Assembly (NCBI RefSeq): GCF_000003815.2
Contig: NC_049991.1
Location: 14,149,357-14,213,356, forward strand
Direction: 5' to 3'
Length of the DNA stretch: 64,000 nt
Origin: Branchiostoma floridae
Lineage: Eukaryota > Chordata > Leptocardii > Amphioxiformes > Branchiostomatidae
Shown here: one piece after another, positions 1 to 64,000 of the stretch
How positions within the stretch are numbered: the first letter of the stretch is position 1
Layout of the letters: every line of letters begins with the position of its first letter
The notes under the pieces: model-generated
Database searches by the model: none
What the model was told of the DNA's origin: nothing
The model's input: only the letters and a program-made list of their open reading frames with translations
Made by a program: the position numbers and the translations under genes

Positions 1-8
1 CAACTTAC

Positions 9-3000
9 CTGAAACCAGTACAACAGTGGCAGGCTTGGTGTAGGTGTCTGCAAACCTGCGTATGCTCTGTCTTAACTTGTCATCAGCTGCATTCTTGGCT
101 GTGGCATTGATGTGTACTACTGTTACCTGAAGTGACAGAAGTATATGAGAGGAACACTATGCAGCCTCCTTAAGAGTACTTGTAGTATTGTCAAAAACTA
201 CAAGTACATAAGAGTGTCAACACGACAATTGACTGCTTTATACATTTACTCCTGTACCATTGCGTGAATGTGCATCAGTCTGGTGTAAATAAGGTTTCAG
301 ACAGATGGTAATAGGTCTACCTTCTGAGTCTAACTCATATTCATGCCAGGTTGCACTCTTGCGAGAGCAGATTTTGCAATGGTGCCAGAGACAGGACAAG
401 GAATCCATTTCTAAATGTTGCGTCAACAGGGCTAAGAACTTGTCAATAGATTTGCTTGTAAAAGCATCAAGTTCAAAACAAACTACTTCTGTCCTGACCT
501 GTGCATTGTTTAGCTCCTGTATGACCTCCCTGCTCTCCTTACTGATGTCACACACACACATGAACTCTGCCTCCTTGTGTCCAGCGAAGAAGTCTGTGCG
601 GATCTTCTGCACGATGCCCATGGCTGTCTTCCCACTGGGCACCTGGCAGTTCTCGATGTCCCAGAACACTCCGATAGGAGGCAGGGTGTCAGGCTGGGAG
701 GGGGAGGACACTGAGTCTGGCAGCTGGGCAACTTGATCTGTAAGGTAAAAACAAGAGGATTTTTTAAATAATACAGATACCTTCTCATATGACTCTTATA
801 ATATTATATTTTCCAATGTCCAGATAAGGAATCAAAATGTTTTCCAATGTCCAGACAAGCAACCAAGAAAACTTTCAGACAAAAGCACGCTATCAGATAT
901 ATTTCTTCGTAGTCATCACTAACAATATGTTTAACAATGTATGCAAAATACTTACATTACAACAGTGTGTGTAACAATGGTTTGCATCCTGTGGCCCTTT
1001 TATTCTTCTCTATGTAAACCTTGTCTTGCTATCAAACAAACCTCCTTGCTCAGTGAGACAGCAGTGAAACCAACACTATATACATAATCATAATACCCTA
1101 CTTTTGATTTAAGTATTAACTTCACTACCTAAAAATGTATTGTGGCATCCATTGCCCTACCTGCTGGCTGTTGACTATGGACAGGAGGAGTTCTAAGAAC
1201 AGTGGAGTTCTCTGAGCTACCTTCCAGGCTAGATGTCTGCTTTCCGAAATGAGGCATGGGGGGCTGGACAAAGGGAAGTGTTCCTCTCACACCATCTGTA
1301 CCTGGGTGTTTTCATTAGATTAAGTGGTTAGAACTTAGATCATTAAAAAATACTGAATGAATTATTTCCCTCAAATCAATGATTAGAAAAAGAATACTGA
1401 GTGTTTATGAATATCGTCAACGATGTTGGTACTAAGATTGTCAGAATTATTCTACTACTAACATCTGATAATGGGGAGGATGCTTGACATCACTTCTTTA
1501 TGCCTGAACTGCCATTCCAATTTCTATGTATGGCACCCAAGTGTATTACTAAAATAAAGCTTTGTGTCATAGCCAACAAACCTGTGCTGCCCCCCGAGGT
1601 TGTGTAATTGTGATGCAGGCACCGAGAGGGGCTCTGGTGTTGGTTTCTCGGCCTGCGTTGCGGTGATGTCGGAAGGTGTGAGGCGGTCGTGGATCTCTGT
1701 AGAACTTGTAGCAGCTGTTCCTGAACAGACGAGACAGTTGCTGCCGGTGGCGGCGCGGCGCAGTGAGCACACGGCGTGCTGCCGAGGTTGTGAAGCCATG
1801 CCAAGCCCTCCTGCCCTGGTACATGGGGCAAGTAGCTATGACTGGGACTTCCCACATGGAAAGCTGGGTCTGTGTGGACTAGGCCCGGGTGCGGGTGATA
1901 TGGAATGTTTGGAGGAGCGGTCGGTACTGGCAGACTAGGCTGGTAGTGGGATGTTGGAGGATAAGTCGGGTGGGAGTGGGGACACCTCTGCCCGAGCGCA
2001 GCACAGGGGTAATCCAAGCTAGGAGAGCACAAAGAGCAAGGAACGGCATTGCTGGGGAGACTGTTGCCTGGGTGTTGCTGGGTCATGTCGTGCCAGGGGG
2101 AGGGGGGCAGGGGATAGCGGGAGCTACCAAAGTGGACAGGAGGGGGCAGGGTACTGCAACCGGTGCAGCAGCTAGTATTGCACTGTGGAAAGACAGAAAC
2201 TCATTGTCAGATACATTCATGAAATGACCAACACTCATTTGTTTACACTTAGCTGACTATTTGGACAGGGTACTTACTGGTTATACAGACAGTATGTCCT
2301 TGAATGACTGTGTTCCATTGATACATGACAGATTAAGACAGACCATAATTCATTACTTAAATTAATAAATAAATAAATAATAAGACAGACCATAATTCAT
2401 TACTTAAATTAATAAATAAATAAATAATAATAAACAAATAATTCATTGTGTTGCTGGCTCAGGTTCAAGAAATGTCCCTCTCCTGAATTTCTTGCCTTCA
2501 CCCTTTCCTTCCTTTCCTAGTAGTTTAATTGAACAGCCCCTGAACTACTTTTACTTTTAGAAGGACATTTTCATTTCATACTCAGTCATAGCATATGAGG
2601 CAAGCAGAGGTTGATTAGGAAAATTTTAACCTTCTTCTCATTTGCCAGAAGAAGAGTTCTAGAGGTGCTTTTTTTACTGGAGCAATACTCCTACCAAACC
2701 AAATAACTCTAATGGCTTTTCTCTAGAAAACAGGGCATATCAGAGAACACAATATTTTTCAAAGTCAACCTCTGCTTTGGAAATACCTCTTATCTTAGCC
2801 ACTACAGCAGGATCTCTGGGCTCTTTTTTGTTGTTTGGAGGCTCATAATACTAGATACTTCTGCTGGCTGTTCCTTGTTGTACTAGGTCGCTTGTGTGGT
2901 ATGGGCCAGCTGCACAAGCCCTTGCAACAGTACAAAAGTTGAAACGGCCAGCAAAATTGTATTATGAGCCCCGGAAAACAACAAAAAAAGAGCCTAGAAA

Positions 3001-3218
3001 GCCAGCTGTGGAGGCGACTCTTACCTGTGCACAGCTAGACAGATGCTGCAGTGAGATGTGGGTGAGGACTGCCTCCTTGTCCAGAAAGCAGGCATCACAG
3101 CTGGGGAAGATGCACTTGTATACCACAGGGGGGTCAGCGGCAGTGGTGGTGGCAGCACCAGGGGGGGCAGAGGTGTGGGAGGGGCCCTCGCTACTCCGCA
3201 GGGGGGTCTGGCTCATCA
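9..3218 (-). CDS. MARF1: MARF1, N-terminal part (NYN-domain RNase, meiosis regulator), continues beyond left edge
   Basis: Five minus-strand exons join in phase: 3218-3025, 2182-1582, 1295-1161, 737-499 and 126-9. All have GT/AG borders. The first exon carries a C2H2-like finger (C-x4-C-x12-H-x4-H, around YKCIFPSC). The second is a long Pro/His/Ser-rich linker. The fourth and fifth encode the start of the NYN/PIN-like RNase domain, with the signature [15 protein letters not shown] followed by [16 protein letters not shown] and [15 protein letters not shown], very close to vertebrate MARF1. D and E of the DIEN motif are catalytic-type acidic residues. In mammals MARF1 silences transcripts in oocytes using this RNase together with LOTUS and RRM modules, which would lie left of the window. 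The start codon is probably the ATG at 3216, because no upstream exon in the right phase was found; 5' UTR exons are then expected further right. Family identity is very secure; the exact N-terminus is not. Confidence 0.93.
2357..2435. repeat. Tandem duplication with AATA microsatellite
   Basis: A unit of roughly 50 bp, beginning AAGACAGACCATAATTCATT and ending in an (AATA)n tract, occurs twice in a row. It lies in the MARF1 intron between the first and second coding exons' flanks. Confidence 0.8.
2602..2777. repeat. Probable small inverted-terminal-repeat element
   Basis: The outer ends match as inverted repeats (AAGCAGAGGTTGA at 2602, TCAACCTCTGCTT ending 2777), about 176 bp apart. The length and lack of coding capacity suit a MITE. 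The arms are short, so chance cannot be excluded. Confidence 0.45.
2819..2994. mobile_element. MITE-like element with ~32-bp inverted ends
   Basis: The left end GGCTCTTTTTTGTTGTTTGG continuing to CTCATAATAC is mirrored at the right end by GTATTATGAGCC followed by AACAACAAAAAAAGAGCC. Total length is about 176 bp, non-coding, inside a MARF1 intron and ending 30 bp from the donor side of the zinc-finger exon. Confidence 0.75.
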
Positions 3219-4566
3219 CTGGTGGAACACACTCATACTACCCACCCTTTGACATTCCTAGGGCACTGGGGGGAGGAATAACATGATCGTGTTTCAAAGT
3301 GGAACTACAGACCAAGTTCAGTTATATAGGCAATGTTACAGTTGACAGTGAGAAAACAGTCTGTAAGCCAATATGCCAGATCAAGGTTTGGACTGCCCAT
3401 GCCCAGTGTGATGCACTTCCACTTCCAGGTAACATGTCACAGGTGAGGGACCCTGACTGAAACATGTCTGGACATGAGTACAGCATGGTCAAGATTGAAA
3501 CGTTTACAAGTTAGGGACCTTCTAATTGTCATCACACTTATGCAGTTTAAAAAGCAATTTGGCTTATTGCATACATTTTGCTCATGCACTGCTGTAGGGA
3601 TCGACCAAGGGAACGATTTTATAAAGGATTTATAGATTAAAGAATCCTGTAAAAATCTAGGCCCTAAACAAGTTGTAGAGCTGCATGTACAACGTTTAAA
3701 CTGAAGTGGATATGATAAATTTTAAGTTATTTATTATTGTTATAAAACATCTATTTCTGACCAAATACATTGCGTTTCAGTGACAATCTGTCTAAGACTT
3801 GATTATACTAACACTTAAACAGTAATTAAGTGTTTGAACCATCCATGAGAGGTAAGCAAGGCCAGACTTTGCGAACAAAAACATTGGAAGGACATTGCAT
3901 AAAAACAGCGGGAGCTTGTGTAACATATCTCACTCAGGGGAGTTCACGTTTGATGTCGCTTGTGTAACAAATGCATTTACATTCAAAGGGCTTTAGGGTA
4001 TTTTTCTTCAAATGTGCAGATGCAACTGGCTGTACACTGTATCTTTAACACAAGGGGTGTTGAGCAGGAAGGTCTAAAAGAAGGTTGCAAACGTTTATCT
4101 GAGGTGACCCGTTATCAAAGAATGTCTGACGAACAGCACGTTCTGTCTGTCTCTCGTTACACCCCGCCATAACTTACTAAAATTAAACCGTAAACAAAGC
4201 ACACAGTTTAGTTTAACCCTCACTTTTACGTTTTGACTCGTGTATAGAAGATGCAGGAGAATTCCTGAAGGTGTTAATGTTTCTTACCTACAAAATAAAT
4301 GGGAAAATGCTGCACTCTCCACTAGTCCATCGTGCGCTGCTGCAGGCGCGGGGACCGCAATGCCACTGCCGCAAAATGGCACAACTATTTTGGCTGTTCT
4401 ATTTACTGGCACACCCTTTGCAAAACAATTTTATATTCGATACTTTGAAAAAAAGAAGTTCAATTATAGAGTTCAATTAAGCAGTATATGTGTTTTAAAA
4501 GCATCTTTATAAGAACCTTTTGTAATCATGAAATAATTTACATCTCATAAGGAAGTTTTATATCAA

Positions 4567-4919
4567 ATATAATTGTTAGGTGTGGGAGCTACCTTGTTAT
4601 TTTCAATAGCAAATCATTCGATTTTGCTGGATATTCTGAAGGCCAGTTTATATAGCCATCGCTTGTGTTCCATCGAAAGTAATGTTTTCCTTTGTAAGAT
4701 CATAGATATTTGTTGCAGGTGACGAAAATATAAACTTGTCCGCATCTGTCAGTTGACAGTTGTCAAGTGGTGTCGTAAAATTGAGAAGTTGTCTCTCTTG
4801 CGGCAGGTCATCTTGGGTCGGGTTTGACGGCGTAATGATATTCTGATAAACGGTCGCAGTTGTCCCGAAATAGTTCATTACACCGTTTCGAGGTATGTCA
4901 GCACTTAGGCGCCACATTG
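4567..4919 (-). other. Candidate minus-strand exon of unknown affiliation (MARF1 5' UTR or small separate gene)
   Basis: A stretch is bounded by a good acceptor (TTTCAG before 4919) and a donor (AAG/GTAGCT at 4567). It holds an ATG (4914) opening an 89-residue frame that closes with TAA at 4648. Past that stop another frame runs open to the donor (about 34 residues, containing WNTSDGYINWP). I recognise neither peptide. No frame of this exon joins the first MARF1 coding exon without a stop, so if it belongs to MARF1 it is untranslated. A small independent gene is the alternative. Confidence 0.3.
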
Positions 4920-4995
4920 GCTGAAATTGAACATTTCTAGTTCTCACAAGTACACACAAGTTCAAAATTTGACATTTCTGCATGAGGTGGATCAA

Positions 4996-5272
4996 TCTGT
5001 GAAAAGAATTTCAACACACACGTCACCAAGTTGCGAATGGATACAGGAGTAAAGGGGCGCGGAAACCAGGAAGGGGAACCGGAGGTTTGGCTGTGGCGAA
5101 GGGCGTTTGAATTTTCAGACTTTGAAAATTTGGCCGGCCGGAGATTCTACGGGAAGTTCGTGACGCACTGTTTTTGCCGCCCAAGGAGAAGGGGAAGTAT
5201 TCTTGAAGCTATTCTGAGGAAATTGCCTGACATTTGGGCGTCCTAAGACGTTTATTCCTTCTCGTGGAAATC
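4996..5272. promoter_or_regulatory. Shared divergent promoter region, MARF1 (-) / NDE1 (+)
   Basis: The interval lies between the minus-strand leader region of MARF1 and the NDE1 start codon at 5273. It is G-rich and contains GGCCGGCCGG near 5143. No TATA box is evident, as is usual for housekeeping bidirectional promoters. The assignment rests on gene geometry rather than on recognised factor sites. Confidence 0.5.
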
Positions 5273-8200
5273 ATGGACGACGAGGAGGTACCGACTTTCT
5301 CGAGTCCAGAGGCAGAGATCAAGTACTGGAAAGACCTAGCGTTGGAATTAAGACAAAGGTAACCTGGAAACGCTTGTCTTTCTATACATATGCATCTGGG
5401 GTACATTTTGAAAGAACTGTCTTCCTGCTGGTAGTCTACGTTTTGCTGTTTGGTGGGCTACTTGTCTAAGTTGACGATGTAGATGTGGGTGGGGGGCTGG
5501 GACAGTTTAAAAATCCCTCATCACGAGGCACAACGACATGACATCACGATTAAAAGTCGCCTCAACTAACTTAGGAAAACATTCCAAGCTTCTCCCCCAA
5601 ATTATGTGGTTGCTCAGATTGTAATTTCAAGCAGGACAAAGATCTTCTGGAACACGATGAAAGAGAGCAAAGTGACAAATTTTGAGGATGACAAGCTTTT
5701 TTGGTCATGCACTATGATGCAGACGACTTTTTTAGTGACGCAGGTAAACACAGCAACAACACCTGTAATGTAGGTATAAATACACTTAATTGCACCTTCC
5801 TTGTTATAATGGTAATCCAGTAATACCACATGATCAGTTAGCTCCATGGTGTGGCAAGTGGTGTGAATAACTGCTTTCAACTGGTGTGAAACTTCTGAAT
5901 ATCTATTTAGATGCATGTACAAGTAGTTTGATCAGATAAAAGTAGTGGAAACTGGAACAAACAATAAGAGTCTGGAGACAATGATGACAATAGAATGTGA
6001 AAACTGATTACAATAGAGTGTTGGATTGTCAGACAAATTAGGAATTTTTGCTTACAATGATTTACAAAATCATAAATATAATAACTTCCTTCTCTTTGTG
6101 TTGTTGATTTCTGTACAATGTATAGATTATTGCTGTTGCCCAGCAATGTTTAGTTTCATGGACAGCATTGAGAGATAAACGTAGTATTGAGAGATGTTTT
6201 TCACCATTTTTGTGAAGGAAGCCCAAACATTACAGTTACAATACATAACATGGAATGGAACAGACTGAAGGAACAATACTCAGGCACTTCAGGTGTGACA
6301 AATGATTACCATTGGCTAGTATTGGGCATTCAAGTATGGTCTTGAATCCATTTGTCTTCTTCCAGGATATCAACATGTTTATCATTTACATCTTGAAGAT
6401 TTCAGATCAACTGAAATTGGATAGGCCTGACCAGTGGTCATGTGTATTGCAGACTGTCAATGACTTTCTCCATGCCAAGAGTTTGTAATGTTTGTGATAT
6501 ATGATAAGCTAGTGATGTAATACTCTAGTATTTGCACAATGATAACAGGCCTTGCTGCTCTGCCCACAGAATCTTGTGTAAATCTAGAAGTACGTCACAC
6601 CTTATCCAGGCTTCCACTTCCAGGCAAAGAGAGACTGTATAAACGTATAAAAGAGTTATGTTTTGGTCATACCAAATTCCAAAGATACAAAAAACGGCTT
6701 ATGCATATCATTATCACCCAATAAATTCCCATAAAGTCAGTGACTTTGTACACAGGGGTTGGCATAGAAAAACTACTGATGTAGTCAACATACATCTAGC
6801 ACAGTAGCAGTAGAACAAGCCAACAATTGGTCCAATGTTGTGCTGCCAAAGTCAGCAGTGTACATAAGAGATCTCACTTAGTTGAACAAAGTCTTCTTCG
6901 TTACACAACCTTCTTTTAATTCTTCCGTAGACATTTCAGTGACTATCTGACACTTCCATGTCAAGTCATTACGTCACAATACAATAGATTAAGTTCAGTT
7001 TGCACTGAATCTGTATAGTTCATATCGCACCGATAATGTTAGTATTGTTCATTTTGTACTGATGAAGGTGACAGATAGTCGCCAAAACTTCTACGGAAGA
7101 ATTAAAAGAAGGTTGTGTAACGAAGAAGACTTTGTGCAATTGATCTACCAACCTGATGATACTATTTACGGAAGATCTGACGTAGTTATGTTTACTAGGT
7201 TTGGAGGAGTAACAACATGGGATAAACAAGTACTGGCATGCACCCTATACTGAATTTAAAGTCTGCTGTTGACATTCTTTCTACCAAGGCTCTGCCACAT
7301 GTTAATGTTTGGAGTGCTGTCCATTACCCTGCCATAATAAACCAAGTACAGATGTGGAATGCCAAATGTTTGGGAAGGCACTTAGCAGTGGCAGTGGGGC
7401 TCACCTTTTTCTAAATCTAATCCTCAAAATCTATACTTAGATTAGAAGTCTGTGTCTTTGCATTGACAGTAGTAATACCATAGTGCAGAAGGACAGACTT
7501 TCATAATGGATAAGAGGTAATGTTATTTGGGAGTAATGGGGTTGGTAAACATTGGCAGCATTAGGCATTGAGGTCAATAAGGGCAGAGGCGGTGAACTCA
7601 TCATGATGATAGTATCAAGTACCCTATGGGGTCCCCACCCAAGGAGTAGGTGTCAAAGCTCATGTCTCAATAATAATATTGTCACATCAAACAGTAGGCA
7701 GCTAACCATGGTGGCAGGTGTGTAGATATTAGGGAGGGTATGTTGTTCTTATTGTGCTATTTGTAGAATATCACACACAAACACACAGGCATCAACACAA
7801 CTCACTGTCTCAGTCAAGCATACAAACATTGAAAACAGTTGGGGTAGTTAGCTGTTTTAGGCAAATCATTCAAACTATTCCACATTTGAATACCTATTTT
7901 GTGGTGGTATGCAGGCATGTGTGGTTAATGTGACCAGGTGGCTAGTGTAGGGGGTGAAGTTCCCCAGGGCTGCATACCTTGAAATCACCATTTAATGTTA
8001 TTGGTTACATTTCAGTGCACCCCTGTTCCTTTGCACTAGTGACTATGGTGAATATATAGATGTACATTTTTGTATGCACGGTGCCACCCCTTTTTTATTG
8101 ACGAAAAGCAAAAGTTAATCACAGATTAACCACAGTAATCAGTTCATCTGCATAAGTGCACCAACTTGTGTTGTTTGTGTTTGGAAACATTACTGTGTGA

Positions 8201-11200
8201 ACATAATGTGCTTGGTATTGTACATTAAAACAAAATCATTCTCTACAAGCTGGGACGTTATCTGTGATCTGAATAGCAATCTTGCAACCACATTCAGACA
8301 GCAAACTAATGCAGTCAAAATGCACCAACAGGAGAAACATTTGCAAGTCATAAGGTGGAAAGTACTATTCCCAGTACCAAATTTGTCATGAGCTGTCAAC
8401 TGCTAGCAGCCAAGTGGCTATTTGATGTCAAGAATGGAAGTTAGTCTGACATGATGAAGCATGCTGCATAGTTTGAGAGTCCATAATACTAGGGTTTTAC
8501 ATTTGGATAATGCTGAAATTTTCAGAAAACAGGTATATCACAGCACAATGCTATACTTAAGTTTTTGTAGCATTACTGTAGTACATGAAGATTGACCTAA
8601 GTTGAATTGATCCCCCAGTAAGTGCCCTTGCGAGGCCAGGGTTGTGAAGGGGAGGGAAGGGCCTGCTGTGTAAATGTTGCAAGTAACAGTGACAACAGTT
8701 GCCTCAAGCCATTTTCAAATCAGGTTGCCCATCTTGTAGTCTATAGAATGCAATCCAGTGGAAGAAGGAGATTTACCAACATAACCAAGTAGTGAGCCAT
8801 GCACTATAAAATTGATCTCGCCTATTCTTAATCTAAAGATGGCTTTCTATGACATCATAATTTTGTATGAGGTATACAGATACATGTTTTGTATGAGGTA
8901 TAATCTTAGTCATGATCTAACGGAGATATTGATGAGTGCTATGACTACTCTTAAGTCCAAGTGCAAAATTGAGATAAAGATTTGTGGTTAACTTATCGTC
9001 ATTTTCCAGCACCTTTCAGACAAATTATCACCCAGAATCTTAGGATAAGTGACCTCGTTAGCAACGTGAACATGTAAGCTGCTGACACTATGCCAGTATG
9101 GTACCAAAGATAGCAGAATTCACATTTTCAGCTAGATTGATGTAAGCTATTTAAAGAGAAGGGCAAAACATGCATGTAAATCAAACACTGACCATTGCAG
9201 ATTAGCCTACTGATTTGCATCTGTATGGAAGAAGCTGGTATCTTGCATAGCACACATTCATTTTCATGAGGTTGTAAGATAGGAAGATATTCAGCTAAAA
9301 CGTGTCTTTTCTTTCCCTTCAGTGTAAAAGATGCAAGAGATGAACTTGACGAATTCCAGGAGGAAAGTAGAGAGCTGGAAGCTGAGCTGGAAGCACAATT
9401 GGAGCAGGTAGAGGGGAAGAACAGAGACCTGCAAAACTCATGTCAGCGGCTTCAGATGGAAGTAGAGTCATTAAAGGTAATGTTTTGTGGTGGTTGTCAG
9501 TTTTGAGTAGTACCGTGTAGTAGAGGTCTGGCCATACCTGTACCACTTTTTTTGCTTTGTTGGAAGCAGAAATCATCTTGCTATGCATGGTGATTTTATT
9601 TGATGATACATGTCCATAGTATAAAAAGCAACACCTTACTGACTATTATTTAGAATATTTGTCAGTTCTTTATAGCCTCTTTCTCTACACTCTTGGTTGT
9701 CTTTTACAACATAACATTGATAGAAAGTAACTGTGTATTTGCTATCTATGAAGCATAACATGCTAATATCTTATGTCTTTAGGAGAACTGATTATGTGAA
9801 ACATTGTCAGCCACATACTGTTTAACCCCAATAGCTTTCCATAAAAAGGTAGCTGTCTCTATTTCAGGCACTTTAGGTACAAGATGGATATGGTCTATTT
9901 ACCACCATTGTGTAGATGAAATTTTATACAGTCGTCATTCATCTGCTGTGTAGACATGGAAGACGCTTTTTGTCTACTCCCTCCCCCTTGAAACACTTAG
10001 CTATTGACAGAATGTTTTGAAACCAGAGGTTTTGTCATTGTAGAAAGTCTTTTATCGGTGATTTGTTTCCAGTGATATTTGCTGGTGGTAGCTAAAAACA
10101 TATGTGTCCAGCAGACACCCTCCTGCCGAATGCATTGTAGGTTTTAGAATATACCACTCAAACTTTATTTTAGGTTGATAGAGTAACCATTCAGTAGTAG
10201 CTGTATTCCCATTTACTGTAACAGCAGGCAAGCTATAAACTGGTAATTGAAATCCCACCTAAAAGCCTGCTCTTAGTAATGCATACAGGTCGATATCACA
10301 TCCCTTGAGTTGACACAAAAATGTCCTAATTTTGAATGATATCAATATTTGCTGGTGATAAACGCTAAAAGCCAATAAGATCACGCCCCTTTGAAGCCAC
10401 GTAATGTTTGCTTTCAGGAGCAGACTGTTATATATACACTTTGACTTGATGTAATGTGTATATATAACTTTCACGCCCCTCTGTGAGCTTATCCAGGCAC
10501 GTGTTTGCTTCATATTATTGCAGATGACAGCCATGTTTAACAATGGATAAGTTAGTAAGGCAAAGTCTGGACGAAAGTTGACAGGAAGAATTTTGTTGTA
10601 ACTTATAAATGCTAAGTAGTCCTGAAGGTTTACAAGTGCAGTGTTTCCAAAATACATGCTTGAAGTCACTTTATCAAGATCTTATCAATGATTGTCCCTA
10701 CGGATTCTTATCCTGAAAATAGCAAGACTCAACATCTGATAGAGATGCATGAATATTTTAACAGACAACATTTCATGCTGCTAAAACTAGTTACTGAAGA
10801 AGTTCTATAGTTAATCCAGAAGTCATCTTTTTTTTGTATGGAACAACCATTGTTAAAATTAATTAATATTAATAGATATAATATCAGCATTAATAGTAGT
10901 AATCTCATCTTTGTTGTTGCATGATAATACTTTGTATGATTGACATCACACATTATGATATTTTCTTCTCAGGAAAAGCTTGAAATCTGTCAGAGAGAAA
11001 GCCACCAGCAGATCACACAGTTACAGGACGATCTGGCTCAGACCATGGGCATGAAGGAGGAAATGGCAAAATACATTCGGGAGTTGGAACAGATCAATGA
11101 CGATCTGGAGAGAGCTAAAAGAGCAACCGTCGTATCTCTAGAGGAATTCGATGGAAGATTAAATCAGGTCAGTAACTGTTATAATTCATAGTAATGAATA

Positions 11201-14200
11201 ATGGTTGATGATGTAAAACTAAAAGAAACAGTATACCCAAAACCCACATCATTTAATAAAAGTACTAGTATCATGTAAATTCAAATAGCTGGGCAATTAA
11301 AGTATGTTGCCAACAGCATTTACAATATATAGAATGCATACTTCATACTAGAGCTGTCTCCAGGGCCCGTCCATCCGTCCCAGGACGAAGATTTGCTTGT
11401 TGGGAAGGAGAAAGGTTTCTGCCAAAAAAATTTTGAGACATGAAATTGATAAAAATGTTAGCTTAAAAGTTAAAATGATGGATTTATCTATGAAAATTAA
11501 CAACGAGGGCTCCCAAAGAATGAGTGGGACAAAAGAAATTTAAAGCTGAAGACAGCCCTTTTTTGTAAGGAACCTTTGAAAAGTGTTCCTGTCCCTTCAA
11601 GTAAAAGTATTCTGCCAAAGCAAATTAAGCATCAAAGAGCACTGCGGTGAAATATTACACCTGTCAGCCTCCTTTCAATTTGCTGCCAAGTTGTGCTTGC
11701 CAGCCTGGGCAAATTGATTCTGCCCTGCATAGCCCGACAAAATCAATGCTAAGCTCATTTATTATTGAAGAGAGGATCAGACCTCCTACTGTGAGTTGTA
11801 GGGAAGGTAAACAATTTCAGATTTTACCCTAGAGCAGAATATACTTGTAGATGAAATGGAATAACTGTTATATTGCTGGCATGCATATTAATTGGTTCGG
11901 CAATTTCCTGATGCTACTTTGTGTGTGGTTGGTGCTTAAATAATTCGCAACGTTTCAAGGTATCATTAGACAAAATGCAAGTCAATGAACAGTATTATGT
12001 GATGTATTGATTTTGAGTACTAATTTGTACATCTACTGATCTACATTAGAAAGGGTCATTTGTCTGTCTAAACTATATTGTCCATGGCAGTAAAAATTTT
12101 ACTGTTAGTGTTGCAATGTTCACTATACTAGGAAACATTGACAATGTGTGTTTGAATGGCCAGAATAGTCAGGAATATTTTTTATATTTGTATTTCAGGC
12201 AATTGAGAGAAATGCCTTTCTTGAAAGTGAACTTGAAGAGAAGGATCAGCTAATGGAGACAATACAAAGGCTAAAGGATGAAGCCAGAGGTTTGCATATT
12301 TATTCTTAGGATTACTTACCAGCTGTGGTATTTCTTGTTTGGTCACAACAGCTTACTTGAATATTTTACTGATTAGAACTTGCACATTCCTATATGAGGC
12401 CCTTACAAAATATTTTAAAGGAGTTACCAACCCTTTGATGTTTTCCCTGATATTCTTCCTCAGACAGAAGAATTTGATTTCAACAGAATTTGATTTCAAC
12501 TCTTGTGAGACTACTGTAAATACAGAAACTTTCGCGGTGGTTTAATGTTCATTTCCATGGCAGTAAGAGACTACAGTGCATGGTGCTACCGCGAACTTAA
12601 AACCACAGCAAAAAGTTCTTTTTCCCGCTCCCATGAAATTAAATCCCCGCGAACTTAAATACATTTACCGTAACCAAGATTCCAAGGGTTAAGAAATTGT
12701 TACAGTTAACAGTGATGAAAGTTTATTTTTAGATAAGGTCCAGCTGTTGACAAGGCAAAGGGCAGAAATTCTGTGACCCACGAAAGTTTGTTCATATCAA
12801 TTAGACCAGACTTGCTTTATTTGTCCCATAGCTAAAGACTATGTTGTTGCGACAGTTGTGTAAGAAATGTACATTAGAATTGAGCAAGAGTGAAAAGATT
12901 GCTAACTGGTGATCTGTTTTTCTTTTCCAGACTTGAGGCTGGAGCTTAATGTACGGCCGACCCCACTGTCGACCAGTAAAGAACAAGCTGGTGAAGATAA
13001 GGATGAGGAGAAACCAGACAACGATAAAGTAGAAAGGAGAAGCAGACCAACTCCTATCAGCATGCCTGATAACAGAGCAGTATTGGAGAAGGGCATCAGT
13101 ACAACACCTCCTGTTGGCACGCCACCTCCACTTAGGGATAGAGGTAATGTTACCCTGACAGTACAATGGTATTGTATTTTGGCCAGCTTGTGCAATATTT
13201 GACGAAGATGAAAGTAAATGTGTGCCAAAACACATGTAAGAAGCTATAGGAAAAGTGAAGGCATAAATTATAGAAAATAAAATAAAAAATTGACAGTACC
13301 GGTTAAGAAAGAGAATTACAAAATGTACTTCCTAGTTTTGCCAAGCCTAATGAAGCTGTGTTTTAGTGTCTTTGGACCCAAAAAAAGAAAAAATTGAACC
13401 AAAAATCATTGACTTAGATTTCTCTGATGTTTAATAGGAATAAACAAAATTGCACTGAATACATAAGATGGACATACAAATGCAAGAAATTTTGTTGGAT
13501 TTCCTACTTTCAGGACATTACATGATGTGTTTTTGTAATATTCTTTTCCCTACAGGAAGCTTTTCCCAGATGAATGGTGCTGCTTCAGGTAGCACACCGC
13601 TCACGCCGTCCGCTCGTATTTCAGCTCTCAACATTGTAGGAGACCTGCTCAGGAAAGTAGGGGTAAGTTGATGTTGATGTGCAAAGGTAATCTCCAAGCA
13701 GATTTACCAGTGGCATAAGATAGTATCAAAGCTGGCTAAGGAGTACAGTTGGCCAAAGGGAGTCATCAGCTCTGGTAGCCAAACACACTCCTAGGCTTCA
13801 CTCTTCTGGCAGATTTTGATACTATCTTATACTACCGTAAGATCTGCTTGGAAATTAGTGCAATGGAACCATCTATTCTTCTTTCAAGCCACAACCTTTA
13901 TTGCTTTAGGTTTGTTTTGGTCTCTCTCTAACTAAGACAGCAGGAATTTATTTAATTCGTTTACTCAGCAACAACATATGTTAATTTTTCTTTCTTCAAC
14001 TTTAAGACAGCTGGATTTTGAGTTCCTTCAAAGATTTCTGAAAATTACTTAAAACTGATTTTTGTTTCTTTCAGGCATTGGAATCCAAGCTGGCCTCATG
14101 TAGAAATTTTGTGAAAGATCAACCAGGAAGTAGGAGTAGTGGTAGCAAGGGGCCAAATTCACCCAGGTAAGTGTGCCCTGTAGCAGGGCTGCTTCTCGCA

Positions 14201-17200
14201 ACGTGTACTAACCCTGGCACTTTTCTAGCATTCACAAGCCTGGATCACATGGGTGAAGGGTGCAGGGATTTGTTGCTCAACTTGAGGTCCTTTTTGGTGA
14301 TGGTGTTCTGCATAAATGAACATTGCTTGTTAAAAGCTGTTATGCATTGAGTTACTGTTGGGGCCTTGTGACAACCCTTCCCTAAATGCTATGAACCCCC
14401 TTTAGACTCAGTGGTGAAACACCCTTCTAAAATTTACTGCCAAACTACCGGAGAGCTGGTGTCACAAGGTCACTTTGATTTTAAAGCAACTCCTTTTTTA
14501 TAGCTCAAAATGTATAATGAAATTCCAAATCCAAAGATTCCAGACACCAGGCTTGTAATTTTTTTGTTTACAACATAGCCCAGAAAGTCCAGCCACGCCA
14601 CGAACAGCAAGGCAGTGGTCAGGACCAACCACCACCACACCAGTAACAGGCCAGCCAAGACCACAAAACTTGGTACTTAACAATCAGTCAGTGGCATCTC
14701 CAAATGAGTCCCCTGTAACAAAGACCCCCTCGCCAAATCCATGGTCGTCCCCAAGCCAGTATATTCCTCCACTCGAACATGTGATCCAGATTTTTGAGTG
14801 GTAGTTTCTTGTGCCAAGTCATCCCATCTACCTCAGCGTGTATGCTTGCATGCTCACGTGCCAAATCACAGTTTGCACTCAGGCAAGTTTCATATCATCA
14901 TAGTCCCAGGTTGTGGTGGATGGTGTCTGGCTATGCTGTCTCATAGTCATAGTTTTGTGGTGATGCTGCTTTCCAAAGACCTTACCCCTACTTTCCTAAT
15001 ACCTGTGCCATACAATGCACCCCTGTTGAAAAGTGGTACAGTCAAAAGTCTCAGGTAGCAATGTTTGAGACTGGACCAGTACACTTGTGAAGGGGGTGGA
15101 GCAGGATTCAGTGCACGTGGCAGGAGGCATGGTGTTGGCGGTGGCTGGTAGTGGTGGCATGTGAGGTGGCTGCAGCTTTTCTGGCTATGTAAGCCGACAA
15201 TTCATATAGCAGACTGGGCTGGTTTTAGACATACCTGTAGCAGCAAGTCAAGTAGTAGGCTCACCTTTCTATACAGCCAATCCACAACTTGTTTAGAAAG
15301 TACAAAATTTCATGTTCTCCTTGTGTTGTCCTCAGTTTAGTTCATATCATATGATGTAAATGTTTATGGAGCATCTGAACTATAGAAATTGCAGTAGTTT
15401 CTTGATATATGCAAACTAACTTTGATCATGCTCCACCATTCATGCAATGATAAGGCTCAAGTTCATGGCAAAACGGCAACTTTGTTGTTGTTTGCTGTAA
15501 GACAAAAATTGCTACACAAATAATTACGTAATACTAATAGATCTACAGTAGTTGAAAAAGGATTGGCTGGAGTGAGACTGTATAAAAAGGTGAGGCTTCT
15601 GCCTAGCCACAGCTTTGTTTGAGTAGTTCTGACTCTGAGGTTTGTCTGAACTGACACTAGAAGGTGCTAACATGCTGGGTCAAGGTGATACTTCTCAAAT
15701 TTCATCATGCTCTCATTGCATGAACTTGAAGTTGCTAGCTATGTTTTTGAATTTTTAACTTACAGTATATGACTGTGTTTTTCAATATTCCGAGAACATA
15801 TCATCCATTTTCTTGATCATTGCCCACAAATATAAATTCGTTTTTGTAATTGACAGATTCTGGACACTTACAAATTTCATCAAGCCAAACCCTTCCTTGA
15901 ATTGAGTTTTGTTTACTAGTATGTTCTTTACTTTCCAGGAGAAGGAACATAATGTTTTTATAGAGCCCAGCAGACACTACAGGTGATTGCTAGCCTGTTT
16001 TCTGCTCATTTATAGTAGCCTGAATGTCAGCCTTAGTGCAGTGCACTGCTCTAGTGTCAGTTCAGACCTTATGTATTTGGTGGTGGTGGTGGGATTTTGT
16101 TATTTGTGCACTAGAGAATGTGTGCTAGTGATGCTATTGGCCATGTATGCTATGTAGTTGTGCTTGTGAAATCATTTTGTTTCCCATACATCCACCACTT
16201 CATACTGCTTATAGTCAGTGCGGTATCTGTTTTTCTTCCTTCTTCATTGTCAGAGTTTTCCACAGTCATTCAAAAGTAGGGAAGGGGAGGATCACAATTT
16301 TCACAACCAATGTATCACTTTGAAATGTAGTCCCTTTTGATTTGTGTAGCTATATATACAGTCTTTGAAAAATGTTCTTGAATGTTTGGTTGATCTTTCT
16401 ACTACTAGTAGGCATCACACAGCAAAAGAGCACCATCATGCTCTCATAAATGCTAGATATCCACTGTACCATAGTGCACATTTTGCTCCACTCCATCCCC
16501 ACCTCCACGCTTTTGTTGAACGACTGTGGGAATCCCTGAGCCGGGTGTTGTCTGGCCCCCACAGTCAGCCGGCTGGCCCCTCCCGGCCATCAGACAACAT
16601 CCTCCTGCCTCTGTGTTCTGTCCTTTCCTGCTGTGAGACCTCTCTTGTTCAGGCCATAAACACCATCAAACATGACTCTCCTGACAGAAAGGTCCAGTCT
16701 CCACCTCCATTACCTTCTGATGCATGGCACCTTCAATTACTAGATGCACTGGAATGATGTTATTCAGACGATAAATAACATCATTTGTCTTTCTTAATTT
16801 TGCCAATTTGCTAGTAGCTGAAAGTAGAACAGATGTGTTATTATAAATGCGTCAGTCAAATTGTTATCAATGTTAGCTGTGAAACAGGCTGATTATTTGC
16901 TGTTCAAATTACGAATTAATTAATAAAAAGAAATTTTTCGTCTTCCCCAAATAGGTAAGATTTTTTTTAAACACACTTGTGTACAATGTAATATCTGAAC
17001 AAATTGTACCTTTCTTACCTCATTGTCATCAAAGTACAAGACTGCGTTCAAGTATTTTTCACTTTTCAAGATGGCATATAAATTTATCTTGATACGAATA
17101 AAAGGGTTAGGAATCTGAGTGGTGCATTTCCATTTTTATGATGTCTGTGCATGCTTTAGCTCTGGACATTTTTCTGAACTTGTCAGTTGCTTCCTTCCTT

Positions 17201-20200
17201 CCTTTCACTCCATCAACCCACCAAACCCTGTATGAATCATAACTATTCACTTGAGATGGAAAGAACTTACTAGAACATAACCATATACTATAACAAGAGT
17301 TCCTCTGTTAATCATAACTCGTCTAAAATATAATCTAGTACGTTGTGATAAGGTTACTAAACCCTTCACAAATTTTCAGGTTATGGCTGAAGCTAAAACT
17401 GTAACCCCTAACGTATAGTCCAATAGTTTCTCTAGAACATCAAAGTTTAGCTGTATGTGTGGGTAGGTATAGATAGAACTTAAAACATTCTAAGAGACTC
17501 AGTAATGTAGATTGGTTACATAGCAGGAAAGGATAGAGACCTTAGTGCAGGGGGAATGAAGTGAGGTGAGCTGTAAGGTCATAACATGTAAGTACTCTGA
17601 AAAAGTTGCATCCCATTGTATGCAGTTGTGTCCCTCATCGTTGGCTGCTTTACATGTGCTTTCCATGTACAGTGCCATTTGACTGTTCATTCTTACCCTT
17701 TCTGTTCCGTTCCAACAAGTTTAGTTGCTACAGACTTGTTAAAAAATGTTACATGATTATTGCTTGCATGAAGCCATCATACTGTGCAGCATGTTAACGC
17801 AAGGCTGCAAAAGTTGATAAAGCTGCAAGTTGTGTGTTGTACAGTTAATGTTCTCCCTGCAAAATGTCAAAAGAGTAAAATTTCCCAAGCTTTTAAAAGC
17901 ATGTACATGTGCAAATTACTGGTAGTACATTTCAGGCCATAATTGGAGATTTTGACTAACAGTGAGTATATATATCAGTACAAAATCTTAACATAGTAAG
18001 CAATTACAATATCTCACATTTCTTTTCATCCTCACAATACAAGACCCATGTTCACAATCATACCATCTCCTTCTTGCTCATTCTAAAGGCGGCTGAGAGT
18101 GACTGATCTTTGACCACTCTGGGACTAACACAATCATGGTAAAGTCTACTTGACTTGGTTGCTTTGCACAACCAGTTCACTAAAGCCTACTAACATACCC
18201 CATGCAATATTTCCCATTTCATAACTAACACTACACCTGGTAGATGTGTGTAGTTCTGTCTGTTAAATTCCCTCTACCCTATTGTAACTAAAGTTAACTT
18301 CTCATTTACTAACTGCTCACTGCAATCTGTTCACTGTTTCCTATAAGAGCTGTGCTGGCACTTAAACCTTTTGTCTGCTTGGCTGTAGCTATAATACAAC
18401 TAACTCTTATACATGTCTGTCTACACTGGTAACTCAGTTAACATAATCTTCTCATTGCACATCAGACTCAATCCAAATCAGTAGTGGTAAAGGAGATGGA
18501 ATACTAGTATTCTTTGTAATAGCATAAATGTACTGATGTAAAAGAGTGCTACAGAGTGTTAACTTTGTATCTACCAGAACCAAGTACATACTGTACATGT
18601 ACATGAACTCTTGTAGTCTACATGTACCCGTAATTCATGAAAACTAGTGAAGAAAGCTCATACTAGTCATAGCCATTAACTAGATACAGAATATCCTCCT
18701 TATTGCAGTTTTTCAGCCATACTTTTCATGAAGCCCACAGTTAAAATTCATTACTTTTACAGTTTAGATCTATGACTCCTAATCTTCTGCCACTCTGGTC
18801 TATACAAGACCTCTTAATCTTGTTCTGATCATACAACATTCACCCATCATACATTAATACAAAGTCAAAACAAATAGTTTTCATAGGGTCTGAGTTAACC
18901 CGTTTCCCTCCCCTTGTGTGTGAGTACATGTAACGTCTTATACCCTTATGTGATTAACCCTCAGTTATAGCAGTGCTACTCATGACCCCTCTCTCCCCCC
19001 ACAAGCGTACATGCATGGAAATCCTCCAGGCATTCGGCTCTGCATGTCAGGCTGGCACTCGCAGGTACATTTTTACGTGTTTGCCATCGGGTGGTCCTCA
19101 CGTGAAATATGTGTCAACAGGACCACATCGGGGCTATTCCATCGTCACCACTTATTTGTAACCATCTTTCTTTTTGGTTAGTCAGTGAAGCTAAAGCACA
19201 GAGAGGGTTTAAGGGCTCATAAAGTTTATAAACATTAATTTTGTCAGGATCCCTTTGTTGACTGATTTTTTCATCCTCTACTTTCTTCCTTTTTGGTGTC
19301 CTTTTCCATAATCTGAGTCAGAAATTCACTGTGAAATGTGTCCCTCTAAACTAAATTAAAAAGTGGAATAGCCCTTACTCAAAAGTTCCAAATACATGTA
19401 TGTGTGTTTATTTTTCCTCATATCTTTATGTTAATTAATGCAGTCATTGTCTTGTTCTGAATGCATGGTTTTCTAATCTGTTATATGTTATATATGCAGA
19501 AACAAGCTTTAAAAATACAGTTCACATAAAAATCACCACTACTCAACATGTACATATTAACAGGGGGCAAAGTAAATCCGGAGAAACATTATCTATTACT
19601 GATGACATTACATCATAATTATGCAGGTAGTCTACATAAAAAAATAAAGTTTTGCAGATTGAGAGTATCTTTCGAGATTTGCAATGTTGTCTGTTAAATG
19701 TACTTTGTCATATGTTCACCAAATTAAACATGTTTTCCATGTGTATGAAAAAGCTTGGCAGCTTTCGTGCATAGTACAAGTTGACCCACATTGTATGGTC
19801 TAAGAATTTTTTCGAGCGTGATGTATGGCAATTGTTGTTGTTTGTCTCTTTATTTCCTTTCCTGTATGCCAGTCATTGGTTTATGTTTTTTGCACCCATT
19901 TTTGTTATAATGCATGTCAACACTTTTAGTTCCTACATTTGTTTGTTATAATTTGAACAAAGGTTACGAGTAAAAATTTGTGTCTATGCATGACTTACAA
20001 TTACATGGAAGGAAATAGCATGTTTTTGTTGTATCAGTGCGTTAGCAAGTATCATGTATTCTACTTAACTGTAAAAAGACAATTTTTATTTTTCTTCTTA
20101 TTGCGCTATTCAGATTCCTAACCTCATGAGTCTTCGAACAGAAAAAAATAACAATTGGTTCTCTTTACCAGCACGCGTTTCTACTTTGCCATTATTCATG

Positions 20201-20536
20201 TTAAAAAAATGAATCATATGACAAAAAAGTATGCCTAGATTTATGAATCTCAGAACAGGCAGTAGATTATCTTTTTCATTTGGCAAATTGGAAATGACCT
20301 GTTGCCACTTTTTAAAAGATTTTTATCCTAAAAGGTAGATTGGAATATTGATTTGTATGTGCTGCCAAAATGACGTTTGTCAGCCAGTAAAGCTTGACAG
20401 TGGACAGCCAGCAATATGGGAGAATAAAAGAACTCTACATTTACTTTTAATGTGTTTTCCTTCCAGGGCCAAGCGACTGAACAGAGGGTCGGTGTCCTCC
20501 CCCAATCCACAGGGCCTGGTGAAGATCACAGTGTGA
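5273..20536 (+). CDS. NDE1: NDE1/NDEL1 orthologue (nuclear distribution protein nudE)
   Basis: The exons are 5273-5358, 9323-9476, 10973-11167, 12199-12289, 12931-13143, 13556-13662 and 14075-14166, then a terminal exon: 14579-14804 (stop TAG), or 20467-20536 (stop TGA), or both spliced together. All joins keep phase. The protein opens [21 protein letters not shown] long coiled coil (about residues 10-190) includes [11 protein letters not shown] and, at 125-132, LERAKRAT, the LIS1-binding region of the family. A conserved C-terminal segment reads [20 protein letters not shown], near 263-282. NudE proteins tether LIS1 to cytoplasmic dynein and act in spindle orientation and nuclear migration. 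A single gene here fits an ancestor predating the vertebrate NDE1/NDEL1 split. Lengths are 387 residues (stop in exon 8), 335 (exon 7 to the last exon) or 409 (all exons). Identity is secure; the 3' structure is not. Confidence 0.95.
5359..9322 (+). other. NDE1 intron 1 (4 kb), mostly repeat-derived
   Basis: There is no convincing coding exon. The intron holds an inverted pair of retroelement fragments (6884-7135, listed separately) and a short direct repeat of TTTTGTATGAGGTATA near 8863-8905. The rest is AT-rich with no assignable feature. Confidence 0.6.
6884..7135. repeat. Inverted pair of retroelement fragments with hammerhead-like core
   Basis: Two arms of about 65 bp (6884-6952 and 7068-7135) are inverted copies of each other around a 115-bp spacer. 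Both contain the complement pair of CTTCTTTTAATTCTTCCGTA. The right arm is preceded by CTGATGA (7059-7065) and a 6-bp stem (GGTGAC 67-72 / GTCGCC 78-83, one wobble pair) closing a 5-nt loop. This resembles the hammerhead ribozyme core found in Penelope-like element terminal repeats. Confidence 0.55.
12512..12672. mobile_element. MITE, GTAAAT-ended family, copy 1
   Basis: The ends are TACTGTAAAT and ATTTACCGTA, with repeated TTCGCGG/CCGCGAA blocks inside. It is the reverse-oriented relative of the element at 34690-34884; both share a block like CAGTGCATGGTGC. It sits in an NDE1 intron, with a TA-type target site likely. Confidence 0.75.
13688..13857. mobile_element. MITE, TAATCTCCAAG family, copy 1
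   Basis: The ends TAATCTCCAAGCAGA and TCTGCTTGGAAATTA are inverted repeats, and an inner block (CATAAGATAGTATCAAA / TTTTGATACTATCTTAT) is also mirrored. The element is 170 bp, non-coding, just downstream of NDE1 exon 6. Confidence 0.85.
14579..14804 (+). CDS. NDE1: NDE1 exon 8, alternative C-terminus
   Basis: This exon follows a TAG acceptor and enters in the same phase as the far exon at 20467 (AG/C versus AG/G). It is Ser/Thr/Pro/Gln-rich and ends EHVIQIFEW before TAG at 14802. A donor-like GTAGTT at 14801 overlaps the stop; using it would join in frame to 20467. It is therefore either a terminal exon or an internal one. Confidence 0.7.
14805..20466 (+). other. NDE1 3' intron or inter-exon region (5.6 kb)
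   Basis: The sequence is AT-rich and non-coding apart from the GC-richer candidate exon at 16565. A 59-bp splice-bounded island at 19006-19064 does not keep phase with the last exon. Short ACATGTAC palindromes recur (for example near 18593). No other gene signal is seen. Confidence 0.5.
16565..16759 (+). CDS. Possible alternative terminal exon of NDE1
   Basis: A GC-richer island follows CCCCCACAG and enters in the phase left by NDE1 exon 7 (AG/T). It stays open for about 64 residues, starting [12 protein letters not shown], before a stop. The composition contrasts with the AT-rich intron around it. I do not recognise the peptide, so this is a splice-compatible candidate only. Confidence 0.25.
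20467..20536 (+). CDS. NDE1: NDE1 last coding exon (distal)
   Basis: The exon is preceded by TTTTCCTTCCAG and is in phase with exon 7. It encodes [20 protein letters not shown] plus two residues, then TGA. The basic, Ser/Pro-rich short tail and the excellent acceptor support a real terminal exon. A possible poly(A) signal AATAAA lies at 23811-23816, which would imply a long 3' UTR. Confidence 0.75.
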
Positions 20537-23500
20537 ATCAAGACACAGTTACTGACCCCAAGAGTTTCTACCAAATAGCTTTCTAGCTGTATTCTTACTT
20601 AATTGAGCACGCATTGCTTTCATGACTTTATAACACGTGATTCCACAAAATATATCCTCCAGCAGAATACATTCAGTTGTCATCTGTGCCTATTACCACT
20701 CATGGCCAAGCAGACAAAAGTTTTTTTTTGTTTTTTTTCAAAACGCCTACCCCAGCTTTTCAATAGGGAGGCAGATGTTCCTATACCTAATGTCTATCAG
20801 TTGCCAGGAGAAAAGTTGCTATTGAAATAACTGAGCTCCCATCACAATGGTAAAAGATATTGCCTAATATAGGTGGTGTAAAATCTCCAATGCCCTTTTC
20901 AATGTGCCATTCAACAGGGAGGTTTAGGGTTCTCCAGTTTATGGGGGTCAACTACAACTATATGAACCTACAGTTTGGTGAGGATGTGTGCAGCATTACT
21001 CCGTATCACTTGCCTCGTTGGGATGAATTAAAAACATCCAGCATTTAGATAATTAAACCAACATGCTAACAGCTGTTTTTAAAGGTCTTCACTTTTCCTT
21101 CTGATCTATTACGAAAAAATTAACATGGAATACATGGTTGTGTTCATCACCAAGCATATATAGGTAGCATACTGTTCTTGCCAGGAAAATTGACATTTAT
21201 GACCAGTTCAACTCAAAACACCATNNNNNNNNNNNNNNNNNNNNNNNNNNNNNNNNNNNNNNNNNNNNNNNNNNNNNNNNNNNNNNNNNNNNNNNNNNNN
21301 NNNNNNNNNNNNNNNNNNNNNNNNNNNNNNNNNNNNNNNNNNNNNNNNNTATCTGCATGTTTGGGGAGGTTTCGTAGCTGGACAGGAAATAAAATGGTAC
21401 AAATGGGCCAAGTGACGAAATTTGCCCCTATTTTATTTTATTTAATACAACATTTTCAGAAGAAAGCAAAATGTAATGAAAAGCTGGTATAGGTTTTAAG
21501 TATTTATTTTGTTAATTATAAAATTATCCTGTTAAAATGTAACAAAACGAAATATCATGGAACTGTATATGGTCTCCATATGCAGCTTTAAGCGTAAAGT
21601 ATGATATCTCATAGCTTATATTTATTTCTAATTTCTTGCTCAAGTTACTATACTTGTGTGCCGTTGTGAATGTTATTTGAGAGAAATTGGTGTATTTGGA
21701 ATGTATAGTTCTGTGTATAATAGATGTACATGTAACTGATGTTTATTTTCCCATTCAAAAAGGAAAGACATAATGCAATTCCACCATCTCCACTTTGCAA
21801 TATCATGGTATCAAAATGTTTGTTAGTAATAGTAGTCATTATTCATGTTCAAATATGTTCACCACATACATGTATCAGACAGATACAAAGTTGTCAAATC
21901 CATAGCACTTCTACATTTCCTTCTGGGTACATATATTTGTGTACAGTGAAAGTCACACCAACCATCATACGAGTGTTACTGTACATGTAATGCACCCTAT
22001 TTTGTAAATCCTCATGTTGTGGGAATGTGCAGGCATGTATAACAGATGTGATTAAGTCAACTGTTCTTTCTGTACAACTTGGCAGGATATTATGAAATTT
22101 CTTTTAATTCAGGGCTAATGCTCAGAAGACTTTTTTTTTATGTACCGTTGATTAAGAAGTTGATTGTGCTGGTGCTATGGCAATGTGTAAGACCGTTACA
22201 TGATATATATATATATATATGCCTTCACATGTACTATTTGCGATATACTTTGTGTATTACAAATCAACCAACACATATACATGTACATGTGTAGGGCATT
22301 TTATAATTTGTCACAACTGACAACATCCATGATTTGGTTCACCAGCATGATTGGCATATTCCATTGTGAAGCAACGAAGAAACCATTGATGCTGGACCAG
22401 AATTGTTAACTTGAGACAGGGTGAACCTTTTCTTTTAATCATCGTGGTAGGAAGTTGATTCAGGAAACCAGACGAGTTCGGTTGGTTATTTTAGTTAGGT
22501 TTCCAGTGTGAAAACTCATCACCAGTTACAGCTGCAATGAGTATATCTACTGTGTACCTGTGTTCAAAATATTTGGCGTTATGCACATACTGGTTTAAAG
22601 ATTAGAAGACTGTATTGGGGATGTGGATAAGCATGGCAAAGGCGAATTGCATGCACCAATGAATTGTATGGTTAGGCTGTCATATTTTTATTCTACAGCT
22701 ATAAAACTGTCATTGGGTTATTGGTGCTTGGAGGGTGAAGAGATACATAGAAGGGAAAATGAATGTGTTGAAGCTGTGGTGTGTAATGAGAAAACTGCAT
22801 ATGTACGAGGGACAGGGTAGATTTCACTCATTTCAGTTAATAACTGGTGATACTTGAACATGTCCTCTTAATTAGACCTTGTGTGGATTGTCTGTAATGA
22901 TTCTTTTGAGTATAGACATCAAGCAAATTCTGTTTTATAATGAAAAACAAATGTCCATGTTACCACTTACCATGTCATGTGGTTTTCTACCTGTCCGTAT
23001 ATGAGATGTTTGTGAATAATACAGAGTATTTTGTCCTGAGTGATTGAATATTTTATACTGTACATAATTATCAGTAGGTATTGCTATGGACTAAAATATT
23101 TGTGCTGAACAATTATCTTACTAGTACTCCTAATTGTATACTTTTGACCAGTTTTAGGTAAGAAGTTCTGTTGTCTGAAAGTGCTAGCAAGTATCCAGCT
23201 AAGACTTGTTTAGCTACTATGAATTGACTTGTTTAGAGAGATGTTACAGGAAAAAGGGCCAAAGAATTGACATTAGATAAAGTTTGCATAAAATGTGTGG
23301 CTTCTGTATGTATGGAAATGCATGTTACTGTTGCCTTTCCCGAAATGCATTTTGTATCTCCTTTGTGCCTCTCCTACCAAGAACAGCAACTATTACCGTT
23401 GCAGGAAGAAAAGTCAATTACTGTGGGTGACCAAACTCCATAGAGGACTTGGTACTGATCACATGTGCACACAAACTGCACAAAAACCCAACAGATATGC

Positions 23501-24330
23501 CAATACTAGTCCCGTTCGCTAGTATAATTGTTTTGTTTCAGCAATTCAACACTGTAGGTATCACTTAACCTAGCATGTTGGACATCCAGAAAAGCTGTCC
23601 CCAACCCTATACACTGTAATCTAAAATACCAGTCGTCTTTTGTAGCATTTTAGCATGTTACAGGTTTGGAACTTGAAAAGTCCAGTATTGGTCAAAATGA
23701 TCTTTCTACCCAATCGTGGTCTTGTAAAGGAAAGAAGTTGTCAATGAGTACTGTTTATTCATGGCTGTACAAATGTGTGGATGTATTTGTAATTCCTTCA
23801 CGTTACTGTAAATAAAAATATTACAGCAACCTCTGCCTCTTAATTTCTTTGCTGTCACAAAAACAACTGGTTTTCTCGATAAAGTTAAACTTCCAACACG
23901 AAAATTGGGCTTACCCAAACTTTCGACTGTTCAACTCCAGTCTTTATCAAGGAATGGAAGCTCCACTGCTTCTGAGACGTCACGTTATGCAGATAGCACA
24001 CATGATTTTGTCAGTTTTAGATCATAATTCGCAGGAAGTTGATGGCACAATGTATGTCACAAGCAGTGGATCGACTATTCCTTAACAAAGACTGAAGTTG
24101 AACAGTAAAAAATTTGGGTCCAATAATTTTTGTGGTGGAACTTAAAGTTTGACTTTACCCTGAATGACTTCTACAAACACATCTGAACTTTCAAGTCAAC
24201 CACAGGCTTTGTGCAGTCTTGGTAATAGAATATCAAATACATGTTGGATTGTATTCTCTAATCCTGACCCTAGTAGATGAACAGGTGTCATACAAACAAA
24301 AACAATATCTTGTCATTTCATTCTGCAGTA
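20537..24330. other. Convergent intergenic region, NDE1 / HAUS8
   Basis: No coding exon is supported. The region contains the first assembly gap, an AT dinucleotide run near 22203-22219, and AATAAA at 23811-23816 that could end the NDE1 transcript. Much of it may be NDE1 3' UTR. Confidence 0.5.
21225..21349. other. Assembly gap (125 N)
   Basis: This is a run of N. Any reading frame across it is meaningless. Confidence 1.
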
Positions 24331-24336
24331 TTTATT
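24331..24336 (-). terminator. Poly(A) signal of HAUS8
   Basis: AATAAA on the minus strand, about 310 bases past the HAUS8 stop codon. Confidence 0.6.
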
Positions 24337-24643
24337 AGTTGGCATAGACACAAAATGTCCCTGTACACATCCAAATCATCGAAAAAGATTACATGTGCAC
24401 TGTCTCAGACATTCGGAAAATACAAAATGTAATTCAGGCAGATATATTCTCTTTGCTTTCTATTCAACACGGTATTTTATACCCATGTATTGTATCATGT
24501 CTGCCATTTTTATCATGTCTATCAACAGGGTTTTTTTTCACATATAGAAGTCAATGTGATACTTCAGAGTCTGCTCCACACTCATAATATGCATGTACAT
24601 TTAGTTTAATGCTTTAGTCCAAATACAAATATAGTCCTCCATG

Positions 24644-27600
24644 TTATAAAAGTCCCTGTGAAGTGAGGTCACTGCTGGACTCCCCTGCCCTGTTGAGCTG
24701 GACCTCCTGTGAGATCAGTGACACCTCCTGGGTCATGATGGTCTCTGCTGCAGCCACCAGCTCCTCCATCCTGCAGTCACACAGACATGTTTTCAATCTT
24801 TCACCATTTAAGACATCACCAAAAGTATTTCTAGAACTAAAAGCACAAAACCCAATCATTTTTCTGAACATGGGACAGTTCATTAACCACTGCCTTCAAA
24901 GAAGAAGTCATACCTGACAACAGTATACATTGTATCATATAGTTGATTAGACTGGTGTTATGTATCACACTAACTACTTCTCTTAGTCCTTGAGACTGTA
25001 AATGCAATTAGCTTTCGGGCATGATTTTGCAAATAGAAGCAATTCAAGAATATTGGAGAGAGCAATATGGAAAGTGCACAGTCATGGTGTTGTGCTATTG
25101 TGCAGAAGAATTTGATTCTGCCGGTGCTGCAGCCTGGGTACTATCCGATTTCTACCGGGGCTCTTTGCACTCGCTGCCCTAAAAAGATTTTTGGTGCCCA
25201 GGCGAGCGGTGTTGGACTATGAAGACTAAAGGTCTACATATGAAGACTATACAATGTAAGTGGCTAGCAGATAATGAGCTGCCTTCTATTTGCTTTCCAC
25301 TCATATCTGTCAACAGAACTACCAGGCTACATTGCAAAGTGTACATGAATGCACGTAAGCTGAAGTCCATCTTCAGAGATGGGAATTACTCCAACCAAGT
25401 TGGCACTGGTTTGCACTCATCTTCAATTGAGAAGAGAGGCAGGAAAAATATGACAGAACAACTGTGACGGTTGGATCACCTTTTGAGTAGAACCCCCTCT
25501 GCTGATGTTGTCTTCTGCAGTTCTTCCAACTCCTTGGAGAACTTGGTGACCTTGGGCAGCTGTCTGCTAGTCATGACACTCAGCTGCCCGAGTAACTGCT
25601 CTATCTCATTCACAGACTCATACAGCTTTTCTGGAACACAGGAAATAGGTTTGTCTCATGACTGCGCATGGATACAAATATATTGCGAACAAGATAAGCT
25701 GCCATGTAATGCATTGAGAAAACCTAATTGAAATCTGTTCCCCTTGCTACCCCAATCCCTATCAAACCATTGGTCTCTTGTATTGTCTAAATTCTACAAC
25801 AATAGATATCATGGCACAGTCATCTCTGTACATCAAATCATAATTAATATTATGTACAGTATGTAAAACATCATGACATACAATGTAGATATGTCATTTT
25901 GATATATAAAGGTTATGATCTACTTACTGATATAATCTTCATTGTCGACATCATCAGATACAGAGATGGTTGCTAGGTGGTGCCTCGTGGTATCCAAGGC
26001 ATGAGCAAACTCACTGTAGTCCTGTTGCATCTTGGGAGCACTGTCTACCAGAGGCTGTAGTGCTGCTTCCTGCCAACAGGGAGAGACAAAAACACAATTC
26101 CAAAATGTTCAATGGATTTCAACTTTTTGTGTACATTTCCATCCATTTAATTCACTTCTGTTTGTGATTTTATGATCTGGAAAATCTTTATTCTTTTCCT
26201 TCAAAATGTCTGCCACAATTTTTTTTCAAAATATTAAAAAATCACATGTGGGTTTGTCACCAGGTAGCAACCTTCAAAGCTTCACATATTTTTCTGTCCT
26301 GCTCTGAAATACCTGTAAGATAGATGTTTTATTTGTACAGCAACAAGTCTGTAAAATGTACATTTATATCTTCATAAATGTACCTGCATCTTCAGCATTC
26401 TGTCCAACAGGTTCTGGTACTTCAGACAGTGGATACGCTGCTTGCCCTCTGTGATCTTCTTCCTCAGGTCTTCATTCTTCTCCCACAGTGCATAGCAGTA
26501 TTGCTACAATGGATGAAGAGCAAATACATGTAACTTGGAGAATGGTCTGGCATTTTACTCACAATGGATTCCTAAAGTAGCCAGATGGCACCCAGGCTGA
26601 TTCCTAAGATCAATTCTCAGAAATCGCACCATCATTCAAGACAGCACACTAATCTAATTACCCATCACAAATGTTAGTGACCATCCTTTTTCTTTCTTCC
26701 CCTAATAATGCCAGCTATCTCCCTCCTTTTTTGGGATCATCCGTCGTCCCTATTCCATGGCAGTCGGATGACCAGCTGTCCATGAACCACTACACTACTT
26801 TAAGGAAGGATTTCCACCTGCAGTACTGCAATACCTGAAAATACTGCCAGGAGGCCCAAAATTGTCTTGTTTCTCCGGGATTTCAATAAATACCCACATA
26901 CAAACCCATCAAAGGATCTTGAGTGCAACTACACATACATATACCATTATAGTATAGGTAAAAAGTTACTCACTGATGATTGTTTCTCTTTCTCCTTGAG
27001 ATCTTTTTCCATCTGAAAATCAAATGTTAAGAAATGAAAAATTCCACCCTGCAGTGCATTAGCAACAGTCACATGAAGCCATGTTTAAAAACTCTGATAT
27101 GCTGATATGCACTCGGGAGCTCTGAATCTTTATTCTATAGGCACATTTTACCAAACAATGTCTATATGTCTTTGAGTTTTTTTTTTTACTAGTTTTGTTA
27201 TCTACCACTGACAGTGTCAATTGACACAGAAAATGACACCAGTATACAGTAGAAATCAACACATTACACAGTATAGCAAAAAACAACAATGTTAGAATGC
27301 CAAGAAGGGAAGCTGATATATATGGAGACTACACAGGTTCTCACCTTGGAGCTGATATAGAGCCACTGCAGGTACCTGATGTACCACATGTCCAGCTGGT
27401 GTTGGGTCACCTCAGTACTGGCCTTCTCATGGACAAAACAAACACACACTGTCAGAACTACTCTCTCTTTCACAGCTTTCATCATGTTAATCATAATATT
27501 AGCACTTGGCTTTACTATGCCCTGCTGAATTTTTTTACAACAATAGCAAGCATAGCCTGATTAAATCTCGCTTATAGCAGCCCGCCCAACATCCGCCGGG

Positions 27601-30600
27601 CAGGGGCCAGTTACAGCCCTGGACAGCAGAGTTTGTGTTACACAGACTATAGCAAGCAAAATCTATATTAGCCAGTACTATGCCAGTTTTTTATGGTGAG
27701 TCCCTTCTTTGTGTTATAACAAAGTTTAAACTTTTCAATATGGAATTTACCAACACAGATGAGCTTTCATTCGGCTATGCCAGTTATACTGGTAAACAGG
27801 TACAGATACATAATATTATTGATTACAATACTCAATAGGTACAATGTAGGTAAGAAGCCTATGTATGTACATTTGTGTGTATACCTTTTTCTTAGGTTTC
27901 CCTTTTGATGCAGATGTAGCTGTTGAGGGTGCTGGGAAGAGAATGGAGACTGTCAAAATCACTAGCTCTAGCAAAGTATGTCACTAGTAAAGCTTTAACA
28001 GTAATGATCAACTAGTGTTCTATCCATGGCTAAAATTGAAAATTAAAAAAGTTACTGGTGCATTTTACAAGAATATCTATGACTGGTTTTGAATTAATAA
28101 ACTCTTGTCTTGAAGTCGTTTTAAAAAGTCATCTCTTGTTCCTGTTCTTTTACTCTGATTGAATAAAGATTCAAGGCATAATGTTAACAGTGCTATAACG
28201 AAATGAATGGAGATTTAATTTGAAATACGTTATGTTCTTGTTCATGTTCTTTTACTCTGAATAAAGATTTAATTTGAAAAAAGTCATAATTTGCTATCAA
28301 GAAATAATCTGCTATAAAGAAATGACTGACCAACTAGTATGCTGTCTGCGGTGGGGATGGCTGAGATGTCCCCCAGGGTCATGGAGCCCGGGGTGTGGGG
28401 GTGGGTCCCGCCCATGGGTGTCGACGCTGCCCTCTTACTGCCAGCAACGACTGGTGTCGATGTCGGCCTCTTGTTTCCAGCAAGTATCGGTGTAGAGCCA
28501 TGCTGTGATTCCTTCCTCACAGACTTATCTCTACATGATACACAATAAATATCTATTGAATAGAGTTTCAGTGATGAAAAGCAGAGTGATATTGTTAGTT
28601 CAAGTGCCTTCAAAAGCAATACTAGTAACATACCAGGATTTTCTTACATGTAGACTATAATTATAAAAGTCATCAAATTTGTGATTTGCCAATTGATGAA
28701 TGTATCTACAAGGACAACATTATTTAAAAAAGACAGACAAGATAAAACAATTATTCCAAACAAAACAAGTTAAGAAAACAATATTTGTCATGTAGATTGA
28801 AACCAATGTTATCCAGTCATAATTAAAATGTAGTCTGAGAACTACTTTAAGAAAAAACACAACTTCCCTGAAGGATTTGAAATTACTACTCTTAAAGCAG
28901 AGGTTCAGCTCTGGCTATTTTTTTGCATGTTTTAGACATGTTTGTGTCCGTTTGACATGAAGAAAACAATTCAAAATAATAAGCCCAACAAAAAATGCCC
29001 AAACTAGTCAAAAACAACCAGAGCCAAATCTTTGCTTGGGCTGTATGAATTACCATAGATTCTGAAACATCTTCCCAAATATCAGTTAGCCAGAATTAGT
29101 TCCCTGCAGATTTTGGTAGGTTCCTACCTGCTGAAGGATGAACTCTGTGCGACCTTCCTCTTAGCAGTGCTTGTTGTCCGGGAGGGGGCTGGTTTAGGAG
29201 TTTGAACAGCAGAGGATTGTGTACTCTGGAATAAAACAATCATATTTTAGTTAAACAAGCTAATTTTAGTGTCCATGTCATCTTCCTTTTCCTCATTTTA
29301 CAAACTTCTTGGTGTAACCACCACCTTTAAACTAGGGGTTCATTGAATACATACAGATGTACATGTAACGTTACTTCAAATTGTGATACATTCTTAATAA
29401 CATGCCAAATCATAGCTGACAGAGTTCCTTCCCTTACCCATACTACATGTATTTTGCAACCATGGTATGGCAATGCTGCATTAATTGCACATTGTAAAAA
29501 CATAGGAATAGGTAGTAGAACACATATAAGAGGGATAGGTAGTAGAAGTAGTAATAACCTTGCCAATCTTGGGTTTGTCAGGAAGTACTGCAGCTTTGGC
29601 TTTCTGCATGTACCGGGACTCAACAATAATACCTGTAGAGAAGGATAACAAAATATCTGTCATAAAGCTGTCAGATTAATGCATAAATTATGCATAAGTA
29701 AGTAATACTAGTAGTTTAGCTTGTAGGAAAATGTAAAGCTTTTATGAAAATGTTAGGAGAGGACCAAAGAAAAGTTACAAACATTGTACATGATAACGAT
29801 GCATACATATCTAAGGTAAATGACCCTAAAATTGTTTGCATTTAATTTTAAACCTCTTGGGTGTCAATAACAAAAGAGCAAAAATTTCTGACAAAATATG
29901 CAAGATGTATCTGATTCTTCACCTTTGGGTTTCTTTTTCTTCTTTGTTGGCTGCTCCCTGGTTACAAGTAGAAGATGGAGCATTAGAAACTTGTGTCATC
30001 AACAAACGTAAGTACCGGGTAAGTCAGAACAGTAAGTCATTAACTGGCCTTCAGCTTGCAATACAATATATTCAGCCCATTACAAGTCATATCATCCCTT
30101 CCACCCCCACTTTCATACCAAATTTCTGAGGTCTATTAAAGCCAGTGCAAAGTCTCATCCCCACCCTAACCTGCCTTATCCCATCTACCATTCAGCCCCA
30201 TACCAAGGCCTACACACATTTGTCTACCCATTATCATTCCCAAAAGCCCAACACAATCCATCTCCTTGCACAAACCTATTCCCTGTTCCTAGATGTTTAT
30301 AAATTGTACCACGTAAGAGTACCTTTGTGAATCTGTTACACTAACAGCAGTTGAACTTCCTTGATCCTTCACAGAATCTAGATAAAATGTGGAAAAAAGA
30401 ATAAACAGGGATCAAACAATGTATCAGAACATGTTATCACCATTTTGCAATACAGTTGACATTGAAATATATTTAGTAATTTTCTATTGTGTAAGTTCTG
30501 TTTAAAGCCTTTTTAGTAACCAACATGTAGCAAAAAAATCATTGTCATTGAGAGCACTTAAAAATCATTGAGAGATAGACTTGACAGATCATTTAAAGAT

Positions 30601-33600
30601 TGTTGAGAGATATGTCAAATTTTCTGCAGCTTTGCAGTCTCTACTATAATGGGTTTTCATCTACATATGGAGTCCCCACTTTACCATGTTGTTTCTGTTG
30701 TCTGATTTTGGGTCTGACAGAGAGGGAGTCTGAGTCCCTGACTGGCACCTCGTCTGTGTCTGCTTCAGGGACCTCCACAGGACGAGAGGAGGAGAAGGGG
30801 TCAACAGCGCCCCCTGTGGAGATAGAACAATACTGCATGTAGAACATTTACCTGACTTACAGTAGTTCAAAAATCATGTTTGAAAAGTTGCCAATACACA
30901 TACATGATGTACAGTATACTGGTCACCAAAATTCATGTAATACACACAACAGCTTCTCCACTACCAGATGCTACTTTAAAGAGGCCTTGTGGTTAGGGTA
31001 ATTAGTACTACCTTCAGCCAAGTTGATTCTAATCTATTTATGTATTATAATATGCACATGTTAACTGGAATCTACAACTAGTACAAGTCGTTGTTCGTAT
31101 GCAGCTATTATTACATATATTATGTGTTTTGTGTGGCTATGGTAAGCCCGACTTGTGTAATAAGGTCAAAATTCGGGTGAATGTGTGTTTGCCCGCGATA
31201 ACCTTTAATAAATAAAACATTGACAAACATTGAAAAAGGACATCACTCAGAAAGGAGGTTTAAGGGACGTCCCATGCTTGAAGAGATCTACTCCTCGATC
31301 ACAGTAAAGAACCAATCACACTTGTTGAAAAGATTAGGGACCCATCCAGTTCCTAAACCCTGTAGAAGCAACTATCATGGATTGATGAAAACAAACAAAT
31401 TCACACCTGCGATGTCCTTTTCTCTGATGACAAGTGGCATCTTGTGTCTGGGGACAGACTGCTGAAGATCAGTCATACCCATGGTGTGATCAGTGTCTCC
31501 CTCTAGCAGCACTGATGGTACTGCATCTACGTTTACCTTGGCAGTCTGCCTGGGATCACCGGTATTTCTGAAAAATAAAAAAATAGCAATCATATTATCG
31601 ATGTTGTTTACCTTCTATATTCCCAAGAATAAAGATATTATCTTACTCAATCAAGTTATTGGAAAAGGATCACCATGAAGAAGCCTACAGATGATAAAAT
31701 GTACATCTTGTATAATTGCTTTCTTTCAAATATACATACATGTAACTATCTCATGTCCAATAAAATGGTTTCCAACTTTTGGTCAAATTTTGGATACTGA
31801 TTAATAGTACTGTTCATGGTCTTTTCACCCCTCTTTTTGCTATGTCTACCTTTCTTTTTCATTGGAGTCCCTTCTATGCTTACATGTATGTATTGGGTAA
31901 TGCTTGGCCATTACGCTTGATGCTTTTGCTAAAACAGCTGAGAGAAAACCCACCTGATGTCTGACTGGACGGCCGCAGGTGTGTGACAGACCACCTTGAT
32001 GGGAGACTGGACAACGGACGTCACGATGTCCACCTCAGTGTTCTCTGGACTCTTGGGACCTCGACTGGCGTCAACGTACAGCACCGGGGCAGAGTCCTTA
32101 CTCTGTGATATAAAATATCAAAGAAGATCCTGGTAACTCAACTTTGTAAGTCACTGATCACTGTTTTCAGGATTTGCAATATGTGCAATTGTGCATGAAA
32201 CTGAAAAAGAGAATTTTGAACACTGCACAGTGATGTGATCACATTCTAACCTATTAATATACTACTTACTAGTTACAGGCATAGTCAGTCCTTCACTCTG
32301 ATTTGCTATATACTACAACTTTCCTAATTGTAATTCTCCCCCTCAGGCCACACCAATTTAATTCGTTGGTTCTCGGAATCGCCGCTTCAAAAAATCGCAA
32401 AACCAAAAAAAAAAAAAAAAAATTTTTTCTCCCCAGGCTATCTGAAGGCTGCAGTTTTTCAATAAGTCGATAGGTGTCTCTCTTTGAAGTTGTGACCTAG
32501 GTGATCATGTGACGGAGATTAGCCAATCAGAAGCATCATTCTTAAAATCAAAATGGCGCTGTACGTAGCCGTATTGACTTCTTACGGTAGATCTCAAAGA
32601 AAACGGATAGAAAGCCGCGATGCGNNNNNNNNNNNNNNNNNNNNNNNNNNNNNNNNNNNNNNNNNNNNNNNNNNNNNNNNNNNNNNNNNNNNNNNNNNNN
32701 NNNNNNNNNNNNNNNNNNNNNNNNNNNNNNNNNNNNNNNNNNNNNNNNNNNNNNNNNNNNNNNNNNNNNNNNNNNNNNNNNNNNNNNNNNNNNNNNNNNN
32801 NNNNNNNNNNNNNNNNNNNNNNNNNNNNNNNNNNNNNNNNNNNNNNNNNNNNNNNNNNNNNNNNNNNNNNNNNNNNNNNNNNNNNNNNNNNNNNNNNNNN
32901 NNNNNNNNNNNNNNNNNNNNNNNNNNNNNNNNNNNNNNNNNNNNNNNNNNNNNNNNNNNNNNNNNNNNNNNNNNNNNNNNNNNNNNNNNNNNNNNNNNNN
33001 NNNNNNNNNNNNNNNNNNNNNNNNNNNNNNNNNNNNNNNNNNNNNNNNNNNNNNNNNNNNNNNNNNNNNNNNNNNNNNNNNNNNNNNNNNNNNNNNNNNN
33101 NNNNNNNNNNNNNNNNNNNNNNNNNNNNNNNNNNNNNNNNNNNNNNNNNNNNNNNNNGCATATATCGGGACTCACAATAATACCTGCAGAGAAGACGTAC
33201 AAAAAAATCTGTCATAAAGCTTTGAGATTAAGGCATGAATTATGCATAAGTAATAGGAAAATGTAAAGCTTTTATGAAAATGTAAGGAGAGGCCTGAAGA
33301 AAAGTTAAAACATCGTACATGATAACGATGCATACATATTAAGGTAAATGACCCTAAAATTGTTTGCATTTAATTTTAAACCTCTTAGGTGTCAATAACA
33401 AAAGAGCAAAAATTTCCGACAAAATATGCAACATGTATCTGATTCTCTACCTTTGGGTTTCTTTTTCTTCTTTGTTGGCTGCTCCCTGATTACAAGTAGA
33501 AGATGGATCATTAGTCATTTTCCTTCACCATTCAATTCAACAAAACTTGTGTCATCAACAATCAAATTACATAAGCAGGAACAGTCAATGGCCTTCAGCT

Positions 33601-36600
33601 TGCAATATCATATATTCAGCCCTTTACAAGTCATATCATCCATTCCATCCAAACTTACATTTTTCATACCAACATTCCACGATCTTGGCAAGTCAGAAAG
33701 CCTCAGCACCTCACCCCATCCCAATCCGCCTTATCCCATCTACCATCCACATTATCATTCCCAGAAGCCCAGCACAATCCATCTCCTTGCACAAACCTAT
33801 TCCCTTTTCCTAGATATTCCAGAATTTTTAAATTGTGCCATGTAAGAGTACCTTTGTGAATCTGTTACACTAACAGCAGTTGAACTTCCTTGATCTTTCA
33901 CAGAATCTAGATAAAATGTGGGAAAAAGAATAAACAGGGATCAAACGATGTATCAGAACATGTCATCACCATTTTGCAATACAGTTGACATTGAAATATA
34001 TTTAGTAATTTTCTATTGTGTAAGTTCTGTTTAAGCCTTTTTAGTAACCAACATGTAGCAAAAAAATCATTGTCATTGAGAGCACTTAAAAATCATTGAG
34101 AGATAGACTTGGCAGATCATTTAAAGATTGTTGAGAGATATGTCAAATTTTCTGCAGCTTTGCAGTCTCTACTCTAAGGGGTTTTCATCTATATATGGAG
34201 TCCCACTTTACCATGTTGTTTCTGTTGTCTGATTTTGGGTCTGACAGAGAGAGAGTCTGAGTCCCTGACTGGCACCTCATCTGTGTCTGCTTCAGGGATC
34301 TCCACCGGACGAGAGGAGGAGTAGGGGTCAACAGCGCCTCCTGTGGAGATAGAACAATACTGCAGTTAGAACATTGACCTGGCACTCACAGCAGTTCAAA
34401 AATCATGTTTGAAAAGTTGCCAATGCATATACTAGTCACCAGAATTCATATAATATACACAACAGCTTCTCTACTACCAGGTCATCATGTCCAGATGCTA
34501 CTTTAAAGTGGCCTTATAGTTAGGGTAATTAGTTCCTAGCTTTGGCCAGGGAGATCGCTCAGAAAGGACGCGTAAGGGATGTCACATGTTTGAAGAGACA
34601 CTCCTCGATCACAGTAAAGAACCTATCACACTTGTTGAAAAGAGTAGGGTTGCATAAAGTTTGTAAACCTGTAGAAGCAACTATACTAGTACTGTAAATG
34701 CATTTAAGTTCGCGGGGATTTAATTTCGCAGTAGCCAGAAAAAGGACTTTTCGCGGTGGATTAAAGTTCGCGGCAGCACCATGCACTGTAGTCACTTACT
34801 GCCTCGGAAAAATGTTTGCGGTGGTTTTAAATTCGCGGTGTAGTGACCACTGCAAAATCCGCGAACATTTCTGCATTTACAGTACATGTATTTGGTTTGA
34901 TAAAAACATTTAATCCTACACACCTGCAATGTCCTTTTCTCTGATGACAAGTGGCATCTTGTGTCTGGGGACAGACTGCTGAAGATCGGTCAGGCCCATG
35001 GTGTGATCAGTGTCTCCCTCTAGCAGCACTGACGGTACTGCATCTACGGTTACCTTGGCAGTCTGCCTGGGATCACCAGTATTTCTGCAAAAAAAGAAGA
35101 AAATAACAGTCAATATCACTGCTGACTGTTCATTAATTTGAAAAGAAATTAGTTCCCAGTTCTGCCCTGTTGTCTCTCATTCCTTAAAGAGTCAAAAATA
35201 CCTTATTTTCTTAGGATCACCATGGAAAAATTAAATATACATGTAGTAAAATTGTGTCTTGAATATAAACTCAATTGCAACTACCTCATGTCTAATAAAA
35301 TGTTTCCACCTTTTGGTCAAATTTTGGTTACCGCTCACCACCACTGTTCTTGTCCTTTTCACCAGTTTTTTTGCTTAAGAATTGTTTTGCTTACCTTCTT
35401 TTTTACTAGAGTCCCTCCAGTGCCTAAGTATTGAGTTCTTGGTATGCCTGGCCATTTATACACCTGATGCTTTCACTGAACCAGCTGAATGAAAACCCAC
35501 CTGAGGTCTGACTGGATGGCCGCAGGTGTGTGACAGACCACCTTGATGGGAGACTGGACAACGGACGTCACGATGTCCACCTCCGTGTTCTCTGGACTCT
35601 TGGGACCTCGACTGGCATCAACGTACAGCACTGGGGCAGAGTCTTTACTCTGTGACAAAAAATATCAAAGAAGATCCTGGAAAGTCAACTTTGTAAGTCA
35701 CTGATCACTGTTTTCAAGATTTGCACTTAAATATGTGCAATTTAGTATGAAACTGAAAAAGAGAATTTGTAACACTGCACAGTGATGTGATCACATTCCA
35801 AGCTATACTAATTACAGGCATAGTCAGTCCTTCACTCTGATTTGCTATATACAGTCATTAGTACTGCAACGATCCTAATTGATAGTTATTTTCTCCCTCA
35901 AGAAACCTTAGAATGCTTCATTTTGACTTCATACAATTTTTTTCCTCATACAATTTTTTGTCATACATGCTAAATATAAAATGATCCTTAATACCTGTGT
36001 TGACCCATTTCCCCCGCTGGAGGACTCCAGGTCTGACACTGCCAGTTCATCTGTCATGGTTGGCTTGGGTCGGGCGGGGGACATGCTGCCTCTGGGCGGA
36101 TTCCTGGACAGGAGACAGACGTGAATGACAGTTTCATCATATTAAAATGATTCAAGTGAAGATTTCATCGTGTTATGGCTAGACAATAAAGTTTAGTGCA
36201 CATCTCACGGTATGGTATGGTATCAATCCTACCCTCATGCAGAAGGAGACTGGGTTTGATACAAATGTACTATTGGTAGCTACATCACACTATTCCTTCC
36301 ATCTATGTAGTCCTGTCCAACCTTCCTTCACCACCGTTCACTATTCCATGTCACATACCTCCTGGGAGTGCTGTACATGTCTTCCCTACTGATGGTGTCA
36401 TCTGTTCCTGACTGTCTGTAGGACAATGCTTGTCTTGTGAGGTCCGCAGTATTTCTTGAGCCTACAGTTTGAGCTGGAATAGAGAAAAGAATTATTTGCC
36501 ATTAATCTCTGCAAAGAGGCCAAGCAGTATAGAAGAAGAAGAAGAATTATTTTCCTAAATAATAGCCTTTAATTCTGAGAAATTCAAAATATGCAGATCA

Positions 36601-37336
36601 CTCAATGCAAGAAGTATCTTATTTTCTTGTTTTTCCTTCACTTAAGATAAATTAATGTAAGATGAGAGTCAATCATTTCTGGGAACTATAACATTGATAC
36701 TTAGGCCTAAATCTTACCAAGGAGGTTTTTAGCCTTCTTGGTATTACCTTGTGCTATTTGCTCCTGTGGTACATGTGGGACAGCTGGGGCAGGTTCAGCT
36801 GTAGCCAGTCGGCCTTGTGCCAGGGGTCTACAGAATACAGGTGGACATCATTCAAGGTTTGAAATAGATAGAAACAATTGTATTAATCACCTAACATGTC
36901 AATAGTTTTATAACGTAGTTATACTCAACTTATAGTAAAAACAGTTTTAATTACTTTCATACTAAATTTCGGAAGACCAGATATGTCTTTGAACCCATCA
37001 GCGAATAATTTGGTATGGTGACTCAGTTGTTAATGTCAGTACTGAAAAGATGATGACGATATAGCTTTAATTTAAATGTTATCATAATTAAAAATGATAG
37101 CCTACGTTACAATAATTGTAACGTAGGCAAATTTTGCAGCGCGCCCCCCTCCCACCTTACGTATGTAATCTAAAATCAAAAGAAAATGTCATTTAAAAAC
37201 ATCAGTTCTTGCTAGCATCTTGCTAACAGCCAATTTATCCCTCTTGTGTATTGCAGATGACTCCTAACCTCCTGTGTTTGGCCCCAGCAGAGCTCTCCTC
37301 CGGAGCAGGTTTGTACAAACTCCGTTTGGATGCCAT
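24644..37336 (-). CDS. HAUS8: HAUS8 orthologue (augmin complex subunit 8)
   Basis: The unique exons are 37336-37269 (start ATG), 36827-36748, 36473-36359 and 36103-35995; then a six-exon block present twice; then 29225-29128, 28530-28331, 27931-27885, 27422-27345, 27012-26974, 26503-26384, 26069-25928, 25630-25480 and 24770-24644 (stop TAA). With one copy of the block the phases sum to 658 codons plus stop. Diagnostic features are GIIVESRYMQKAKA (about 301-314), matching the VIESRY microtubule-binding motif of HAUS8. A Ser/Pro/Lys-rich basic N-terminal half is followed by a C-terminal coiled coil from about 441, including HQLDMWYIRYLQWL and FAHALDTTRHHL (the latter near-identical in vertebrates). 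HAUS8 is the microtubule-anchoring subunit of augmin, which recruits gamma-tubulin for branching nucleation in spindles. The human protein is about 410 residues, so this one has a longer disordered N-terminus. Including both copies of the block would add 201 residues in frame. Confidence 0.92.
27560..27660. repeat. Dispersed repeat, related to 39790-39850
   Basis: The core GCAGAGTTTGTGTTACACAG, preceded by AGGGGCCAGTTACAGCCC, resembles GCGGAGTTTGCGTTACGCAG with AGGGGCCAATTAGCCCC at 39798-39842. The two are diverged members of one interspersed family whose borders are unclear. Confidence 0.55.
29559..32102 (-). repeat. HAUS8: HAUS8 six-exon block, left copy (intact)
   Basis: The exons are 32102-31954, 31567-31407, 30813-30685, 30377-30323, 29957-29923 and 29632-29559, totalling 603 nt (201 codons). 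Landmarks are VLYVDASRGPKSPENTEVDI, RNTGDPRQTAKVNVDAVPS, VEVPEADTDEVPV, KDQGSSTAVSV, a lysine patch PTKKKKKPK, and VESRYM. The introns match the right copy almost base for base over long stretches. The block enters and leaves in phase 0. Confidence 0.9.
32470..32624 (+). other. Orphan promoter-like segment with ATG, truncated by gap
   Basis: After a long A tract (32404-32422), the sequence has AGCCAATCAG (CCAAT box) and then AAAATGGCGCTGTAC, an ATG in good context at 32553 opening MALYVAVLTSYGRSQRKR before the gap. It has no counterpart in the right copy. It may be the 5' end of an unrelated gene or chimeric sequence at a contig edge. Confidence 0.25.
32625..33157. other. Assembly gap (533 N)
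   Basis: This run of N separates the two copies of the HAUS8 block, exactly where a duplication junction or a haplotype switch would lie. Confidence 1.
33158..35649 (-). repeat. HAUS8: HAUS8 six-exon block, right copy (cut by gap, one frameshift)
   Basis: The exons are 35649-35501, 35084-34924, 34340-34212, 33906-33852 and 33485-33451, plus the start of a sixth (33188 leftward) that runs into the N gap. Exon lengths equal those of the left copy. Amino-acid changes are few (for example VNVDAV to VTVDAV, DPFSS to DPYSS). In the sixth exon one T of GTTGAG is missing, so VESRYM becomes a shifted frame just before the gap. The copy also carries a private MITE at 34690-34884. This is either an allele placed in tandem by the assembler or a genuine duplicate. 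Confidence 0.85.
34690..34884. mobile_element. MITE, GTAAAT-ended family, copy 2
   Basis: The terminal inverted repeats are TACTGTAAATGCA and TGCATTTACAGTA, about 195 bp apart, with TTCGCGG blocks inside. It is inserted in a HAUS8 intron in the right-hand copy of the duplicated block and is absent from the matching place in the left-hand copy (near 31375). It is therefore younger than the split of the two copies. Confidence 0.85.
37100..37128. repeat. Perfect 29-bp palindrome in HAUS8 intron 1
   Basis: GCCTACGTTACAAT and its exact reverse complement are separated by a single A. It lies about 140 bp downstream of the HAUS8 start exon. Confidence 0.9.
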
Positions 37337-37723
37337 CTTTGATTCTCCCGCCTAGATCTCAACACGAACTTTGACCTGAGGACACGCCCAGACGCTTATC
37401 TCCAAGTAGATGTTGGATTGGGAAATCGTAACTAATACTAGTTTTAAAGTGAAATGTTGTTTTACCCCAAACCCGATTCATAGAATTAAGGTGAGGGTAG
37501 AAGTGAGGTCTAACGTACGGGGTAGATTGATTTCAGTACAAAAACTGGATGGATTGGAGATACGACAAATTAACTTGCTTGCACAATGTGTGAATGGATT
37601 GCATTAACGTTACATTTTTCAATGTCATGGCAAAGTGGGAACAATACAACCTCTGTAATTACACCGTTAGCTTCCCTCTCATAAGAAATAACTTGTCTAT
37701 CCTATATCGAGGAAATAAGCTAA

Positions 37724-38240
37724 GAACCTACAGAAAATTTAAGCATATACGTATATGAAAGAGAAAAATACCTGGATACAACAAATTTTAGCTATCGCCG
37801 AGCCCTGACTAAACTAAGGATCAGCGATCACCCATTGGAAATTGAAGCCGGTAGATACAACCGAACTCCTCCTAATGATAGATTATGTATATTCTGCGAT
37901 AAGAACCACATGCATGTAGAAAACGTAATACACTTTGTCCTAGAGTGTGCACTATACAATGATCTGCGAAATACATTTGTTAATGCTACACATGTAAATA
38001 AGAAATATGCACACATGACGAAGGAAGATATGTTCAAATATCTCATGTCATCATCTGACCACGATATACTGGAAGATCTTTGTAAGTTCATCTACAAATG
38101 TTTTAGGAGGAGAGAAGATGCATGTAAACTATAGCATATGTATAACTTTGCGTTTACTACCTTTTGTACCAAACTGACTGCATTTAGCCCCAATGTGGCA
38201 TGAATATACAATAAACTTCATTGTCATTGTCATTGGTAAT
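37724..38240 (+). mobile_element. CR1/L2-like LINE 3' fragment (RT C-terminal zinc knuckle plus tail)
   Basis: An open frame ends TAG at 38134 and carries RALTKLRISDHPLEIEAGRY, then CIFC, then the pattern H-x-x-ENVIHFVLECALY typical of the C-terminal Cys/His segment after the reverse transcriptase of many LINEs. It is followed by a short 3' tail with AATAAA-like signal and TTGTCATTGTCATTGG repeats at 38219-38236. The 5' part of the element is missing, so it is dead. Confidence 0.8.
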
Positions 38241-38265
38241 ATCTAAACGTCTAGTACGTAAATAC

Positions 38266-38533
38266 TTACCAATCCTGAGATCTTCCTCCAATGCACTTGG
38301 TCCCCCATGGCCCTTTGTAACTCTTTAGTATCATGCAGACACTACGTAGGTTGTCTAAGTAGGTCACCCTGGGTCTTCCCCTTCCTCTTTTTCCTTTAGA
38401 AGTAGGCCCCCAGAGTACAAGATGGTGTGCAGTAATTTCAGGGTGTCTAACACAATGACCAGCCAGTTTCAATCTGCGCTGTTGAATTTTCTTGCTGACA
38501 GGTGGTAAGTCTTGGTACAGTTGCTCGTACGTA
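38266..38533 (-). mobile_element. Non-LTR retrotransposon ORF2 C-terminal scrap
   Basis: A minus-strand frame reads QQRRLKLAGHCVRHPE, then GKRGRGRPRVTYLDNL, the familiar post-RT signature (RRLxxxGHxxR...GKRxRGRPxxT). It is only about 90 codons and inserted beside the LINE fragment in the opposite sense. Confidence 0.8.
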
Positions 38534-39180
38534 AATAACGACTTTTAGAAATACTAAGTTAATGAAAACTACTTTATCAGTCAGTTAACCCCCAATCCAG
38601 TCAGCAATTATTCAATTAAAAAGCAGGCGAGGTAAAAGCCACTTTTGCAACAATAGGCTTATCACTTTTTCTCTGCCTGCCAGTAATGCAGTATGAATGC
38701 CTGCACTTGTCTGTCTGCACTTGTTAGCGCGGGCCGTTTCGAGAGCAAATAGAAGAACATTTCTGTACTCAAAGAACGGGCAATGGCTCAGGTTTACGTC
38801 CTTTATCAGTCCAGGTACTCTCACAGCTCCTGCTGTTGTTGGTGTTTTTTACTTGTTATGCCGGCAGACATAAAGATACGGTACAAATAGATAGCCTCAC
38901 GAAACGTTTAAAAACACGTAAAAAAATTAGCATGACTCTTATTGAGTCGAACTCTGTTTGGAGAGAAACGTTACATTCCAGGATTCTTGCCATGTTTGCC
39001 ATTTGTGTAGTGGCTTTCAAGCAAGTTCCCCTGCAGTGGCTAGATATATTAAAGGAGTGGGCAGTGTGCCATCGACACGCATAACGGACCTTTGTTTAGC
39101 ACACCTTATTAGTTTGTTTGCAAGGTTTCTGTCCCTGCCAGTGGACACCCGATACCTTCTGACAGACAAAACAAGGTGCG
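38534..39180. other. Upstream region of the first TSP1/EGF gene
   Basis: No gene is seen. It should hold the promoter of the gene starting at 39181, but no clear TATA or CCAAT motif was picked out. Confidence 0.4.
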
Positions 39181-41147
39181 ATGGCTGTACTTGGACGTTC
39201 ACTTCGTCGCTTCACCACCCTGCTTCTTTTTGTCTGCCTCTTCGCGGGCAGGTAGGTAAAAAGACGGTGAAAATGCTTATGTATGGCTTAAAACATCCTT
39301 TTGAGTTTAAAATGCAGATTTTGGGCCAGACAAAAGTTGTTTCACTTTCAATTTATGAGCTGCGTCACGACAAGGAAGTTCATTTTGGTGCAAGGAATTT
39401 TACTTTGCTGCAAACGCTTTCAATAATAGATTTCAAGTAGGTGTACTCGTGCTGAGGCCGAAGGGATATGTACTCAAGGCTACATAAAGGTTGAAAAAAA
39501 CGGCAGAATGATCCATTTTTTGCACACTTTTATTATTTTCTCATAGTATATCTTGGAGAAGGCGCAGAGGCGGATGTACTTGTTCTTGGAACAGTTGGGG
39601 ATCATGGAGCTCGTGTTCTGAACCTTGCGGAAATACCGGTAAAATAGAATCTTTATAAACTCACCTTTATACATACAACAAGTAGCCTAAACCTAGCCGC
39701 AGGGCGTTATTTTCTTTTTTACACGGGCCTAAAAAGTGTCCTACGACACGCCTCGCGTCGAAATTTTTTTTTACCCGTCCTACATTGCCATCCCCAGGGG
39801 AGGGGCCAATTAGCCCCGGAAAGCGGAGTTTGCGTTACGCAGACTAGCCTAGACCATGCGCAGCCCTTATGCGTCGCTAGCGAGTTTCTCATAGTGGCTT
39901 TTTGGGCTGAATTGCCGCCAACCTTCCGAAAAAAATGAACGCTGCTATGTAAACATGAATTGCAAGATAAATCAGGAAACGTTTTTTTTTTTTTTCTGAA
40001 TGACCAAAACAATTTTCCCGGCTAGCGCTGTTGTTTATTATTCTTCAAGGCGCGTATTTGTTTAAGTCTTTCGCTTTATGTCGTCTTGATCGATCTTGAA
40101 CTTGTCATTGTCTACAACTTACCGCTCAAGATGCACAGCTTTCCGTTCGAACGGTGAAGTGATGTTCTTTATTTCACCTAAATACAATGTAAATATCTTA
40201 CTTTAAGGCACGAGGACCCGGACCCGCACTGGTTCCTGCTGTGGTACCGCGGGAACAGAAACTGGAGCATGTAACCGGTTCTGCTACAACAGCGGCACTC
40301 CGTCCGGGAACGGCTGCATCTGTACCTCACAGTACCAGGGGCGATGCTGCGACGTGGACAAACCACAGGGAGATGAATTCAAAGGTGATTATAGTTTTCT
40401 GAAACTTTCCTCCAAATATCTTCTTTTTTTTCAAACAATATTGTCCCAAAACTGCTTTAACCAACTTCATATGTCCCGGTCGTACTTTTTGCCAGCTTAG
40501 ACCTGGAAACTTCATATGCAGCAGCAGTACAATATGGTCCAATATGACTCAGTCAAAGTAAATCTTTTCAGGAATTGTCTGTAAAGCTAATTATAAGATA
40601 TTTGGTTTCATCGACCAAAATGGGTCTATTCAAAGGCAGGTGTAACTAACCATTGCTACTGTGGCAGAGGAGTGGACACGTTGAACTTCGTTTCAAATTG
40701 TCATTACAAACCTTTTGGCTTTTATTGTTTAAGATCATGTGGTACCGTTTTTGAGGGGGGGGGGTCTTAAGTATTGACTATACAAGTACAAGGAAGTTAC
40801 ACTTATCAAATAATGAGAATGTAAAAACTGCACAACTTACTCCAAGACTAGGCCCTCGCGCTGCTCTATAGAATTCTCTCATGATCGTTTGTCGGGCACT
40901 TCCAAAGGGGGCACACGAAATTTTCTATATACGAGATAGACGTTTTGAGTAATGGTTCAACAGCATATGACTTCCGGAAAGGCACACTCGTAATTTTCAA
41001 CGATTCAATTTTTTTACAGGAGGCTCTTCTGAGACCCAGCAGGGTGGCACTACAGTGTCAATCTGGGTGTATGTTGGCGGTGGAGGGGGCACAGGTTCCA
41101 TCATCCTCTTTATCATCATCTACGTTTGCTGCAAATCCTGTGGCTAG
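39181..41147 (+). CDS. Small type-I membrane protein: signal peptide, TSP1-like, EGF-like, TM (family copy 1)
   Basis: Four exons, 39181-39251, 39547-39638, 40208-40384 and 41020-41147 (TAG), give 155 residues with phases 2, 1, 1. Residues 1-23 form a signal peptide (hydrophobic run TTLLLFVCLFAG). Residues 41-60, split across exons 2 and 3, match the start of a thrombospondin type-1 repeat: WGSWSSCSEPCGNTGTRTRT, with W-x-x-W, CSxxCGxG and RxR. Residues 74-100 form an EGF-like knot: CNRFCYNSGTPSGNG, then CIC and GRCC. Residues 128-151 are a membrane helix ending YVCCKSCG, so almost no cytoplasmic tail. An alternative exon-2 acceptor (CGCAG at 39567) keeps frame. Two related genes lie downstream in the same orientation. 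Function is unknown; extracellular adhesion or recognition is an inference from the modules. AATAAA occurs at 41511-41516. Confidence 0.8.
39790..39850. repeat. Dispersed repeat, related to 27600-27655
   Basis: This is a second member of the family described at 27560, here in the second intron of the first TSP1/EGF gene. Confidence 0.55.
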
Positions 41148-41619
41148 ATTCATCAGCACAAGCACGTCGAAATTGTTTAAAACAATGTTCCATACTAGTA
41201 TATCATCAGTAATCACAATTAGGCTCACTGCGCTTAATTACATCAACTGTATGCCGTGATCTTCTACATAACAATGGAACTGAGTATTAGGCAGAACACA
41301 TTCTAGAGGTAATTCCTGTGTGATGACATGATAAGACTCAACTTTTCCGAATGTTTAAAAAGCGTCATGCGATGACATGCATACACTTAACAGAGCATTG
41401 GTAGAAGGAATTATGTAGGCATTTTATGTTTTAAAGATGTGCTCGTAATTACTTTTCGCTGGTCACGTGGAAGTTTCTCTTCCTACTAAGATCATCGAAT
41501 CAATATATAGAATAAATGGGGCATTTTATTTTCAACTGTCTTCAAATAAGAAGTCAAACCCTGTAATAGCTATGTACACTTAGTACCCTATTCTGTATCA
41601 TATGTACGTTCATCCACTT

Positions 41620-41760
41620 AATATTTGTATGTTAGAATTTAGTGTATCTACATGTACTTAGACCACATTCATTCATTCCATGTATTTAGTCTTTCTTCTC
41701 TTGCAATTAGCCCAATGGGCATGAATTTGCAATAAAAATAAAACATTCTAACAGATAAAT
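41620..41760 (+). repeat. Second LINE 3' tail
   Basis: TTAGCCCAATGGGCATGAAT followed by AATAAAAATAAAA resembles the 3' end of the LINE at 38185-38225 (TTAGCCCCAATGTGGCATGAA). It is a 3' truncated or tail-only copy downstream of the first TSP1/EGF gene. Confidence 0.55.
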
Positions 41761-41861
41761 CAAATAACTTTATGTTTTTTGTATCTTGTGCTGTGTGTAT
41801 ACAAGACAAATCAAAGGCTGCTGGCCAGCTGCCATCAAGCCTCCACACCTACGTGCCGCAT

Positions 41862-43015
41862 GGTCTTTTTAGCGAATGCCCACAAACGCCCACTCTAGAG
41901 AAGTCCGCGCTGCACGAATCTCATTTTTTTTGCTTGGAATATGTCCACGTTGTGCTCCCATGTATTAATCCTGAGTTTCAAGTCAATCCATTGACCCGAA
42001 GTGACATAAATCAAAGTTTTCGATTCTCGATGGTCTTTTTAGCGAACGCCCAGCAAAATGTCTTTTTAGCGAATGCCCACTATATCCACAAAAATATCGG
42101 CCGTCGCGCAACGACACCTAAACCTACCGCCACAAACATGTTCAAGATGGTGTCCCATTGATGTGTACGGAGTTTCCGTGCTTTACAAGCATTTTAAGTC
42201 CCTGTTTTTGGTCAAAATGTACGGCGACGATACTACCATACTTTAACTATAGCAATTCAAAATGGCGGGCACTAGTCATGTGACCTCCTTGCGGGACTGT
42301 TCTATAAGTATCGCGGGAGGGACTGTTGTAGCATAGCTTCTCATACAACCATTTTAGAGTGAATTCTGAACAAGATTTTCATTTCATAGTGCTATCATCT
42401 GACTGATATTTACAATGTGGTCATTTTTTCTGTGCTATTATTACCCAGGTTTGAGGAACTTAGTGCAAATTTGGATATTGATTCACCTCAGTGCCCAATT
42501 AATGTACAAAAGGCTCAGACACATTAGTGTTATAAACCTGAATAGGGGCAGGTAACCAATACTAGAAAAACATAGCTATTTATTATTAACAATACTATTT
42601 ACATTATAATAATAACTCTTCACCAAACTGGACTTTTCTTATCTTTATTTATCACAGAAACATTGTTACAATGAGGATTTGATTAGATGAGTATCTGTTA
42701 CAGTGTGTACAAACTTATTTCAAATACAAAAATGTATTTCGTTTCACTTCCTAAATATTTTTAAAGTATTGGAAGAAGTTGACACATAAACAATATTAAT
42801 TGCATTATTTATGTGCAGTAAAATGTGACCACATGCTATCAATAGCCTAATAAAATGTTGGAACATGGCACAAGCGGGCTCCTCTTCTGAGTACAGAAAG
42901 GAAATGTTTTATAACATTTAGTTATGACGTAGAAAATTTCCATTGTAAAATGTACCTTTATCAACATTTACAAACAAATTGTTTTTTTCTCTTCTTAATA
43001 AATGACAACAATACA
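41862..43015 (+). repeat. Left long inverted arm of foldback element
   Basis: It starts GGTCTTTTTAGCGAATGCCC. The block TCTTTTTAGCGAA(T/C)GCCC recurs at about 42033 and 42060, giving three subterminal copies per arm. The remainder is AT-rich and non-coding. Confidence 0.9.
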
Positions 43016-44889
43016 GGTAAGTAAGGTGTGTTTCCTTGACTACAGACTAGGTAAGACACCGTACAGGTGAGTAACGTGTATTTCCTTTGATTACAGACCA
43101 GGTAAGACACCGCACAGATGAGCAAGGCGTCTTTCCTTTGCCTATAGACCAGATAGGGCATTATACAGGTAAGTAAGTTGCTTTACTCACCTGTTTAATA
43201 CCTATCTGGTCTATAGGCAAAGGAAAGTTGCTTTACTCACCTGTATAATACCCTGTCTGGTCTATAGGCAAAGTAAAGACATCTTACTTACCAGTATAAT
43301 GGCCTATCTGGTCTATAGGCAAAGGAAAGACACCTTACTCACCTGTTTAATGGCCTATCTGGTCTATAGGCAAAGGAAAGACACCTTATCCACCTGTATA
43401 ATGGCCTATCTGGTATATAGACAAGGGAAGACACCTTTCTTACCTGTATAATGCCCCATCTGGTATATAGGCGAAGGAAAGACACCTAACTTACCTGTAT
43501 AATACCCTATCTGGTCTACAGGCAAAGGAAAGTTGCTTTACTCACCTGTATAATACCCTATCTGGTCTATAGACAAAGGAAAGACGCCTTACTCACCTGT
43601 ATAATGGCCTATATGGTATATAGGCAAAGGAAAGACGCCTTACTCACCTGTGTAATACCCTATCTGGTCTATAGACAAAGGAAACACACCTTACTCACCT
43701 GTGCGGTGTCTTACCTGGTCTGTAATGAAAGGAAATACACGTTACTCACCTGTATGGTGTCTTACCTAGTCTGTAATCAAAGGAAATACACGTTACTCAC
43801 ATGCACGGTGTCATACCTGGTCTGTTATAAAAAGAAACACACCTTACTTACCTGTATGGTGTCTTACCTGGCCTGTTATCAAAGGAAATACACGTTACTC
43901 ACCTGTATGGTGTCTTACCTGGTCTGTAATCAGAGGAAATACACGTTACTCACATGTACGGTGTCTTACCTAGTCTGTAGTCAAGGAAACACACCTAATT
44001 CACCTGTACAGTGTCTTACCTGGTCTGTACTGAAAGGAAATACACGTTACTTACCTGTACGGTGTCTTACCTAGTCTGTCATAAAAGGAAACACACCTTA
44101 CTCACCTGTACGGTGTCTTACCTGGTCTGTAATCAAAGGAAATACACGTTACTCACCTGTACGGTGTCTTACCTGGTCTGTGAACAAAGGAAATACACGT
44201 TACTCACCTGTATGGTGTCTTACCTGGTCTGTAATCAAAGGAAATACACGTTACTCACCTGTACGGTGTCTTACCTGGTCTGTTATAAAAGGAAACACAC
44301 CTTACTTACCTGTACGGTGTCCTACCTAGTCTGTAGTCAAGGAAACACACCTTACTCAACTGTAAGGTGTCTTACCTGGTCTGTACTGAAAGGAAATACA
44401 CGTTACTTACCTGTACGGTGTCTTACCTAGTCTGTTATAAAAGGAAACACACCTTACTCACCTGCACGGTGTCTTACCTGGTCTGTAATCAAAGGAAATA
44501 CACGTTACTCACATGTACGGTGTCTTACCTAGTCTGTAGTCAAGGAAACACACCTTACTCACCTGTACGGTGTCTTACCTAGTCTGTAATCAAAGGAAAT
44601 ACACGTTACTCACCTGTACGGTGTCTTACCTAGTCTGTAGTCAAGGAAACACACCTTACTCACCTGTACGGTGTCTTACCTGGTCTGTAATCAAAGGAAA
44701 TACACGTTACTCACCTGTACGGTGTCTTACCTGGTCTGTAATGAAAGGAAATACACGTTGCTCACCTGTAAGGTGTCTTACCTAGTCTGTAGTCAAGGAA
44801 ACACACCTTACTCACCTGTACGGTGTCTTACCTGGTCTGCTATAAAAGGAAACACACCTTACTTACCTGTACGGCGTCTTACCTGGCCG
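43016..44889. repeat. 51-bp minisatellite core (about 36 units), first three units inverted
   Basis: The typical unit starts CACCTGTACGGTGTCTTACC and continues to ACACGTTACT. From about 43180 rightward all units run in one sense, with a CTATCTGGTCTATAGGC variant class to about 43690 and a CTTACCTGGTCTGTAATC class after it. From 43016 to about 43175 three units run the other way, meeting at a small palindrome (ACAGGTAAGTAA / TTTACTCACCTGT). As 51 is a multiple of 3, long open frames arise by periodicity. Confidence 0.92.
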
Positions 44890-46041
44890 GTATTGTTGTC
44901 ATTTATTAAGAAGAGAAAAAACAATTTGTTTGTAAATGTTAATAAAGGTACATTTTACAATGGAAATTTTCTACGTCATAACTAAATGTTATAAAACATT
45001 TCCTTTCTGTACTCAGAAGAGGAGCCCGCTTGTGCCATGTTCCAACATTTTATTAGGCTATTGATAGCATGTGGTCACATTTTACTGCACATAAATAATG
45101 CAATTAATATTGTTTATGTGTCAACTTCTTCCAATACTTTAAAAATATTTAGGAAGTGAAACGAAATACATTTTTGTATTTGAAATAAGTTTGTACACAC
45201 TGTAACAGATACTCATCTAATCAAATCCTCATTGTAACAATGTTTCTGTGATAAATAAAGATAAGAAAAGTCCAGTTTGGTGAAGAGTTATTATTATAAT
45301 GTAAATAGTATTGTTAATAATAAATAGCTATGTTTTTCTAGTATTGGTTACCTGCCCCTATTCAGGTTTATAACACTAATGTGTCTGAGCCTTTTGTACA
45401 TTAATTGGGCACTGAGGTGAATCAATATCCAAATTTGCACTAAGTTCCTCAAACCTGGGTAATAATAGCACAGAAAAAATGACCACATTGTAAATATCAG
45501 TCAGATGATAGCACTATGAAATGAAAATCTTGTTCAGAATTCACTCTAAAATGGTTGTATGAGAAGCTATGCTACAACAGTCCCTCCCGCGATACTTATA
45601 GAACAGTCCCGCAAGGAGGTCACATGACTAGTGCCCGCCATTTTGAATTGCTATAGTTAAAGTATGGTAGTATCGTCGCCGTACATTTTGACCAAAAACA
45701 GGGACTTAAAATGCTTGTAAAGCACGGAAACTCCGTACACATCAATGGGACACCATCTTGAACATGTTTGTGGCGGTAGGTTTAGGTGTCGTTGCGCGAC
45801 GGCCGATATTTTTGTGGATATAGTGGGCATTCGCTAAAAAGACATTTTGCTGGGCGTTCGCTAAAAAGACCATCGAGAATCGAAAACTTTGATTTATGTC
45901 ACTTCGGGTCAATGGATTGACTTGAAACTCAGGATTAATACATGGGAGCACAACGTGGACATATTCCAAGCAAAAAAAATGAGATTCGTGCAGCGCGGAC
46001 TTCTCTAGAGTGGGCGTTTGTGGGCATTCGCTAAAAAGACC
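44890..46041 (-). repeat. Right long inverted arm of foldback element
   Basis: This is the reverse complement of the left arm, ending GGGCATTCGCTAAAAAGACC, with the same three subterminal blocks. Confidence 0.9.
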
Positions 46042-46055
46042 CTCCCCCTACGTGC

Positions 46056-47015
46056 AAGCATGTTCAAACCTCGCCTGGCGGGGAACAACAGACGATAAAC
46101 CGGATAGTTTGAATGACATAACAGTAAACTACGTGTTGGTGGTCACGTTTTAAGTGTAAGGAATCAACGTGTGTTCAATAGAAAGGAACATATTTTGAGA
46201 AATGTAATTCTGTTGGTCTTAAGTCTGTTTGCTGCAAAACAATGCTTTCTGTAATTGTGTGTAAGTTGTGTTTAACTTTTTTTGTCAAAACAACGCTATC
46301 TCCTGAGATACAAACCTCCTGGATTAAAGATAGACCTAGAATATCGAGGTATTCGGCTGCTTTGTATCTCCGCAGGTTATTTAGGTTGGCGAGGATTCAA
46401 AGGCTCAGTATGTGATGTGAATGTATAATCGGATGATCGGACACGGCATTCGCGAACACAATGAAGATACGTTTTTTGTACGCGCTCTGTCTAACAAGCG
46501 AAAACCACAGGATATACTAATATAATAGCGTAACATAATCTCCAAGTATATCTTGCAGTGGCATAAGATAATAACATAAGCTGGGGAAGGAGTTTACTTG
46601 GCCACCACGAAGCGCGGAGTGAATGCTTATCATGCGGCCAACGCAAGATCTACTTGGAGATTAAGCGCGGACGCGTTTGGGCGCTTGGATTTCAAAGAAA
46701 GCCTTAACCATTGCACTCATTGTCTCTTATGTATTTAATATGCGACTAAATTCTCCCACAGTGACATCTAGAATCGTTCATATTACAAAGTCAGGTGGGC
46801 AGGTGCGTTTGCGTTTTGATGCTGTAGCTCAGCAGGTACTAGGTGGGTTCAGAGGTGAGTTCAGAGTTCACTAGACGGATTATGATGGCGTTAGAGCTCT
46901 CACGGCAACCATTTTTCTTAAAATCTCCAGCTTTAGCTGAGATAATAAAGCACAGCAGGATTGTAGGTTAGTGTGAGAAGTGAGCGTATGTTACTAGTAC
47001 TAGTAACGTTATAGT
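46056..47015. other. Intergenic region with one MITE
   Basis: Apart from the TAATCTCCAAG-family MITE, no feature is firm. A short frame from ATGATGGCG (46883) to a donor-like GTTAGT (46967) could be an upstream exon or leader of the next gene, but nothing confirms it. Confidence 0.4.
46537..46663. mobile_element. MITE, TAATCTCCAAG family, copy 2
   Basis: The ends TAATCTCCAAGTATATCTTG and GATCTACTTGGAGATTA match the family at 13688, and both share CAGTGGCATAAGATA near the left end. It is about 127 bp long and lies 500 bp right of the foldback element. Confidence 0.85.
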
Positions 47016-48551
47016 ATGAAGAGACGAAGCTTACATCGGATAGAATCATCAGAATCCGAAGAAGAATCGGCACCCGGAAGCGAAAGTGCTGATGAGAAGG
47101 TGAGGCTGTGATATTACGACTAGACTTTATTCCGAATCATAAACAGGACAGAGAGTGGAATAGTTACCTTAACATCGCACGTACAGTTTGTTGTATTATT
47201 ATTATTTCACTTCGCTATACAGCCTTTACACTTGGCGTCATTTGCGCTATGTTGTTTAGTGCCACGGTACGTCTCTTAACACGCCAACCATTGCTGCTGT
47301 AACCTAATTACCCACCAACATGCTTCCCCCCTTCCGGATTCACGGTGAACGCCAATGAAAATCAAGCCTCTAATGTTTAATGGCAAGATATGAAAGATGA
47401 TAACCTTGATAAACAGATTATAATCTTGTACAAAAGGGGCGTCAAAACAATACGTAATTGGGGGTGTAATTTGTAATTATATTGCTGAATGAAAAACAGT
47501 AACGTAAATGACCCTATCAATTTTGCTACCCAGCGGAGCTCAGCTCGTCTGAAGACCAGAGCAAACCGCCAGTTCCGGCTCCCCAGCAGGGATGAGGTGT
47601 TCGGCCGCATCGTTCCACAGGACAGCAAAGAGACGCCCAGCAAAAGTCTGGCCGAGCTCAGGCCAAGGAAGCTTGTCAACAACTTCCTAAAAGTGTAAGT
47701 ATCTATTATTCCTGGAATAAACAGGTTTTGGAATTTTACTGCCATCACTTCAGTTCAGTCATCAGTAGAATATGAAATGTGGCACACTATTACTATGAAG
47801 TTGTTGATTTCACATCAAACTGGCAAAGAATCCTTTAGTTGTTACATGAAATATGATACACCACCATGGCCGAAGTTCGCAATGCAGGATGGCCATGTGC
47901 ACAATAGTTTAGGAGGTTAAGGTACTCTCTCATCTGTTAAGTTGGAGATCGCTATCTTCTCCTGTCTGTCCACAAGTGGCCCAAGAAGGTCAGAATTCTT
48001 TTCCTCCAACCTCTGCTTGAAGAGGAGGTGAGGGCACAAAATATATAATCATGAATATGTTATGCTCTTGTAGGAACAACAGATACAACTACGACCCAGA
48101 CTACACAGACTCGGACTCTTCCCTGGGTGGTTTCTTAGTTGACGAGGATGAGAAGGAGGAGGAAAAGAACTCAACTAGTGATGGGGAAGACAATTCAAGC
48201 AGTCAGACAAGTTCATCATCCTCCGAGGAGGAAGAAAGTCACAAACACAAACAGAGGTCACGGGGAAAGCAGAAGTCACGTGACCTCAGAAAGAGGAAAC
48301 TATTTGCTGAAGAAACAGATAGTGAGGCTGGTGATCATGAGGAGGAGGAAGAAGTGTGCAGGACAACAAAGAGGAGAAGAAGGCGACAGTCATCTTTCCT
48401 TGATGACAGTAGTTCAAGTGAAGATCTAGCTGAAGGAGGGAGGAAAAAATCAGACAGAGTGAAGTCACTGAAAAGAAAGAAAAGAGAGCAAAACTTTTTT
48501 GAAGAGTACAGGGTAAAGAGAGCTCTCCGAAAGGCAAAAGTAAAGGATTAA
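47016..48551 (+). CDS. Acidic/basic low-complexity, probably nuclear protein (240 aa)
   Basis: Exons 47016-47099, 47534-47694 and 48074-48551 (TAA) join in phase. The protein begins MKRRSLHRIESSESEEES. A central non-repetitive stretch of about 50 residues follows (RLPSRDEVFGRIVPQD, then LRPRKLVNNFLKV), then DPDYTDSDSSLGGFLVDEDE, long Ser/Glu runs, and basic clusters (KRRRRR, KSLKRKKR) that look like nuclear localisation signals. The composition recalls chromatin-associated disordered proteins, and the GGFLVDEDE type motif occurs in proteins such as CCDC82, but I cannot assign a family. AATAAA lies at 49116-49121. Confidence 0.7.
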
Positions 48552-49631
48552 TGGCAATTACAATGATGACAATTAAGTTTATTGCACATTCATGCCCCAT
48601 CGAGGCTAAATTCAGTAAGCTGTACACGCAGAGAATGACAGGGTTATGCCTTACCCTTACTTATAAGTATATTTTACATGCTTCTTGTCTCTTCTTACAA
48701 TTTTACAGAATTTACAGAGTTCTTCCAATACATCGAAGTTAGATGATGGCATTAGATATTTCAACAATCTTTCTTTGTTTAGGTATGCGAGATGAACTGA
48801 AAACCTCTATTCAAGTCTGTATCTTCATTTGTATTTCCATTACTATAATTAAGTAGACTAGCTATTGACACGTCATAAAAGCTTATTTGATTACCATTCC
48901 AGCTTACGGTCCATGATTTATTTTACGTTTGAAAGAAATACATAGTGTTGAATGTAAAACAAAACCATATCAATGTTGCAGATATGCAGAAATGTGATAA
49001 ATTCCTAATCCTTGGACCGTTTCCACAATGCTGAACTTATGATCAAAGAATGGGCTTTAACAAAAATGTCATGTTTGCATGTTTGCAAATTGTATCACGG
49101 TCTTTAAGTTCCTCCAATAAAAGCAAGAACATCAATATTGCAATCATTATCTCTGTGCCGTGTAGATTAAAGAACCTGCAAGGAACTCCAAATTAAGGAA
49201 TGGACGGGTGCGTCGATGAAAGTTATTATAAGAAAGGGTGTTTGTGTGAAATAAAGAAAAATGCAGTCTTTGCTTTACATGTTGCTGAGATGTTGAGAAG
49301 AATTTCTGAGGGTCGCAGCGTAAATATCACCAACATCCGTTCATCATACAATCCCCGCCCCCTTGCCACCACCCCAAAGTCTCACTGTTCTTGTCATTAC
49401 TACACCTGCTCACGTCACCGTAAATTTGTGCCATTAGCGGTCGGACCAACATGTATCACTCACTGTTCAAGCTTTCTATTCATAGAACTTATTATTGAAC
49501 TTGCAAAAATTCCCAGAATTAGCAGAATGTTTACCGCTTCCGTGGGGGAAAGCAAGCTAAAATGCTGTGAAGGCTATGAACCTATCCCAAAGTCCACGCA
49601 CCTTTATACAATAACGTCAAACTCTCGAAGA
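48552..49631. other. 3' UTR and intergenic, no supported gene
   Basis: It holds the likely 3' UTR of the preceding gene (AATAAA 49116). A 151-codon frame at 49200-49655 has no splice context or recognisable domain and overlaps the promoter hairpin of the next gene. Confidence 0.5.
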
Positions 49632-49708
49632 CAACCTCGTCCTCTTATTGGCTAAGGCGATGCTTTTGAATCAAACGTTTAGCCTCGGCCAATAAGAGGA
49701 CAAGGTTG
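49632..49708. promoter_or_regulatory. Inverted CCAAT-box pair upstream of family copy 2
   Basis: Two 27-bp arms (49632-49658 and 49682-49708) match as inverted repeats with three mismatches. Each contains TCCTCTTATTGGC or its complement, so a CCAAT core is present in both orientations. The pair lies 75-150 bp upstream of the ATG at 49781, a position expected for NF-Y-type sites. Confidence 0.6.
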
Positions 49709-49780
49709 AGTTTTGACTGACTGCTGGAATTTAATAGGCTACGTGCCGGGCGATTCTGGAAAATTCTGAAGTTGTGCAAG

Positions 49781-51451
49781 ATGGCTGCGCTCGGACGTCC
49801 ACTTCGTCTCTTCACTCTGCTGTTCCTCCTGTTCTGCCTCTTTGTGGGCAGGTAGGTTAGCAGGGATTGTCTGTAATATTTCTTAGAAAAGTCGGAGAGT
49901 TTTGATCTTTTGATCATGTGAATTCTGAACAGAATGAAAAACTTTTTTCTTTCAATTTACCAACTGCGTCACGGGCAAAGTCCTGTTGCTTGCTGTCCGG
50001 AGAACTTTTCAATAGATATCCAGAATGTACGCGAGAGATTTTTTTCTTCTGTTTTTCCTGAAGTACATCAGGGGGGAGGCATTCTAGAGGGTGTTCGTGT
50101 CAGCTTGGAGCTTGGGGACCGTGGAGCGCGTGTTCTGCACCGTGTGGAAACAGTGGTAAGGGAAGAGCTGAGCATCAAAAATTGCTGCATCTATTTGTAC
50201 AGAAAAAGTTTGATCTTTGTTTGGTAAATTGTAATGTAAAGACTTGATCATTGTATACAACAGGATAGTTGAGTAGGAATAGTCACATTGCGGAATGGGT
50301 CTGAATCACAGTACCAGTACCTCGCTTGACAAATGGGGGTCTTAAGTTAAGAAGGCTTTTTAATCATGAACTGCACAGAACGAAATTTCACAATATTGCA
50401 TGCAAGTAAGGCTAGATCTCAGAATGCATCCGTACTGAAGATGAAGTTTAATAAGTCACGCGTACATTTCCAATAATTATGTTTTCGTCCTGTTGCCAGG
50501 CACAAGATCTCGCTACCGCACTAACTACTGTTGTAGTGTGGAGGGTTCGTCAACGCAGTGGGTGACGAATTCATGTAACCGGTTCTGCTACAACAGCGGC
50601 ACTCCATCCGGTAACGGCTGCATCTGTACCTCTCAGTACGAGGGACGATGCTGCGACGTGGATAAACCACAGGGTGGTGGAGGTGATATAAAATTTAGAT
50701 TAAGTTGTTTCTATCTAAAGTGCTCATATCAATGATTTTAACCACCAAGCATTTCAAGTTTAATGAAAGATGAGGTGCAGATAACTATCATTTTGTATGC
50801 GTCTATTACGAATATATTTACGGTCTTGTTTTGTTGGCGGCTTGGTACAGGGCACTATTCATAGGAACACTTCAACATTTCCAGGAAACAGTTCACCGTG
50901 TGTGACCACGCTGAGTTTGTTTTGGCTCAACTATCACAATGAGGGACATATCCAGCCTTGTAATGTGCGCTTTATATGAAATGGAATGTTTACAGTCGTT
51001 TAAAATAATCAAATTCTTGATACCCCAAGCCGGACAATGAAACATTCACCGTGGTCCGTAATAGTGTTTAGACCCACTAAAGAGACGTCCATCACACAAA
51101 ATATATCCTGTTGCAACAACATCCCAATTACTCATTATGAAAAACATTCCCTGTTTGAGCAAGAGATTTCCAAGATACTATCTTTGATTATCATCATTTA
51201 CATTTGTTGTTGGACGGTGTTTCTCAAAGTAATAATATCCTACAGATTTCCTGATGATAAAGTGAGGAATAGATCCCCAAACGCTCAGCTTATTCAAAAT
51301 GTTCTTTACAGGAGGCTCCGGCTCCATCAACATTCACCAGACGCAATCGCAGTCGCAATCGCAGACGACCGTTATTGTTGTTGTCGTTGTTGTCATCGTC
51401 GTGGTCATAATCATTATTGTTGCCGTGGTTCTTGGAATAAAATTTTGCTAG
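49781..51451 (+). CDS. Small type-I membrane protein, TSP1-like/EGF-like/TM (family copy 2)
   Basis: Four exons, 49781-49851, 50088-50155, 50500-50682 and 51312-51451 (TAG), give 153 residues with the same intron phases as copy 1. Residues 1-23 are a signal peptide (MAALGRPLRLFTLLFLLFCL). The TSP1-like part WGPWSACSAPCGNSG is followed by TRSRYR. The EGF-like part CNRFCYNSGTPSGNG is identical to copy 1 over this stretch, then CIC and GRCCDVDKPQ. The juxtamembrane segment is GSINIHQTQSQSQSQ. The helix (about 128-149) is almost pure Val/Ile and ends GIKFC. The last exon thus diverges far more than the EGF exon. AATAAA lies at 51795-51800. An inverted CCAAT pair sits 75 to 150 bp upstream of the ATG. 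Confidence 0.8.
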
Positions 51452-51839
51452 GTTCGGGAGATGAAGAGTGTAAGCACAAATGTACGTGCCCTATTGTCTT
51501 CTAAAAGGGCAATGGATTTGATATAGGTTTAGCCCAATTTTGCCGTGTTTTGTTGGGTTGCCTTGCTTTGTAGCTTATTGTGCAGTGTTGTAAATTAAAA
51601 AAGATATTGATGACATATATACACATCGACCATGTGTACCCATAATGGAGTTACTTTTCACGGATCATATGAAATGTCGGAAAATCAAATACAGCCTCAT
51701 GTTTCATGCTGTTACTGTATGTAGTGAACCACGTGTTGTGTTCAATCTTACGGTGTGACGTAAATCCATATATATTACAAACGGTTCGGAGCAAAATAAA
51801 TGCTTATTCCTAATTCAAACCGCCTCTCAGCGTATATTT

Positions 51840-52899
51840 ATGTGGTGGTTACTTAGCTGCTTTGCACCACTGAAAGTTGAGTTCAGGGGCAGCATCTGTA
51901 CCTCTCAGTACGAGGGGCGATGCTGTGACGTGGCAAAACCAGCAGGAGGTAACGTACTAGTAGTTGCTTTAACAGACATTGAAAAATGGCGTGCTAATAA
52001 AGGAACGCAACTTATTACACGACCTGTAATTCCTAAACTGACCTTTTGAAAGTGACGATCTTCTCTTCCTGGCAGCTTTAAAAAGTGGCGTCGTGTGTGG
52101 CGTAACTGGTAGAACGTTCGGCTTGTAATCCATAGGTCCCGAGTTCGATACATGCCGTGCCTACGACGTTGTGCCCTTGAGAAAGGCACTTTACACGGTA
52201 CCTGACTTCGATCAGGGAGGTAAAAGAAAGAAAGAACTATCTTCACCTTCTGTCTGTACTGTGTATGTGGCACTGTTAATATAAGGTACTAAAAGTCTGT
52301 CCAAAAGTAAACAGAAAAAGCAGGTGACTTGGAACCATGATTGAAGTCAAAAACATTTCCAGGAAAAAATAGTTAAGCTTACTTGAAAACGCAAAGTGTG
52401 TTTAAATGCTGATAAAAATGCCATGGTCTCTATTGTAATCATTGTTGGGGGACGAATCGCCAGGCTTTAATACATTGTCACCGCTGTAGTGATTGCATCG
52501 CTTTTCACGAGTAAACTATTTGAGAGAATCTATCTAAATTTATTTCGACCTTATCTTTTATACTGTATACAGTAAGGTCTTCCTGTGTACAAGTTGGCCC
52601 AATGTCAAAATTCAAGTTGACCACGCGTAAATTTGTGGCTAAATCTCCCCTTTTTATAGGAGACATCAACATCATCCAGCAAGGAGGCCCCAACAACGTC
52701 AACATTAACAACCAACAAGGTTCTAACAACGCAAACATTAACCACCAGGGAAGCTCCAGCACCGTTCACCAGACAACGATCCTGTCGAGAACCAACAAGG
52801 TCGTTATCGGCGTCACTGTCACTCTCTCTGTCATCGTATTGTTGGTGCGGTAGTCATGGTCTTCCTCATCTTTGTTTGCTGAAAATGTTGTGGATAGGT
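51840..52899 (+). pseudogene. Family copy 3, decayed TSP1-like/EGF-like/TM gene
   Basis: Two recognisable pieces remain. 51887-51948 encodes the end of the EGF-like module (CTSQYEGRCCDV), but CNRFCYNSG is lost and the acceptor phase does not match the family. 52660-52853 encodes a longer juxtamembrane region rich in Asn/Gln/Gly, then a hydrophobic stretch that stops early at TAG 52851. In a neighbouring frame the helix continues as VVMVFLIFVC and then meets TGA where copy 1 has TGC, followed by KCCG and TAG. So there is one frameshift and one nonsense change. No signal-peptide or TSP1 exon was found. A short two-exon product from the ATG at 51840 is conceivable but unlikely. Confidence 0.65.
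52088..52230 (+). mobile_element. tRNA-derived SINE
   Basis: A-box-like TGGCGTAACTGG and, 35 bp on, B-box-like CCCGAGTTCGATAC sit in a tRNA-like head (GTGTGGCGTAACTGGTAGAA). The body follows with TGCCCTTGAGAAAGGCACTT, a segment I associate with SINE bodies in deuterostomes. It is inserted in the intron of the decayed family copy 3. It is not a functional tRNA: the cloverleaf arms are degenerate. Confidence 0.7.
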
Positions 52900-55517
52900 T
52901 CATATCAAACAAACAAACAAATCAGAAAATATCAGAGCTTACAAAAGGACGATACATTTGCCAGTTCAATCAGTTTGATTTTGTTTTTGTCCGCGTGTCT
53001 CACTCTGTGATATAAACGATGACAATGTTTTATTCGTATGAAACATACATAGTAATAAGAGCACTTCTAGAAAAGAAAATATGTGTATGCACAATAATGT
53101 CATGTTTGGAAAAGCAAACACATTTTAACCACGGGTGCGTGAGAAGCATTAGTAAAGCACTATTGACAACCCTTACTAAAGTTTGTCGTTGGTATGGCAA
53201 TGTTTGTGGGAGTTGTAACGATCCGATCCGTGAACGTGCAGAGCTTGCAATTGAATTACATAAACGCAAACTATCATTATCAACTGTCGATTTGAGTCGC
53301 TATTCCTACACATGTAGTAATCGCATCTCCAGACATTCACCTCCGCCGTTGTTTATTTGAACCCGAATTCATGTTACCAATAAATCGTAGCGGTTGCAGC
53401 TAGAAAGTTGTCATTTTTCAAGTTGTCATCACTTCATACAGTAATAGCGAGAGTCCAAAGTGAGACAAAGGTCACTGAATGATGAAGGTCAGATGGAAGG
53501 CCGACGCGGCTTCAACACTTTGACGTTGCGTGTGTAGTTTGTTTGTCAGGGGTCAACTAACGACACAAAGGCCGCATTGGCAGAGCAACTTTGAAGTTTT
53601 GTTATACTGGGTACCCTTGAAATTTTTAATCTTTGTACAGTCAACATGTCATCTAACCCACCTGCACAATAACGTTTATCATGAGTTAGTATCGTGCACG
53701 TGAACATGCCATGACTGTCATGGTTACCAATTCAGCGTTCCTGGAATGAATCAAAGACACAAAAGGAAGGGTCGCCTCTGGGTCGCCTTGGTCAGGGTAA
53801 ATATTTCCAGGAATAGTTTTATCATGTGTCGGACCAATTTAAATTTGTTTTGTCTCGGCCATCACTTTGTTCTTTTCAATGGCCAATAACAAGTCCAAAG
53901 TACTGTACTTATCTGACATGATGCGCATTTTTAGTCATGTGCAATGTCCCATGCAAGCAAAATACACAACATGCTGAGGACAGAAAAACGGTCAAAGTAC
54001 CAAGCTCTTTACTTATCATGATATAAACTTAGCTAGTAGATACTACACGTGTTCAAGTGTAAGTAGGAAGCAGAGGGTGGCTTGACGACGAGAACACTGC
54101 TAAGCTGGAGGCACTCTCTCCTAACCATGACGTGCGACACCTGAAAGTACACTGGGAAAATGTGCACTTTGTGCATTCTATGCCTGAATTCCATACCTGA
54201 AAGGACATGACACTGGTTCTTGCCATATCTGCCAAATTTCCAGCTAAGTTATGTAGGTTAGCGTAAGAAGTGAATATATGTATCTAAATCTAGATTGAGT
54301 AAGGAGATGGCCCATGATTCATTTCATAGTTGAAAGAAATGCAGAGTACTCTATTGTTCAATTTGAAAATAAAATATACAATACTGTAGATAAAGTTAAT
54401 TTGTGTTATGGTGATTAAAATAAACAGTTGCCAAAGGTAAATGCAATATGTAAATATATGTCGATATGCTCTATTGCATTACATTGTATATGATGGATGG
54501 AATTAGAAAAATGGAAGAAAGAAGGATCTTCAGTTTTGATACCGTTTCCAGGCGAACCGAAAAGAAAGTAAGTTTCACAGTGTGGACGTCTAAATTCCTT
54601 AGATTCTCTGACTGGAATGATGCTCAGTGACAAATAATTGCATGATACAAAACATGATCTACTTTTGATATTTGTCGCAATAAAGCAATACACACGCTCA
54701 AAGTCATTTAAGGACAGGCAATTAGCAAGGGATAATCCGCTAAGGATCAGCAGGCGTCCGTGGCCTAGTGGACGTTAACCCACGTGAAAGACATCGACCT
54801 CTGCGATATTCACCGATCGGACGTTGACCTTTGCCTTTCTTTTGTTGTTCATTGAGATCTGGGTACCATTTTGCGTAGGGGCCCTGGTCTGAGAGAGGGA
54901 AGTGCGTAATACTCCGGTGAGCTTTTTTTTTCCTTTATACCAATGATAGTGCATACATGGGAATGGAAAGGAAAGTACATGTATAAAGGTCATCCTCCCA
55001 TTTCAGTGGTGCCGTAAACTATGTAAACCACCTTGTTGGTGATCTGGCGGGACAGGAAAGCTACCATGACGACAATTCCGTATGCGTTAGCCGAGGAGGT
55101 TTGCTTTAGCCATAGCCATATCCAGTAGGTACATAGGGGTGCATTTTGCTACAAAAACATACTGTAGTTTTTACGTAGGGGCAGACAATCAATCAACGAC
55201 AAACTGTTACCAAGGATACGACGTCATCTAACGTTTGACTGAGTCGAAGGATTACATCATAGATCATTACACATTTGTGTTGACGTCTAGCCGTGGCGTA
55301 TGGTCCTCCACAGGGGAATGGCCAAAGTTCAGTAAATGTTTACACTGGGAGGGGGGCAACTTCATGGTGACATCGCAAACGGATTATGAACAAATCGCAT
55401 GTGCACCGTTACGCCAATAACGAATAAAATAAAGTACCCTTTCCCAGAATGAATGTAACTACAAATACAATCCTGTATTTCAGACATTATAAGAACTGTG
55501 AGAGAACAGACAGAAGC
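52900..55517. other. Intergenic region upstream of the P450
   Basis: I see no supported gene in these 2.6 kb. A weak tRNA-like patch near 54751 (GTCCGTGGCCTAGTGG) has an A-box shape but no convincing B box. Confidence 0.5.
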
Positions 55518-58500
55518 ATGACGTCTCCTGCAGACCACCTGTTAGACCTGCTGGACATCCGTGTGACCTTGGTGCTCCTGTTACTCCTACTCGTCACCTA
55601 CTCCTACTCCAGACGTCCCAGGAACCTCCCACCCGGACCCTGGGGCTGGCCTGTCGTGGGAAGCCTGCCGAGTCTCGCCTGGGTAAACAACAGACCTAGT
55701 TCTGGCCTCTATCAGGCTTAACACATGTCGCTGGAAATAGTAGAAAATGGCATATAACGTTATAGACAGATAACACACCAAAGGAGTTTGACCAGCCCAA
55801 AACAGTTAGCGAGGAAGAGCCTGGTCTGTAGGGAGTCGCCATCTTCAAACGATATAAAAAAAGTACTCCCTATGTCGCAAACTGTAGTTTGGGCAGACAT
55901 CTGGTGTTTATTCCTGTGTATTTGTGTAGTCTGGTAGAGGCTAACGTAGTTCATGCATCCCAAGCGTAACAAGGTCGAAGCAACATGAAAATACGATATA
56001 AACACATGTTTGTACTCTAGTCATTTCAACTTACTGTGCTAAGATTTACTGTCACTTGAGAGAACTGCATTGTGCAATGTGAGAGAACTGAGAGATTTCC
56101 GCCTTTTTTTGCAGAGCCAGAATCTCCACCTGGACTTCATGGACTGGCAGAAGAAATATGGACCAGTCACATACTTCCGTATGGGGATGCTGGTTAGTAT
56201 GACATTTTAGACACAGCAGATATAAAAGTTCTTGAAAATTGTTGTTTACCTTTGATGGTAAATAGTATCATAACCGACAATTGCGTCAAACAGATATCCA
56301 GGCTTTTGAGTGTACGGTCAGATTTGCGGTCTTTTCCAGAACGACTGACTCAGCGACATATGTGACCTACCATATGTAACATTTGTGTTGCATGTCAGAG
56401 ACCCGGTGGGTCAGATAACTCGGGTGATGCCGTAGATTTGGCCCGAAAAACGGAAAACATTCATTTCTAACACCACGACTGCGTTATTCCAACTTTACTG
56501 GCTCAGTGATTATACTGTCTGTGTATGTTATCAATGATTAAAAGACTTACCAGTGGCACCTCACAGAGGATAAACTGAACTGAAACGATTATCGTGCAAT
56601 GCTTCACGTGTACTCTCATTGGCTTCAGGATGCTGTAGTGCTCGGGGGTTATGACACCATCCGACAGGCCATAGTGAAGCAGTCCGAGGTGTTCTCTAGC
56701 AGACCCGCTCACCTAGTGGTCCTGAACAAGATGTCGAAGAAGAAAGGTGTGTATGAAATTTTAACTATGAAGCCGTAGAGATTTAAAATCGTTGGATCCT
56801 TAGATACAAATGGCCGAAGTTCTTATGGTTCAGATAAGCGGTCTGGAAATTACGGAAAGTCTATCAAATCTTCAGGTCTGTCTTAACCTTTTACGCAAAG
56901 AATTATAACGTTCATCAGAGTCATACTTAACAGATATTTTCCGCATTTCCGTTGACAGGTATCGTCATGGCTCCGTCCGGTCCGCTCTGGAAAGAGCAGC
57001 GAAAGTTTGCCTTAACAACTCTGAGGAGTTTCGGCTTCGGGAAGCGAAGTCTGGAGGTGCAGATATCGGAGGAGACCTCAGCCTTGCTCGAGCAGATCCG
57101 GAACATTGGTGACAAACCGTTCAACATCACCAGGCCGCTGCAGAAGGCAACAACCAACATCATCAGCTCCATGGTCTTCGCACATCGCTTCGAGTATGAC
57201 AACCCCCAGTTCTTACAGTTCATGCAGGACTTTGACGACATTGCTGCAACCAACTTTCTAGCCATGCCTGAGAACATCCTCCCTTTCCTGCAATATGTCC
57301 TGGACAGTGGGAGCAAAGTAAGACAAAGTCACAAAACTAAAGTATTATTCGGGAATCATACAAATCATTATCGAGCCATCAATTGCAAAAACTTCAGGAT
57401 TTGGAATAGTGTTGATATAGCATTCAGATCTTTTAATCAAATAAGCTACCCATCGCACACCATTTTTTTATCTAATGAAAACGTACCTTTTAAGAGCAAA
57501 GCAAAGGAAAGGACAAAGCTTCATGATCTTTGATTGTTTTCCCAGGTGATTAAGATATCACAACGTCTTATCAACTTTGCCCAAGCAAAGATCAAGGAGC
57601 ATCAGCAGACGTTTGATCCGAACGACATCCGTGACTTCATCGACTCTTATCTGTTGGAGATGCAGGCCCAAGACCAGCTGAGTGACACTACCTTCACAGA
57701 AGAACAGCTGGTTATGACAGTGCTTGACTTATTCGTAGCGGGCACTGAAACTACGACCACCACCCTGCGATGGGCAAGCCTGTTGATGTTAGTGTACCCG
57801 GATATTCAGCAAAAGGTACATAGAAACCTTAGCAGTACATTGAAAACACGTCAGGTCGTACATGCATCTTGTAACATCGAACAGAATTGTGATGTTGTAC
57901 TTGAAGCATCACAACGCCGCGGTCTTTTCTAGACAGCACTTATTCTTGTCATCACTTCTCAGGGTCGTTTACAGCTAATTTCATGAGGCCCTTCTTCATG
58001 ATCAGGATAACGAATGTTATGTACATTTTTTGCGACCGCAATCACAGACTGGTGTTTGCATAATTATTTGATCCAATCAAAGAATTCTGATAATCTTCTT
58101 AAGCTTATCCAACAGCCTTGCCCTAAACACAGAACTTACAGTAATGTCTATGCCTGACGTCCTGTTTCTAACCCACAGGTCCATGAGGAGATTGACAGTG
58201 TTCTGGGACAGGGCCAGACCCCGTCCATGTCCCACCGTGACCAGCTGCCCTACACACAGGCTGTCCTGACGGAGGTCTCCAGGTTTGCAACTATCGTTCC
58301 CCTGAACGTGCCTCATACCACATCCGAGGACACCACCCTGAATGGGTAAGATGTTACAATAACATGGTGAACATGTAGAAGTAGAGATTGAAGATGTCAA
58401 TCGACACTCATGGATCAGCTTACAATACTGATGATTTTGCTTCTCAACGTAAGACGTTTTTTAATGGTTCCTGATAAAACGATCGGTTGATTGTCTTTGG

Positions 58501-59350
58501 AAAGACGACTGTCGTTGTTGAAGTCAAGCAAACAAAAACTCTCGCTTCCTTGAGCTCACAAAACCCTGTCTCGTTCCAGATACCACATTCCCAAGCAGAC
58601 TATCGTCATCCCCAGCATCTGGTCCGTCCATCACGACGAGAAGCTGTTTCCTCAACACGACAAGTTCGACCCCTCCCGTTTCCTGGACGAGAATGGGCAG
58701 TACAAGAAGGACGATCACGTCATGCCATTTTCCGCAGGTTTGTTCAATCAATAATCTATTATATAATAACAATAGTTATATTTGAAAGCACATTAGGTGT
58801 CATTCCCTCCGCCACAATGAGTATTCACTAATAATGATCCGTTCGAATTCTGTTCTTGTGTGTGAGTTGGGTGTGACGTTCATGAAGTTACTAGACGTCT
58901 AGTCTTCATAGCAGGCTCTCTGGGCCTTTTTTGGCTTCTTTTGTTGGCCATTTCTTTTTTTTTCTTGGTATCTGATTGCCAGCCGTCGCTAATTACTGGG
59001 CCCCTAGTAATCAGCGACGGCTGGCAATCAGTGACCAAGGAAAAAAAAAAGAAATGACCAGAAAAAGTGTATTACCCCAGAGAGCCTGCTATGGAGGCTA
59101 CTAGACGTCGACTGTTCGAGAAAGGTTTGTCACGTATACAGCATTGTATGCTGTTTATTTCTCTCCAGGACCGCGTATCTGTTTGGGTGAGCAGTTGGCA
59201 AGGATGGAGCTCTTCCTGTTCTTCACTTCGCTCATGCAGCACTTCACTTTCAAGATACCAGAGGGCGCCCCTACACCATCTCTGAAAGGACGCATCGCAG
59301 CCACACACTTCCCAGAGCCTTTTGACATAGTCGCCGTGGTCCGTGACTAA
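55518..59350 (+). CDS. Cytochrome P450, CYP2 clan, complete (498 aa)
   Basis: Eight exons, 55518-55682, 56115-56192, 56629-56746, 56959-57317, 57546-57815, 58179-58345, 58580-58737 and 59169-59350 (TAA), join in phase to 498 residues, the usual P450 length. An N-terminal membrane anchor spans about 14-31. The proline hinge PPGP is at 38-41. The C-helix motif WKEQR is at 131-135. The I-helix oxygen-activation motif AGTETT is at 305-310. The K-helix E-x-x-R is E362/R365. The PERF-like FDPSRF follows, and the heme loop FSAGPRICLG has the thiolate Cys443. All catalytic landmarks are present. It should be an ER monooxygenase using P450 reductase; [13 protein letters not shown] and the exon layout favour CYP2 (CYP2U/2J/2R-like), but substrate and subfamily cannot be read. 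AATAAA lies at 59854-59859. Confidence 0.95.
58889..59114. mobile_element. Hairpin MITE in the last P450 intron
   Basis: The outer arms carry CTAGACGTCTAGT-type ends, then TAGCAGGCTCTCTGGG (58909) mirrored by CCCAGAGAGCCTGCTA (ending 59091). The inner arms GATTGCCAGCCGTCGCT and AGCGACGGCTGGCAATC are perfect complements. The whole element of about 226 bp folds on itself. It ends about 55 bp before the last exon. Confidence 0.85.
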
Positions 59351-59853
59351 AGCAACACGTTATTACCTACCACAAAAGAGGTTCTAATCAAGAGTGCTTG
59401 TTTGTCTGTAAACAAAATAACTGGTAACATAGATGACTAGATGAATTCCTACTATATTCTAGGTGTGTGTAGGGGAGGGCTTTGCTTAAAAGGAACAGGT
59501 GATTGGGTTTGTTGGAAGATCTGTCTTACTGGATTTGAACTCTTTAAGGTTCCTGTTGTGAAGGTGTTGCGCTGTTACGCTAGAGGAAGCTTCTTAACAA
59601 TAACTGTAGTTCTCAGTGTTTTAGTGGGCTTCTGTTGATCCCTCAGTATAGTACCGATCCTGCTTAAACAGTTTGCAAAAATGTAACTTAACCTCAATTC
59701 AAAACCGAAACGATTGTCTTACAAACAACTGTAAATGCTGACGTCTTGAAGTCTGAACAGTTTTAAATAGAGTGTTTACAGCTCCTTTATAATGCGAGTT
59801 GGAGTGCTAAGCTAGTATTCAGTATACAACTATACATTGAATGTAAATCTGCT

Positions 59854-59918
59854 AATAAAACCAGTGCCGTCACAAATCAAAGGACAACATAGTGGTTAAT
59901 GCACCCTCAAGATTTATT
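59854..59918. terminator. Facing poly(A) signals of the P450 (+) and ZP-like gene (-)
   Basis: AATAAA on plus at 59854-59859 and AATAAA on minus at 59918-59913 face each other, so the two transcripts end within or across a few tens of bases. Confidence 0.65.
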
Positions 59919-60032
59919 TACTTTGTAATGTAAATCAAAAGTTGAATCAAGAAGTGTGGAATAATCAGCAGTGAGGACAACCTGCTGTCTGGCACGGCAT
60001 CTTTTCGTGCTCGTGTGTGAGACTGGGTCCCC

Positions 60033-60384
60033 TCACTCTGAGTCGGTAGAGGTAACTGCATGGTACAGGGGGCGCTGCTGCCGCTTCCTGATGGCCACAC
60101 CCACCGCCATGAGGAGCACACCGCACAGGAACCCTCCCACAACCAGCAGGCCTGACGTCACGGGGCCCCAGCCCTTCTCACCTGTAGCTGTGCAGACAGA
60201 AACCTGCATCACAACGAATTAACATTTCTCTCGTAAGATCTAACATAAAATGGCGTAACAGGGTGGTTAAATAGTCACGTTTTAAATGACCCCAGGTAAT
60301 ACATATATGTTTCCAAGGAGACTAAAAATACCTCCTTGATCTATCTATGTGCATCTATATATCTCTCTCTATCTATCGATCTAT

Positions 60385-60416
<32 letters not shown>

Positions 60417-60636
60417 AAGGAAAAATAGCAGAACATACTGGATAGAACATTGAGCTTGCTATTAATACAGAAACAATTTTACGACAATAAACATATCAGA
60501 AAGCATGGCGACGCACCCTTCCCGTGATACACCGGAGGTCCCTGGGAGATGAAGTGGCGACCGGTCATCGGCAGCTCCCTCTTGCTCCTGGCATCGTTAC
60601 TGCAGCCCTGGGCGCACCGCGAGGTCGGATCGGAAG
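60033..60636 (-). CDS. ZP-domain membrane protein, C-terminal exons (5' part not found in window)
   Basis: Exon 60636-60517 encodes SRCAQGC followed by ARSKRELPMTGR. This is the C-x-x-G-C end of a zona-pellucida domain followed by a furin-type RSKR site. Exon 60187-60033 (or 60181, a six-base acceptor choice that keeps frame) encodes the membrane helix SGLLVVGGFLCGVLLMAVGV, a basic stop-transfer RKRQQR and a short tail ending STDSE before TGA at 60033. This layout (ZP end, cleavage site, TM, short tail) is standard for ZP proteins, whose ectodomain polymerises into extracellular matrix after cleavage. Upstream exons should lie further right on the minus strand; I could not locate them within the window. 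Confidence 0.7.
60337..60417. repeat. (ATCT)n microsatellite
   Basis: Imperfect ATCT repeats become perfect toward 60384-60416, within the intron of the ZP-like gene. Confidence 0.95.
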
Positions 60637-61050
60637 CTTTGCGAAAGAAACCTTATAGCATTGTCAAACCGAGTAGCTGATAAAAGCTTGTTGCATTTGC
60701 TTAGTGATTCACCTTTCTTCAAAGATCTTCAATAAGGAAGATGCGTTAAAACCCAATCTACATATTGCGCCCAAAGTTCAGGGTCTCCTGCACAGGCTTT
60801 TTCAATACTATCACGGTTCCTTTCCTGCTCTCAATGCAAACTCAAAGCACCAAACACTAAGACGTGTCAGCTACCTATCCAAGTCGCACGCACTATTTTA
60901 ATAAACCTGACCTGACGCGGAATAATATCAATGTGTACACAGGCACCAAGCCGGGGAACTCCAACATTGGTTGATCGAATACTGTTCTGGTGGACGTACA
61001 GGCTGAGTAGAGGATTTCCATCAAGTGAATTGGGATTACTGAGGTGGAAG

Positions 61051-62114
61051 ATGGCTGTGTTTTGGCATCGTCATCTGATGATCTTGATCCTCATTTGCTG
61101 CTTCTTCTCGGGAAGGTAGGTTACAACAAGGAGGTTTTATCAGTAGGTTACAGTGCCTCCAGTAGGTTCCGGTCGACAGTGATCGGCCTCGGCAATGGGC
61201 GCCCTGAGCTGAGGAAAGTTCAACACTGGTGCTCTTTAGTGCTGAACGGCCTTTTCCATTGCTGAAACCTGCTCAGGTGTTATCATTGCATTTCCTGTGA
61301 TAAACATAAACCGAGTAGTGGTTTTCCAGGGCTTAACTCCTCTCAGCGCTCCGGGTCACCAGTGCGGAATGTCGGCACAGCGGCGACCAGCCTGTTCAAA
61401 GGTCATTCAGCACTGCAGATAACAGCCGTCAACACTGGAACCTGATATAACCAGCTCTGGATTTCCAGTGCTGGCGTTTATAAAGAAACCAGCAAGGTCT
61501 TATATGACCTTATATCATGTCCCTGGAACCAGTGACTTTTTTTTCCTTATAAACCCAGTCCTGAACGTAATTTTATGTACCATGTGCCCGTTACCCTGGT
61601 TACCAGACTTTAATACCAAGGCATGCCCGCCGATGTAGAAACGAGCTGCAGGTACCAGGCCATTTCGTTGGCCTGGCAACCATGGTATGCTGCCTGTATC
61701 AGTTATCAATTAGAAAAAAATGATTTTTGATATTACATACAGCGCCTTGAGACCATGTCTAGCAGAGAATGACAGTGTTGGACTTCCAGTGCTGATGATC
61801 ACTTGCTAAGAAAGGAGGCAATTGCTTCAGATTGTCATGGGCATAATGTTACCTGACCCTGATCCTTCTACACCCAAATTTGGGGATTCTGCAGAAAATG
61901 TATCTTTCAATGTATACTCAATGTTTACTCAAGTGGTCCTCCCTCGAACGCCTGGATTATGAGTAACTAGCAACAGAATATACAGAGCTTTCTAACATTT
62001 TATACCAATTTATCTTCTGTCTTTATTCCTTCTAAAGCGGATTGTTCCGCCGGCGGCGGCGGAGGATGTCGCCTGGCTTTCAGCCAGTATGTATTGCTAA
62101 CTGTGAAAACACTG
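61051..62114 (+). CDS. Family copy 4, 5' part (signal peptide exon and reduced TSP1-like exon)
   Basis: Exon 61051-61115 encodes MAVFWHRHLMILILICCFFS and ends in phase 2 with the same GG(A/C)AG/GTAGGT donor context as copies 1 and 2. Exon 62038-62114 encodes an arginine run and then FQPVCIANCENTG, ending in phase 1 with NTG at the border exactly as in copy 1 (EPCGNTG). The first TSP1 tryptophans are gone. No EGF or membrane exon was seen before the right edge, so the gene continues outside or is truncated. Confidence 0.5.
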
Positions 62115-62614
62115 GTAAGCAAGAAATTGTCTTTAGTTATTCAACCAGTCTTAACAGCTGCTAAGGCATACCCTATTTGTCATTTTGTTATATATATGTT
62201 GTCTTTTTTAATCTATTATGAAGCTAGTCAGCTAGTCATCATCAAGCTAGTAAGGATTACTGACTTAATTTTATGAATGACATCCTCTTGAGACCTAATA
62301 ACTAATGTTAGAGGGCGAAAAAGAAATTGTGCTATACCACAGGACTAAACAACCACCAGTCCCAGGCTTGGTTGTCTTGTGTTCAAATCAAGTAAGACTG
62401 CAAGATATAATCATCGCCATGGCAATACTTTTATTGCCATTCTTGTTTAAAGAGGGGAACAAGCCCTGTGCCCCCATGCCCTGACCATGTAAACTCTAGC
62501 AAGCATAAAATTATGACTAACAAGGGAGTCTATCGGGTCACATGTGTCCATTTTTTTAGAACAGTCCAAAATCAATGTCCGTTCAGATGTTATCCACAGT
62601 AGAGATCACGATCC

Positions 62615-62712
62615 AGTAGAATCGTCGATTCTCCTAGGAGAGATCGCGATCGGATCTGGTCCTATGGCCAACTCTGATCGGGATCTCTCCTAGGAGAATC
62701 GACGATTCTACT
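62615..62712. repeat. Perfect 31-bp inverted repeat made of nested palindromes
   Basis: Arms 62615-62645 and 62682-62712 are exact reverse complements. Each arm itself contains palindromes (AATCGTCGATT-like, TCTCCTAGGAGA). The spacer has GATCGCGATC, and a partial third copy follows to about 62757. Confidence 0.9.
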
Positions 62713-63128
62713 AGTATAGATAGCGATCGGGGTCTCTCCTAGGGACAACTCTGATACAAGCTCAGCTGATGCTATTAGATATGGGAAACAGCAATACTTT
62801 TTTATTCAGTATTAATGCAAACCGTCTAACTCATTACCAACTAAACTCAAGCCTACTTGTGTCACTTCTACAATGTTCACTCAAGACTACCACATTAGAG
62901 TCACTTCTTCAACTTTACTCAAGGCACACTTCTACTCAATGCTACCTCACTAGTGTCACGTCTACACCTTCTTTACTCAAGGCACACTTCTACGTACTCA
63001 CCCGTAGCAAACCACCAGTCCTGGAATGGCACTGTCAGTGGCTGGACAGGCACTGACAGTGGCATTTCAGACGTAATTCAGCACCTCCACTGACAGGCCT
63101 GCAATACCACTGGCAAGTACGAATCGCA

Positions 63129-63190
63129 TTGATCTGGGACTGTCTTGACAGGCCTGAAATGATCTGGGACTGTCTTGACAGGCCTGAAAT
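63129..63190. repeat. 30-bp tandem duplication
   Basis: TGATCTGGGACTGTCTTGAC plus AGGCCTGAAA occurs twice in succession. Confidence 0.85.
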
Positions 63191-64000
63191 GCCACTGTCC
63201 ATGACTGTGTCCCACCACTGTCAGCTATGACCAATCACAGGCTTGTATTAATTAGGCATCAAGCGAATCAGATACAAGCTCCTTTAATTGGAAGCAGGCC
63301 CTGGGAATTTTGAAAACTTTTACAGTTAGGTTGGTGAGGAGCTATTGAAAGGAGTCAGCAGGGATATTTACTGTGAATATGGCCTCCAACTCCCAGACTT
63401 TGCAGCTTGGAAAGCAGATTCATGGCCATAACTATTGTTTGGAAGTACTGTGGATGTGGGGGAAAGTGTACATCATGTTTCTGAGGTAAGATATTAGTGA
63501 CAAATGGCAACATTTTGAATTTTGACAATTGTTGGGAGGGGGGCATGGCAGAGTGCTTATAGTCAGACCCGGTGCCTAAACACAAAAGGCACAGAATTAA
63601 CACATACATTTGTGTACAGTCAGTTGTTGTCTTGTTCTTTAAGAGACTTATTTGGTTGTGGATTCAGAAATTCAAGTTATCATATAAGCATTTTAATTTA
63701 GAATTGTCAAATCAATGACAGAGGAGGTTTGTCTATTGTTGTCTATTGTTTCTGCTTCTGTTATTTTTTAAAGCATTTTGTAGTTGTTGCATAAATTTCA
63801 ATCTGTACTCTATGTAGATAGAACCTGTTAGCCCAAATCTTTCTATTGTCCAGTTTTTGTATAATTTCTACCTCCAAAATCTAGTACATGGGCAGAAGTG
63901 TTTTGAATGTAAGAGCAGATCCACGACTGTCAGTCATGATTCATTACAACTGTTTTACGACTGTCAGTCATGATTCTACGACTGTTCTACGACTGTCTAC

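What the first reader, a model, noticed from the sequence alone, without database searches (positions are those of the whole stretch)
39181..62114. Tandem family of tiny TSP1-like/EGF-like single-pass proteins
Four same-strand copies share a signal-peptide exon, TSP1 start split by a phase-1 intron, a CNRFCYNSGTPSGNG EGF exon and a membrane exon. The EGF exon is nearly invariant between copies 1 and 2 while the juxtamembrane and membrane exon has diverged strongly (GGGGGTGS-type, then SQSQSQ, then Asn/Gln repeats). I do not recognise this architecture as a described family. Constant head with variable tail is a pattern seen in recognition or adhesion sets.
Basis: partly seen in the sequence, partly recalled or inferred. 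Interest (0 to 1): 0.75.

Follow-up and report, generated by a model that had tools for sequence, protein, structure and literature searches.

The report
Tethered TSP1-EGF proteins, lancelet-like genome
Two small genes, plus leftovers of others, encode proteins with a two-domain outer head on a short membrane anchor; relatives of that head appear in front of quite different bodies elsewhere in the same genome, which looks like an example of the exon shuffling already known from lancelets.

Summary
Copies 1 and 2 are complete four-exon genes (155 and 161 aa) with identical intron phases. Copy 3 is a relic: half the EGF exon plus a tail exon. Copy 4 is doubtful: a borderline signal-peptide exon, an unsupported TSP1 exon, no EGF exon found. 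The host genome (513 Mb, unnamed) was searched: the head, a signal peptide then TSP1 fused to an EGF-like fold, matches about 40 places on 11 contigs, two of them these genes. In 13 of 13 heads tested the only donor behind the EGF part is in phase 1. Bodies seen behind heads differ: WAP plus anchor, Sushi, calcium-binding EGF, an unnamed domain. The near-invariant EGF block (1 of 34 residues differs) is not intrinsic constraint: against the closest outside paralog 15 of 34 differ, as in the rest of the head. Local gene conversion fits best but is not proven. What varies is linker and anchor, so a variable-recognition reading is not supported. Most likely these are membrane-tethered adhesion or docking proteins, the head-plus-anchor version of a family spread by 1-1 exon shuffling. 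No expression or structure data were obtained.

The parts
39181..39251 (+). Copy 1 exon 1: signal peptide (MAVLGRSLRRFTTLLLFVCLFAG), ends phase 2
   Evidence: splice model; 65% identical to copy 2 exon 1; same 71-bp length and phase in paralog P
39547..39638 (+). Copy 1 exon 2: Arg run and first half of TSP1 (W..W..CSEPCGNTG), ends phase 1
   Evidence: family profile E 9.9e-14 (copy 1 is one of the 14 rows of that profile)
40208..40384 (+). Copy 1 exon 3: rest of TSP1 fused to EGF-like CNRFC..CIC..GRCC, phase 1-1
   Evidence: profile E 1.4e-20 (copy 1 is one of its 10 rows); PS00022 pattern (recalled) at 40315, one of two matches in six frames of the window; only donor found is phase 1
41020..41147 (+). 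Copy 1 exon 4: Gly-rich linker, hydrophobic anchor, CCKSCG end, stop
49781..49851 (+). Copy 2 exon 1: signal peptide, ends phase 2
50064..50155 (+). Copy 2 exon 2: first half of TSP1, ends phase 1
   Evidence: spliced copy 2 matches Pfam TSP_1 with 23.7 bits, cut-off 21.6
50500..50682 (+). Copy 2 exon 3: TSP1 end plus EGF-like, phase 1-1
   Evidence: 94% identical to copy 1 over 103 bp
51312..51451 (+). Copy 2 exon 4: GGSGSINIHQTQSQSQSQ linker, Val/Ile anchor, stop
51888..51948 (+). Copy 3 relic: 3' half of EGF exon (GSICTSQYEGRCCDVAKPAGG), phase-1 donor kept
   Evidence: 88% and 90% identical to copies 1 and 2 over 59 bp; E 0.0014; borders
52660..52853 (+). Copy 3 relic: Asn/Gln/Ser-rich linker and short hydrophobic stretch, stop
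   Evidence: phase-1 terminal exon; borders; weak match with the copy 2 tail, E 0.002 to 0.007, low-complexity filter off
61051..61115 (+). Doubtful copy 4 exon 1: MAVFWHRHLMILILICCFFSG with GTAGGT donor
   Evidence: score 34 against 32 for the best background candidate
62038..62114 (+). Doubtful copy 4 exon 2: Arg run and C..NCENTG end, TSP1 tryptophans absent
   Evidence: read by eye; not listed by the family profile at E <= 20

Best explanation
Copies 1 and 2 encode small type I membrane proteins: a signal peptide, a compact cysteine-rich head in which a TSP1 repeat runs straight into an EGF-like fold (shared CNRFC), a low-complexity linker, one membrane-spanning segment and a tail of a few residues. 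They are the shortest members seen of a larger family in this genome, in which related heads stand before different bodies, most likely spread by 1-1 phase exon shuffling. The head most likely binds matrix or cell-surface glycans or proteins, as TSP1 repeats do, so the protein works as a tethered adhesion or docking molecule; the anchor only needs to be hydrophobic and drifts. The EGF blocks of copies 1 and 2 have been homogenised, probably by gene conversion; copy 3 has decayed. Shown: gene structure, the family, phase-1 ends of the heads, different domains behind them, the outgroup contrast. Inferred: topology, binding, adhesion role, shuffling and conversion as causes.
For: Gene models with matching phases. 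Head matches in the host genome: 21, 40 and 47 rows in three searches, which merge to 67 exon-sized places or, within 2.5 kb, 40 loci on 11 contigs, 2 of the 40 in this window. Paralog P (C1:24.89 Mb, best match outside the window) has the same 71-bp exon 1 and head phases 2, 1, 1, then two copies of an unnamed domain, and an anchor exon 3 kb on. C11:14.74 Mb splices to head + WAP + membrane segment + PPPPY tail (WAP E 7.7e-8). Sushi (E 2.9e-12) behind the C1:18.84 head; calcium-binding EGF exons behind C12 and C11 heads. With donors of all three phases allowed, 13 of 13 heads tested have a single acceptable donor behind the EGF part, in phase 1. EGF block: copies 1 and 2 differ at 1/34 against 21/55 in the rest of the head (p 1e-4), but versus P at 15/34 against 21/55 and 15/34 against 24/55 (p 0.66, 1.0). 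A lysine or lysines follow the hydrophobic segment in copies 1, 2 and P. Lancelet 1-1 exon shuffling is in print (PMC4284660, one section read).
Against: No transcript, protein or structure evidence. The synonymous contrast expected from conversion is in the right direction (6/21.7 against 21.3/41.0) but not significant (p 0.11), so lineage-specific selection remains possible. Copy 1 does not match Pfam TSP_1, and neither copy matches a Pfam EGF family, at E <= 1. Bodies were sought only as phase-1 exons, so their phase is no independent evidence; linkage to the head is mostly by position and strand. No body was recognised behind the C15 heads or the C1:8.81 head. In P the first body exon has a weak donor (gttcgt) and its frame meets a stop two codons later, so P could end there. 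Head exon structure varies: C11:14.74 has its TSP1 intron in phase 2, and C4, C9 and C15 heads lie in one exon.
Confidence: 0.58

Rival explanations
1. Membrane-bound growth-factor precursors: the EGF-like part is released by a protease and signals through an EGF-type receptor.
For: Small type I precursor with an EGF-like part near the membrane; PS00022 pattern (recalled) present in both copies.
Against: The EGF part shares its first cysteines with the TSP1 (read from the alignment); no Pfam EGF match at E <= 1 in either copy; related heads stand before WAP, Sushi and calcium-binding EGF exons, not a growth-factor setting.
Confidence: 0.12
2. A recognition or allorecognition set with diversifying ectodomains.
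For: Multigene and clustered; linker and anchor diverge strongly.
Against: In the window the head is constrained (EGF block dN/dS 0.04, rest of head 0.39); the varying part is linker and anchor; only two usable genes.
Confidence: 0.08
3. The cluster is decaying: the copies are non-expressed relics of a longer P-like gene.
For: Copy 3 truncated, copy 4 fragmentary; no match to P's body exons in the window at E <= 0.5; an inverted-repeat element of about 4.2 kb lies between copies 1 and 2.
Against: Copies 1 and 2 keep open frames, splice sites and a very low dN in the EGF block.
Confidence: 0.15
4. GPI-anchored rather than transmembrane.
For: Small ectodomain, short C-terminus.
Against: A lysine follows the hydrophobic run in copies 1 and 2, three lysines in P; by recalled rules GPI signals end hydrophobic.
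Confidence: 0.1

Closest known systems
TSP1 repeat proteins (Pfam TSP_1; thrombospondin-1, F-spondin, properdin, complement C6, circumsporozoite protein)
   Same: W..W..C...CG.G...R.R start; the family profile matches PDB chains of circumsporozoite protein fusions (E 5.8e-6, best), thrombospondin-1 (1.6e-5) and C6 (0.0065)
   Different: Here the repeat runs directly into an EGF-like fold through CNRFC and, in the window genes, is followed at once by an anchor
Lancelet proteins made by 1-1 phase exon shuffling (PMC4284660)
   Same: Phase-1 exons and extracellular domains in new combinations
   Different: The held main text has no occurrence of TSP, thrombospondin or EGF; supplements were not looked at
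EGF-CFC and other small EGF ligands (recalled)
   Same: Short membrane-tethered EGF-like proteins
   Different: TSP1 part instead of CFC, atypical cysteine spacing, other bodies in the family
Thrombospondins proper
   Same: TSP1 and EGF-like domains together
   Different: Members share the TSP_C domain (PMC3927612, passages); copies 1 and 2 end at the anchor

Membership tests
TSP1 repeat (Pfam TSP_1) | score above the curated cut-off | tested here: inconclusive
   copy 2 passes (23.7 against 21.6), copy 1 has no TSP_1 match at E <= 1; 15 of 19 modules match TSP_1 at E <= 0.1
EGF-like domain | Pfam EGF-family match | tested here: not met
   none for copies 1 and 2 at E <= 1; among 19 modules hEGF matches 3, best E 0.003
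EGF-like domain | PROSITE PS00022 signature (pattern recalled) | tested here: met
   one match in each of copies 1 and 2, the only two in six frames of the window; copy 3 has none
TSP1-EGF head family of this genome | TSP1 start running into CNRxC..C.C..C | tested here: met
   copies 1 and 2 align with 17 chosen modules, 15 invariant columns; the rows were picked by genome matches and by patterns for W..W..C and C.C, so invariance there is partly by choice
TSP1-EGF head family of this genome | complete head in copies 3 and 4 | tested here: not met
   copy 3 half an EGF exon only; copy 4 no EGF exon found
Thrombospondin family proper | TSP_C domain | tested here: not met
   Pfam scan of both spliced proteins lists none at E <= 1
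Variable recognition repertoire | diversified ectodomain over a constant anchor | tested here: not met
   EGF block dN 0.013, linker and anchor saturated at synonymous sites with dN 0.63
Single-pass membrane protein | experimental topology | not testable with these tools
   only hydropathy: 17-residue means 1.99 (copy 1) and 4.31 (copy 2)
Made by 1-1 exon shuffling | module borders in phase 1 | tested here: met
   donor behind the EGF part phase 1 in 13 of 13 heads tested, all phases allowed; acceptors of the bodies were not tested free of phase

The most novel reading that the evidence does not exclude
Signal peptide + Arg run + fused TSP1-EGF is a mobile N-terminal cassette that lancelets have placed in front of many unrelated extracellular bodies, acting as a common targeting or docking tag (for example to glycosaminoglycans of mucus, cuticle or basement matrix), with the window genes as the cassette on a bare membrane anchor.
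Probability: 0.3. Interest if true: 0.55.

Novelty: new variant of a known kind. Interest (0 to 1): 0.36.

Why it matters
It offers a compact, testable case of one secreted head reused by exon shuffling: a minimal head-plus-anchor form, a longer sibling with the same first three exons, and relics in the same cluster. If the head is a docking tag, one binding assay on copy 1 or 2 would inform the whole family.

Tried and rejected
Four equal copies: rejected. Copy 3 as an alternative last exon of copy 2: its phase would allow it; without transcripts it cannot be told from a relic. Intrinsic constraint as the reason for the invariant EGF block: not supported by the outgroup contrast. P's body exons hidden in the window: no tblastn match at E <= 0.5. 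PMC9395347 (tunicate phenol oxidases with TSP1 and EGF; passages) and PMC3543715 (lancelet egg-coat proteins; passages): not this family. Some weaker rows in the 67/40 count may be ordinary TSP1 domains; (24 rows) was not added. The tblastn table was cut in view; only rows seen are used. No structure model was obtained: the machine was busy each time.

Mended on checking: the 40 loci include two in this window; bodies were sought only as phase-1 exons, so one search was run with all phases allowed for the donors behind the heads; the confidence of the best explanation was lowered from 0.60 to 0.58 for the weak donor and stop in P. In the alignment the last residues (REF, RES) of the C4, C9 and C15 rows read past the donor into the intron (tested in five of those rows' loci); the conserved columns named lie before it. 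In one search protein 10 I joined the two exons of L030 by eye; the borders printed suggest that the join skips about two residues before VEAQ and that the intron there is phase 2.
Full report
What was checked. Copies 1 and 2 were spliced from the window: 468 and 486 bases including the stop, open from ATG to stop, GT/AG splice sites, end phases 2, 1, 1 in both. Self-comparison of 38.5-64 kb with blastn at E <= 1e-3 finds copy 1-copy 2 similarity only at exons 1, 2 and 3: introns and exon 4 have diverged beyond detection by that search.

Copies 3 and 4. Copy 3 consists of the last 20 codons of the EGF exon with a phase-1 donor and, 0.7 kb on, a phase-1 terminal exon. No signal-peptide or TSP1 exon was found before it. 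Copy 4 has a signal-peptide-like exon that scores just above background (34 against 32; rank 4 of 230 candidates in 518 kb counting both strands, behind copies 2 and 1 and P) and an Arg-rich exon without the TSP1 tryptophans that the family profile does not list at E <= 20. No EGF exon was found after it in the window or 20 kb beyond; the best downstream profile match has E 1.2 (the profiles contained copies 1 and 2, not 3 or 4).

Rates by segment. Between copies 1 and 2 the 34 codons CNRFC to PQG have 6 synonymous and 1 non-synonymous change (dS 0.35, dN 0.013); exons 1, 2 and the first part of exon 3 together have dS 0.93, dN 0.37; the end of exon 3 plus exon 4 is saturated at synonymous sites, dN 0.63, on a forced alignment. 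Special constraint on the EGF fails a test with an outgroup. P at C1:24.89 Mb, the best match outside the window, differs from copies 1 and 2 at 15 of 34 EGF residues each, no slower than the rest of the head (21 of 55 and 24 of 55; p 0.66 and 1.0), whereas copies 1 and 2 differ at 1 of 34 against 21 of 55 (p 1e-4). Residues are treated as independent in these tests. Conversion of the EGF block followed by purifying selection fits best; the synonymous contrast alone is not significant (p 0.11). Against a simple story, copy 1's TSP1 exon is closer in protein to P (4 of 21 differ) than to copy 2 (9 of 21), with synonymous sites saturated toward P.

The family. The window lies in G000, 513 Mb in 431 contigs, unnamed; size and content suggest a lancelet, perhaps Branchiostoma floridae (recalled, not tested). 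The EGF exon finds 21 matches, signal peptide plus TSP1 start 40, a C15 module 47, a C11 module 24. The first three lists merge to 67 exon-sized places, or 40 if places within 2.5 kb are joined, 2 of them in this window, on 11 contigs, with dense groups at C4:5.03-5.11, C15:17.08-17.20, C11:10.73-10.82 and C12:16.12-16.13 Mb. The tool calls such counts lower bounds; some weak matches may be ordinary TSP1 domains. Nineteen chosen modules align with 15 invariant columns, among them C, N, R and C of CNRxC; partial modules and the split heads other than copies 1, 2 and P were mostly not put into that alignment. Many members have 4 to 8 arginines between signal peptide and TSP1; P has none and copy 2 no run.

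Domain identity. Copy 2 passes the Pfam TSP_1 cut-off, copy 1 does not match it. 15 of 19 modules match TSP_1 at E <= 0.1; a C11 member, joined by eye, matches profile positions 1-45 of 49 with E 3.9e-10, ending in CNRIC. The EGF-like part matches no Pfam EGF model in copies 1 and 2 at E <= 1 but has the PS00022 signature (recalled), found only twice in six frames of the window. A PDB profile search gives TSP1 proteins at the top and a fibrillin-1 EGF match at E 0.028. So TSP1 is sound for the family, and the EGF-like label rests mainly on the cysteine pattern.

Bodies. With donors of all phases allowed, the only acceptable donor behind the EGF part was phase 1 in 13 of 13 heads tested, the two window copies included. 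Bodies themselves were sought only as phase-1 exons. C11:14.74 Mb splices to head + WAP (E 7.7e-8) + membrane segment + PPPPYEAWT end; its TSP1 intron is phase 2, unlike the window copies. P splices to head + two copies of an unnamed domain of about 100 residues (one was scanned: no Pfam match at E <= 0.01), with an anchor exon 3 kb on; the first body exon has a weak donor, and its frame meets a stop two codons later. A Sushi exon (E 2.9e-12) lies behind the C1:18.84 head; calcium-binding EGF-like exons lie behind heads at C12:16.13, C11:19.11 and C11:10.79 Mb (one of these exons was scanned). Behind the C9 head are two Cys-rich stretches without a Pfam match above cut-off. No body was recognised behind the C15 or C1:8.81 heads. 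In the C4 group heads are mixed with exons of another EGF-bearing protein, linkage not established. P shares with copies 1 and 2 the 71-bp exon 1 and the phases of the three head exons, so the window genes look like P without its middle.

Interpretation. Lancelets are reported to have extreme exon shuffling biased to 1-1 phase exons (PMC4284660; one section read; passages). The window family fits that process. The likely work of copies 1 and 2 is to hold a TSP1-EGF head at the cell surface; TSP1 repeats commonly bind matrix and glycans (established knowledge). The tail keeps its hydrophobic character and a following lysine but not its sequence, as expected of a simple anchor. The listings of eight paper searches showed no description of this family; the library lacks most subscription papers and no supplements were read.

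Noticed in passing
41862-46041: Inverted repeat with arms of about 1337 bp, 96% identical, enclosing a 51-bp tandem array of some 33 copies (43012-44886): probably a fold-back element between copies 1 and 2.
   Followed up: partly
55518-59350: Cytochrome P450 gene on the + strand between relic copy 3 and doubtful copy 4 (Pfam p450 E 3.3e-24 for one exon; ends read by eye).
   Followed up: partly
238-795 (-): Minus-strand open stretch with a weak NYN match (E 3.7e-4, below cut-off); MARF1-like by recall.
   Followed up: no
L011 5649-5951 and 6492-6848; L026 45-1395 (-): Unnamed domain of about 100 residues, repeated, in two loci that also hold TSP1-EGF heads; the one copy scanned has no Pfam match at E <= 0.01.
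   Followed up: partly
G000 C11:10809642-10814523: Four head matches with equal score, spaced 1626 to 1628 bp: looks like a young tandem array.
   Followed up: no
58894-59109: Imperfect palindrome of about 220 bp, apparently inside a P450 intron.
   Followed up: no
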